A program made the position numbers and the translations under genes. From the NCBI RefSeq assembly GCF_907164915.1, contig NC_061863.1, forward strand, positions 65,773,364 through 65,837,363: DNA of 64,000 bases. Reading direction: 5' to 3'. Source of the stretch: Impatiens glandulifera. Its lineage: Eukaryota; Streptophyta; Magnoliopsida; Ericales; Balsaminaceae. Each line of letters opens with the position of its first letter. The first letter of the stretch is position 1. Below the pieces are notes generated by a model, which saw only the letters and a list, made by a program, of their open reading frames with translations, ran no database searches and was not told the origin of the DNA. This document shows positions 1-64,000 of the stretch, one piece after another.

Positions 1-2620
1 TTAATCTTGACTTAGAGCCTAAGCCAAAGATATCGACTCTAAATCCTCTTAATGATGCAAGAAAATAATATCATTAATTTGGCACAAAGACTACTGTTTT
101 TTTAATGCATAAATTATGGGTTTAATCAACAAATTTTCACTTAACAACTCTATAACAAGTAGACTAAGTATACTTGACATAATTAATATCATTTCTTAGA
201 ATATGATAAGTAATATTGTATACAAATTAAGTATGACATTGTCAATATTCAAAGCTCATCAATCACGCAGAATGTATTAGAATATATATATAGTTAACTA
301 CTAGTAAATATAAAATGATTTAGGTGAGTAATTTAATTATTTAAATTTTAAAATTAATTATTAATTTTCAAGATATTGATTATCAAGACTATATATTGGT
401 GAATATTTTGTTTTATATTGGGATTTTGTTTAATGTTAATTAGTATTTTAATTCAATTTGAATTTGAAAAATATTTGTCAATACTAATATATTGATTATA
501 TTCTAATTCAAATTGATTTGAATTTAAAAACAAGTAATTTATTACGATAAATTTAATTTGGATTATAAATTATTATTTTGTATAAATTATTAAATATCAA
601 ATTGAATATTTGAGATTTCACATCGTTCATTTTTACCCAACTTTTGAATTAGGTCATATTTAGGTTGACTTATCAAAATATTAGTCATTTTAATTATTTT
701 CAAATGGATAAAACTTTTGTAATTTTATTTAACGTATTATTTTATTTTTTTAATTAACTTATCACGTTTTTAAATAGAATGATATTTAAAAATGTCTAGA
801 TGTATTTTTTAAATTTATGTATTTTAATTTGTCGAATTTGAGTTTGGTGACTAAAAAATATGTAATATAAATAAATATTTAAGAAAATTTTAAAAAAATA
901 TATATTTATATATATTTTCAAAAAAAATCATAAGAACCTAATTTTGTGTACGGTTTAACAATTTTGACGTATTTACATTTTAAATTGATTATTTTTTCGA
1001 AAGACAAACATTTAAAACTGTCAAATACGATTTGAATGTTTTAAAAAGTGTGTAATGTGTAAAAATAATTAAAAAATAACAATAATAAAAATTGCTATTT
1101 ATTTTTACAAATGTGATAAGTTAGCCCAACTAAGATTACGATAGTTTGAGCCCCACATTACACAAATCAAAATTACAACCTATACTCGGGCTGTTGTAAT
1201 GTTCATATTAGTTAATTTTAATAAACATATTATTCAATTATATAATATTTTATTGTTTAACTAAATTTTCAAAAAAAATCAATTAGATAATGTTAAATTA
1301 TTAATTTCCATACTAATTAACTTGAAATCTAGTGCTAAATTATTAGTAAAAACATCATAATAAAGTGAAAGTTTGAATTATTGTGATAATTTAATTATTT
1401 CTTAATATTTAATTAATCCTAAGGAAATAGAAATATATAGGAGCATCTTTTTACTGAAATCCATTTCATTGCCTAAGATTCTTCACATTAAACTTTGTCT
1501 TGATCTATCTCTAAATATGTCTTTGTCACTCAACCAAATGGCAATTTTGCAGCATAAATTGCATAAATAAAACTAATTAATGGCAATGGACGGTTAGTTA
1601 ACCGCCATACCTTTAAATTAATTTCTCAATATTTTAATTTAACTTTGAAAAAATATATCTAAACAAATCCAAGAAACAACAAATATACAATTTGTTTCTA
1701 TAAAATTATGGTCTAACATGCATAATTACTAATTATTATGAATATTACTATTGTTATAATTAACAATAATTTTATGAGTAATAATGATTAACATTTTTGC
1801 ATCACTTGTTTGATGTTTGGTAATTATTATTATTTTTATTTGAATATATTAAATATGTATATATATTCTTACATATTCAAACACTGTTCATATCCCCTTT
1901 ACACACACAAAAAAAAACTATTTGATGAATTAGTAATATTTTATTAAGTGCCTAATTAATTATACATTGACCACTTCAAATAGAAAACATGTGATATAAT
2001 TTTATAACATGATGTTAAAAACTTATAATGTAAAAATAGCAAGAAATAAAACATATAAATAATGATTACAATAAAAAAAAAAATGATAAGTATGATATGA
2101 GATCCATGTTGCATCAAAGACATGAATTATATTCATAACTTTGATTAATGAATAAGTGGCACTTTTAAATTGCTTTATAGTGTTAAATATTTAGAGACAA
2201 TCTTTAGTTAATTTGTTTGGTACCAAACAATTTTGCTCTTATATTTTACATATGATTTCATCAATATAATATTATATGGTACATTCATATTCAATGATTA
2301 CTGTATTAATATTTGTTGACTGGCTTAATTTTTGGCCTTTTCAAATAATATTAATTGACCTTTTTGTGTGAGTATTTTATAACTAGTTCAAACATGTATA
2401 TGTACACCTAATTAATGTGTGACAACAAATTAGAATAAAACTAAATAATAAAACCACATGTTAATAAAAATGATGAATGTATATAAAAATATTAATTTTG
2501 ATTGTATTATTAATCTAATAAAAATTTATGTAAAAATATGAACTATTAAAAAATTGAAAAATATTAATTAGTTAAAACCATAAATTTAATTATTTTAATT
2601 TTTTGATTTTTTATAATAAT
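1..2620. other. AT-rich intergenic DNA, no gene seen
   Basis: Strongly AT-rich sequence with short A/T homopolymers and no open frame of coding character on either strand. A small GC-richer patch near 1120-1190 has no coding frame. Nothing else is supportable here. Confidence 0.7.
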
Positions 2621-2624
2621 GGAA

Positions 2625-2960
2625 ATGGATAAAGCAAAGGGGCGCGGGAAACAGTGTCACATTCGACTTAACGGCTAAGAAAATTGCAGATGTCCGGAGG
2701 ACCGGCCGGCCGGCGGCCATTGCTTCGTTGGTTCCGCCGCCTGAACTTGGATATCACTTTGTCCCCTGGCGGGCGACACCTTCAATCACTAAGATTCCTC
2801 TCTCTCCTAAGATCCTTACGTAATCTCCTTTTTTTTTATGGGTTTTCTCTCTCGATCTCTCTCCATATCTGATGGGGTATTTGAGAATGTCGTTTAGCAA
2901 CATTTGTAAAGTGAATAGATGCCGCCAACCCATGGTTAAAAACAACTATCAAGAAGGGCG
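2625..2960 (+). other. GC-richer block, possible promoter or 5' leader of the first NRPS-like gene
   Basis: Base composition changes abruptly to GC-rich (several GGCCGG/CCGGCC words near 2700) and then to a CT-rich stretch (about 2800-2870) of the kind common in plant 5' untranslated leaders. It lies about 1.2-1.5 kb upstream of the ATG at 4155. Short open frames here (for example 62 codons at 2684) look like no known protein. It may be the transcription start region of the large gene, joined to the coding part by a leader intron, or a separate degraded element. The sequence alone does not decide. Confidence 0.3.
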
Positions 2961-4154
2961 TTTTACGACGGAAACCACAAAGTGCCAGCCATGTGTTCGA
3001 CGAAATGATTAAGAGAGAATATTACCTTTTATGTGAAATATTCGGACCTTACCAAGATTTAATAATGTCTAGCTTTGTCTTACATTCCTTGGACCTTAGG
3101 AGCTTCTGGGTATGTTTAAATTGCTTGAAAATTATATCATGTTGCAAAGGTATGGTCATCAAAGACTATAAAGTTCTCTTCCAACCAAATTGTTTGCACT
3201 GCCATTTGGCACTCAACTTGGAGCTCTGTCACAGATATAATCACTGTTGCTCTCTTCAGCCTGTTGGTTAGTCTTCAAACATATGTACTTGTCTGTCTAT
3301 TCTTTATTGAAATTACATTAAAAATTGTTGAGTTTTCACCACCCACCATATGTCATCATGTATCCATGTAGGATTTGTTTGTTTGTCTGTGTGTGTGTGT
3401 ATGTGTTAAAGAGGGGGGATATTCCTTATAAGATCATGTTGGATTCTTGATACTTCATTATTTATTTCCACATCAGGAACTGAAACATTGAACTTGGTAG
3501 AGAAGACATAAATAGCCTGTTGAGTGTTGATAGGAAGTTGGTCAGATAGTTATGGCATGCTGACATCTTGCATTGTCTCTAAAGGTAATACAAACTCAAT
3601 TTGTGTTTTGATGTCAACTCCTGAATTAACCTACCTAATGCATATTATAAACATCTAATGAAGTCATAAATGTCCACTAATATAATAGAATGTCTATTTT
3701 CCCAAAAGAACTCTTCTTAGGCCTTGTTTGTTTCCTATCCCCCTTTCAATCTCAAAATCCACTTCAAACAAGGCCTTATAGTGCCTCACTCATTCTATAA
3801 TATCTTCATTCATAATATGTAGAAGAGAGACTGTCAATCTATTAACAGGACATTTATTCATGACATTCCAGGCTAATTCAGGCAACGTGAGATGCATGTA
3901 GTTCACCTTCCTTCCATCTGAAGTATGTTCCTTTGAGCTGTTTTTTTGCATTATGAACTTCTAAACAAAAATGTTCTGCTTATCGTCTCTGATAATAACT
4001 TAATACAAGTGGAAAATGGTTATACAGAAGAACAATGCAGTTCGTCTGCCTTCTGCAGTAAAATTCATCTCGGATTGTTTTCCATTCTTCATACTTTTTC
4101 CCTTTTTTGGCGTTTTGAATAACCGAACAGGTACAAATCAGACAAGTTAAGAAA
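2961..4154. other. Non-coding stretch upstream of the first NRPS-like gene
   Basis: Less AT-rich than the far intergenic DNA, with scattered short ORFs that resemble nothing recognisable. It could hold leader exons and introns of the downstream gene: CAG and GT motifs are frequent, but no exon can be fixed. It includes the small inverted-repeat element annotated at 3718-3779. Confidence 0.4.
3718..3779. repeat. Short inverted-repeat element (MITE remnant?)
   Basis: About 62 bp bounded by near-perfect inverted ends: TAGGCCTTGTTTG on the left and CAAACAAGGCCTTA on the right. Terminal GGCCTTGTTTG-like motifs are common in plant MITEs. No target-site duplication is convincing, and the element is very short, so it may be an internally deleted remnant. 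Confidence 0.4.
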
Positions 4155-7100
4155 ATGGACGTCAAGAAATCGCTGGAAGATCAATTCTCAAATCTTCATC
4201 CATGTCACCCGTTGAACACAAGAATTGGTATTATTGGGGGTGGTCCAAGTGGCATCTCAGCCGCTTATGCTTTGACCAAGCTCGGTTACCAGAATGTAAC
4301 CATCCTAGAGAAATATCACACTGTTAGTGGCATGTGTGAATCAATTCTAATAGAAGGTGAAGAACATTTCCTGGATTTTAATCTTAATATACACAAATAT
4401 ATGGACTTCATTTTTTTTTCTTTTCAGGAAAAAATTATGATCTTGGAGGTCAAGTTCTTGCGGCCAACAGTGCTCCAACTATATTTCATTTGGCTAAGGA
4501 AACAGAATCAGAACTGGTTGAAATGAACTCCCACAAGCTTGCCCTCATTGATAGTTCAACTGGAAAGTATCAAGACATTCCAGTCGTCGATGACTACGCA
4601 TCTGTAATACCACTGACTATCGACCTTCAGGTTAGGTGGTTCACAAATGATTATTTTACTTAATCAGCAAAAACAGTTCTTTATCTTTCTGTTTTTTCTT
4701 TGGTAGGACAAGGCAAAGCAAACGGGTCGAATTGGGATCCACGCGGTTGCTGAGTATGCTTCCGATGTTGCTCCAGCATTTCTCGAGGGACATGGATTAA
4801 AATCAGTTCCTAAATCTGTGGCTTATGGATACACTGCTTCTGGATACGGGTTTGTGGAAGATATGCCTTATGCTTACCTTCATGAGTTCACTCGAACCTC
4901 GATGGCTGGAAAGATCCGCCGTTTTAGGGATGGGTACATGAGTCTGTGGCAGAAAATTAGTCAAGCCCTACCAATGGAAGTTCACTGCAATACTGAAGTG
5001 GTGGCAGTTAGAAGGGATTCCTCCTCTGTTCGTGTTGATGTTAAATCTATTGTAGGGGAACGAAGGACACTAGAATTCGACAAGATAATAATTTCTGGGG
5101 CCTTCCCTTTTAGGAGTGGAAAAACTTACGGATCAGATTCTCCATTCCCCGGTTCGTTATCTCTTGCATTGAGCTTTTATCTTTATTTGGTTTCCCAACA
5201 GATTCATTGAAATATGGGTTTTGATTAATGCAGAAAATGAAGCAATGGACTTGACCGAGGTTGAAAGTGGCTTATTTAGCAAAGTACAGACAATAGATTA
5301 CTACACTACTGTTTTGAAGATAGAAGGATTCGAACACTTGCCTATTGGATTTTATTACTTTGAGGAATTCATGAATCGAGAAAAGATTGGGAATCCAGTT
5401 GCAATGCAGAGATTCTATGCAGACACAAATATCTTTCTGTTCTGGTCTTATGGTAATTCTGTAGATATAACAGGATCAAAGGTTCGTGAGCTGGCGGAAA
5501 ATGCTGTGAACAGGATGGGGGGAGTTGTTCAACGACTAATTTTACAAAGACGATTCAAGTATTTCCCCCATGTTAGCAGTCAAGGTATATCACTCGATTT
5601 GATCAAACGACACGTAGTATGGCTAGTTATTAACCTCCATCTTGCATGCAGATATGAAAGAAGGATTCTTCGAAAAAGTAGAAAGTCGGCTTCAGGGTCA
5701 GCTTAACACTTACTATGTTGGCGGGCTATTGGCTTTTGAACTCACTGAAAGAAATTCTTCTTATGCCATGTCGCTAGTCCGCAATCACTTCGCCACCAAT
5801 AGTGCGTTACCAATATTCCCATATGTTAAGGTAAGTTTGTGGCTAAAAAACATTATAATTTACAGTTCCACTGAATTATTTGATTTATTTTTTTGTGGGG
5901 GCACAGAGACTACTCCATTTGCAACAAGAATGCAGGAAAAGGACACCAAGAGATTTGGGTGAATGCAACAAGGTGGAGTTTCCTGATTTAAGTAGTCTTG
6001 ATGGTTATTTGAAGCATTGGGGAATGCATGAAGTCACCAAAAATAAGATTCTCTACAATTGGCTTAACGATGAAGGGGAGGTGATCTGCCAGAGAACTTA
6101 CTCAGAACTTAATGCCAATGCTTCTTGTGTGTCTCATAATCTATTGACATGCTGTAGACCGGTTATCAAACCAGGTGATCGAGTTCTCCTGGTTCACGTT
6201 CCAGGTTTGGATTTTATTGATGCCTTTTTCGGTTGTTTGAGAGCCAGAGTGTTGCCTGTACCTGTTCTTCCACCCGATCCACTTCAAAGGGGTGGCCAAG
6301 CGCTTTTGAAAATCGAGAACATAGCAAAATCCTGCAATGCGGTTGCTATTCTTTCGACAGCTGGTTACCATACAGCTGTTCGGGCGGGGGCGTTTAAGAA
6401 TTTGGTATCAATCGTGGGAAAAAATGGGAAGAATTCCGCCCGCTGGCCTGATCTTCCATGGCTGCACACGGATTCATGGGTAAAGAACACGAAGAACAAG
6501 TCTCGAGAGGAGGAAGTGAAGAAATCGTTCGGACCCGAACCGCAAAGCAACGACCTTTGTTTCCTGCAGTTCACATCGGGATCGACTGGCGATGCTAAAG
6601 GGGTGGTGATAACTCATGGAGGACTCATCCATAACGTGAAACTAATGCGAACCCGTTACAGAAGCACGTCAAACACGGTTCTATTGAGCTGGCTTCCTCA
6701 GTATCACGATATGGGTTTGATCGGAGGACTTTTTACGGCTATGGTAAGTGGGGGAACTGCTGTATTGTTCTCCCCATTGAGCTTTATCAAGAACCCTTTG
6801 CTTTGGCTTCAAACAATGAGTAAGTACAAGGCTACTCATAGTGCAGGCCCGAACTTCGCTTTCGAACTCGTCGTTCGAAGATTGGAGATTCAGAAAGATA
6901 AGCTTGCGAATTGCGACCTTAGTTCAATGATTTTTCTAATGGTGGCAGCCGAACCAGTAAGACCGAAGACTATTGGAAGATTTCTGGAGCTCACCGTTCC
7001 TTTAGGCTTATCTGAATATGCAATGGCACCGGGTTATGGGTTGGCTGAAAATTGTGTGTTTGTTAGCTGTGCATTCGGTGAAGGACAGCCAATCTTTGTC

Positions 7101-10100
7101 GATTGGCAAGGAAGGGTATGCTGTGGGTATGTGGACTCAAACTGTTCTGACATCGACATTGATATTAAAATTGTGAATCCAGAGTCGGGTAGTGAAGAAG
7201 AAGATGGAAAAGAAGGAGAGATATGGATTAGCAGTCCAAGTTCGGGAATTGGGTATTGGAGTAGGGAGGATTTAAGCGAGAGAACGTTTCGAAACAAGCT
7301 CCCGAATGTCATGGATAAAATCTACACAAGAACAGGGGATTTGGGTCGAATAATTGATGGGAAGTTATTCATCACAGGAAGAATTAAGGATTTGATTATT
7401 GTTGCAGGAAGGAATATATACTCTGCAGACGTAGAGAAAACTGTGGAGAGCTCGTCTGAACTTCTCCGGCCTGGTTGCTGTGCGGTCGTTGGAGTTCCAG
7501 AAGAGATCTTGTCAACCAAAGGGATTTCTGTTCCTGATCATTCTGATCAAGTGGGGTTGGTTGTGATTGCTGAGGTTCGAGATGGAAAACCGCCGCCTAA
7601 AGATTTAATCGAACAGATCCAAACACGGGTTGCTGAAGAGCACGGCGTTAACATCGCTTTGGTGAAGTTAATCAAGCCGAGGACAATCAGTAAAACGACA
7701 TCCGGTAAAATCAAAAGATACGATTGTCTCAAACAGTTTGTGGATGGGACGCTAAATTTAGTGCCGGAGCCATTGTTACCGAGAAGGTCTCTGGTTCGTT
7801 CTTTCACGACAGGAACGTGCAAAGAAGGAATGACACCTCGTGCCCGGTTGGTGAAGAATGATGTGGGTCAAAGGTTAAATAACAAAGATATAATTGGGTT
7901 TTTGAAGGGATTAATTTCTGAAATTTCTGGAATCTCAATAAACAAGATTTCTACTTCTGAGAACATGGCAACTTATGGGATTGATTCTATTGGAGTTGTT
8001 AGAGCTGCGCAGAAGCTTTCAGATTTTCTCGGAGTTCCAATAGGAGCTGTCGATATCTTCACTGCAACCTGCATTGAAGAACTCGCAAAACTTTCAGAGG
8101 ATCTTCTGGCGAAGTCTCATGAACCACATAATACATTGGTGGGTGAATCTTTCGGTCAAGAAATCGAAACTGATTTTGATTCTTCTAGTTTAGTATCTGA
8201 GGTTTCTATATCTCGTCAACTTGGTATTAGCCTTTTGCAACTCCTAGCTCTTTTCTACGTCTCGACCATGCTGATCCTACCTGCCCATTTCTCGATTTCT
8301 GCTTTCATCACCACGACATCCTTCATGGATACAACTTCATGGGTGGTTTATTTACTTTCATTGGCGCTTGCTCCACTTGCTTGGATTCTAGCCATATTCT
8401 GTACCGGTGTTTGTATTAAGGTACTAGGTAACTCTTTTCTTCAGACAAACTATGCTCTGACCCCGGAAATTCCAATATGGTCTGTTGATTTCGTTAAATG
8501 GTGGGCACTCTACAAAACCCATGAAATTTCTTCTCGAGTTATGGCAGTTCATTTAAGAGGAACAGTTTTTCTGAAATATTGGTTTGAAATTCTCGGGGCA
8601 AGGATTGGATCGTCTGTTTTGCTCGATACAGTGGACATCACTGATCCATCGCTCGTTTCTATCGGAGATGGAGCTGTGATTGCAGAAGGGGTGTTAGTTC
8701 AAAGCCATGAGGTGAGAAATGGTGTTTTGAGTTTTCAACCGATTAGAATTGGACGAAACTGTTCCATTGGTCCTTATGCTGTGATCCTGAAAGGAAGTGT
8801 TCTTGGAGAAGAAACTGAAGTTCCAGCTTTGCAGAAGACTGAAGCAAGCAAACCGGTTCGCAAACCAATCAACAAGATTCGTAAGGTATGTATAGTTAGT
8901 TAGTTATCTGTTAATTCCGATTCAGATATTTTTCATTGCTCATATGCTCGATTTCACCATGTTTTTCAGAGTTCTGAGATGGAAAAGAATGCAATCCTTG
9001 ACCATTTTATGGCATTATATATGGTTGGTTTTCTCAGTTCTACTTCAGCAGCAATTGTCTACTCTCTTTACGTCTGGCTATTCCAGAAGGCACCTTCGCA
9101 ACAACATTTCGCGTTCATATGTGTTTCCGGAACCTTCCACTGGCTTCCTTATGTGCTCGTTGTCTATGCCTCAATGATGGGTGAAGTTTACTCAGATCCG
9201 AAGAACTTTGCTTTCTCACTCGCCATTGGTTATCTGGCTCATGGGTTTATACTAAGCCTCTTGACTAGCATTGCCACACGGTTTGTTATAAGAAACAAGT
9301 TGATTCGACGGAAACTCATCATAGCTTGTCATATTAGATTCGCAAAGTTACTTTCCGGAACAGAAGCCTTCTGCATTTATCTGCGTCTCCTTGGTGCGAA
9401 AATTGGAAAATATTGCTCAATTCGAGCTATCAACCCGGTTTCCAACCCAAAACTAATGAAGCTTGGCAACGGCGTCCATTTGGGTGACTTCTGTAGGATC
9501 ATCACGGGATTCCATTCTTCAAATGGATTTGTCCAAGGCAAAACTGAAGTTGGGGATAATTCCGTTATTGGAAGTCAAAGCCTGATTCTTCCCGGGTCTG
9601 TCGTTCAACAAAATGTAATCCTTGGAGCACTTTCCATTGCTCCGGCTAACTCAGTCCTTAGGAGTGGTGGAGTGTATATCGGTTCTCAAGCTCCGATCAT
9701 GATAAAGAATACGATTCATCCTCTCGATGAACGGATAGAAGAGATGGACTTCAAATATAAGAAGATTATTGGGAATTTAGCTGCAAATCTTGCTGCCACT
9801 ACTCTCAAGGTTGGAACAAGATACTTCCATAGAATTGGTGTAAGCGGGAAGGGGACTTTGAAAATCTATAACAGAATCGAAGGATTTCCGAATCACAGTA
9901 TATTCCATCCTGGTAAAAGTTATCCAGTCATCGTTCGTCATAGTAATAGCTTAAGCGCAGACGACGACGCGAGAATCGATGCCCGTGGTGCATCGATAAA
10001 GATTCTTTCAGATAAGATCAACATTCCTGATTCTTCTTCTCCATTGCTGGACTTTACCTTGAAAACGGGCAATGCTTTTTACGCGCGTACAATCTCTGAT

Positions 10101-11525
10101 TTCGCAACTTGGCTCGTTTGTGGGATCCCTGCCAGGGAGGAGCAAGTGAAACGAACTCCACACATTGGGCAGGCAGTGTGGAATTCACTTAGAAACGCAA
10201 ATTCATTCACCGAGCTTCATTATTACTCAAATATATGCAGGCTCCTCAGGTTCGTCGACGGACAGGAAATGTACGTCAAATTCAAGTTACGTCCTTTCGA
10301 CGAGAACTTCAATGAAAACGTCGGTAAGGTGAACCCCACTGGAATTCTCCCTCCAGAAACTGGCGCAATTCCGAGAGACGAAAACGACGTTCGCCCTTTA
10401 CTATTCCTAGCCGACGACTTCCGTCGCCGTGTGAATTCCTCCGACGGCGTCCGATACGTCTTCCAACTGCAATTCCGGCCAGTACCCGACGATGAAATGG
10501 TTCGGGACATAGCACTCGACTGTACGAAACCGTGGGATGAAACAGAGTTCCCATTTGTAGACGTCGGAGAGATCGTTATCGACCGGAATCTAACAAGCGA
10601 AGAATCGGATAAATTGGAGTTCAACCCTTTCCTCAGATTTCCCGAAGTGGATGTTATAAAAGCTAGTTCGTCCACCCAAAGCGCTTCAATCGATCATGGA
10701 CGTTCATTGATCTACGAAATCTGCCAGCATTTGAGAAACGAGGAGCCGCTTCCCGAAGCCTGGAGAATCCTCCTAGAACAATCCGACGTAAAGGTCGACC
10801 TTTCCGGCTGTCCAATGGCAGCAACTTTCAAGAAAACCGATTCAAAGAAACTCAATCTAAAAAGAACATGGCTTCAATCCATATGGGTCACCTTTGTTCA
10901 ACCCATTCTACAAATCGCCTTCCCTTATTACCTAATGGGACTAACCGTTTTCACTCCTTTAACCACCGTCTTCTACCTGAACAAAACCATGAACTATCCA
11001 TTACAACTGCTGCTTCCTCCATTCTGGGTTGTCTCTGGCATCCTAAGTGCATTAATCTGCGCCGGCGCGAAATGGGTTTTTGTGGGTAAGAATGAGGAAA
11101 GCAAACCGGCGAAGATTTGGAGCGCAAGGGTTTTCATGGATACGATATGGCAGGCGTTGAGGACATTAGTGGGGGAGTATTTCATGGAAACAACGAGTGG
11201 GTCTAGCTTGTTTGTGATATGGATGAAGTTGATGGGATCGGGGGTTGAGTTGGGGGCTTATGTGGACTCGATGGGAGCCACATTGAATCCGGAGATGGTG
11301 GAGATTGATAGAGATGGATGTGTTGGGAAAGAAAGTCTTCTTTTTGGGCATATCTATGAAGGTGATGAAGATGGTGAAGTTAGGTTTGGAAGGATTAGTA
11401 TTGGAGAAGGAGGATTTGTGGGGAGTAGAGCTGTTGTTATGCCTGGAGTTAGAGTTGAGACTGGTGGAAAGTTAAGTGCTCTCTCCCTTGCTATGAAGCA
11501 AGAAACTATTTCTGCTTCAAAGTAG
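4155..11525 (+). CDS. NRPS-like multidomain enzyme, copy 1 (FAD oxidase / FAAL / carrier / Pls-like membrane region with catalase-like domain), 7 exons, 2304 aa
   Basis: Exons read as 4155-4356, 4428-4630, 4707-5151, 5234-5584, 5652-5830, 5907-8885 and 8970-11525; all introns are GT-AG and the joined frame stays open. Residues about 22-460 form an FAD amine-oxidase-like fold: GGGPSG at 28-33 and Glu52 as the likely ribose-binding acid. Residues about 485-1085 resemble fatty-acyl-AMP ligases: TSGSTGDAKG starts at 683, YGLAEN at 837, TGDLG at 936, catalytic-type Lys1061 in TSGK. A carrier domain follows, with phosphopantetheine Ser1154 in DSIG. The rest is membrane-associated, with several hydrophobic helices and three hexapeptide beta-helix blocks (about 1360-1430, 1594-1694, 2210-2300), as in bacterial Pls-type termini. 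A catalase-like domain (about 1735-2060) has distal His1740 and proximal Arg2031/Tyr2035. Inferred role: activate an acyl acid, tether it and oxidise it at a membrane. Substrate and product are unknown. No break was seen. Confidence 0.9.
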
Positions 11526-11565
11526 AACAAAAGAATATTGGGGAAATGGAAAATGGGTTAATTTT

Positions 11566-11571
11566 AATAAA
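11566..11571 (+). terminator. Candidate poly(A) signal of copy 1
   Basis: A canonical AATAAA lies about 40 bases after the stop codon of the first NRPS-like gene, in the 257-bp gap it shares with the convergent MCTP gene. Assigned by position and motif only. Confidence 0.4.
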
Positions 11572-11782
11572 CGATGGTTCTATTACTATGTATAGAATAA
11601 GGCAGTTAATAAAGTAAGTTATTTTGCTAATGCCATTTCCAATAATATTGACTAAGGTTATCATTTGAGCTATCTTATTGTCATATATAAAGTTGATCAA
11701 TACAAAGATAGACTGATTGGACGATGATAATTGCATGCAGTGACAGTTTCTTGGAGCAAACAAATGCGACAGGTTAGTGTGT

Positions 11783-14080
11783 TTACAACATATAATCATC
11801 TTTTGCAGGCAGCCTCTTGAAATAGTTAATTGGGAAAGAATGGAGTTTATGGCGAAGCTTCGGATGTCTCAGATAGTAAAACCCTCCTATCAAGACCAAA
11901 GCCCGAAAGGGTACAACGTAGAAGATAATGGCGGTTACTAAGCAAAAGATTGCGAACAAAGTCGAGGCTCTAGGATCCCTCCAGCTCAGCATGGAATTGA
12001 ATCTTTCTAATTGGTTTGCCAACTCACCAGTGATTGTCTGTACTCTCCCTGCAATGTCCCTCAGAGCATCATACCTCTTCCTCACGACCTCCGACGATTT
12101 TGTTGTGGGGAAACTGTCGAATTCTTCATCAAATCCGTCTTCGGTAAACTGTATATGGGCCAGTGAGAGTTGCACGTCCATGTGGGCAGGGTCCTTGGGC
12201 CTGAAACGGAATCTCCAAACTGCGGTTATGAAGAGGTAGAAGAATAGTGTCGGGAGGATCAATTCGGGGTTAAAAACCAACATGAGGAATAAAATGTGGA
12301 ATAAAATGGTAGTGATTGGATTCTTCCATTGTGAGATTTTGTTTAGCCATATCCCAATTGAGTTTAAAGCCGAAGTGGCGTCTTGTAGCCTTTGATAGTT
12401 AGCCTTTGCTCTCCTCAAGCTCCATAACTTCGTGTTCGTGTCCAGCATATAATCGACAACCTCTTTCTTTAGAGGTGGCTCGGCTCGACCCAACTTCGTC
12501 GCGACTATCAATATGGCTTGTCTTCTCAACATTTCACGTACATTCTTATGAAAATCACTAAGAAGATAGTTCATCTTGGGTAACAAAGGTTGCATGTATT
12601 TTTGCATCATGTTCACAAATGATGTGCATGTAAATCTAACCGCCAATTCGATCTCCCCCATCCTCTTTACCCCGGATGGTGATAGAACTATCAAAGGGTA
12701 CGAGTGCGTGTAAACTCGATCCGTTAGGAGAGTCGACAAACGAATTCTGACCTTTCCGATTCTCGAGTCATTCCCATCTCCATTCATATGCCTGTTGTCG
12801 AAGACCCCGATTGTGAGCACCGTACAAGGATCGTAAACCTCCCAAGTGTATTGCTCGTTCCATATGGGCGAAAGGTTTTCAATGATGGTCCTAGTCCTAA
12901 CCCATTTCGGACCATACTTAGCCACACAAAAGGCATCGGTGCAACCTTTACCATCTCTAGTCTTCATTTCGGGTAATCCAACTGCCTTAACGATACCAAG
13001 CTCTAATAGGCCAATGGGGGACTTACACAACGCCCTAGCCGATGGTCTAGTATCGCTTATGTAGTAGGTGGACTCGTCCATGACATGGTACCCACCTTCC
13101 AAAGACATCCTTAATTGAATCCTACATGCGAACTTGTTCACTTTTTTGTCTATCTCGTCCGCTAGCCTAGGTCTTTCGAGCTCGTACCACTTGGGTGTTA
13201 TGTTCTTATCGTCGTTCCTTTTGGCTATTGTTTTAACGGGTATTGCGCACTTGGCAAGAAATTCATCCTTGTTTGGCGACACTCTATCCTCCACAATGAA
13301 AACCAACGTCTCGTCAAACGGCTCAGCAATCACAAACATAAATTCCTCGTTCCAAACAGAGTTGACACCCGTGGACATCCTTGTTTTCAACATTTGGTTT
13401 CCTAGGTTAACACTAACACAAGCTATGGGAACCCTATTTTTATCCGAACTTTCCAAATCTTGACATTCCATAACATTCACCCTCAGGTACCATAGCTTAG
13501 GCATTACATACACTTTCGCGCGGATCCTCACAAGAGCTTCCTCGTTTGGAACCGTGATTGCACCTGAATGCCAAGCGTCGGGAAAGGATTCGTCGGCTTG
13601 AGTTCCTTTCCATACGGCAAGCATGATCAATCCTTTCTTAATCTTATAACCTTTCTTGTCTTCAAGATTGTACCATTGAGCGGCCAACGGGCTGTCTGGT
13701 GGAATGCAGGTTGGGACCTCCGCAAGGTCAAACCGAACTCTTCCAATAGAGACGTCGGCTATCGAGTTCTTGTCTTTCACGACAACCTCAACTTGGGAAG
13801 CTTGAAATTTCTCAAAAGCGAATACTTGATTCCATTCGGGATTTGAATTGTTATTGTAATGAAGGGTGCTGCCGGTGAAGTTTCCAAGCCTTACTTCGAC
13901 ATAAGGGTTGCAACCGCCGGGCACATCCTTACCTTCTAGCTCCCTTGCCTTCACGACACGAACGAACAAAAAGTACATTTTATCGACAAGATCATAAGTG
14001 AAGCCGATCTTACTGGCCTGTGTTTTTGGCGAAATCTTTCTCGGGACATAAGCTAGAGGTTGCATTTTTCTTTTACCCAA
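11783..14080 (-). CDS. Multiple C2 domain and transmembrane region protein (MCTP/FTIP-like), single exon, 765 aa
   Basis: MCTPs are endoplasmic-reticulum-anchored, calcium/phospholipid-binding tethers, often at plasmodesmata; FTIP1 and QUIRKY are named members. Three C2 domains can be placed at about residues 38-165, 198-330 and 363-500, each followed by typical linkers (for example PEWNQVFAF and PIWNEQYTWEVYD). The C-terminal phosphoribosyltransferase-C-like region (about 605-765) carries two hydrophobic segments and ends with the family-type KRLPAKDDYML. Length and the lack of introns match the family. The ATG at 14080 leaves a short basic N-terminus before the TYDLV motif that usually precedes the first C2. 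The gene is intact and converges on copy 1 with a 257-bp gap. Which MCTP subclass it belongs to was not resolved. Confidence 0.93.
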   Translation of the reverse strand: MGKRKMQPLAYVPRKISPKTQASKIGFTYDLVDKMYFLFVRVVKARELEGKDVPGGCNPYVEVRLGNFTGSTLHYNNNSNPEWNQVFAFEKFQASQVEVVVKDKNSIADVSIGRVRFDLAEVPTCIPPDSPLAAQWYNLEDKKGYKIKKGLIMLAVWKGTQADESFPDAWHSGAITVPNEEALVRIRAKVYVMPKLWYLRVNVMECQDLESSDKNRVPIACVSVNLGNQMLKTRMSTGVNSVWNEEFMFVIAEPFDETLVFIVEDRVSPNKDEFLAKCAIPVKTIAKRNDDKNITPKWYELERPRLADEIDKKVNKFACRIQLRMSLEGGYHVMDESTYYISDTRPSARALCKSPIGLLELGIVKAVGLPEMKTRDGKGCTDAFCVAKYGPKWVRTRTIIENLSPIWNEQYTWEVYDPCTVLTIGVFDNRHMNGDGNDSRIGKVRIRLSTLLTDRVYTHSYPLIVLSPSGVKRMGEIELAVRFTCTSFVNMMQKYMQPLLPKMNYLLSDFHKNVREMLRRQAILIVATKLGRAEPPLKKEVVDYMLDTNTKLWSLRRAKANYQRLQDATSALNSIGIWLNKISQWKNPITTILFHILFLMLVFNPELILPTLFFYLFITAVWRFRFRPKDPAHMDVQLSLAHIQFTEDGFDEEFDSFPTTKSSEVVRKRYDALRDIAGRVQTITGELANQLERFNSMLSWRDPRASTLFAIFCLVTAIIFYVVPFRALVLIGGFYYLRHPKLRHKLHSFPINYFKRLPAKDDYML

Positions 14081-14159
14081 TACAACAAACTAATCGATTT
14101 GAATTGAAAAAGGTAGAAAGTATTTGAAGTTTGAACACTTGAGACAAGGGGTGGGGTGA

Positions 14160-14170
14160 CTATAAATATA
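14160..14170 (-). promoter_or_regulatory. Candidate TATA box for the MCTP gene
   Basis: The minus strand reads TATATTTATAG about 80-90 bases upstream of the MCTP ATG, within a short leader-like stretch. Position fits a core promoter. AT-rich surroundings make chance matches likely. Confidence 0.4.
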
Positions 14171-15339
14171 TATTATTGGTTGAGAAGTGATATTAGAACA
14201 CGAAATCTATACTAATCTTGCAAAATGATGTTTTGGTGGGCTAATTAATGAATTTTTATTAATACCAAAAAAAAATACTATATACTGACCTCTTGTCTTT
14301 TTATTATTTTTTATTTTATAAAAACATATATTTTTCTCTATACAATCAATTATAAACTAAGTCCCATTTGCATCAAAGCTCTTATAGCTTTTATGATGAA
14401 TATTAAATTTTACATTATCTCATATTTTAATTCTAACTAAAAATGCTTAAATTAAAGTGTATAACAATAACAGTTAAAAAGAAAACATGTGAGATTGTTA
14501 GGTTGTTATTAAAAATTCAAGATGATTCCTTATTTTAATTTGATATATCTATTATCTTTAAATAAAATTGTCGGCTTCTTTTGGTATGCATTTTCAAATT
14601 TTAATTTAATTAATACATTTATTATATTAATTAAAAATCACAGTAATCTATCGTGTTTACAAAAATAAAACATTTACTTAGGATCCAAATATATATATAT
14701 ATATATATATATTTTCAGATTTAATTTTGAGTGACATCTTTTGATAAATAAAAATTTTCAAATAGGATAATGTGGTGTACATTTAAATAATAACGTCACT
14801 TTCACACTTAATACAAGCTAAGTATTTTTATAAAATTAGAGGTTGAATATAAAAAGTATTGTATTATTAATTTTATTTTTTAAATTAACATTATTCATTA
14901 TTGACAATATTACACTTTTGTCCCTTTAACTATCTTAATGTGTTAAAAGTTCTAGTAATAATATTTTTGAAAGTTTTAACTTTCTTACTTGTTAGTGCAA
15001 TAACTAATAAGATTATAACATGTGAATTGTGTTATAATCTATGATTTTAGTTTTAATTTAATTTAGTAAATTATTTAATTTTATTAGTAATATGGATCAT
15101 CCATCTATGTGGTTTCTTGTTCCTTGAAAATGTTGACTAAAATGGTAGTGTGAGATATGAAAGCTTGATTTTGATACATAATTTGTATGGTTGTCAATTA
15201 ATAAAAACAAATGAATGTCCATTCAATAACCTGAAATAATACTATGCTTATTTTTATTTTTTAAAATGTAGTACTTAACTCTTCTTTCTTTATTTTTTCA
15301 AAATTAAGCCATCATATTATATTTTATATATATAAAGTG
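14171..15339. other. AT-rich intergenic DNA, no gene seen
   Basis: AT-rich sequence with a (AT)n tract at 14689-14712 and no coding frame. Nothing further is supportable. Confidence 0.6.
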
Positions 15340-15367
15340 TTCGGATTGCTGAGTCGATAGTTATGGT

Positions 15368-15427
<60 letters not shown>

Positions 15428-16053
15428 AAAATGGATATTTGGGTCAAATTATGGGTTAAACAGTCCATAAATTTAAAACGGTTATTTTTAAAAAAAAATA
15501 CTATAGGTATGTTTCGAACTTGTAACCTAATAAAAACAAATACATTGAGGAAAATATATGATGAGATATGTGAGAAAATGAGTTGTTTTATCGCAAGTGA
15601 ATAAATATGAAATAAGAGTGTTCTATTTTTTATTTTTATTTTAATATATTATTCGTGATTTATTAAAAAAATTAAACATTAAATACATATTATTATAATT
15701 TTTTTTTATTAATTTTTTTTATATTTTTATCCATTTACAAATCTTTCAAATATATATATACATATGCTTAATTTTCAAAGTGTCTGGATTGTCGGGTCTC
15801 ACTGTGATTAATTTGGATATATATATTAAAGAAAATGGATATTTGGGTCAGATTGTGAGTTAACCCGCCTATAAACTTAAAACGGTTAAAACTAAAACTA
15901 AAAATGTTATACGTATGTTTTGAACTTAAAACATAACAAAAACAAGTGTAACGTTTTAACCAACTAGGTTAATAAGATTTTTTATTTTAAATTCAATACC
16001 AAATTTGATGAACGCGGGACATTTTAACAATATAAGTTCAATTTTTTAACTGA

Positions 16054-16114
<61 letters not shown>

Positions 16115-16700
16115 ATGCTTAATTTTCAAAGTGTCTGAATTGTTGGGTCGAGAGTTTTGGTTAATTTGAATATATACGTGAGAGTAATTGAATACTTGGG
16201 TCGGATTGTGGGTTGACCCACCCATAAATTTAAAACGGTTAAAAATAAAATTAAAATGCTATCACATTTATACTGTAATTTTTTTTTCACGGATTTTTAT
16301 ATCATTACTCGTGTAAATACACGGGTTACATGCTAATTATTTTAATATGATACTTAATTTCAAAGTGTCCGAATTGTCGGGTCGAGAGTTATAGTTAATT
16401 TGAATATATATGTGAGAACTTGGGTCGGATTGTGAGTTAAACTGTTCATAAACTTAAAACGGTTAAAAATAAAATTAAAAAATACTATTGACTTTTAACT
16501 TAATAAATACAAGTATATAAAGGAAAAATATGTGAGAAGATGAGTTGTTTTACTAAAGGTGAACAAATGTGAAATAAGAGTGTTTTTTTTTTTTTAATAT
16601 ATTATTCGTGATTTATTAAAAAAATTAAACATTAAATATATATATTATTATAATATTTTATTAATTTTATTTATATTTTTTTCATTCGTGTACATATAAA
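15340..16700 (+). repeat. Clustered array of a dispersed repeat, four diverged copies
   Basis: A motif beginning AAGTGT(C/T)(C/T)GGATTG and continuing through GGGTCGGATTGTG and TAAAACGGTTA recurs at about 15340, 15777, 16124 and 16357. Copies 1 and 4 share a longer body through GAGTTGTTTTA and TTATTCGTGATTTATT (to about 15740 and 16700). Long (TA)n tracts interrupt copies 1 and 2 (15373-15422, 16057-16109). The third copy ends in a Helitron-like 3' terminus (16308-16336). It is probably a non-autonomous transposon family; no protein is encoded. Confidence 0.65.
16308..16336 (+). mobile_element. Helitron-like 3' terminus
   Basis: A stem-loop CTCGTGTA..TACACGGG (one G-T pair), then seven bases and CTAA followed by T. 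Helitrons end in a hairpin shortly before CTRR and insert between A and T, so the end fits. No TC 5' end or Rep/helicase gene was found, so this is a candidate terminus only. Confidence 0.4.
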
Positions 16701-18800
16701 TCTTTAAAATTATTTTAATAGCCTCTGATAATAAAAATAAATATAAAATTATTTCCCTATAAAATATAAACTTGTTAGTACAATATTTTTTCTTACCTCT
16801 TTATTTCTATTTTTATTATAAAACTCTGCGCGGAGGCACCGGCCTTTTCCATTTGCTGCAAACAGGTCCCTCTGCTCTTCCACTCTTTTTTTCTTCACCC
16901 CGAACTTTGAATGTGGCCTGAAGCCTGATGGTCTTTTATTGTAGGCCTTCGGCCTTTAACGTTGGGCTGGTCTAGTCTGCGGGCTAGGCCCATTAGTTTG
17001 GCTGTACTAGGCCTGCCAAAATTTTAAAAATACAACTTGATTAAATTTTATTTATTTATTTTATAACAATAATATATCATATATATTTTGAATCATATAT
17101 TATTATATTGAATATATATATTTAGTCTATTTTATTTAAATTGTTGATATAATTAATTAACATTTGATTGATACACAACAATATCAAATTAAATTTAAAT
17201 TTTGTATAATGAGTTCGAATAAATTATTTTTTAAATTAATTTATTAGTTCTGTTATTTAAATTATCTTTCTTTAATTTTAATTTGTATCTTTAAAAAATA
17301 AATCTAAAAAATTTAATTAGTTCGGAAATGCAATCAACCCAACAAAACCCGGACAACCCGCCGGTTGGATCAAAATTCCGGCAACCCGAATTAACCCACC
17401 AGGTTTATCTTATTTAAAAAAAATCACTTCTTTTCTTTCTCACTTATCACTCTCTCCGTTTTTTCTCACCGTTTTTTGGTTCTCATTAATTACCTATTTC
17501 TAGTTTCATGTGGGTAAATTATTAATTTATAGTTCTAGACACTAAGAATGACAAACTCTTTTATTCACTTCAAGTTTCACCTACTACCTGAACCAATTGA
17601 TTATGCTTTTATCGGACTAAAAAAAACGATTTAAGGTGACATTGTAAATCATAATTTAAACTTAGTTTCTTCTCCAGATAAAAATATAGTTATCAAAAAA
17701 TTGAAGGTTTTAATTTGATTTAAAGTCTTATCAATAATCAATTAAGTCTCTTTTATTTCAACTTCTTTTAAGTTATTATCAAATTTTAGTTCTTATAGTT
17801 GATGACACTAATTTGATATTATTTTGAGGTTCATATATATACTTCATATATTGATTATTAGATCTCTAAATTATATTTTTATGTGTAGTTTCATCTCTAC
17901 TTTAAGTATTATTATATAAATAATTTAATGGATTCTTGCTATTTTGTTATTATATGAACTTGCCGGTTGAATCAGTCGATCCAATGCCTTGGTTGATGAT
18001 CGGGTCAAGTTTCAAAACTGTTTGCTTTTAACCACTCAGATCTGAGTTCACTTTGTGTTGCCTTGTTTAACTAGTCGATTTTTTAAATTTAAATTTTTTA
18101 AATTTCCTTTAATCATTTTGTGAGTTGTTTTTTCTCGTGATATTATTAATTTATGTTTGAATTTGTGCTTTTATCTTTCTTAACAACACAAACAAAATTT
18201 GAAATAATTAAATCTATAATATTTTTTACATGTTCATCGAAGAGTTATTATAATTGAGATTTCATATGAAAATTATATTTAATTTATATAAATATTTAAA
18301 ATGAAACCATGCACGGAGCACATTGAATGTTAGTCAGATTGCCTGCCCGAGAAAGATAGGTGAGGTGGTAAATAGAGGGGAATTAAATGAAAGTAGGTAG
18401 AAGAAACTTTAATAGAGCTGGGGAATAAATACACAAATTAATTCTGGGACCCGTCGATATGATATCAAGTAGGTTAGGTCAGGTGTCTTCATGACCCACT
18501 TTGTCAAATTCTTCCCTGTCCTAAGCCAAACCCAACAAATACAATTTTATAAATATTAATAGTTACATCCCTATTATAGTGCATGTGCTTAATCTAACAA
18601 ATTTGTTAAACATGATCTGAGTTCCATTCTCTTTTATAAATATAAATTCAATAAAGTTATTCAAGGGCCAAGGGGTAAGAGTGATTGCTAAAAAAAACAA
18701 AAAATGATGTAAAATTGTATTATATTCATATAGTTAAGATAGAGTTAAAATAATAAAATTAGAAAATGACAATAAACAAAAGGCTGTTAGTATTGAAAAA
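16701..18800. other. Intergenic DNA with a GC-richer patch and CCGGTT-type repeat traces
   Basis: At 16830-17030 base composition rises, but no frame looks coding. CCGGTTGGATC-type text near 17365 and TTGCCGGTTGAATC near 17962 are in roughly opposite senses and recall a common dispersed plant repeat with loosely inverted ends about 0.6 kb apart. Evidence is weak. The rest is AT-rich without genes. Confidence 0.35.
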
Positions 18801-19619
18801 CAATTAATTAAACGGTCTTGATTTGAGCAGATGATGACATGGCCAGCCACGTAGAGCGTGACGCAGGATGAGAGAGTTGACGTGGCGCGATAGTGAGTTT
18901 TGATCCGACGTCTCTGAGGCCCAGCCACGCTGCGATATATATATTTATTGCTTTTATTATATCTTTTATGTGTTTCAGAAAGGTCAACTTTTTCTTTCCC
19001 GATTATTTCCGTTGTTTCTTGGTTATTACTATTTGAAATATTTGTAATTTTTATGAAAATCCAAAAAAAGGTTTAAGAGCATTAAAAGAAGATGTGGTTG
19101 AGTCTGGAGCGGAGTTAAAACAGGAATTAATTCCATTTTGAGTGAAGCATTTGCAGATGAAGGACAAAGGACAAGAAAGAGTAACACGAGGATGATGCTA
19201 TTATTCAAAGAACGTTCAAATTCTACTTTATAAATAAATCTTTTTATAATATTCATCATATCATCATCTCTCTTCTTGGATCGCTAATCGCTCCTCATTT
19301 TAGGTATTTCATCTTCTCTCTTCTTTTCTTTATAAATCTTATTTCTCTATTTTAGATGAAGCATATGCACTATATATTGCTTCTTATTTTGTTTAATTTA
19401 ACTATGTTCAAACCTCTCATTATGATTTTTTGGATTTTTTCCACCGACAAAATAAAATACAAATTGTTGGACAAAAAATGTTCTCAAATCTATTTTATTT
19501 CTACAAATATTATTACTTAAGAAAAATCATTTATTTTAATACGTTTTTATACTAAATACAAATTAAACTTTTACAATTTTATTAAACGAAGGTAAATATT
19601 AAATACCCTTTCGATCCTC

Positions 19620-19620
<1 letters not shown>
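18801..19620. other. Intergenic DNA, no gene seen
   Basis: A short GC-richer patch (about 18830-18935) contains ACGTGG-core words of the G-box type. No coding frame follows within 3.7 kb, so a promoter call is not justified. The remainder is AT-rich. Confidence 0.5.
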
Positions 19621-19698
<78 letters not shown>

Positions 19699-19699
19699 A

Positions 19700-19732
<33 letters not shown>

Positions 19733-19746
19733 AATATATATATAAA
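19621..19746. repeat. Compound microsatellite (ATT)n then (TA)n
   Basis: About fifteen ATT units (19621-19667) run into an imperfect TA/TAAA tract. It creates a spurious poly-Asn/poly-Ile-Tyr frame on the minus strand. Confidence 0.95.
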
Positions 19747-20865
19747 GGATCGTGTATAAATAATAAATAAAATAGAGCTTATAAAAAATTTGAAGAAGGA
19801 CATGTTTGTTTAGGACATATAAAAATATCTATAACCAATTATAATACTTAAATTTAATTTAAAATTCTAATATATATATATATATAACATTTTTAATCAA
19901 TACTTTTAAAATAATAATTTTTTATTAAATATTAATATATTTTAAAACTTATTAATTCAATAATACCCCAAACAAAACATTAATTTAAGAATTTGTTTGA
20001 TGTTTTATTTGAGAACTTTTAATTTTTGTTTGATAAAAAAAATTAATTAATTAATTAGTATAATTAAGGACTTGTACGAATTTTTTAAAATTTAAATTTT
20101 ATAAAATAAATAAAAATAATTTAATTAATAAAATAAATGATTCAATGGTTAGAATATAGTGATTTTGATATAGATATTTTCTTAAAAAAAACATATATTA
20201 GAATATTTAAATAATCCTTATTCAAACAATCAGTTAATATAACAATTGAAATTTTGACTAATTGAGCCAACAACATGACAAAATCACAACTCTAAACTCA
20301 TTATAAAAAACAAACAAAATAAGAAAATAGTTCCAAAATAATAATTTTATATGTGCCTTTAAACACCTTTCTTTTTCAATCTTGGTTTGGACCAAAGTAA
20401 GTCATCAATTTTTGGTCAAACATTTTGATTAAAAATGTTGTATTAGATAAAATAATATTTTAGATCCTAACTTCAAAATTTAATTTTATATCTCTCCTCT
20501 CTTTCTTCAAATTATCTCACAATATATTAACCTCATTTCTCTTTTCCTTCTAAAATTTACAAAACACAGATTTTTTTTTTATGACAAGTATAACATTTGT
20601 TTTTAATTCTAGTAAAGATTTTTTTTCATAATTATTAAAATACAAAAAAAAAAAAAAAGTTTAGATGTCTATGGTGTAAACTTGAATCTCCAAAATTGTA
20701 GATCCACGTTATTCATGATGAACAACTCAATTCATATGTGCAAGTTATTAATTACTATGAACTCAAATTTATAAAAAAAATATATTTTTCTTTTTTCTTT
20801 TTTTTCTTGTCAATTTTTTAGTGAAACGTCCATCTTTGACTAATTGTTTAATATATATAATAAAA

Positions 20866-21045
20866 TAAATAAATTTGGTCTGGACAGCCTAATATATATT
20901 ATGTCTTATTTTATATAAATTTATTATAATAAATAGATTATTGGAATAATTTTAAGTAAATAAATTTGGTCTGAACAGCCTAATATATATTGTCTTATTA
21001 TATATAAATTTATTATAATAAATAGATTATTGGAATAATATTGTT
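20866..21045. repeat. Tandem duplication, about 91-bp unit, two copies
   Basis: AAATTTGGTCTG(G/A)ACAGCC starts at 20871 and again at 20962. Each is followed by the same AT-rich body ending ATAGATTATTGGAATAAT. Copies differ by a few substitutions and small indels, so the duplication is fairly recent. No gene is involved. Confidence 0.85.
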
Positions 21046-21471
21046 AATTAAGTTTTGAGAAGAGAAGTATTTTTTTGGTAGACATATTTAAAGATATTAA
21101 TATATAATAATAAATTATTATTTTTTAAAATAAAAAATATTTTAGTATATTGGTTAAAAATATTAAATAGAGAGGGAATGAAATAATATTTCATTATGGT
21201 TGAATTTTTATATATAAAAAAAAAACAATAACATTAAGGATAATTAATAGCCCCAAATAAGTCACAGATAAATACAATTTGATTATAGGTTGTCAAGGTT
21301 GATTTTATATTTGAAACAAATAAAAAACATTTTATTGTGGAAAATAAAAATAAAATTATATTAATTAGTTAAATATGAATGAAAATCACTAAAATCATAA
21401 TATAATAGTTTAGAAGGGAGATCTGGAAGATTTTTGATATAATATTGTATTCAATTTGTATATAACTTTTG

Positions 21472-21474
<3 letters not shown>

Positions 21475-21563
<89 letters not shown>
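21475..21563. repeat. Long (AT)n microsatellite
   Basis: An almost uninterrupted AT dinucleotide run of about 89 bases, the longest in the window. The flanking DNA (21046-22579) is AT-rich and without genes. Confidence 0.97.
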
Positions 21564-21567
<4 letters not shown>

Positions 21568-22579
21568 TATATAAACATATGATAAAATTACGAATTAAAA
21601 ATGAAGCCTATTCTAAATAAAAGAATTGAGAAAATTCTTTTCAAGGGCCAATAACAAATCCTAATACATTATAAACAAGGTAGATGTTAATTAAATATAA
21701 TTTATATATTTATATAACATGTGGAGACCGAGTCTTCAATCTCGACTAATTCTCCTACCTTGGTCGATCAGTAGAAGTCATTCGTTCTCAATGACTTAAG
21801 ACTTTTTCAAAACTATAAATAAAAAACAATTACTTTTTATTTTGATTAATTCTCATTCCCTCGTTTATTCTAAAAAAAACTAAACTATTAATAAAACAAC
21901 CTCACAAAATAAACAAAACAAAAGACTAGCAATTTTCTATCTTTCTTTCTATTATTTAAATGAAACTCTTTTTTTTATATGTACATGAGTCAGCTTGAAG
22001 TGAAACACAATATAAAAACACTGTATATAGGTTCTATTAGAATAAATCTGGAAATCAATTTGCTAAGAAAAATCAAACATATTTAGTTGGACTTTTACTC
22101 GCAAAAGTCTACAGACAATTATTGGACAATAATCAACCAAACTATTCTCAATAATGACTAGTTCCCATGCCACATATTTAAAAAATAATAATAATTAAAT
22201 ACAATTTTATTTTATTAATTTTATTAAATATTTTAAAATCTAATCATAATTTCACTCACTCAATTTTTTTTAATCAAAATACAAAAATATAATCTAATTT
22301 TCAAAAAATAATCATTTTATCAATATATATTAATATCTTTTAAATCTTTTGCATAAAAAACCCACATTTTCAAAATTATTACCCATCAAACATTATTTAT
22401 ATAAATCAAAGTTTATTTAAATAAGTTTAAAAAGTAAGAAAGACTAGGATAAATCTTGAATAAACAATATTCTTTATAATATTTTAAAACGTGAAATGTT
22501 AAGGAATCTCTTAGTCATTTTATTTTTTTATTTAAAAAAAACTCAAAATATCCTATACCAAACAAGTCCTAATATATAT

Positions 22580-22589
22580 CTATATATAG
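22580..22589 (+). promoter_or_regulatory. Candidate TATA box of copy 2
   Basis: CTATATATAG lies about 120 bases upstream of the ATG at 22711 and is followed by a mixed-composition leader. Spacing suits a plant core promoter; the AT-rich context lowers confidence. Confidence 0.4.
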
Positions 22590-22710
22590 TTCCTCATCCA
22601 AGTTGTATTCATGAATCATTCCTAACATCATATTTTATGCATTGATCTATTTCCTTGTGTTTAGTGTGTTGATTATTGGATAGATAAGTAACAAATAATT
22701 AAATCTTAAG

Positions 22711-25700
22711 ATGGAGGTTGAAAATTCCATTGATGATCAGTTCTCAAAGCTACACCCAACCTTGTCTTTGAACACTCGGATCGCAATTGTTGGAGCCGGT
22801 CCAAGCGGTTTATCAGCTGCTTATGCCCTTATAAGGCTCGGCTATGTCCATGTGACACTTCTAGAGAAGAACCCCGATGTAGGGGGTATGTGCGAGTCTC
22901 TCAATTTTCAAGGTACGGCATGCATAACTCATAACTCGATCATTCGTCGCATAAAATATTTTGATTAATTAATTGAGTTTTCATTTTTTACATTTTATTT
23001 ATAGGACGAGTATATGACTTGGGAGGACAAGTTCTAGCAGCGAATAGTGGGCGTTGCGTATTTCATTTGGCAAAAGAAGTCGGGGCAAAAACGGAAGAGA
23101 TGGATTCACATAAGTTTGCCGTCATTGATAGCTCCACAGGAAAGTTTGAGGATTTGAAGCTGGTTCATGATTACGTCTCCATCATTTCATTGACTTTGAA
23201 GCTTCAAGTAAGTTTAATCCATTCTAAACACTTGAGATTTCTTTATATATATATATATGATAAATATCATCTCTAAGATTTATAAATGATTTTTCCATTT
23301 TTCTATCCCCTTTATATATACATATTTTAATTGTTTCAAAAATAATATCGATCATTTTTTAACTAATCCTTATATACAAAACTTTTACTATAGTCATGGC
23401 CGGCCAAACCAGTGTAGGAGAATGGAAATACCCAAATATATAAACAAATATTAAAATAATTATAAACTTTAACAAAAAAAAAGAAGAAATATATACATAC
23501 AAATTAATTATATAATTATAATAACTATTATATAAAATATTAGTTTATAAACTAAATTTTAAAATAAAGTAAATAATAAATTAACAATTAAATTAAGACA
23601 TGAAATAAGATTATTTAACTAAATCATATATTTAAAAAATATACAGACGAGTTGTTTTTTTTTTTTTTTTGTTCTAGATGTCCGATAATTGTTTTTGTTT
23701 TAGAGAGATATAAAATGAAGAATATGTAACTATTGAGGATAAATATAAGATTAAAGTAAAATGTATAAAAAATAAGTATAATGACAGTAAAAATGTAACT
23801 TTAAAAATAATTTTTACTTTTCATAAGTTGAGATAAATTTTAAAAAAATAAGTATAAAAATATAGAGAGGTTTATGAATAAATATGGGATAATAGAAAGA
23901 GAGGGGAATGTCTAAAATAGGATATATTAATTGATTAATAATATATAATAGATTAATATACTTATATTTAAAATTTGAGACCAGTAGAGTATAGGTTGTG
24001 TCTCTATTTAACAAAATAGTTTGCACGCATCCGATCGAGCCTAACTAAGTTCAATGTCACAATATATGTTAATAAAATATTTAAAATTATATTATTTTTA
24101 TTAATAATAATACAAAATAATTATATTTATGAAATAAAACTTAAAATATAACTAGTAAAATAAAAAATATATATCTTAATTTTTTATTTTTATTATACTT
24201 TTTATTAATATTATTATATAATATATTAAATATGTATATTTATTTTCAACATTATATATATATATATATATAATATATAACCAAATATAAATATAAATAA
24301 TTTTAATATTATAATTCATTATTAAAAAAATATACTTATACATATAATAGTTAATTATTACTAGTTTTTCAAAATTTAATTAAATCATAAATAATATTAT
24401 TGGTTTTATATTTATGTTTCTACTCATAGTAACATTTAAAATAGATAAATATAATTCATAGAAAAATTTATATTATAATTAATTTATATATATTAAAATT
24501 TAATCAATTAGAATAGGTAAATGACAAGTTCAATAAATTTAAGAAAATATTAATATTATAAAAAATTCAAATACATATAAAAAATTATAAAAGATATAAC
24601 GCTTATACAATTTCTTATCATTTAATTAAAATAATAATAATAATAATGTATACAACTTCTAATCCTTAGAATTTATAACATATTATAAACTCTATAATTT
24701 GTATTATTTATTACATGATTTACATGATTACATCCATATTTGTTGATGAATAGGATGAAACAAAAAGCTCAGGCAGAGTTGGAATACATGCTCTGAGTGA
24801 CCTAGCTTCCGATCAAACTCCTCAATTCCTCCACGCTCATGGCTTCTCATCGGTTCCCAAATCCGTCTCCTATGGATATACTGCTTCTGGCTATGGATAT
24901 GTACACGATATGCCCTATGCTTATGTCCATGAGTTCACTAGAACTTCCATGGCCGGAAAGGTCCGACGCTTCGTCGGAGGTTACGCCAGCCTTTGGAATA
25001 AACTCAGCCAATCCTTACCGATCAACGTCCATTGCAGTACGGAAGTTCTACGTGTCAAACGAGGAGGAACAACTAACATCACCATCGACTGTAGAGATTG
25101 CCAAACAGGAGAAATCCAATCCATGGAATTTGATCAACTCATCATTTCAGGTGCTTTCCCATTTAACAATCAGCAAACGTACAGATCACCTGCTTCAACC
25201 CCCACAGGTTTGTTAACATTTTACAAGACAAAATCTCTTTCCATATTCATGTGTGTCACGACTCTAAACAAATTCACATTATGCAGAAAATGGTTCTCAG
25301 CTAATGGACATGACCGAACTCGAGATCGAATTGTTCAGTAAAGTACAAACAATTGATTATTACACAACCGTGCTGAAGATAAACGGACTCGAGCACATTC
25401 CAATGGGGTTTTACTACTTTGGAGAGTTTATGGATGATCCTGCCACCATAGGAAATCCTGTTGCCATGCAGAGATTCTATGCAGACACAGACGTTTTTTT
25501 ATTCTGGTCTTATGGTAACTCCGCCGACATTAGCGGATCAAAAGTCGCCGAACTTGCAAAGAACGCGGCTAAGCGGATGGGGGGTGAAGTCGAGGAAGTG
25601 ATCTTACAACGTCGGTTTAAGTACTTTCCCCATGTCAGCAGTCAAGGTACATAACCATTGATTTGATCAATAGCCATCACTTTTTTAGTGCACACGTTTA

Positions 25701-28700
25701 AGTGTTTGCTCATATGATCATCTTGATATTCAAAACTGCAGATATGAAGGAAGGATTCTATGACAAACTAGAACAGCAATTACAGGGACAAAACAACACT
25801 TACTATGTAGGTGGACTCATGGCGTTTGAACTAACAGAAAGAAATTCATCATATTCCATGGCTCTCGTGTGCAAGCACTTTGCAAATAACAACCCTTTTC
25901 CAAGTTTTCCTTATATCAAGGTAAGAAACACAAGAACAAGAACAAGAACTTTTAGTTAATCAAGACAATATTAGTTTTACTAATTCTCAGAACTACTACA
26001 TCATTATGCAGAGATTGTTCCCAATGATTAGGAATAACCATGATTGGTTATCTAAGCAATTGGATGAACTACCAGGAATTGAGTTCCCAAATCTTTCCTC
26101 TGTGGATGGGTATCTGAAACACTGGGGAACATTCGATCTTACTAAAAGAAATACTTTATATTCTTGGATTAATGATAAAGGAGAAATAGTATGCAAGAGA
26201 ACTTACATGGAGCTTCATGCAAATGCATCTTACATTGCTTCCAAGATCTTAATGAGCCAAAAGCCTGTTATCAAATCTGGAGATCGGGTTCTTTTGATAT
26301 ATATGCCGGGACTTGACTTCATTGATGCATTTTTTGGGTGCCTTAGAGCTAGAGTCATACCAGTACCGGCTATTCCTCCTGATCCAATGCAAAGAGGGGG
26401 ACAAGCTCTTCTCCATATTGAGAATATTGCCAAAGAATGCAATGCAGTCGCCATTCTGTCGACTTTTAGCTATCATACATCAGTTCGAGCAGCTTCATTT
26501 AAGAACACCATATTAATGGCAGGGAGGGGTAAGTGCTCCCCTCATTGGCTTACTTTGCCGTGGTTACATACTGACTCTTGGATCAAGAATTCCAAAAGTG
26601 ACTCAAACAGATGCGTTGTGGTTATGAATGAACTGCTTGAGCCATTGCCAAACGATCTGTGCTTTCTCCAGTTCACATCAGGTTCAACTGGTGACGCAAA
26701 AGGTGTTGTGATAACACATGGTGGTCTTATTCATAACGTGAAGTTGATGAGGAAGAGCTATAGAAGCACATCAAGGACCGTGCTAGTGAGCTGGTTACCT
26801 CAGTATCATGACATGGGTTTAATTGGAGGACTCTTTACAGCTCTGGTCAGTGGTGGATCTTCAATACTCTTTTCTCCAATGACATTCATCAAGAATCCAT
26901 TACTTTGGCTACATGCCATGAGCAAATATAGGGCGACACATAGTGCAGGCCCCAATTTTGCTTTTGAACTCATCGTTCGAAGACTTGAGTCAGCAGCCAA
27001 AGATAAACAGCTCAGTTTTGATCTCTCCTCCATGGCTTTCCTTATGGTTGCGGCAGAACCAATAAGGGTCAAAACCTTGAAAAGGTTCATTGAGTTGACT
27101 CAGCCTTTAGGTCTTTGTCAAGAAGTAATAGCTCCCGGTTATGGCTTGGCTGAGAACTGCGTATATGTGAGTAGTGCATTTGGAGAAGGAAAGCCAATAT
27201 ATCAAGACTGGCAAAGAAGGATCTGTTGTGGATATGTAAATTCAAATGACCCAGATGTGGATATTCGTATTGTTGATTCGGAAACAGGAAATGAACACAA
27301 AGAGGCTGGAAAAGAAGGTGAAATTTGGATTTGTAGTCCAAGTGCAGGAATTGGGTATTGGGGCAGGGAAGATATCAGTAAGAAAATTTTCAGAAATGAG
27401 CTTCAAGAGCAACATGGGAGAAAGTACACTAGAACTGGCGATCTAGGATGGGTTATCGATGGTAAACTATTTGTAACTGGTAGAATAAAGGATCTCGTGA
27501 TTGTTGGGGGCAGAAATATTTACCCATCAGACGTAGAGAAAACCGTTGAGAATTCGTCTGAATTTCTCCGTCCTGGCTGTTGTGCAGTAATTGGAGTTCC
27601 AGAGGAAATTCTCTTAGCAAAAGGCTTATCCCATCCTGAGAATTCCGATACTGTTGGGTTGGTTGTTATTGCAGAAGTTAGAGAAGAAAAGCCCGTCCCA
27701 AGAGAAGTTATCGAACGCATTCATGCTCATGTTGCAGAAGAACATGGCGTCACAATTGCTTCCATAGTGTTGGTTAAACCAAGAACCATTTCTAAAACTA
27801 CCTCAGGGAAAATCAAGAGGTTTGAGTGTCTCAATAATTTTACTAAAGGAACATTGAGTGTGATACAACAACCGAGTCTTCAAGAATTGCCTGTTCACAT
27901 TACTAGACAAGGATCCAAAACTCCCACAACTGGCAATATTCACAAGAAAGAAATCATTGATTTCTTGAAGGGACTTCTTTTTGAGCAGACGAGTATTCCG
28001 GTTTCCAACATTTCTATAACCGAGAGTCTAGTATCGTACGGGATCGATTCTATCGGTGTGGTTCGAGCAGCTCAGAAGCTCTCTGTGTTTCTTGGAGTAC
28101 CTGTCGGTGCTATTGACATCTTTACGGCAACCTGCATTGAGGATCTAGCCTGTTTTGCAGAAGCACTTCTAAAGAAGTCTAGACCTCATTTTGAAAGCCA
28201 ACTGTCATCAATTCCCGAGGTCAAGGGAAGCATAACCTCGGAAGCCACATTTTCCCGAAAGTTAGTGATATGGTTTCTTCAACTTCTGGCATTGACATAC
28301 ATTTCCTTGATATTGATGTTTCCTGCATATCTATCAATTTCCACCTTTACATCCATGATATCATATTCCAGCATATTCACTAGTAGAATTACATGGCTTG
28401 ATTACTTCATTCCTGTGGCGTTTGCTCCACTTGCGTGGATAATGTGCATAATCTACACATCCATATCTATTTCTTTATTCGGGAGTTCATTCCTACAACC
28501 AAATTACACCCAAGATCCAGAAGTTACCATTTGGTCCGTCAAATTTGTTAAGTGGTGGGCGCTTTACAAGGTTCAAGATATTAGCTCAAAAGTTCTAGCT
28601 GTTCATTTAAGAGGAACGGTTTTCCTGAAATATTGGTTTGAGATGCTTGGAGCTAACATTGGATCCTCAGTTTTGCTAGACACTGTTGACATCACAGACC

Positions 28701-31638
28701 CATCTCTGGTTTCCATTGGGGATGGAGCTGTAATTGCTGAAGGAGCTCTAATTCAAGGCCACCAGGTTAAAAATGGAGTATTGAGTTTCCACCCAATCAG
28801 AATTGGCCAAAATTCATCAGTGGGCCCTTATGCTGTTATTCGACAAGGAAGCATTGTAGGAGACAGAGCTGAGGTACTCCCTCTACAGACTATGTCTAGT
28901 CCTGTTGTGCCCAATATAGTTGAAAATGTGAGTTATTCCTATCAATCACTCTCTTTAAATACTTATGCAAATAGATGTTAACATCTCGGAAATTAAAAGT
29001 AGATTATAACATGCCTTACATGTTGTGGTTGCAGGGAGGAATGATAAAAACTGAAGTAGACATGATTGATGAGAGTCATGTAATTGCTTACCATTTCATC
29101 GGGATCTATATAATCCCTTTCCTCAGCACGTTATCTGCAGCAATCACATACTTCCTGTATTTATGGCTATTTAAGGAACCATTTTCTCTGGAATACTTTG
29201 GCCCTGTATGTTTGATTGGAGCCTTTCACTGGCTTCCATTTGGTATCGTGTCATACGGAACTTTGGTGAAGAATCCCCCATCCAGTGCAATTAACTTTGC
29301 CGTGGGCCTATCTGTTTCTTACTTTGTTCATGGCCTCCTCCTTAGTTTCCTCACCAGCTTTCTAAGTTTTATTTTAGCCAAATCACAAAGAAAGAAGAGG
29401 AATAGTGTTGCTAATTGGCTTAGAAACAGAATTATCATTGCATGTCACCAAAAATTTGGCAAGTTCCTCTCCGGTACAGAAGCTTTTTGCTTCTACCTTC
29501 GTCTTTTTGGGGCGAAAATTGGCCAACACTGTTCTATTAGAGCCATCAACCCGGTTTCTAATCCAGAACTGATCTCAATCGGAGACGGTGTCCACCTAGG
29601 TGATTTTAGTCGAATTATTCCAGGATTCTATTCTTCTAATGGATTTGTGTATGGAAAAATTGACGTGCAGACTAACTCAGTTGTTGGAAGTCAAGGAACA
29701 ATCATGCCCGGTTCTGTTATTCAGAACGATGTCATACTAGGCGCACTTTCGATTGCTCCTATAAACTCTCGGCTTCTAGAAGGTGGCGTTTTCGTTGGTT
29801 CCAAAACTCCGGTCATGGTGAAGAACATCATGCACACTTTGGACGAAAGAATAGAGGAGATGGACATGAAGTATAAGAAGGTTCTTGGAAATCTAGCTGC
29901 AAATTTAGCCTCGACAACTCTCAAGGTCAAGTCGAGGTATTTCCATAGAATCGGTGCTGCTGGAAAGGGTGTTCTAAAGATTTTCCCAAACATCCCAGGT
30001 TTACCAGATCATAAAATCTTTAGCCCAGGAAAGAACTATCCCGTTGTTATCAGACACAGTAACTGCCTCAGTTCAGACGACGATGCAAGACTAGATCCAC
30101 GCGGTGCAGCTATCAGGATTCTTTCAACAGACGAAATGGGTCATCAAAATCCAATTCTCGATTTGACTCTAAAAACTGGAAAGGCGTTTCACGCTCGTAC
30201 AATAGGGGATTTCGCGACGTGGCTCGTATGCGGAGCGTCTGCACGAGAAGAGCATGTAAAACACGCTCCACATGTCCGGGAAGCAATGTGGGATTCCCTC
30301 CGACGAGCCGATTCATACGCCGATCTGCATTATTACTCCAACATTTGCAGACTGTTTAGGTTCGAGACTGAACGGGAAATGTACGTCAAATTCAAGATAA
30401 GACCTTTCGATGAAACTATCGGCGAGGACTCCGGTAAGGTAGAACCGAGAGGAGTGCTACCTCCAGAAACAGGCGCAATTCCTAGAGACAAGAACGACAC
30501 TCGTCCGCTTCTTTTTCTGGACGAGGATTTCCGTCGTCGTGTCGAGTCTCCTGAAAAAGTGCGGTTCATCCTCCAACTGCAAATCCGGGATGTCCCTGAG
30601 GAGGAAAAGGATCGCGAAATTGCACTCGACTGCACTAAACCATGGGATGAATCTGAATTTCCGTATATTGAAGTTGGAGAGATCACTCTCGATCAAACAC
30701 TAACGAAAGAAGAATCGGATCAGTTGGAATTCAATCCTTTTCTCCGTTGTCACGAACTCGATATCATCAGGGCTAATTCCTGCAACCAGAGTGCTTCTAT
30801 GGATCACGGAAGGTCGCTGGTGTACGCGATCTGCCAACACTTACGCAACAGGAAGCCCATTCCAGAGTCATGGAAGATCTTCTTGGATCAATCAGACGTT
30901 AAACTCGACCTTTCTGGGTGTCCTATGATGGCTGCTGCTGCTGCGACATTTGTGAAAAACAAGATAACGCTAGCAAGAACCGGGTGGGAAACGTTATGGT
31001 CAATTTCCATTCAGCCTTTAATGCAAACAATAGTCCCTTATCTTGTTATGGGTCTAGTAATGTTCTACCCTTTAAAATGGGTAATTTACATGAAAAAGGA
31101 AGAGGAGAATGTCCCTTTACAATTGGTGATCCTGGCTATGTTTTGGGTAAGCTCGGGGGTTTTAGCTTCAATAGGATGCGTATTAGCGAAATGGGTTTTG
31201 GTGGGTAGAAACAGAGATGGACAAACGCTGATGATCTGGAGCAAGAGAATCCAAATGGATACAGTATGGCAGGCAACGAGGACGCTAGTAGGGGAATATT
31301 TCATGGAAATGACGAGTGGGTCTTTCTTGTTTGGGATATGGATGAAGACGATGGGTTCAAAGATAGGGTGGGAAGAAGGGGCATTCGTGGATAGCATGGG
31401 AGCTTTGTTGAACCCAGAAATGGTGGAAGTTGGTGCAAAAGGGTCGGTTGAAAGAGAAGCTTTGTTGTTTGGTCATATATATGAAGGTGAAAGTGGGAAA
31501 GTAAAGTATGGAAGAATTAGGGTTGAGAAAGGTGGGTTTGTTGGGACGAGAGCCGTTTGTATGCCTGGAGTCACTATTCAATCAGGTGCTTCTCTTTCCC
31601 CTCTTTCCCTGGCTATGAAGGGAGAGATCGTTACTTAA
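22711..31638 (+). CDS. NRPS-like multidomain enzyme, copy 2 (same architecture as copy 1), 7 exons, 2305 aa
   Basis: Exons read as 22711-22912, 23005-23207, 24754-25207, 25287-25646, 25742-25920, 26012-28927 and 29035-31638. Intron positions and phases equal those of copy 1; exons 1, 2 and 5 are identical in length (202, 203 and 179 bases). Intron 2 has grown to about 1.55 kb of AT-rich DNA against 76 bases in copy 1. The FAD fold starts with a canonical GAGPSG (28-33). The adenylation domain has TSGSTGDAKG from 688, the carrier serine is Ser1146, and the catalase-like domain has His1742 and Arg2031/Tyr2035. Three hexapeptide beta-helix blocks and paired hydrophobic helices are all kept. Sequence similarity to copy 1 runs the whole length, so this is a whole-gene tandem duplicate. 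Catalytic motifs are intact, so both copies probably make enzyme, perhaps with different acyl preference or expression. Function is inferred from domains only. Confidence 0.9.
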
Positions 31639-34499
31639 TTCCATAATATATATGTTATAAATAATCCATGTCAAACTCAAATATGAGCTTTAGTAACCAT
31701 TTAGCTATGAATCTTAATTCCTTGATATATATGAACTTTAATTTTTACTTATAACAATATTTGTATGAATTAATCTAACATATTTAGTGGAAAATACTAT
31801 ATTTATCTTTTATCATTTTTTATCTTACTTTTCTTATTCTTTATTTTACAAAGGATCCAGGTTGAATTGATGAACATTAAATTAACAAAGCAATCAATCG
31901 TAAATGATCTTTGAAGCTTGAAACTATTTCTTAAATGTATGTATTATCACTAATATGTATAGATAAGTTTATAAAATTTTCAAACTTATACAAACAAAAT
32001 AAAAAAGATAAAGCATCAAGGAAATAGTTTAAGGTCTGGGCTAGGTCTACGGACTTTCCCTTCAACTCATTCTCAGTCGCAAATCAAAGTTAACTGAGTC
32101 TTGAGATTATGAAATTTGAGGCCGGGACTAACCTCATCCGCAAGTAAAGGTGCGCATAGGACTGACCCTAATGTAAGAAAAGACCTCATCCGCAAGTGAA
32201 GGTGCGCATAGGACTGACCCTAATGTAAGAAAAGACCTCACACGAATTTCACTCTCTTCTATCTCACTTAATATAGTGATTCACCGGTCACTAGATCAAA
32301 TTTCACCTCTCCACACGAATTTCACTCTCCTCTGTCTCACTCAAGAGAATTGATCTTAAGAACATTCTACATTATTTTTGCTTATTTTTAGCGTCTTTTG
32401 GATATGAGTTTTTATTAATAATTTAGAACGAAAATAAATAATGATGGTGAATGATTTTGAATAAATGATAATTATTTTTGTAAAAAAAAATTATTTTTTT
32501 ATATATATATATATATATAAAATAAAAAATATAATTTTTTTAATATTTTAGTTAATGAATTGAACTAAATTAATAGATAAAGAATAAGTAAAATAATGTT
32601 TAATTTTATTTGAATTATTAAAATAACCCAATCTCTTTTATATATATATATGACTAGACATCAAACCTACACATTTAAATTAACAATGATTTAAATCTTT
32701 TCACAATAATGATATTATTTTTTTATAATTAATTTTTAAAATAATTAGTTAATCTATTTAAATTTCTAAAATCAATAATTTTAAAATACAATATTTTTAG
32801 TATGTTATTTTTCAAATTTTAAATAAATAAATATATATTTAAAAAAAATAGATTGTTTAATAGTTATATAATAATATAATTTTATAATTATAATTAACTA
32901 ATACTTCACTAAATATTTTTTGTTTAATTTTTTTCCAACTCTTTTATTTAACAAAAGTTATATTAAAAAGTTATAAACAATTTAAATAAAAAATAGTTAA
33001 TTGAGATATTAGTCAAATATAATTATAAAACTATATTATAGTATAATAAGATAAAAAAAAATATTTTAAATTTTTCTCTATATAAAATTAGAACGGTAAG
33101 ATTTTTTTAAATTTATAAATTTTCTTACCCCTATTAACTTTTAAACATTTTAAAATTTTATATATATATTAAAAAGTTTAAAAATAACATATTAAAATAT
33201 TGTATATTAAATTATTTATTTTATAAATTTAAATAGATTAAAAAATTATTTAAAAAATTAAATTATAAAAAATAAATATAGTTATTGTTCAAAGATTATA
33301 ATTGAGATAATTGTTAATTTAATTAAAATGTGCTTTAGTCAAGTGTATTTTAGATGTTGAATAAATTTAAAAAATGATTTCAATCTCAAAAATAAATATA
33401 ACATTTTTCTTAATAAATTTAACCTTATATATAAGAATAAGAATAAAATTAAATATACATATATATTTTCAAAACATTTCATTAATTTATTATTTATATT
33501 ATTTGTATATGCATATCTCTTAAAATTATTTATTGAATAATAGAAATGTAAAACACAGATATTATTAAATTAATAATATTGTGATTGAATAAATTTTATA
33601 TTCAATAAAATTATAACAATTCATATATCATATTATAAAGGTAGATGATTAAGCTAGATATATACTTATATATTCAAACTATGTATATTATATTTTTATA
33701 AAGACTGATTATGTCCAGCATCTTATTCAAATTCTATAAATATTTTAATTAAAAAAAGGTGTGTTATGTTTTAAAAAGTAATATTATATTAATAATGTAA
33801 TCATTTAATACCCATTAAGGCAAATTGTATTTAAGACAATAAATCATTTTTAATTTTAATTACAAACATAGATTCATCCTTATCTTTTAAAATAAATTAA
33901 AATTCTAGAAAAATTAAGTATTAGATAATTTTCAATTATTATTTTTAAATAAATAGTAAATTATAATTGAATTATATTTTTTGTGTGGTAGAACTGAAAT
34001 TAAATTCTAATTTCAATTACATGTTTGAATTGACCTCAAAGTGTTATTTTTAGCATATTCTTGTGTATACTCTCAAGTATGTTATGAGTGTACAAATCAT
34101 AAACAAAATTAAAATTAAAAGTCAATTCAATGAGGAACTAGCTCGACTATGTTATAATTATTTACTGGAAACATTGTTTTTATAAAAATATTATGATACA
34201 TTAATAAAATGTCAAGAATCAATGAGTCATGCTCATGCTTCTCTATGTATAGTTATTTATTTTCAACTCAAATTTTAATATTCATGAGTCATTTTGATAA
34301 TGTAGAATCTTATTTTTCCTTTTTATTCGATGTTATGATCATGTTTTTTCAATTGTATGGTATTAATTTTATTTGTAATTGTCAATATTTATTTGTTTGT
34401 ATATCCTTATTAAAGATTAGTTATAATTTGACAATATTTTGTATTTTCAATATATATTTATAGTTATTCAATGTAAAAAATCTAAATTTATTCTAGATT
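31639..34499. other. AT-rich intergenic DNA, no gene seen
   Basis: AT-rich throughout except for the duplicated patch at 32131-32340. An 84-codon frame at 34209 is AT-driven Phe/Ile/Leu/Tyr-rich text without family resemblance and is not called. Confidence 0.6.
32131..32340. repeat. Two nested short direct duplications
   Basis: A 52-bp unit starting ACCTCATCCGCAAGT occurs at 32131 and 32183 with a near-identical body. Just after, CACACGAATTTCACTCTC recurs at about 32241 and 32314 (about 73 bp apart). Composition is higher in GC than the surroundings. Probably fragments of a dispersed repeat; no coding frame. Confidence 0.75.
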
Positions 34500-34800
34500 A
34501 ATAATTCAAGTTATTCAATGCGAAAACAAAATCAACAAACAAATTGATTTTTGGATAAATTAATAATTCAAGTTATTCAATGCGAAAACATTAACGACAA
34601 ACAAGTTTATCTATATAAATATAAGAGATACAACATATATTTGTAGTTATTCAATTCTAAACAAATATAAATTTGCTATAGATTAATAATTTGATTTGGA
34701 AGCAAAAACGACAAACAAGTTGATTTTTGGATAAATTTGTTATAAATTAATAATTTAAATTATTACATGCGAAACGACAAACAAGTTCATCTTTCGAAAC
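34500..34800. repeat. Degenerate repeat cluster around GTTATTCAATGCGAAAAC
   Basis: Three to four diverged units combine ATTAATAATT, GTTATTCAATGCGAAAAC, ACGACAAACAAGTT and GATTTTTGGATAAAT. A related single copy sits at about 58195-58290, downstream of the receptor-kinase pseudogene, so this is a dispersed family. No ends or proteins could be defined. Confidence 0.6.
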
Positions 34801-35517
34801 ATACATCATAAATTGTTTTTTGTTTCTAGAACGAATGATAATTACTTATAACGTTAAAACAATTTTAATCTCAAAAGTTCATGTTTCATTCTTTTATTAA
34901 GAATTTCAAAATAATATTAAACCTCTCAAATATAATAGAAATTCATTAATAATGATAGTTTTCTATATCAATATATTATTAATTTAAAATAGTGATTTAG
35001 CGTAAATAAATTGATGGACGTAAGAATTCGATAATTTATTTAATAACGTTATTTTTTTAATGTCATTTTTGTGGTTATGCTTAAACAACTTTTTTATTTT
35101 TAAATAATTTTATAAAATGTAATAAATTTTAATTAAATTAAATGATAACAACTTTAATTTAAAAAAAGTTAATGTATATTATTAAAATATAATTATAAAT
35201 ATTATTTTAAAATCTGTAAAGATAAGAAAAAAATCTCAAACATTTAATTTTATTTAATTACAATTTGAATACTTTATCATAAAGTTAACAAACAAATAAT
35301 ATTTAATTCTAATTTTAATCAACCCAAACCATTTATAGCCAATGACATAAATTATATGGTGATTAAGATAATTAGTATTTACAATTATAATTAATGATTG
35401 AATCTAGGTTCATATAAATCTTAAAAAGATACCCAACTATTTAAAAAAGTTACACAAAAAATATTGTCACCTTTAATACATAATATTATTATATTAATTT
35501 GACTAAAACTCTCTACT
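34801..35517. other. AT-rich intergenic DNA upstream of the first zinc-finger gene
   Basis: No coding frame. Contains the distal upstream region of the gene at 35574. Nothing else supportable. Confidence 0.6.
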
Positions 35518-35528
35518 CTATATAATAG
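35518..35528 (+). promoter_or_regulatory. Candidate TATA box of the first zinc-finger gene
   Basis: CTATATAATAG lies about 50 bases before the ATG at 35574. The following CATTCACATTTTTCTC leader resembles the leader of the paralogue at 63601 (minus strand), which supports a shared core promoter. Confidence 0.55.
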
Positions 35529-35573
35529 ACTATTTTCATTCACATTTTTCTCATCTTTCATTCACCCAACCAA

Positions 35574-36950
35574 ATGTTCTTCCATCCTTCAAGTTCCATG
35601 GATTCTTCTCATGTTCCAAATCCTTCCATGGAGGATTTAAGCTTCCAAAATCCATTGAATCCCCTAATTCCTCAACCTGACTTTAGCAACGTGATAAGCG
35701 TCGCTAATACTCCACCATTGATTCTAACCCCCTTTGATTTGATCCACAATGTTTCCATGGAACATCTACTTTTCAAAAATACACATGCTCCTCCCGTCAT
35801 TATTAAGACTAAACCTATGGAAGCTTCTCATCAGTCAAAGGTGATCTTAACTAATTTTTCCCGAGATCATTTAAAATCCATTCCTCATACTTATCCAACC
35901 CCACCACCACGGCCACCACAAGTACTATTACCAGTACCAGTCTTGAACCAGAACTCTGATGATTTTCTTCCTGTTAATGGAAATCAAAAGGGGCCAGCTT
36001 TTCAGCTTCTTGAAACCGATTTACCATTCCTGACATCCTTTCTGAATGATCCACCAATCAATCTGGATCAACCAATGGAGGTTTCTTCTGGTGGGGTAGT
36101 ACTGCAGAAGATTAGCCAGAATCCTAATGATGATTCTCTGAATAACAATAGCCCATTTCTTCTGAATGATCCTCCAACTAATCCATGGGAGGGTTATGCC
36201 TCTGGTGGTGGTGGAGTACCGCAGCAGATTAGCCAGAATCCAAATGATGATTATCTGAATCACATTAGCCCATTTCTTCTGAATGATCCTCCAACTAATC
36301 CATGGGAGGGTAACTCCTCTGGTGGTGGGGTGCAGCAGATTAGCCAGAATCCAATTGATGATTTTCTGAATCACAATAGCCCATTTCTTCTGAATGATCC
36401 TCCAACTAATCCATGGGAGGGTAACTCCTTTGGTGGTGGGGTGCAGCAGATTAGCCAGACTCCAATTGATGATTTTCTGAATCACATTAGCCCATTTCTT
36501 CTGAATGATCCTCCAACTAATCCATGGGAGGGTAATTCCACTGGTGGTGGGGTGCAGCTGATTAGCCAGAATCCAAATGATAACTCTCTGAATAACAATA
36601 CCCATGTTCTGAATTCAATGGGGTTAACTCCAAGCCAGCAGATTCAAGTTGACATAATAAGCAATGCCGCACTTGAGGTTTTGAAACAAAAATCAATGGT
36701 AAGGTTTTATTGTTCTATATGTAAGAAAGCGTTTCATTCTATTCAGGCAATGAGCGGTCACAGGAGTTATCATGCCAAAATGAAGAAAATGGAAGCTGCA
36801 GAAGCTGCTGCTGCTGTTGCTGCTGCTGCAAATCAAGGAGAAACATCCTCCTCTGCTGCCGCCGCCGGCGGTCACCAACTACCGCCGCCGGTTAACGTTC
36901 AGAATCCAGAGGAACCTGCTCTCAAGATCCGTAGGATCGAGAAAAACTGA
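35574..36950 (+). CDS. C2H2 zinc-finger protein with internal 37-39-residue repeats, single exon, 458 aa
   Basis: One finger near the C-terminus (Cys380-His400) has the spacing C-x2-C-x12-H-x3-H. Its helix reads QAMSGH, a variant of the plant QALGGH signature, so a nuclear transcription regulator is likely. A poly-Ala patch and a short basic tail (KIRRIEK) follow. The middle contains four near-identical units starting SPFLLNDPPTNPWEG, preceded by one degenerate unit. The rest is Pro/Asn/Ser-rich and probably disordered. N-terminus (SSHVPNPSMEDLSFQN), segment QNSDDFLPVNGNQ and C-terminal EEPALKIRRI all match the gene at 61478-63601, so the two are paralogues. The first ATG is used; a second at codon 9 is possible. 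The target and pathway are unknown. Confidence 0.85.
   Translation: MFFHPSSSMDSSHVPNPSMEDLSFQNPLNPLIPQPDFSNVISVANTPPLILTPFDLIHNVSMEHLLFKNTHAPPVIIKTKPMEASHQSKVILTNFSRDHLKSIPHTYPTPPPRPPQVLLPVPVLNQNSDDFLPVNGNQKGPAFQLLETDLPFLTSFLNDPPINLDQPMEVSSGGVVLQKISQNPNDDSLNNNSPFLLNDPPTNPWEGYASGGGGVPQQISQNPNDDYLNHISPFLLNDPPTNPWEGNSSGGGVQQISQNPIDDFLNHNSPFLLNDPPTNPWEGNSFGGGVQQISQTPIDDFLNHISPFLLNDPPTNPWEGNSTGGGVQLISQNPNDNSLNNNTHVLNSMGLTPSQQIQVDIISNAALEVLKQKSMVRFYCSICKKAFHSIQAMSGHRSYHAKMKKMEAAEAAAAVAAAANQGETSSSAAAAGGHQLPPPVNVQNPEEPALKIRRIEKN
36039..36600 (+). repeat. In-frame coding minisatellite of the first zinc-finger gene
   Basis: Four strong units of about 111-117 bp plus one weak upstream unit, all multiples of three, so the reading frame is kept. 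Units differ by a few substitutions, with one carrying extra GGG codons. It also leaves a long open frame on the opposite strand, which is not a gene. Confidence 0.9.
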
Positions 36951-36962
36951 TAGGACTTTGTC

Positions 36963-37143
36963 ATGTTGATCGCGCGATTTGTTTTGTTTGCGGTCACCGC
37001 ATGTTGATAGCGCGATTTGTTTTGTTTTGTTTGCGGCCACCGCATGTTGATCGTGCGATTTGGTTTTTTTTGTTTGCGGCCACCGCATGTTGATCGTGCG
37101 ATTTGTTTTGTTTTGTTTGTTTGCGGCCAATGGCCACCGCATG
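36963..37143 (+). repeat. 3' flanking minisatellite of about 43-bp units containing ATCGCGCGAT-type palindromes
   Basis: Four tandem units, each reading CATGTTGAT(C/A)G(C/T)GCGATTTG, then a GTTTT-rich stretch and TTTGCGG(C/T)CACCG. They start a dozen bases after the stop codon. The first unit carries a perfect ATCGCGCGAT palindrome, lost by substitution in the later units. A single related unit follows the paralogue at about 61425-61480, so the sequence predates the duplication. It is probably in the 3' untranslated region. Confidence 0.85.
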
Positions 37144-37501
37144 TCCTTTAATTTTTATTTTCATTTAAATTTAATGCTTTCGTATTAATCATTAATGTTT
37201 TGTTTCTTAGAAACTTTAATATTAAATGATTGTAATCTCTCTTTTCTTAAATAAAATCTTTTTAATGAAAAGTCAGTAATTTTATTATTTCTTTTTCTTT
37301 TCTTTTTAATTTTTTGGTAGAAGGTTTGACCATTAGTAATGTGAAAAAAATTATTTAATAATTTATTGTCTTTTTAGATTAATTATTAAATCTCTTCCCC
37401 TCGTAATAATGAAAAAGAAAAAGTTACATATCTACCAAATATGATATATTATAATATTTTTTTTTCACTAAATTTTAAGTATATCAAACACACTAAATAA
37501 T

Positions 37502-37559
<58 letters not shown>

Positions 37560-38329
37560 AAGTTTATAACCACAAGTGTCATATTGTTAATTTATACTTA
37601 ACTGTTAATAGATTATAACCTCAAGAATAAAAAAAAATTGTAAAAGAGCCAATTTACATTATTATGGGCTACCAAATCTACAAAGGTGGCCCAAAATATT
37701 ATATATAATTAATCAAGAAAGAAAATTTTGTTTGATGGATCTATTATAATTTGTTATAACCCGAATAAATTTTAAATTTTAATTCAATATGTACACTATA
37801 TATTTTATCAAACTCATATTATTTAAGTTGGGGTGATATAAATTTTAGACATAGAAGTCTCAAATGAGAAAAGAAAATATAACAGGACTAAAAGCAAAAG
37901 TCATTTAATTTATTATACGACAAAATTATTTTACTCGAACTTCTCATACGACAAAATTAGGTCACTCGGATTTATCGTATGATGACATGTTTGTCGTTTT
38001 GTTGTCGCATTAAATAACTCAATTTTGTTAGCATATTAGAGCAACTTTTTTCTTATATAAATATAATATAAAAGAAATCAAACATGCCAAAAATATTTTA
38101 CACTATGCTTGTTTATGATTGTGTTTTTGAACACCAACAAAGTTTGTTTTCCAAAAAAGAACAAATAGACTACAACAGAGGTTGTGAATATTGAAAAGAA
38201 TCATTAAGTTATGTTTGGTTGACATTGTTTTAATCAATCTTATGTTAAAATCAAAACAAACTTGAACCAACATGACTAATGGTGGTAGATTGAACAAAAG
38301 AAAAGAATTACTGATATGGGTGTAAATTT
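37144..38329. other. AT-rich intergenic DNA with a (TA)n tract
   Basis: Contains AATAAA at about 37249, a plausible poly(A) signal for the zinc-finger gene, and a (TA)n run at 37508-37556. No gene is seen. Confidence 0.6.
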
Positions 38330-39961
38330 TTAATAATAGTTTTGATGATCTTTAAATAAATGATTACAATTTTCAACCGAACTGAAACCAGGCTTTTTTA
38401 GAACCCTTTTCTCCTTCATCTCATTTCTCATTTTCTCAACTTGTTCCCATTCTCCATTAACAGCAAAAACATTCGACATTGCCACAAGACAAGCACCCTT
38501 CTTCTTCTTCCCCTGCTCCTCCTCCGCCTCCATCTTCACAACCATCCTTTTCGCAAGATCTTCTCTTTCGTGCACTTTACATCCATTTAAGAAAGCACCA
38601 ATCATCGAATCCGTCACTTCCATTTTCATCTCCTTCACAATTTCATAAGCTTCTTCCATTCTCCCCGAACGACAAAGAAGATCCAAAACACAAGCACGAT
38701 GCTCTTCCTTCACCTCTTCCGGTCTCATCTGCTTATAAATATCCAAACCTTTCTCAACTAAACTCCCATGACCACAAGCCGAAAGAACACAAAGGAAAGT
38801 GACCTCGTTGGCTTCAACTCCTTCATCTTTCATCCTCTCGAAAAGATTCAACGACGAATCAACCATTCCGTGCTTTCCATAACAACCGATCATGGCATTC
38901 CACGACGCAACATTCTTCACCCGAGTTTTATCAAACACAATTCTCGCTTCCATCAATCTTCCACATTTTGAGTACATATCTATTAGGGCACTGGCAACGA
39001 AAATGTTAACACTCAACCCCATTCTGTAAATAAGGCCATGAACAGCTTTTCCTATTAGAGGCAAACCAGCCAAACCACAGGCAGGGAGGAAAGCGGTTAC
39101 GGTTACATGATTCGGGTTTACACCAGCATTAAACATGTCCTGAAATGCTCTAAGAGCTTCTTCAAGGCGTTGGCTTTGAACAAAGCCTGATATAACTGCA
39201 TTCCATGTCTTTAAATCAGGAACCAATCCTTGTTCAGTAGTCATTCTCGTGATCCATCTCACAGTTCCTTCACAATCTCCAACCCTGGCGTGTGCAGTGA
39301 TCATCGCATTCCAGGTGAAGTCATTCGGTTGCAACCCCATCGATTTCATCTTCTCAAAGAGGAGAATTGATTGATTCAACTGCCCTGCGTTTGAATACCC
39401 ACAAATCATGGATGTTAATGAAGCAACGTCTCTTGTAGGCATTTCATCGAACAATTGGCGAGCAAAACTTAGATTCCCGCATTTACAGTACATATCGATC
39501 AGAGCATTCCCTACACTTAGATCAAAGACAAAACCCAATTTACGCACAGTGGAATGGATCTTACTTCCGTTTTTTAGGTCATTCAAACCGACGTAAGCTT
39601 TCAAGACACTGGAAAAAGTGTAAGTGTTGGGATAAATAGTTGATGAAACCTGTAGGGATGAGAAATACGAAAGAGAATCGTCGTAAGCTCCAATGAAGGC
39701 GTTGGAAGATATCATCCAATTGAAGGCGAAGATATTTGGGGATTGAATTTGATGAAACAAGAGGTGAGCTGATCTGAGATCCCCGCTGGCTGCGTAAGAG
39801 GCAACGAGCTTAGAATCCATAGAGGCAGTGTTGATTTCGAATCCGGATCCCAAAAGGAAACCGTGAATTTGCTTGCATTGAATCAGTCGCTTAGCTTTCG
39901 TGCATTTCTCCAGTATCAATACCAATTCGTCCACACTGGGTAAGCAAATTGAGAATTTCAT
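38330..39961 (-). CDS. PLS-class pentatricopeptide repeat protein, E-type, single exon, 543 aa
   Basis: PPR proteins of this class bind organellar RNA, usually for C-to-U editing or processing. Helical repeats run almost the whole length, with typical phrases such as NALIDMYCKCGNLSFARQLF, ASWNAMIGCYGKHG and VTFLCVLSACGHG. The C-terminus has an E-type extension (about 440-530, ending EKRVLKKPGFSSVE) and no DYW deaminase domain, so editing would need a partner. Intact, intronless and of usual length. The N-terminus is not an obvious transit peptide by eye, though organelle targeting is expected for the family. Overall length and layout suggest a small E-subgroup protein; no orthologue is claimed. 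Confidence 0.93.
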   Translation of the reverse strand: MKFSICLPSVDELVLILEKCTKAKRLIQCKQIHGFLLGSGFEINTASMDSKLVASYAASGDLRSAHLLFHQIQSPNIFAFNWMISSNAFIGAYDDSLSYFSSLQVSSTIYPNTYTFSSVLKAYVGLNDLKNGSKIHSTVRKLGFVFDLSVGNALIDMYCKCGNLSFARQLFDEMPTRDVASLTSMICGYSNAGQLNQSILLFEKMKSMGLQPNDFTWNAMITAHARVGDCEGTVRWITRMTTEQGLVPDLKTWNAVISGFVQSQRLEEALRAFQDMFNAGVNPNHVTVTAFLPACGLAGLPLIGKAVHGLIYRMGLSVNIFVASALIDMYSKCGRLMEARIVFDKTRVKNVASWNAMIGCYGKHGMVDSSLNLFERMKDEGVEANEVTFLCVLSACGHGSLVEKGLDIYKQMRPEEVKEEHRACVLDLLCRSGRMEEAYEIVKEMKMEVTDSMIGAFLNGCKVHEREDLAKRMVVKMEAEEEQGKKKKGACLVAMSNVFAVNGEWEQVEKMRNEMKEKRVLKKPGFSSVENCNHLFKDHQNYY

Positions 39962-42039
39962 ATTTTCACATGTTCATCTTCTTCGCTTACTTGCTATTAT
40001 TTTTTTTTTCTCTGAAAAAATAAGTGATTTTCAAAACAAAAATGGTTAATAATACCTTATTTTTCCTTTACAATCTTTTTTTAATCAGTGAAATCAATTT
40101 GTTTGGATGAGAAATTTGATGAAACGACACTTATAAAGCTCGGGGAAATGATTAGCGCCCAATAAAATCTGCGAAAATGACAATTTCTCTTATATTATGA
40201 CGAAAATACTCTGTACGAAACTCTAATTCTTCCCGACATGACTTGACGAGTGTATTTTTGTCCGAAAATTGAAAAGTAATCGTGCGTAATTTTTTTTAGG
40301 CGCCGATCAATTCCCCAATTAAGGCCAAGAAATTCTTGGGACATCTCATCAAATTTTTTATTTGAAAATATATAATGAATTGGGTTTAACTAAAAAAATA
40401 TATTATTTCATTTATTAATATATAAAATTAAAATATTATTAAATTTAAATTAATATTTGAGATTTTTTTCTATAAGAAGCTAACATAATACTCTTCTGGA
40501 CTGGACGACATTTAGTTAGGACTGACCATGGGATAAGCCCATATATTTTTAGTTAAATTTACTAAAGCTGACTATGGTTTAAGCCCACGGATATTTAATT
40601 AAATTTATAATTATTTTTAACATAGGTTTAAAATTAAAAATAATTTATTGTTATTTAGTTATGAGTTTAAATATAATCTTTTAACTAAAATGAAGCCTTC
40701 CAAAATTTTTTCATATTTTTTTACATGGGCTCCAATTTTCAAGATCAGCACTGTATTTAGTCTTTTAAAATCAATTCGACCACTTGAGCGATTTAGTAGG
40801 TTAATATTTAAGATTATTAAAATATTTTTTCTCATTTATCACATTATCATTCAAATTCCAATTAATTATTTTGTAATTTTTTAAAATAATTTAAGCATAA
40901 AAAGTCTTTGTCAAGAAAATTAAAAATCTCAATATAAATTGAGGTGGGCTGTTATAAATTATAATCATGGAAATTTCTTCTTATTTTTCTATAAATCAAA
41001 TCTGATTTAATATATATAAAGAATATAGTTTTAAGTAGTACAAAACTATATATATAAATCTGATTTAGTAGGTTGTTTTTATTTAGTCTAGAAGTGAAGA
41101 GACCTTTATATATTTATAAAAGAAAAGTTAGTGCATTAAAAAAAATCAAGGTTATGTCACATTTTCAGCAGAAACTATTTTTTCGACTATAGCCTGGGGT
41201 TGAAAGCATAATAATCAAGTTTAAAAGATAAATGGATTTTAAATTAAAGTGAGTTGTCAAAAATAACTTCATAAATAAACAAAATAAAAACCCATATATA
41301 TTAATTATCCCTAAAACAATTATTCAATTATCCATAAAATATAATATTCAAAACACACTTATGTATTCTTATTAATCTTACTTTTATTAGAAAAATAATC
41401 TAATGTGATTTCTCTTTTAATGCCTCATTTAATTTGAAAATCAAAATGAGGATCATACTTTTCTTAAAAAAAAAAAAAAATTTGTAAACACACCCAATAA
41501 ATTAATTTAATCATGGAAGTTAGAGATATTACATTTTTTTCGTTAGACTATATTATTATATATATATTTTTTATTTAAACCATTTTAATGATTTATATCA
41601 CATATAATCATTTATCTTAAGATTATTTAAAAAATTGTCTCATTTAATTTAATAATATGTTTACTCTTTGATTGATATGCATGTGTTTTTATTCAACGCC
41701 ATTTTAATGATTTATATCACATATAATCATTTTATGTTATATTTTAGTTTATCATATACACTTATATGTATATACTTAGTTTAATTTGGACTTATACATT
41801 TTTTTTCTTCCTGAAACTAACTTTTTCTTACACAATTTTTATTCTTAATAATTTTTTTTCGCGTGTGTGTGGAAAATAAGCATGTAATTAAACTAAATTA
41901 CCTCAGTACTCTTAATATGTACAAATGCTAACATCTCAAGAAAAACAAATAAAAATGTAAAGCATCCAAATGAATAGGAATTAAAAACCTTAATTTTAAA
42001 GATCTAACAAGGTTATTATTAAGGAAGAGAATGACATTA
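39962..42039. other. AT-rich intergenic DNA, no gene seen
   Basis: Upstream of the PPR gene and downstream of the transporter gene. Two imperfect copies of a CCATTTTAATGATTTATATCACATATAATCATTT-like segment occur near 41580 and 41700. No coding frame is convincing: a 78-codon frame at 40648 is AT-driven. Confidence 0.55.
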
Positions 42040-44204
42040 TTATACATTTAAGCTAGAATTTGATGCACTATCAACTTGTTTTTGTGCTCCAACTCCAACT
42101 CCAACTCCATCGTCATTACCCGTTTTCAATATTTCGGTTTCTTCATCCACGTTGATGCCCTTATACCAAGTAGCACAATATACATATATCCCGAAATCAA
42201 CTACGGTTAAGATCGCGATAAGGAAGTAAAATCTTTCGACGTGGCCAATGTTTAGATTACGCGGAATCCACCCGGGTCGGCCTCCTCTTGCCGAGATTGC
42301 CATCACTATGTTAATCAACACGATGCTCGTGTAATTCCCTAAAGACATCGAAGCCATACAAAGCGAGCTCCCGAAGCTCTTAATCCCATCCGGGGCCTGT
42401 CCATTAAAGAACTCTAACTGCCCAACATACATAAAAACCTCGGACGCCCCAACTAGAAGGTATTGTGGTACTTGCCAAAATATACTCAACGAACTAGGTT
42501 GATTTACATCAAATACTTTCCTAAGTCTCGCCATCTCGGTTATGCCAGCTGCAACCATGGCTAGCATACCGATGGCGAGACCTATCCCCATTCTTTGAAG
42601 TGGGGTTAGGCCTTTACGATTCCTAGTGAATCGGCTGGCTATTGGTACTATGATGTGACGGTTGATGCCAGTGAAGATAAGAACGCTGAAGACGTCGAAA
42701 ATAGACATGCTTGCAGCCGGAATATGGAAGTTTCCGATCTTGGAGTGCATAACCGAACCTTGCTCGACGAATAGGGAAGCCATTTGTGTGAAGATGACCG
42801 AGTATATGATCGTGCATAGCCAAATTGGAATCATTCTCACTATGCATTTGGCTTCTTCGACTTGAGTAACCGTGCATAATCTCCAAGGGTTAATCTCTTG
42901 TCCACGGAAATCTTGTTCCATAATTGTGGCGGCTTTGTCCAAACACTTGAATTCTTGGCTGTGGTGAATTTTCGTACTACCTTTTGTAGCATATTCCGAT
43001 CCATCCACCTCATACAACTCCTCTTCTCTCGAAGGAACGATACGCCATTTCTTAACGGAAGCTACGAAAACTTGAGCCACACGGGATAAAGGATCCCCAT
43101 GAGGTTTAACATAACGATAGCCTCTCGAGCCGACTAAGAACAACCCTAGGGCTAGAGTGGCTGCACAAGTGGAAACCAAAAACCCTATTGTCCATTTCCC
43201 AGTATCCTCATAATAAACCAAGATGGTGTTGGAGAAGATTAAGCCTACATTAAGTGCGAAGTAGAAGTAGCTAAAGAACGCCAATTTGGATTCCTTCTCT
43301 TTCGGTTTAAACTCGTCGAATTGATCTGATCCAAATGTGGCTAATGTCGGTTGATGGCCTCCATAGCCAAGTGCAATCATGTAGATGGCTAAGTAGAACA
43401 TACCCACTCCAAGTCTTGAAGGTGGATTACAAAAAAACTGGCTGTTACCACATCCATTAGGCTTGATCAGTAGTAGCCATGATGATACAGATAACGTACC
43501 CAAACCCTGCACGCATTCATGCATGCATGTCCAAGTTAATTAGTAGCACTTCAATTATAAGTTAATAACCAATAAAATTAAGAAAAGTAAACTCATTAAT
43601 TCTTGAATATAATTACCCCAATAAGAATTATCTGAAACAGGGCGCAAGTGAAGTAACGACCCAAGTAAGAATCGCTAACGAAAGCTCCAAGCAGTGAGAA
43701 CAAATAGACTGTTCCAGTCCACTTGCTAACATTGTTAGCTGCAACTGCATTATCCTGGCCAAGAACCCTAGTCAAGAACAAAACCAGATTCACACCAACC
43801 CCGAAAAATGACAAAGTTGCAAGGCCTTGATTCGCTACATGCATCAAAATACAGACAAAAGTGTTTTTAGAGACAAACAACAATAGTATTACTAGTTTGG
43901 TCTGATTAAAAAAATATACCCAACAATAGAAGAGCATATTTCCATCCTCCTGTTTCTTTCTTCTTTAAATTCCAACACTTTCGCTTAACCTCTTCGTCAT
44001 CAAGCAGGTTAAGCTTGACTATGGGTTTAGGGTTTTCATTATTTCCCCTTTCCACCTATTAGAAAAAGAAAATACGAGATTAATTTCTTGGTTGAATTAT
44101 ATATAGTTGTTATTTTTAGGGTCAATACATACTCTTATTTCTGTGATCTCTGGTGAAGACACAAGGACAGTGGCGTCATTAGCCCGGTCTCTTTGAGGAA
44201 CCAT
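42040..44204 (-). CDS. NRT1/PTR family (NPF7-like) transporter, 4 coding exons, about 630 aa
   Basis: Proton-coupled or exchange transporter of the plant NPF family; relatives in clade 7 move nitrate or potassium for root-to-shoot distribution. Coding exons on the minus strand read 44204-44133, 44055-43920, 43834-43617 and 43506-42040; all introns are GT-AG and the frame is kept. The first transmembrane region reads NQGLATLSFFGVGVNLVLFLT, then NNVSKWTGTVYLFSLLGAF. Later come WRLCTVTQVEEAKCIVRMIPIW, and IFWQVPQYLLVGASEVFMYVGQLEFF. The usual ExxE(R/K) proton-coupling motif is not seen in helix 1, as I recall for NPF7-type proteins. The start (MVPQRDRAND) is the first ATG after a splice acceptor, and the upstream exon would be non-coding because every frame through it stops; the extreme N-terminus is therefore less certain. 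Intact otherwise. Confidence 0.88.
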
Positions 44205-44931
44205 CCCTCGTTTACCCTGCAAGTTAAACTTTAAAAAAATTATAATTTATTTGAAAAGAAGGATTCTACAAAAGTTTATACATATATATGGATCATTTTC
44301 TTAAGAGAAATGGAGAATTTACAACTAATAATAAAACATTTAATAAAGAACGAGACAGAATCATGAGTTCGAGTGTTCAACCCCGGACCATTTTTTAAAA
44401 TAGAAAGAGATACGAGATACAAACCTTTGATCAGGAGACAAAAATGTGAACGGAGGATCTGAAATAATCTCTGGAGAAGGCGGGGAAGATCCAGTGTCAA
44501 GAACTAGGAGAAGTAAATGTGTGAAAGTGAGGGAGATGATGGTTTGGTAAATGGAAATTGTTAAGTTAGTAAAACCACTGAGACTTTTTGTCATTTATGG
44601 TGAAGGTAGAAGAAGATATATCAACAATGGTTTATTCAATCACTCAAATTAAAGCTTCTTTTAGAAGAACTTTCGATCTCCTCAGGGCTTGTTAATTTCG
44701 AATGAAAAGATATTCTAAAAGGATCGTTATATAGAGATAGAGATGATCGAAAAAGAGAGAATACATGCATGGATATATGTATACCTAAAACTATTGATAA
44801 TTAGGGTTTGATAAGTTCTTGGATCCTATAAATTAGGGAAAATAATTGACTATATATAACTAACTAACTTGATCACTTTGTCATATCTATTCACTTATGT
44901 TTCATTTGATAACTTTATCTCAATATCCTCA

Positions 44932-44969
<38 letters not shown>

Positions 44970-45315
44970 AATTAATCTTCCGACAAAACTCACATTTTTT
45001 CTTAGTTTCTTTTTAAATAATATATTTTGTAGGAATATGTGAAATGTATGGTGAAAATAGGCTTGACTATTTCTGGTCATAATTTACTAGGTTTCAATTT
45101 GTTGGTTGATGTATTTAGAGTGACCATTATTATTAGAACTCAAGAAGAGGTTTTAGGGTTTGCCACTCTCTTAGACAACTAAACTAAGTCAACAATTTGG
45201 AGTGTTTTCGGCATCTTTCACGTAAGGAATTATAATTCCTAGGCACCCATTGAAATGGTTTTTAGTTTGATAAGTTTTTTTTTCTTACAACAAAACTTTT
45301 TATGTATCCACAATA

Positions 45316-45365
<50 letters not shown>

Positions 45366-45605
45366 CCTCTATTCAAATGTTGTTTTTTAGTTTGATATGT
45401 TTTTTTTACAACAAAACTTTTTATATTTAAAATAATCCTATATCTTATCTTATCTTGGCTTGAAATGGTTTTAGTTTAATGTTTTTTTTGTAAGAACATA
45501 TTCATTTATATTTTTAAAAGTTGAATCATGAAATGTGAATTAAAAAAAAAAATCGTAATGATTCGGTATGGCAACGAGGCTGGGAGTGAGCTTACCATTT
45601 CCGCT
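44205..45605. other. Upstream region of the transporter gene and intergenic DNA
   Basis: Includes a likely non-coding first exon around 44410-44700 (minus strand), with a GT donor near 44421 that could join the acceptor next to 44215. A minus-strand CTATATAAC at 44726-44734 is a candidate TATA box. (TA)n tracts at 44934-44964 and 45319-45363. No other gene. Confidence 0.45.
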
Positions 45606-45899
45606 TAGAGCTGGACATCATGTATAATCGGTCGTATTCGACTCGGACAAGTCATTTTAGACTTGCAATCGGGTCGGGTATTAATCTTATGTGTGTTGTA
45701 ACGTGTCTTGATCCATTCAAAATATTATGATTCACGGACTCTTTTGTGTCGTGTTAATTCATGTCCATGAGTTTATTCGTGTCGTGCTAACTCGTGTTTA
45801 AATTCATGTTTCGTGTTATACCGACTATAGTTTCGACTTAATTGTATCGTGTCGATGTTCGTTTTCATGTGTGTCATGTCGTGTCTTGACAGACTCATG

Positions 45900-45965
<66 letters not shown>

Positions 45966-46864
45966 TTATATAGTTAGTAAAAATTATAAAATATGATTAT
46001 TAATTAATTTATAAGTTAAAGGTGTGAAATATGTTATTTAAAAAATTAATTAATATGTCAAATATGTAAGATGAGTAGATCTAAATTATAACATATAGTT
46101 TCATAAATAATAATTTGAATGTCAATTATTTAAAATTTGTTTTAAAACTTACAAATAATTATTCAAATAAAATTATATAATAATTTATAAAATTAAATAA
46201 TTTATTAATTGAATAAAAATGTAAATATATGTAAAAAGATGTGATAGTTAAAAATGTTACTGTAAGTGAGTATTTTGAGAAAGAAAAATGAGAAAAATAT
46301 GGGTAATTTAGGAAAAGAAATGAGAAAGGTGAGTAAAAATTAAAATAAATTTGTAGTTGAAATATTTATAAATATATATTATTATATTGTAATTTAATGG
46401 AAAGGTAATTATAAATTATAAATATATATCATTATATTGTAAAAGTTATTTTATTATCATATATATATTATTTAATGATTAAAAATAATTAAAATTATAA
46501 AATCATTTTAAATTTTAAAAATAAATAAATTAATAATATCTTAGAGAATTATATATTATATTTATAAAATTAAATAATTTATTAATTGAATGAGAATCTA
46601 AATAGATTTAGATAAAATGCTAATGTAAAGTTGAGGAGTTTAGGTCACGTGACTTTATGTGTATAATCGTGTTTGTGTCGTGTCTGTGTTTGTGTTGACT
46701 CGTAACCGTATGACGATCGTATAAATTCATAATTGTGTCATGATCGTTCTTGTGTCGTATCCAACCCATGACCCGAGTAAGATAATATTGTATTGTGTCG
46801 TTCTGTACTAATATCGTGTTTGATCGAGTCAGTTCGTGTTGATTCAACTCATTGCCCAGCTCTA
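45606..46864. mobile_element. hAT-like non-autonomous element, copy A
   Basis: Bounded by inverted ends TAGAGCTGGACATC on the left and TTGCCCAGCTCTA on the right; TAGxGCTGGGCA-type ends are typical of plant hAT elements. Both terminal regions are rich in TCGTGT/GTGTCG words; the centre is AT-rich with a (TA)n run (45905-45962). No transposase frame. An 8-bp target duplication is not evident (flanks TTTCCGCT and CTCAACGT differ), so the insertion is old or the ends are slightly misplaced. Confidence 0.6.
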
Positions 46865-47327
46865 CTCAACGTCTTCTTTATTAATAAACAATATTTTCAT
46901 ATAATTAGCCATGGATATTGAAGCTCTTGACTCTGTTAATTCGGCGATCCCCATGGATAAAAAAAACACAAGCAATTACGGCTCTAATCCTTTGGAGGAG
47001 TGTAATCCTGCCTTACAAACAACTCAATCTATTTAGAAAGGTCGTAACAACCCAATCATAAATGATCGTCAAAGAAGATCAAATGGTCGTGTGAATGCTT
47101 ATAAGAATAATCAACATAATTGATAAAGAGATTTTTTGACGGTTCATCTGAATTAGTTGAGGGCCGATATAGATATAAGTCAATAGTGATGGAACAAAGA
47201 AGAGGATGGTAGATAGAAGAAGTGAAGATATTTGAATTAAACTATTCATTTCTTCTATCTCTTAAATGCTTCTCAATTTTTATGTATTTGACTATATTCA
47301 TCTAACTTTAAAGCATCTCTCTCTACA
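46865..47327. other. Spacer between elements A and B
   Basis: A short open stretch from about 46911 (reading MDIEALDSVNSAIPMDKKN) ends in a stop after about 40 codons and resembles nothing recognised. It may be a remnant of a transposon or gene. Otherwise no feature. Confidence 0.35.
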
Positions 47328-47629
47328 AGAGTTAGGCATCGTGCATAAACGGTTGTATTCGACTATGGCAACTCGTGTTAGACTTTCAATCATGTTGTGT
47401 AGTGTCTCAATCTTATGCGTGTTTTATCGTGTCTTGACTCACTCAAAATATTATGATCAACGGGCTCTTTCGTGTCGTGTTAATTCGTGTTCACAAGTTT
47501 ATTTGTGTCGTGGTAACTTGTGTTTAAATTTGTATTTCATGTTATTCTGACTAGAATTTTAACATAATCGTGTTGTGTCTATGGCCGTTTTCATGTGTTT
47601 AATATTGTGTCTTGACACACTCATATTAA

Positions 47630-47669
<40 letters not shown>

Positions 47670-48742
47670 TTACATTGTTAGTAAAAATTATAAAATATGA
47701 TTATTAATTATTTATTTTAATTTAGAAAATTTAAATTAATTTAATAAGTTAAATGTGTGTAATATGTTATTTAAAAAACTAATTAATATGTTAAATAGGT
47801 AAGATGTGTAGATATAAATTTTAATATATAGTTTCATAAATAATAATTTGAATATTGATTATTTAAAATGTATTTTAAAACTCACAAATAATTATCCAAA
47901 TAAAATTAGTTAACAATTTATAAAATTAAATAATTTATTAATTGAATGAAAATATAAATATATTTAAAAAGACGTGATAATGTGATAATATTAATGTAAA
48001 TATAAGTAGTTTGAGAAAGAAAATGAGAAAGATGCGAGTAGTTTGTGGAAGAAAATGGGGAAGGTGGTAGTAATTAAAATGAATTTATAATTGATATATA
48101 TTTATAAATATATATTATTATATTATAATTTAATGAAAATGAAAATGTTCTATAAATTATATTTATTATTATATTATCAAAATTAAATTATTATCATATA
48201 TTTATTATTTAATGTATTAATAATTATTAAAATTATAAATTAATTTTAAATTTTAAAAATAATATCGGAGATAATTATTAGGAAACTCACATTTCTATTC
48301 ATATAATTTATTTAATTTTATTATATTTAATTTTAATTTATATTATTTAAATTAATGTTTTATTTTAATATTTTAATTTAGTAAGTTTAGTTTTAATTAT
48401 ATATATTACATTTATAAAATTAAATAATGTATTAATTGAATGAGAATGTAAATAAATTTAAAGAAAATATTAATGTAAGTTGAGTAGCTTAAGTCATATA
48501 ACTAACTAATTGTGTTTATGTCATTTTGTGTGTATATTAGTGCTCGTGTCATGTATATATTTTTGTCGTGTTCGTGTCGACTCGTGATCGTGTTACGATC
48601 GTATAAATTCAAAATCATGTTGTGATCGTGTAATCTTGTGCTTGTGTCGTGTTCAACCTACGACCCAAATGAGATAATATATTGTGTCGTTTCGTACTAA
48701 TATCATGTTTGTTCATGTTGATCAAATCCATTGCCTAGCTCT
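47328..48742. mobile_element. hAT-like non-autonomous element, copy B
   Basis: Same layout as copy A: left end AGAGTTAGGCATCGTGCAT, right end TTGCCTAGCTCT, GTGTCG-rich shoulders, (TA)n at 47635-47666, and a shared AT-rich body (for example TATGTTATTTAAAAAA and ATATAGTTTCATAAATAATA). It is about 150 bases longer than A. No coding capacity. Confidence 0.6.
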
Positions 48743-48854
48743 CTGCTATCGCCACTTTATTAAAAAACCTGATAAAAAGGAGATAAACTAAATATAGATA
48801 ATAACTAAAGTAAAGTATGTCGCATAAGATTTTTTAGTAACTTTTTTAATTGTT

Positions 48855-49179
48855 AGTGTGAAATTTCATGAAATAAAAACAACCAATATTAGATTGAAGT
48901 GATGATGTAGTGCCATCCGGGGGCGACAAATCATAGTACATATTATTTGCCGAAAATACTCTTAACCTACGTTTTAGTAAGGCTGCCCATAAGACTTGGA
49001 CAACCCCTCTAAAGACTACCCTCTTTGTTTTGTATGCAAATAGAATGAAACCCCCTACCCAATTACTATTGTTCTGAATATGTACAATGGTAAACGAGCC
49101 CATGCCTGAGACCAGTGTCCAAGTAGCGAAGTACCAGTTAAAATAGTCGCTTATGCTTCTCTTCCCAGCCTTGAAAACC
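48855..49179 (-). pseudogene. NPF2-like transporter pseudogene fragment, copy 1
   Basis: The minus strand reads DYFNWYFATWTLVSGMGSFT, then VHIQNNSNWVGGF and VVQVLWAALLKRRL. These match the middle of NPF2-type transporters (FFNWYFATFT.., VYIQDxVxWxxGF, IAQVxVAAxKKRKL). Only about 100 codons survive; the segment between GGF and YKTK is deleted relative to fragment copy 2. It differs clearly from the intact NPF7-like gene 5 kb away, so that gene is not its parent. It abuts element C exactly at its upstream edge. Confidence 0.65.
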
Positions 49180-49562
49180 TAGAGTTGGGCATCATGCAGA
49201 AACAATCGTAGTCGACTCGGGTAAGTCGTGTTAGACTTTTAATCGTATCGTGTTTCAATTTTATGTGTCATTTCGTGTCTTGACTCACTCAAAAATAGAC
49301 TTAGGTCATGTGACTAATTGTGTTTATGTCGTTTCATATGTATATTTGTGCTCGTGTCGTGTTTATATTCGTGTCCGTGTCGACTCGTGACCGTGCTATG
49401 ATCGTATAAACTCATAATAGTGTCGTGATCGTGTAGTCTTGTGTTTGTGTTTGTGTCGTGTCCAACCTACGACCCGAATGAGATAATATATTGTGTCGTT
49501 TTGTACTAATATCGTGTTGGATCGTGTTGATTAATGTTGATCAAATCCATTGCCTAGCCCTC
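49180..49562. mobile_element. hAT-like element, copy C, internally deleted
   Basis: Ends TAGAGTTGGGCATC and TTGCCTAGCCCTCT flank only the two GTGTCG-rich shoulders. The AT-rich centre present in A and B is missing at a junction reading ACTCAAAAATAGACTTA. Copy D has the same junction, so C and D descend from one deleted element by duplication. Confidence 0.6.
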
Positions 49563-49674
49563 TACTATCGCCGCTTTATTAAAAAACTGATAAAAAGAAG
49601 ATAAACTAAATATAGATAATAATTAAAGTAAAGTATGTCAAATAAGATTTTTCAGTAACTTTTTTAAATGTTAG

Positions 49675-50059
49675 TGTAAAATTTCATGAAATAAAAACAA
49701 CCAATATTAATATTAGATCGAAGTGATGATGTAGTGCCATCCGGGGGCGACAAATCGTAGTACATATTATTTGTCGAAAGTACTTTCAACCTACGTTTTA
49801 GCAAGGCTGCCCATAAGACTCCCCTCTAAAGACCACCGCTCTTTGTTTTGTATGCATATAGTATTTTTCTCCTGCCAAGAAAAATACTATCAATAAAAAC
49901 ATCGAGAGAGTTCAGAGTTGGTAGAATGAACCCCTTACCCAATTACTATTGTTCTGAATATGTACAATGGCAAATAAGGCCATGCCTGAGACCAGTGTCC
50001 AAGTGGAGATGTACTAGTAAAAATAGTCAATTATGCTTCTCTTCCTAGCCCTGAAAACC
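49675..50059 (-). pseudogene. NPF2-like transporter pseudogene fragment, copy 2
   Basis: Duplicate of the fragment at 48855-49179, with an in-frame TAG in the FNWY region and indels. It keeps about 62 extra bases (reading GFILPTLN...FLGRRKILYAYKTK) that fit the family's normal sequence and are lost from copy 1. Fragment 2 is therefore closer to the source gene. Confidence 0.65.
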
Positions 50060-50060
50060 T

Positions 50061-50400
50061 AAAGTTGAGCATCGTGCATAAATAGTCGTAGTCGACTCGG
50101 GCAAGTCGTGTTAGACTTTCAATCGTGTCGTGTCTTGACTCACTCAAAAATAGACTTAAGTCATGTGATTAATTGTGTTTATTTCGTTTCATGTGTATAT
50201 TTGTGCTCGTGTCGTGTCCGTGTCGACTCGTGACCGTGCTAACATCGTATAAACTCACAACAGTATCGTGATCATGTTGTCTTGTGCTTGTGTCGTGTTT
50301 AATCCACGATCCGAGTGAGATAATATTGTATTGTGTCGTTTCGTACTAATATTGTGTTGAATCGAGTCGATTTGTGTTCATCCAGTAATTGTCCAACTCT
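50061..50400. mobile_element. hAT-like element, copy D, internally deleted
   Basis: Same deleted form as C, with ends AAAGTTGAGCATC and TGTCCAACTCT. It lies 880 bp from C, forming the second half of a tandem segmental duplication that also copied the NPF2-like fragment. Confidence 0.6.
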
Positions 50401-50797
50401 ATAATCGCATAGTTTATACTCTAAGAATATTTTTACTACTATTTACACCTGGTTCGGTTTCAAAAAATATTCGCGAAACACCATTTATACCATTTAAAAA
50501 ATAAAATCTAAGATTAATTATGTCAAATGATGTTTTATGTAGTATATTAAAAAATTATATTATTAAAAAAATAAATTTAAAAATCTTATAATTGTTTTTT
50601 TGTCTTTTTTTTTTTAATATTTTCATGATTTTTACTTTAAATTAAGATTTTCTAAATTAGAATTGATATTTAGTCTCTTAAAAATTGGATAAAATATAAA
50701 TAATTATTTTTTCAAAAAAATAATATGAATTATAAATAAATATATTAATAATATTATAAATTTAGTTGTGTTTATTAATGTTGCAGAAATAACTCAA

Positions 50798-52082
50798 ATA
50801 ATATTTAGGAAGAATATCAATTTTATTTATAAAGTTGGAATGAGGTGTCAAATTTATTTATAAAGTTGTAAAATTCTATTTTTATATATAAAGTTGTCAA
50901 AAAATGTCAAAAATAAATAAGATAATGGAAGCTATCTAACGAGGTTAGATTTGTATCTACGTGGCATCCACATATATATTTTTTTAAACTATTTTTCTTT
51001 TTTTCATTTCAAACAAACTTAAATACAATAAATAAATAAATAAATAAAATTATTTTTGTCTTTTTTTTTTTTACAGATCACCAGAGCGGCCCATTGCGGA
51101 CCTCTTTACCAGCAAGGTATTCCTACGACGATATCTCTACACAAATTCTTCCGACGATATCTCTGACAACTCTTTCTCTACACGATTCAGTTCCACCGGA
51201 GACTTCCCCCTCTCCTCTTCAACCGCCGCCTATTCCCTAGATTCATCCTTAGCCTCCTTGTTCTTCTTCTACCACATTTAGATTTTGAGAGGCAATGTCA
51301 ATGTTCGAATTGTGCTACCTTTTTTTTCTTCACAATTACTGCTCTAGGATCCTTTGGCTGAACAGGAAGTGGGTCTGGTACTAAGAATGATGGAACAGTA
51401 GTCAAGTGATTATCCGGTTCATACAATAGACAAATTGATTCGGATATTACCGATACAGTTGATGGCAGTTGCGGTTGTGGAGATTTTGGCTGAACTTTAA
51501 CAACTTCCCGAAGTCAAAGAAGAAGTGTCCGCCCTTTGTGACGGAAACAACATTCTTCCCTTTATTAACTAGTCCCACACGCACTTCGTCCTCTTTTTGC
51601 ATATCGAGTATGTTTGATGAATTCAAAACTGTTGGATTCTATATTTGTAAAACAGAAGGAAGATGCTCCTTCTGTAACTATACTAAATCGTCACGACCAA
51701 GCCTTAATTTGATGTCCATGAGGTGACTTTGGAATCGAGAGGGCCCGGAAAATCTACGATGACTATTGATGAAGAAGCGACGACGACGACTAGTGGTGAA
51801 GAGGAAAAGGTCGGCGACGCGGCGGTTGTTGGTGAAGTAAAAAAAAAGATTACAGAGTTAGGTTTGTTTCAAATGAAAAATAAAAGTTTAAAATATATAT
51901 AATATATAAGTGGATGCCACGTGGATACAAATCTAACCGGTTAGATGGTTTTCGTTATCTTATTTATTTTTGACACTTTTTTACAACTTTATATATAAAA
52001 ATAAAATTTTATAATTTTATAAATAAATTTGACACATCGTTCCAACTTTATAAATAAAATTAACATTCTTCCCAATAATATC
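50798..52082. mobile_element. MULE-like element with long terminal inverted repeats, possible Pack-MULE
   Basis: Imperfect inverted repeats of about 175 bp (50806-50980 and 51897-52073) start (T/A)GGGAAGAAT-like and share ATTTATAAAGTTGGAA and GATTTGTATC(T/C)ACGTGGC. Flanks AATAATATT and AATAATATC make a near-perfect 9-bp target duplication, typical of Mutator-like elements. The interior (about 51070-51840) is much richer in GC than its surroundings, has Ser/Thr/Pro-rich short frames and CGACGA repeats, and encodes no visible transposase. This is what a captured host-gene fragment looks like, but the donor was not recognised. Confidence 0.65.
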
Positions 52083-52104
52083 TATATCATCTTAATCAAC
52101 TACC

Positions 52105-52211
52105 CAAAAAAAAACACCACAATTCACATAGGAAACTACTTACAAAGGAATTAACCACCAAAAAAAACACCACAATTCACATAGGAAACTACTTACAAAG
52201 GAATTAACCAC
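52105..52211. repeat. Tandem duplication, 53-bp unit, two copies
   Basis: ACACCACAATTCACATAGG begins at 52114 and again at 52167, with an identical downstream body through GGAATTAACCACCAA. The near-perfect match implies a recent event. No coding frame. Confidence 0.9.
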
Positions 52212-54390
52212 CAACAAAATTTAGAATGATAAATAATAGTTCAACTAAGAAAAGTTTTAATAATAATATACAGTTGTAAGTTAAGTGTTAGAGTCATTCA
52301 AATATTATATTCTCACCTAAGGTGCTACAAAATTTGATATCATGTATTTTTAATTAATATATATATATATATAATTTTAAAACAATAATCATATTATTTT
52401 TTAAGAAATTAATTCTCAATTTAAATAAGAGTTACGTATAAAAGAAATTATAAAATAAAATAAACAATATTAAAATAATTAAATAAGAATCTAGAGGTTA
52501 AATAATATTATAAATTTACATCAACTTTTTTTAGAGATATATGTATATTAAAAATGAAAATAATCGTTTAAACACAACAACAAATTATAATATGAAAAGA
52601 AAAAATAATAAATAATAATAAACGGTACTAAATAAATTATTGAGCTCGTAAATTCTCAAAAAGAACTTTTAACTCTCCAAAAAACTTTACTGACTTTCTT
52701 AAATGAATCTCAGAAAACGTCATAATAATAATATTATGAATGATACGTATCAGATAACTACGCACGATCTCTCTAAAATCAGATAGTTCATAAAAAATAA
52801 TTTGAATGATAACTCAAATATGTAAAAGACTCCAAATCTAGTCACCCTTCGACATTGTAAAAAGTAAGTAAGTTGTCAATTCAAATTTTCGTGACCAATG
52901 ACGAATCCAGTATTTTCTTTTTCTCTAGGCTATAAAAATTATATGTATTATACTATTACGGGTAATAAGTGAGCATATTAATCAAATTAATACACGAATA
53001 CCCATACTAAAATAAAATAAATTTAAAAAATTTAAAAAGTGATAAAAATACTCGATTTAAATAACAAATTTATATATTTAAAATTATATAGTTGAAGAGA
53101 ATTTAGGTTAAGGAAATGTGACAAGTTAAATTAATTATGTGGGAAGATTAATTATATAAATAAAAAATATATAAAAATATAGTTTAGTATATTTCAGCAT
53201 AGTTTACATAAAAATATAAGAAAAAAACATAAAACGTCACCAAGAACAAATTATCATGTGAGTAGACACTCAGAAAGTCGATTATAAATATTAATTATAA
53301 ATATTGATGCATATAAAACCGTTTTAGAAATATAAATAATACATCAATTTCCAAATGAATGACTTGATATATTCAACTAGTTTGTTATAGTGTCGAATAT
53401 ATATTTTATAATCGATTTAATTTTTGTTTTTTAAAATTTCTTTGTTTAAATAACCTAACAAATCAATATACTGTTTTAACTTGTTTTGAATAGCAATTGA
53501 ATAGTTTTTTATCGGATATTTCTCAATAAAAAAAATACTCACGACTAGTCATAATACAACATTTTTCATGCACATATCATCCGTAAAAATTTTACCGTGA
53601 ATAACGCTCATTTCAAAGAACAAAATCTTGGATGAAATATTCGACTTTCAAAGTTATTCCCAACAAAAAATATATGGAATCATCTTAGCGAACCACTTAT
53701 AAAAATGCCCCACATAAACTATTCATATATTGCCAACGTATAACGTCTTGTTCAAATAGGGACACTTATTTGCGTCCTACCAAAAGTAACTCTATTATGG
53801 GACAAAGTCTCCATAATATTTAATCTCCTTTTATATATAATTCGGTTAGCGAAACCACTAGACCGATGATCAAACATGTCATTAATTGTGAAATTTCTAC
53901 TTATAACAATTGAAGTAAGTTTATGATACGTCATAATAAATAGATTTTTGATACTACACTAAATATCGTCTCAAAAACAAATTTACAATAATTAAATTCT
54001 AATTAAGAATATTCAGAAATCTTTTAATTTTTTTAAGGTGATTCTAAAAGTTAGTAACGATGAGTGGTGAACTAAATTAAGTCGAACAAACCAATCAAAC
54101 AGTATAAAAAATTCATTACCAAATATTTTAAGTGAGAGTGAAAATTATAATTGACATCGAAAAATGTTCTATCAAATTATAACTTATTATATATCTATAA
54201 TAAAGTTGATATTAGGGATTAATAAACGTTTCTTAAAGCATATATTTGGTATAGCTATGTATTTTTATAGATATAATTTTTTTTAAAGAAAGACAAATTT
54301 TTTTTATTAAATTGTGACACGATATTCCCAGACAAATATTTTACCAATATAAATAAAATTGTAACATTATATAACATAAATTCAACATAA
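52212..54390. other. AT-rich intergenic DNA, no gene seen
   Basis: No open frame of coding character on either strand; a 60-codon minus frame at 53752-53934 has no family resemblance. Probably degraded transposon sequence, but no ends were found. Confidence 0.55.
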
Positions 54391-55089
54391 GACCATCTTC
54401 AACCCACAAACTCATTCTCAAACTCAAAATGCAGTAAACATCATATCAAACAGTAATTTATCTCCAACCCCAAAACTTATTTCCAAACCCAAAAAAATAT
54501 TCTTAGAATATTCCTTTTTTACACTAACTTTTTAACCTTATTAATATTATCTATATATTTATCAACTTCACATATTTAACCCCAATCTTTTCTTATTCAT
54601 TTAATAAAATTAATTATATATCAATAATTCATACATAACAAAAATAATTAAATAATACATTTAAATAAACAAACATAAAATATTAAAACAAACATTATTA
54701 ATAAAAACAATAAATTTATATGATTATTCGTAACTATAAAATAAATTATCAAATATAAATAAATTAGATAAAATTTTAAATATAATATAATTTAATGATT
54801 TAACTATACATTTAAAAATATTATAACTTTTATCTTAAAAAGAAAAAAAAAATTTAAGTCTTAATTTTGATTATAGATATATAAGGTTATATATATAAAA
54901 ATTAAAAAAAAAATAGATTGAGGGCCATTTTGAAAAAATGGTCAAAATGGGTGAATGAACAGTGCAAACGCATGCATGCGTTGGCTGGAGGAGAGACACG
55001 TCCAAACGCATTTTGGGTTTGCGAATGGTGTCCGGTTGGAGTGAAAAGGGGCACGCATAATGGGATTTGCGTGCCCATTGGAGATGTCC
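54391..55089. mobile_element. Candidate MITE-type element with GACCATCTTCAACC-like ends
   Basis: Left end GACCATCTTCAACCCACAAA and right end (reverse complement) GGACATCTCCAATGGGCACG are similar. Such CATCTCCAAC ends are frequent in plant Harbinger/hAT MITEs. The centre is AT-rich, and the right arm is GC-richer with CGCATGCATGCG. No clear target duplication, so the class is open. Confidence 0.35.
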
Positions 55090-55731
55090 AACGAAACTAT
55101 ACAAAAGTGGAAAACACCATAAGTTCACAAAAGTATAAACAAACATTTCATAACAGCTAAAATTTCAACATACAATAATTAAAACTAATCCTCCTACATA
55201 TGAAATAATATTTAAGATTAATCTTCTTTTGAATTTGTTGGTCATGTCGTGGACCATTGCGGGGACTACTGGGAAACATGACAAACTAAGGGTCTTGAAG
55301 ATGGGCCGGAGAGTGGGTGAAGATCTAACTTTAAAAAAAAATACCCTGGTCCGTTTTTTAATAAAATAATTGTATTGAAAAAGGTACATGTAGTACCAAT
55401 CATTAAGCAAAATAAAGAGCTATTTATTTTGGATTTTTACTGTTTTTTTTTTTCCTAAAACCCAGTTTGATTATTGTTTAATAATAAAAATATCTTAACT
55501 TTTTTTCCTCTATTTTGAAAAATAATTAAATAACTTTAATAATAGATAGATAAAAAGAGTGATTAGATCGATGAAGTGATAATTGAGTTTTGAGATAAAA
55601 TCCGAATAAGGTCAAAGTATTAGGATACCATGTAATAATTCATTCATGAGTTTCACAAAACAAAAATGAACACGTCTTAGAAAACTCTGAGCCATAATAA
55701 CCAAAAATCAAACTAATCCCAAAAGAAGATG
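55090..55731. other. Intergenic DNA, no gene seen
   Basis: Mixed AT-rich sequence; short frames only, none with family resemblance. Confidence 0.55.
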
Positions 55732-55923
55732 TTAGTAGTCGTCACTATCACTGAATCTTCTTCTAATAGGACAGTTGACGGTTTCTCCATCCGACCAATA
55801 CATCACGAGTTTGTCAGTTGTAGAATTTGTGGCATCATTAATTGAAGGCAAAGGCAACAAGTCAATGCCTCTTCCTATCTGGGTTGGGTGTTTAAATTCA
55901 CCATCTTTCGATTGTGTTCTCAA
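55732..55923 (-). other. Unassigned 63-codon open frame with protein-like composition
   Basis: The minus strand encodes a mixed, charged peptide ending DKLVMYWSDGETVN, CPIRRRFSDSDDY and a stop. Its composition is unlike the AT-driven frames nearby. It could be the last exon or a fragment of a gene whose upstream part was replaced by the receptor-kinase pseudogene, which starts 20 bases away in the opposite direction. No function is assigned. Confidence 0.25.
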
Positions 55924-55942
55924 TCTTTAATTAGATAAAACA

Positions 55943-58090
55943 ATGGGTTTATGGAGAAATTCCATTTTATCCTCACTTCTTCTTCTTTTGGCATGCAAAA
56001 TTACAACTTCAGAAGCTCAAAGTGTTAGTAACGGAGGAGGAGGAGATGGCACAGTACAAGTTGGTGCATTCTTAACCGCCACCGAGGAGGATTCGTCCCC
56101 TTGGCTCTCGTCTTCCGGGGATTTCTCCTTCGGGTTTCACAAACTTGAGAGCCAACCCAACCTTTTCCTTCTCTCAATATAACCTTTTCCTGGTACTTAG
56201 ACTATGAAAGTAGCGCGGGCTGGTCCTCATTTCCCCTAATCAAAGTGGGATTTTGCTTGTGTCAAAGCCCATCATTGGCACGGTTTCCCATGGAATCTTG
56301 GACAACAACGGCAACTTCATGGTTGTCAACCTGAATTCTGAAACTTTATGGGGGAGTTTCAATCATTCAACCGACACCATATTGCCCGGGCAGACGCTGC
56401 CGTTATCTTCTGCCTATCTGTACTCCAGAAAAGCAGAGGATAATTTCTCTCAGGGCAGATTCAGGCTCAGATTAGACGAAAATGGCAATCTTGTATTGCG
56501 GATGATCAACATACCGAGCTCTTTCAGAACCGAACCTTACCTTACCCATGCATCCGGCTTGAATGAAACAAGTGACATTCGAGGGCTTAACTTCAATGAA
56601 TCAGGCCATCTGTTCATCTCATATGGTGATCACGGGAAAGATTTAATCTTTCTACAAGAGGAGGAAGGGAACAGAGGCGCCGGAGAAGGGTTTTATTACT
56701 ACAGAGCAACTCTTGATTCTGATGGGGTGTTCGCCGTGTATCGATGGCGGAATGAAGAACCTACATGGAAAGTGGTCTGGCAGATTCCAAAAGACATTTG
56801 TTTGACCGATCCTACGTATTCAGGCAGCGGTGTTTGTGGATTCAACAGAATTTGTCGTCTAAACGTGAACAGCCGACCCGATTGTCAGTGTCCGAGACCA
56901 TTCACTCAGGACGATCCAGACGACGATTACAGAAGCTGCGTTCCTGGCTTTATCCAATCATGCGGGAATGGAACCTATTTTCCTGATGACTACGATTTCT
57001 ACACCCAAATCAACATTGATTGGCCATTAAGTGATTATGAGGTATTGCAGCCTTACACTGAAGAAACATGCAAGCAGGATTGCTTAAACGACTGTATGTG
57101 TGCTGTCGCCGTTCATCGTACAGACAATTATAGCTGGAAGAAGAAGTTGCCACTCTCTAATGGCAGAGTTTCTCCATCTGTTAATAGAAAGACATTCATC
57201 AAATTCAGCAAGAAGAACAACACAAATTCTTCTTCTCCTCACCCGGATACTGTCGGCCGCCGGAAGAACGACGACGCTCTTATCCTTCTTATATCCCTCT
57301 TTCTCGGGGGGTCGGGTTTAGTCAATGTCGTACTCTTCGTCGCCATCTCTATTACGGATTTTCTCATCTACAACAAGAAAATATTGTCACGGGCAAAAGA
57401 ATTAGGAGACAACGACATTTTGGATAAACACTTACGTTGTTTCACTTACAGAGAACTCGAGGCTGCCACCGACAGTTTCAAGGAAGAAGCTGGACGCGGC
57501 TCGTTCGGCATTGTATACAAAGGCGTGTTGAAAACGAAAACGGGTCATTTGGAACCTATCGCGGTCAAGAAACTAGATAGAATCGTGCAAGACATCGACC
57601 TTGAATTCAAAACCGAAGTGAATGTGATCGGACAAACCCATCACAAGAATTTGGTAAGATTGGTCGGGTATTGTTCCGAGGGGGAGAATCGACTATTGGT
57701 TTACGAATACCTCAGAAACGGGTCGCTAGCAGGTTTCCTTTTCGGCGAATTGAAGCTATTGGTTTAGGAACATGGTGAAGGCGGATGTGTACAGTTTCGG
57801 CGTGCAATTGTTGGAGATCGTTTGTTGTCGTCGAAGCGTAGAGATGAAGGAGGAGGAAGAAGGGAAGGCAATATTGGGTTTATGATTGTTATGTTGAAGG
57901 GAAGTTGGATGAATTGGTTTGGAATGATTCGGAGGCCATGAGTGATTTGAAGAAGGTGAAGAAGTTTATAATGGTTGGTCTTTGGTGCATACAAGAAGAC
58001 CCTTCTTTAAGGCCTAACATGAAGTTGGTTGTCTTGATGCTTGAAGGAATTATTGAAATCCATCTCCATTCAGCACTAAATAGTTACTAA
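55943..58090 (+). pseudogene. G-type lectin S-receptor-like Ser/Thr kinase pseudogene (LECRK type)
   Basis: The frame starts with a signal peptide (about residues 1-25), then SPWLSSSGDFSFGFHKL and NLFLLSI, where it stops at 56182. Part of the lectin domain is missing before the frame resumes at about 56253. The middle (56253-57767) keeps lectin, Cys-rich (CGFNRICRLN..CQCP) and PAN-like regions, a transmembrane helix (near 57280-57370) and the kinase N-lobe with GRGSFGIVYKG, AVKKLD and LLVYEYLRNGSLAGFLFG. After that a deletion of about 110 codons removes the catalytic and activation loops. The text resumes as FRNMVKADVYSFGVQLLEIV at about 57765, with another frameshift before VGLWCIQEDPSLRPNMK. 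Without the catalytic core it cannot be a working kinase. A truncated receptor product is possible but not supported. Confidence 0.88.
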
Positions 58091-58799
58091 ATCCATTTAT
58101 TTCTAAATTTTATTAACCGTTATACTTTTTTTTAATAAAGGGTGGTTGTTGTTAGTGTAAGGCATGAAAATAATTTTATACTTGTGAATTTGTTTGAATG
58201 TTAATAACTTTAGTTATTCAATGCGAAAACAAAACGGACAAACATGTTATTAATCTTTAAAGAACAATATATGAAGTATTCGCTACCTAAATTTGTAAAA
58301 AAATGCATGACAAAATACCTTATTTTTTGATAAATTATAACAACTATTAATAAAAATAAAAAGACGTAAAAAAAAAAAAAAAAGGACATTTGGAATGAAG
58401 AAACAAAATAATGTCCAAAACTTAAATTTCATTCTTTTATTAACTACTTTAAGATTATGACAAATGATGATGATTGATGATGGGGATATTTAAAGTTAAT
58501 ATTTATGATTTATGTAGTATATTGAATAAATAATCTAATATTGAATAATTAATGAAAAATCTTAAAAAATAAGTAATACTCTAGTAACTTAGGATTTTTT
58601 AGAATAAATCTTGTCTAACACATCTATACATGAACTCCATCTTGATAGTTCTTCGAGAGATTGTGGATTTTTTTTTGGGATAAAATCTATATGAAGATTT
58701 TGAGGTTATCTATATTTTTTAATAGTTGTCTTTAAATATAATTTTCTCTTTGTAATCTTTTTATTTTGTTTTGTTTGTATGAAATTAAAAGTTTGTTTT

Positions 58800-58844
<45 letters not shown>

Positions 58845-59799
58845 GAGATTGTCATTGCTTAAAAAAAAATATGTTGTTATTTAATATTGACATGTATTAA
58901 AAATAATTATAAGACCATTTTTATATGAGAACAAAATACATAAAAAAAATTATAGTAATATATATATATATAATATTTGTGAAATTCAGCATTTACAAAA
59001 TAAAATGAAAGAATAAAATTATTTCGTTAGTCTGTATTCTTACAAAAACAGTAAAATAAATAAATAAAAACTTTCAAATACAAATAGTTTAATATAAAAA
59101 AAAAAATCAGAGTTATTTTTGTTGATAGTACAAAAATCAGGGTTATTTTTACTTTTTGTTTTTTAATCTTGAAACATGAAAAATAAAATTGAGAATGAAA
59201 TATATATTGGTTGAGATTCAAATAGCCACTTAAAAATAATCAATTTAAAATAAATGATATTACATCTGTCCATAAAGAAAGTCCTATATATTGTAGAAAA
59301 AAAAGATTACATAAATATTGTGATATAATTTATAATTAATTATAACATTCAACTTTTTAATTTTTATTCTAACCGCTTTCTTTAATTTATCATAGAATGA
59401 TTTTCAAAATTTTATCAATTTTTTTCTTTAATTTTGGGTTGTGTCTAGGCTAATTGTTATTTTTTTTAGTTTTAATTTAATTTCAGATTGTTATACATTA
59501 TATCTAACTTTTGCTCCTTATTTATTAAATAAATCTCAAATATTTTTTAATGTAATTAAATTTAAAAGATATACACTGTTATTTATTTAAATATATTTTA
59601 ATATTTAACTTTAAGTTTATTAATTACTTTTTAAAAAACAAAATCATTTTTAAGTCAATATTTAATTTAATAATATATTTTATGTAATAGTATTATAAAT
59701 GAAAATAAAATATTTATTAACTATTTAAAACATATAAAATATAATAAATTATTAAAATTTATTTTATTTTATATAAATTTTTAAAAAATAATAATTTAA
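58091..59799. other. AT-rich intergenic DNA, no gene seen
   Basis: Holds a copy of the GTTATTCAATGCGAAAAC repeat (about 58195-58290) also seen at 34500-34800, and a (TA)n run at 58803-58840. No coding frame. Confidence 0.55.
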
Positions 59800-60690
59800 T
59801 TATTATTTTTATTTACCTATTATTAATTAATTTTTTAACATGCTAAAATATTTTATGATAAAAATTTAACATGTATAATGACATTTTAAATTAATTATTT
59901 AACAAATATTTAAAATAAATATTATTTTTTTTGTTTTGATATTTAAAACTATTAACTATTCTTATAAATATATAAAATTTAATATATATATATATATATT
60001 CAAATATCAAAATAATATTTTTTAAAGTATGATGTATTTGAGACCTATTTGATAATAATAATAATATATAGGTAATATAATAATTAAATAAAAAATAGTA
60101 AGAAAAAATATAACTAATTATTTTATATATATTATCCAAAGTTTTTAAATTAAAATATAAATAGTAACTGTAATCCTTGTTTTTATAAAAACAAGTTTAA
60201 ATTAAAAAAAAAAAAAAAGAAGATTTAATTGTGTTAATATTAGTTGTTTATCAATTTATTTAATAAAAAAATGTTACTTATTATAATAAATTGATTGTTT
60301 ATCCATTTATTACTATTAGTAATAAGTAACTAATTTATTAAAAAAGTTATTTTTTATTTAATTATTGAATATTTTTAAAAATGGATTTTTATCACAATTA
60401 CTTTTTAAAATATTTAAAGTAAAAAGTAAAAATAAGTTTTTTTTAACTAATAATTTAATATTTACCTATTATTAATTAATTTTTTAAGATGATAAAAGTC
60501 TAACATGTATAATGACATTTTAAACTAATTATGTATCAATAATTTATAATAAAATATTAATATATTTAATAAGATATTGATATTATTTTTTTTTTTATAT
60601 TTTAAAACTATTAAGTATTCTTATAAACATATAAAATATAATAAATACATAATAATATATATATATATATATTCAAATATCAAAATAATA
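59800..60690. repeat. Diverged direct duplication, about 634 bp apart
   Basis: TTTAACATGTATAATGACATTTTAAA-like text at about 59865 recurs at about 60499. Each is followed by AAAACTATTAA.TATTCTTATAAA and a (TA)n run with ATTCAAATATCAAAATAAT. The copies differ by many small changes, so the duplication is old. No gene is involved. Confidence 0.65.
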
Positions 60691-61477
60691 TATATAACAC
60701 TATATTTTAAATAGTTCATAAATATTTATTATTTTTATTTATAATATTATTTTATAACAAAAAATATATATATTATTAAATTAAATATTGAATAAAATAA
60801 ATAAATAAATAATGTTTATTCAAAATATATTAAAAGAATTAAAAATAACTGAAAATAAAATATTTAAATTAAAAAAAAATATATTAATTTGTTTTTTAAT
60901 TTGTGATATTGTTTAAAATAGGAGTTATTTGAGACTTATTTGATAAAAAGAATATATATATATAATATTGGGGGTTTATCAATTTATTGATTATAATTAA
61001 TCAAAAAGGAAAAAAGTTATTTCTTATTAAATCTTTTTAAGAATTGATATTTATCAAAATTACTTTTTAAAATATTTAAAATAAAAAATAAAAAATATTT
61101 TTTTACATTTATTATAAAAAGAAATTTTTAAATATTTAAAGTAAAAAGTATAAATATTTTTTATATTTATTATAAAAAAATATTATTAAATTAAATAAAT
61201 ATTATTTTATTTTATTTTATTTTGGTGAAAAGTGAATTAAAAAAATATCACTTTTTTTTGGTCAAACACATTTTTTTCATTGTGATTTTTTATAAATAAA
61301 TAAAAATTAATTTTGATACAATATAAAAAAAATCATATATATGTTAAAAGTTTTTCATTTAAAAATAAATAAAGATAAGAACCATATTTTAAAAATGAGG
61401 ATTAATTAGTTGCGGTTCATACAACATGCATTGGCCGCAGCCTAATTAATGAGAAAAGTACAAACAAAATCGCGCGA
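60691..61477. other. AT-rich DNA and the 3' flank of the second zinc-finger gene
   Basis: No coding frame. The last about 60 bases hold, on the minus strand, a single unit (TGATCGCGCGATTTTGTTTG ... GCGGCCAATGCATGTTG) related to the four-copy minisatellite after the paralogue at 36963-37143. Confidence 0.55.
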
Positions 61478-63601
61478 TCAGTTTTCCTGAATCCTACGGT
61501 GCTTAAGAGGAGGCTCCTCCACTGAATTCTCACTGTTTTCCGGTAAAGTCACCGGCGCCGGCGGTTGCTTTCTTTGAGTAACTTTCATCTTTCTGAGCTG
61601 CTTAGAATGGTGACTCTTGTGACCACCCAATGCTTGACTAGTAGGAAATGATATCCCACACTCACCACAATAGAACTTCAGTGGGTGCGGTCCTTCATAA
61701 CCAAAAAGTGTTTTTCTGCTGATACTGTCCAGTTGAAGGTCGCGAAAGCCTGTTCCGTTCCACACACTAGTCTCATAAAACTTGTTCATCATATCACCAG
61801 AGGAGGAATTGTTAGGAGTAACACTGTTTTGAGCTGGTTTGGGAATCGAATTATTAAGAAAGGATCCCAGGAATGGTAGATCGGATTCATGAAGCTGGAA
61901 AAATGCCTGTTGTTGATTCCCAACTCGATGAAAACCGTCGGAATTGGTTTGGAGATTAGAACCCATGCCACCGATATGACTCATGTTCTGGTTGATAAAT
62001 GGCTGTTGTTGATTCCCAGCTGGAAGAAAACCGTCGGAATTGGTTTGGAGATTAGAACCCAGGCCACCGAAATGACTCATGTTCTGGTTGATAAATGGCT
62101 GTTGTTGATTCCCAGCTGGAAGGATACCGTTGGAATTGGTTTGGAGATTAGAACCCATGCCATTGAAATGACTCATGTTCTGGTTGATAAATGGCTGTTG
62201 TTGATTCCCAGCTGGAAGGAAACCGTCGGAATTGGTTTGGAGATTAGAACCCATGCCATTGAAATGACTCATGTTCTGGTTGATAGATGGCTGTTGTTGA
62301 TTCCCAGCTGGAAGAAAACCATCGGAATTGGTTTGGAGATTAGAACCCATGCCATTGAAATGACTCATGTTCTGGTTGATAGATGGCTGTTGTTGATTCC
62401 CAGCTGGAAGAAAACCATCGGAATTGGTTTGGAGATTAGAACCCATGCCACTGAAATGACTCATGTTCTGGTTGATAAATGGCTGTTGTTGATTCCCAGC
62501 TGGAAGAAAACCATCGGAATTGGTTTGGAGATTAGAACCCATGCCATCGAAATGACTCATTCTCTGGTTGATAAATGGCTGTTGTTGATTCCTAGCTGGA
62601 AGAAAACCGCTGGACTTGGTTAGGAGATTAGAACCCATGCCATCGAAATGACTCATGTTCTGGTTTATAGATGGCTGTTGTTGATTCCTAGCTGGAAGAA
62701 AACCGCTGGACTTGGTTAGGAGATTAGAACCCATGCCATCGAAATGACTCATTCTCTGGTTGATAAATGGCTGTTGTTGATTCCCAACTGGAAGAAAACC
62801 GTCAGAATTGGTTTGGAGATCAGAACCCATGCCACCGAAATGGCTCATGTTCCGGTTGAAAAATGGCTGTTGTCGATTCCCGCTTGGGAGAAAACTGTCA
62901 GAATTGGTTTGGAGATTAGAACCCATGCCATCGGAATGGCTCATGTTCTGGTTGGAAAATGGCTGTTGTGGATTCCCAATTGGGAGAAAACTGTCAGAAT
63001 TGGTTTGGAGATTAGAACCCATGCCACCGAAATGGCTCATGTTCTGGTTGGAAAATGGCTGTTGTCGATTCCCAATTGGGAGAAATCTGTCAGAATTGGT
63101 TTTGAGATTAGAACCCATGCCACTGAAATGGCTCATGTTCTGGTTGAAAAATGGCTGTTGTCGATTCCCAACTGGGAGAAGTCTGTCAGAATTGGTTTGG
63201 AGATTAGAACCCATGCCACCGATATGGCTCATGTTCTGGTTGAAAAATGGCTGTTGTTGATTCCCAATTGGGAGAAAACTGTCGGAATTGGTTTGGAGAT
63301 TAGAACCCATGGCACCAAAACGACTCATGTTCTGGTTGAAGGTTGGTGGGTGAGTATTTATGACGTTGGAAAAGCCAGTCTGAGGAAGGGGAAGTGAGTT
63401 TTGGTTTTGGAAAGCTAAATTCTGAAAGGAAGAGTTTGGCACATATGAAGAGTTCATAGAAGTTGGTGGTACTAGATTGTTGATCATCATGTTATGGGTA
63501 GGTTCAAGAATTTCAGGGGTTGGATTAATCAATGGAGGGCTAGACATGGTGGCATTCGGGTGATCAGTGAAAGAATGATCAGAAGGCTGTCTATCCATCA
63601 C
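61478..63601 (-). CDS. C2H2 (QALGGH) zinc-finger protein with fifteen 32-residue repeats, single exon, 707 aa
   Basis: The C-terminal finger (Cys645-His665) is canonical for plants: C-x2-C-x12-H-x3-H with QALGGH. A basic tail follows (KHRRIQ), so a nuclear DNA-binding regulator is likely. Residues about 92-572 are fifteen consecutive 32-residue units of the form NQNMSHFGGMGSNLQTNSDG plus FLPAGNQQQPFI. The array is Asn/Gln/Ser-rich and probably disordered. After the array come QLHESDLPFLGSFLNNS and EEPPLKHRRI, which match QLLETDLPFLTSFLNDP and EEPALKIRRI of the gene at 35574-36950, so this is its paralogue in opposite orientation about 25 kb away. Intact. MM at the start leaves the second ATG possible. 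Confidence 0.88.
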   Translation of the reverse strand: MMDRQPSDHSFTDHPNATMSSPPLINPTPEILEPTHNMMINNLVPPTSMNSSYVPNSSFQNLAFQNQNSLPLPQTGFSNVINTHPPTFNQNMSRFGAMGSNLQTNSDSFLPIGNQQQPFFNQNMSHIGGMGSNLQTNSDRLLPVGNRQQPFFNQNMSHFSGMGSNLKTNSDRFLPIGNRQQPFSNQNMSHFGGMGSNLQTNSDSFLPIGNPQQPFSNQNMSHSDGMGSNLQTNSDSFLPSGNRQQPFFNRNMSHFGGMGSDLQTNSDGFLPVGNQQQPFINQRMSHFDGMGSNLLTKSSGFLPARNQQQPSINQNMSHFDGMGSNLLTKSSGFLPARNQQQPFINQRMSHFDGMGSNLQTNSDGFLPAGNQQQPFINQNMSHFSGMGSNLQTNSDGFLPAGNQQQPSINQNMSHFNGMGSNLQTNSDGFLPAGNQQQPSINQNMSHFNGMGSNLQTNSDGFLPAGNQQQPFINQNMSHFNGMGSNLQTNSNGILPAGNQQQPFINQNMSHFGGLGSNLQTNSDGFLPAGNQQQPFINQNMSHIGGMGSNLQTNSDGFHRVGNQQQAFFQLHESDLPFLGSFLNNSIPKPAQNSVTPNNSSSGDMMNKFYETSVWNGTGFRDLQLDSISRKTLFGYEGPHPLKFYCGECGISFPTSQALGGHKSHHSKQLRKMKVTQRKQPPAPVTLPENSENSVEEPPLKHRRIQEN
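61890..63350 (-). repeat. Fifteen-copy 96-bp coding minisatellite
   Basis: The block GACTCATGTTCTGG recurs every 96 bases from 61978 to 63322. Because the period is a multiple of three, both strands stay open, giving artificial plus-strand frames of 244 and 217 codons. The distal units (low coordinates) are more alike than those near the N-terminus. Confidence 0.95.
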
Positions 63602-63671
63602 TCAGACAGAGAGAAGTTGAGAGAGAACGAGTTTTGATTCTCTTATGTGAATGAGAATGAAACTAGAAGGG

Positions 63672-63682
63672 CATATTTATAT
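63672..63682 (-). promoter_or_regulatory. Candidate TATA box of the second zinc-finger gene
   Basis: The minus strand reads ATATAAATATG about 70 bases upstream of the ATG, then a CT- and CATTC-rich leader like the paralogue's. The pairing of the same layout in both genes supports it. Confidence 0.5.
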
Positions 63683-64000
63683 TCAGAGGAGAGTTCTAAT
63701 TTGACAAAATTTGGCTCTTTTTGAAACACTTGTTTTAGTTTTATTTGGGTCTCTAATTAAGTTTCTACCAAATATATTCTATTCTATTTTTTTTTTAAGA
63801 TTTACAAAAATTATCCTAATGGGCCTATTAATTGTCTCAGTACATTGAATATGTTATAGTTTATCTTTGTAATCTATACTAAATAGGTTTTCTCTTTATC
63901 GCTCTACAAGAAATATTTCTCTTATTCTTGAAACATGTTAATGTTATTAGGGCCGGCGCACTAGTAAGAAATATTTCTCTTATTCTTGAAACATGTTATT
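63683..64000. other. Intergenic DNA to the window edge with a 58-bp direct repeat
   Basis: AAGAAATATTTCTCTTATTC starts at 63908 and again at 63966, with GGGCCGGCGCACTAGT between. The second copy runs to the window edge, so more units may lie beyond. No gene is seen. Confidence 0.6.

Follow-up and report, generated by a model that had tools for sequence, protein, structure and literature searches.

Two giant genes, A and B, lie on the forward strand of the window (the whole 64-kb stretch of Impatiens glandulifera DNA analysed here). Independent reconstruction reproduced the seven exons and the 2304 and 2305 codons assigned to them in a previous sequence-only reading, with GT-AG borders at 12 of 12 introns (Table 1). 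The two proteins are 62% identical (1451 of 2338 alignment columns), and all six introns match in position and phase, with an alignment slack of one column at intron 3 and six columns at intron 6. Between the copies dN is 0.27 against a saturated dS (about 3.6); per-domain dN is low in every part (0.22-0.34), the lowest value among seven domains (0.225) being common to the heme and ligase domains. Low dN against saturated dS, together with two intact frames, identifies A and B as constrained genes and rules out a chance ORF or a pseudogene. A and B are intact seven-exon paralogues. Their description as a tandem pair holds insofar as they are neighbouring direct repeats, but some 11 kb separates them, an interval that contains an unrelated MCTP gene. 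Neither the window nor the 100 kb flanking it on each side yielded a third copy, and an Rfam search of the window gave no match.

Table 1. Positions of the genes, exons and domains in the window, and layout of the related bacterial protein.
Feature	Position	Strand	Remarks
Gene A	4155..11525	+	Seven exons, 2304 aa + stop; open frame over GT-AG-joined exons
Gene A exons	4155-4356, 4428-4630, 4707-5151, 5234-5584, 5652-5830, 5907-8885, 8970-11525	+	Independent rebuild
A flavoprotein domain, 2b9w-like	4215..5791	+	Residues 21-447, exons 1-5; GGGPSG at residue 28; phmmer vs PDB 3e-26
A fatty acyl-AMP ligase domain	5994..7766	+	Residues about 490-1080; LQFTSGSTGDAKGV 680, YGLAE 837, RTGDLG 935, TTSGK Lys1061
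A carrier domain	7890..8102	+	Phosphopantetheine Ser1154 in GIDSIGV; PP-binding
A membrane helix pair + left-handed beta-helix block 1	8199..8816	+	Hexapep above cut-off; TIGR02353 partial; hydropathy
A membrane helices + beta-helix block 2	9003..9725	+	Hexapep 31.4 bits; repeat alignment
A allene-oxide-synthase/catalase-like heme domain	9792..10739	+	R1737, H1740, R1776, Y2035, R2042 kept; F1739, K1818 changed
A membrane helix + beta-helix block 3	10863..11510	+	TIGR02353 partial, 114.5 bits; Hexapep_2 below cut-off
MCTP gene, unrelated	11783-14089	minus	Between A and B
Gene B	22711..31638	+	Seven exons, 2305 aa + stop
Gene B exons	22711-22912, 23005-23207, 24754-25207, 25287-25646, 25742-25920, 26012-28927, 29035-31638	+	Independent rebuild
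B flavoprotein domain	22771..25881	+	Residues 21-453, exons 1-5
B fatty acyl-AMP ligase domain	26099..27868	+	Best PDB matches FAAL-type, CoA synthetases last
B carrier domain	27956..28168	+	Phosphopantetheine Ser1146; hydropathy peak 1157-1175 here too
B membrane helix pair + beta-helix block 1	28241..28888	+	Pfam, TIGR02353, hydropathy
B membrane helices + beta-helix block 2	29059..29841	+	Hydropathy, repeat alignment; Hexapep below cut-off
B allene-oxide-synthase/catalase-like heme domain	29902..30855	+	R1739, H1742, R1778, Y2035, R2042 kept; F1741, K1818 changed; phmmer 1u5u
B membrane helix pair + beta-helix block 3	30973..31629	+	TIGR02353, hydropathy, repeat alignment
Bacterial ORF (L007), in residues	FAAL 14-570; AOS-like 616-901; isomerase-like 948-1359; carrier 1385-1450; acyltransferase 1540-1671		AOS-like 2e-29; isomerase-like 1e-33; acyltransferase PF01553

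Pfam was searched with seven exon pieces rather than with the joined proteins. Matches included AMP-binding (3e-55 and 7e-54), PP-binding, Hexapep, NAD_binding_8/Amino_oxidase and Catalase; the third hexapeptide block of both copies, the second of B, and Amino_oxidase for B exon 3 alone fell below the cut-offs. A domain search of the joined proteins had been proposed beforehand as a check; the search by exon pieces recovered both the ligase and the carrier domain. We count seven blocks in each protein where a five-part architecture had been described. The label “NRPS-like” proved loose, and a plain NRPS assignment was rejected: Pfam matched no condensation domain in exons 6 and 7, and the ligase does not belong to the amino-acid type.

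Comparison of B exon 6 with the PDB yielded 20 matches at E <= 1e-20. The list is headed by 7r7e-g (labelled “Polyketide synthase”), 3kxw and FadD32/FadD23/FadD28-type chains, with CoA synthetases in the last two places (4e-21); three of the matched chains, 3pbk, 5icr and 3e53, are named as fatty acyl-AMP ligases (FAALs) in passages of PMC8460268 (eLife 2021;10:e70067), where a FAAL-specific insertion and a blocked CoA pocket provide the structural definition of the class. Among NCBIfam models, the NRPS/PKS model PRK05691 ranked first, followed by FAAL models at about 300 bits, far from their cut-offs (299.6 against 775 bits for PRK05850, 289.8 against 975 for FadD32); an amino-acid adenylation model scored 123 and 120 bits. 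Judged by sequence similarity, the ligase is closest to FAALs, not to CoA ligases or amino-acid adenylation domains, which supports the original proposal of an acyl-AMP ligase activating a carboxylic (fatty) acid. The adjoining carrier domain, with its predicted DSIG serine, was likewise borne out (PP-binding E-values of 1.6e-9 and 2.2e-7 in the two copies).

The N-terminal flavoprotein is present as first described, but its identity had been missed: the closest relative is the PDB chain 2b9w rather than a characterised amine oxidase. The A domain aligns with residues 6-423 of the 424 in 2b9w and shares its FPHVSS and QGxxNTxY motifs, while chains labelled spermine, L-amino-acid or putrescine oxidase match at 4e-5 or worse. 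We take 2b9w, annotated in the PDB as a “putative aminooxidase”, to be the polyunsaturated fatty acid isomerase of P. acnes. That enzyme operates by hydride transfer to FAD. Full-length homology and conservation of the FAD motif suggest that the plant domain is a putative isomerase of the same type; 2b9w is a free-standing bacterial chain, whereas the A/B domain is fused ahead of the FAAL.

The domain originally termed catalase-like does match Catalase in Pfam, but resembles allene oxide synthase (AOS) rather than an ordinary catalase. Coral AOS (cAOS) is matched at 1.5e-27 by B (1u5u) and at 6.6e-26 by A (phmmer); the best true catalase reaches 7e-4 in B, and none was found for A up to 1e-3. 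The plain catalase label was rejected on these grounds. Homology to cAOS (1u5u, 3dy5) extends over residues 55-363 of 374. Identity to the solved relatives is low, in the case of cAOS about 23%. The proximal Tyr, heme Arg residues and distal His of catalase-related AOS (R64, H67, R102, Y353 and R360 in the numbering of PMC5617202) are all present in A, B and a bacterial relative described below. The distal residues Thr66 and Asn137, which cAOS has in common with catalase according to PMC5617202, are replaced: Thr66 by Phe, and Asn137 by Lys in A and B or by Thr in the bacterial protein. The same source states that cAOS is unable to scavenge H2O2. The coral enzyme is fused to a lipoxygenase and the plant domain to a carrier system; a lipoxygenase domain as source of the hydroperoxide used by cAOS was not found. 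An AlphaFold model of the heme domain was of low confidence (pLDDT 52, pTM 0.58), so that cAOS structures as its top matches (TM 0.44, rmsd 13) add little.

Repeat alignment and hydropathy resolved three repeats of a membrane helix pair followed by a left-handed beta-helix. Three helix pairs are seen in B; in the last pair of A, one helix rises above threshold. The helix calls are rough, since the Kyte-Doolittle profile also flagged presumed soluble parts (A 553-571 and 730-748 with their B equivalents, and B 1157-1175). A structure model of a beta-helix block was poor (pLDDT 54, pTM 0.37). The poly-lysine-synthetase-type plan attributed to this terminus stands, but the similarity is partial: with exons 6 and 7 scored apart, TIGR02353 gives 81.3-114.5 bits, far under the curated 423.1 bits. 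A/B share with the Pls/PosA family the succession of adenylation domain, carrier and three membrane-helix/beta-helix repeats, a three-repeat plan described for PosA in PMC10522769. They differ in having a FAAL-type rather than an amino-acid adenylation domain, a flavin domain in front, and a terminus that has diverged from the Pls/PosA type and is interrupted by the heme domain, which separates block 2 from block 3 and so sits ahead of the third repeat.

In a Myxococcaceae MAG, a single 1816-aa ORF (L007:1944-7394) contains FAAL, AOS-like, isomerase-like, carrier and acyltransferase parts, the first three 32-35% identical to B. Like A/B, it unites the first four of these parts in a single chain, but their order is different and a PlsC-type acyltransferase forms its end; it also differs in lacking a hexapeptide match and in a hydropathy profile without peaks beyond the FAAL part. 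Some 1.2 kb past the ORF, the opposite strand carries a fatty acid desaturase gene. This related fusion points to polyunsaturated-fat chemistry. Genome contigs were scanned with two peptide patterns drawn from the C-terminal end of the isomerase, giving 165 stretches grouped in 22 loci; with these two patterns alone, the bacterial counts are lower bounds. A FAAL match occurs in two loci, in both cases within the isomerase ORF; in the second, from another MAG (L026:6953-10258), FAAL, carrier and isomerase are fused without a heme domain. The other 20 have an isomerase-like gene with no FAAL match in the available flank (some flanks being short), indicating that the isomerase mostly stands alone. 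The AOS-like part was found in one of the 22 loci, and a search of the genomes that hold the remaining 21 gave no match to it. So far one MAG shows the full bacterial fusion, with a part order unlike that of the plant.

A literature search for this architecture produced, among the papers listed, one description: plant HemY-FAAL-catalase proteins, presented in PMC8460268 as conserved proteins whose function is not known, with the labelled parts (flavoprotein, FAAL, catalase) in the same order as in A/B. The architecture is therefore not new, and calling it rare is doubtful; the four-part bacterial fusion is new here. The main text of that article, as far as it was accessible, has no isomerase, allene oxide, oxylipin, transmembrane, poly-lysine or hexapep- wording.

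Taken together, the domains and their nearest solved relatives, the retention of catalytic residues, the selection acting on every part and the co-occurrence of these four parts in one bacterial ORF with an acyltransferase-like end suggest that A and B are probably membrane-anchored synthases that modify a carrier-tethered (polyunsaturated) fatty-acyl chain and transfer the product at the membrane. From these data we infer substrate, step order, product, acceptor and cellular location. The likeliest substrate of the FAAL domain would be a C18 polyunsaturated fatty acid, which it would adenylate and load onto the carrier serine without CoA. The flavin domain would then move or conjugate double bonds of the tethered chain, and the heme domain might rearrange or oxygenate the resulting diene or hydroperoxide rather than dismutate H2O2. 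Finally, the beta-helix membrane terminus, a presumptive pseudo-trimer by analogy with PosA, would pass the finished acyl group on at the membrane, the acceptor being an alcohol or an amine.

The Pfam names Amino_oxidase and Catalase, the PDB label of 2b9w and the retained heme ligands would also suit an acyl or amine oxidase whose H2O2 is destroyed locally by a heme catalase. Such an arrangement appears unlikely: cAOS, the nearest relative of the heme domain, cannot scavenge H2O2 according to PMC5617202, both distal residues shared with catalase are replaced, and the flavin domain is far nearer to 2b9w than to the spermine, L-amino-acid or putrescine oxidase chains. The heme domain might instead be a non-catalytic spacer, with the terminus transferring only an isomerised or unmodified acyl group, as the altered distal residues and the heme-less fusion in the second MAG could indicate. 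A, B and the bacterium alike retain five residues at heme, proximal and distal positions, and the heme domain has, together with the FAAL, the lowest dN of all domains, which makes a mere spacer decidedly improbable.

For an amide-forming synthetase of the Pls/PosA type, in which the membrane terminus would be the condensing engine for an amino-acid polymer or amide, one can cite the three repeats matching TIGR02353 and the PosA plan. We consider it very unlikely, given the preference of the ligase for FAAL over amino-acid adenylation models and the presence of flavin and heme parts, for which a homopolymer pathway offers no obvious role; amide formation from a fatty acyl donor is conceivable.

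Returning to the carrier-tethered fatty-acyl synthase, a wider version is conceivable, although we hold it only tentatively: a plant lipid-oxidation line outside the lipoxygenase/CYP74 pathway, in which a single polypeptide would load a polyunsaturated fatty acid on its carrier, conjugate it with a flavin isomerase, convert it with a coral-type oxylipin synthase of catalase fold and, through a Pls/PosA-like pseudo-trimer, esterify or amidate it onto a membrane acceptor. Bacteria would have put together these four parts in a different order and with a different acyltransferase. If true, oxidised or conjugated lipids would arise in plants by a second route, based on the catalase fold, and the bacterial fusion, devoid of membrane blocks, would offer a simpler assay system. 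Conserved giant plant proteins that lacked an explanation become testable, their parts pointing to a class of substrate (polyunsaturated fatty acids), to carrier chemistry and to a transfer step.

Relatives were also sought in viruses and plasmids. None of 39 viral pattern matches was confirmed. The AOS-like domain of the Myxococcaceae protein had no match in plasmids, and the fused architecture was represented there by separate parts only: catalase-like (Sinorhizobium), FAAL-type ligases, Pls/PosA termini and two isomerase-like records. The FAAL of B is 35% identical to that of the Myxococcaceae protein and 30-34% identical to plasmid FAALs among the matches listed.

Genes A and B, the two giant paralogs in the window, were each rebuilt from seven exons to the length proposed in the sequence-only reading (see table). 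All 12 introns have GT-AG borders, and the six introns of A correspond in position and phase to those of B, with some alignment slack allowed at two. At the protein level the copies share 62% identity across 2338 alignment columns. Comparison of the whole genes gives a dN of 0.27 and a saturated dS (3.6). By domain, dN ranges from 0.22 to 0.34; dS is beyond measure in the flavin and fatty acyl-AMP ligase (FAAL) parts and reaches its minimum, 1.36, in the last block, so that dN/dS there is about 0.25. A and B are full-length genes, both under constraint. Neither the window nor the 100 kb flanking it on each side, covered in 20 stretches, yielded a third copy (the genome comprises 654 Mb in 1110 contigs). 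The unrelated gene separating A from B encodes three C2 stretches and a PRT_C domain, a layout that we take to be of the MCTP type.

The claimed ligase and carrier domains were recovered by Pfam searches with exon pieces of A and B (AMP-binding, 3e-55 and 7e-54; PP-binding, 1.6e-9 and 2.2e-7). The ligase catalytic motifs are present in both proteins, as is the carrier serine (1154 in A, 1146 in B); no condensation domain appeared among the Pfam matches to the pieces scanned. The PDB matches to exon 6 of B are led by 7r7e (2e-83, “Polyketide synthase”), 3kxw (7e-76) and FadD32 (5e-64), with CoA synthetases as the bottom two among the 20 rows listed (4e-21). Several later rows are labelled “Acyl-CoA synthase”, including 5icr, which PMC8460268 gives as MsFAAL32. 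In NCBIfam one NRPS/PKS model leads and FAAL models come next, none of them reaching its curated cut-off.

Residues 21-447 of A align with residues 6-423 of the 424-residue chain of 2b9w (PDB search, E = 3e-26). This entry, labelled “putative aminooxidase” in PDB, is presumably a polyunsaturated fatty acid isomerase. The second entry, UDP-galactopyranose mutase (2e-6), aligns solely over the FAD motif.

The domain initially read as catalase-like does keep the heme-ligand residues, but among solved structures it lies closest to coral allene oxide synthase (cAOS, 1u5u; 1.5e-27 for B, 6.6e-26 for A), whereas the best true catalase scores 7e-4 with B and none in PDB reaches 1e-3 with A. In the residue numbering of cAOS taken from PMC5617202, R64, H67, R102, Y353 and R360 are retained as R1737, H1740, R1776, Y2035 and R2042 in A and as R1739, H1742, R1778, Y2035 and R2042 in B, while T66 is replaced by Phe and N137 by Lys in both. 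Foldseek analysis of a low-confidence AlphaFold model of the domain (pLDDT 52) returned 3dy5 and 1u5u first (TM 0.44, rmsd 13), weakly consistent with this kinship.

On plasmid pNGR234a of Sinorhizobium fredii, a catalase-like match begins where an annotated catalase CDS ends, overlapping it in another frame, and runs into the next, “hypothetical” CDS, adjoining a di-heme peroxidase and a patatin-like phospholipase. This is possibly a second, mis-annotated catalase-like gene.

Downstream of the carrier lie three mutually homologous blocks, each made of membrane helices and a hexapeptide beta-helix. The three-block plan stands; the proposed likeness to TIGR02353 is partial, at 81-114 bits where the model's cut-off is 423. 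The terminus of PosA, a poly-amino-acid synthetase of the type behind this model, has six predicted helices (three pairs) and three left-handed beta-helices, which by structure prediction pack like sugar-nucleotide acyltransferases (PMC10522769). The plant terminus shares this plan; unlike PosA, the plant proteins carry the heme domain inserted between blocks two and three. A structure model of a single block was of poor quality.

A scan of bacterial genome contigs with the isomerase C-terminus yielded 22 loci. Protein B detected FAAL in two of these and the heme domain in one (tblastn); the other 20 hold an isomerase-like gene (resembling 2b9w) without FAAL, the surrounding sequence compared being short for some. 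The full four-part fusion is known from one MAG, of an uncultured Myxococcaceae (L007), where a single ORF also includes a PlsC-type acyltransferase. Its AOS-like part shares with the plant proteins the Phe preceding the distal His, and has Thr at the Asn137 position. Hydropathy peaks are confined to the FAAL part, and one ORF separates the fusion from a fatty acid desaturase gene. The AOS-like domain of L007 found no match in plasmids. Nor did it match the genomes behind the remaining 21 loci, a blank that, without a known positive, is no proof; the same kind of search recovered the whole L007 protein from its own genome. In a Myxococcales MAG (L026), FAAL, carrier and isomerase are fused in a 1101-residue ORF.

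Two further arrangements were seen: a ketosynthase III/chalcone-synthase-like ORF immediately precedes the L026 fusion, and another Myxococcaceae MAG (L014) carries tandem isomerase-like genes.

Features of the window and of the bacterial loci
Source	Feature	Position	Strand	Detail
Window	Gene A	4155-11525	+	seven exons joined, 2304 codons
Window	MCTP-type gene	11783-14089	-	
Window	Gene B	22711-31638	+	seven exons joined, 2305 codons
Window	C2H2 zinc-finger ORF	35529-36950	+	
Window	PPR protein	38330-39973	-	
Window	PTR2/POT-family transporter	42040-43964	-	
Window	B_lectin/S-locus receptor kinase ORF	56214-57767	+	
Window	C2H2 zinc-finger protein	61478-63601	-	
L007 (CAMFHP010000074.1)	Fusion ORF	1944-7394		1816 residues
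L007 ORF	FAAL	residues 14-570		
L007 ORF	AOS-like	residues 616-901		2e-29
L007 ORF	Isomerase-like	residues 948-1359		1e-33
L007 ORF	Carrier	residues 1385-1450		
L007 ORF	PlsC-type acyltransferase	residues 1540-1671		Pfam 3e-6
L007	Fatty acid desaturase gene	8617-9687	-	
L026	Ketosynthase III/chalcone-synthase-like ORF	5794-6936		
L014	Isomerase-like genes	8993-10330, 11826-13100		tandem
L001 (pNGR234a)	Catalase-like match	4955-7005		

Because the same parts are fused in both proteins, though differently ordered and followed by different terminal domains, we argue that the four parts of the plant and L007 proteins probably work on a single carrier-bound substrate. In the likely sequence, a polyunsaturated acid would be activated and loaded onto the carrier; the flavin domain would then shift a double bond, the heme domain would oxidise or rearrange the acyl chain, and the terminus would transfer the product. 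No lipoxygenase domain was found as a peroxide source for the heme step. Either a hydroperoxide would be loaded ready-made, or the heme domain would use H2O2 as a peroxygenase.

By the order of their parts, A and B belong to the plant HemY-FAAL-catalase class (eLife 2021;10:e70067, PMC8460268). The main text of that paper nowhere mentions isomerase, allene oxide, oxylipin or transmembrane; the assignments proposed here for the flavin and heme domains, like the bacterial fusion, add to what its passages say. The matches listed in the literature, mostly judged from their listings, included no functional study of such an architecture.

Among the remaining genes of the window, the transporter is preceded upstream by one more ORF that looks like its putative first exon. 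The body of the minus-strand zinc-finger protein consists of about 15 near-identical 96-base units (93% match), giving a 32-residue repeat; the second zinc-finger ORF shows a similar yet different expansion, an in-frame 111-base unit present 4.5 times.
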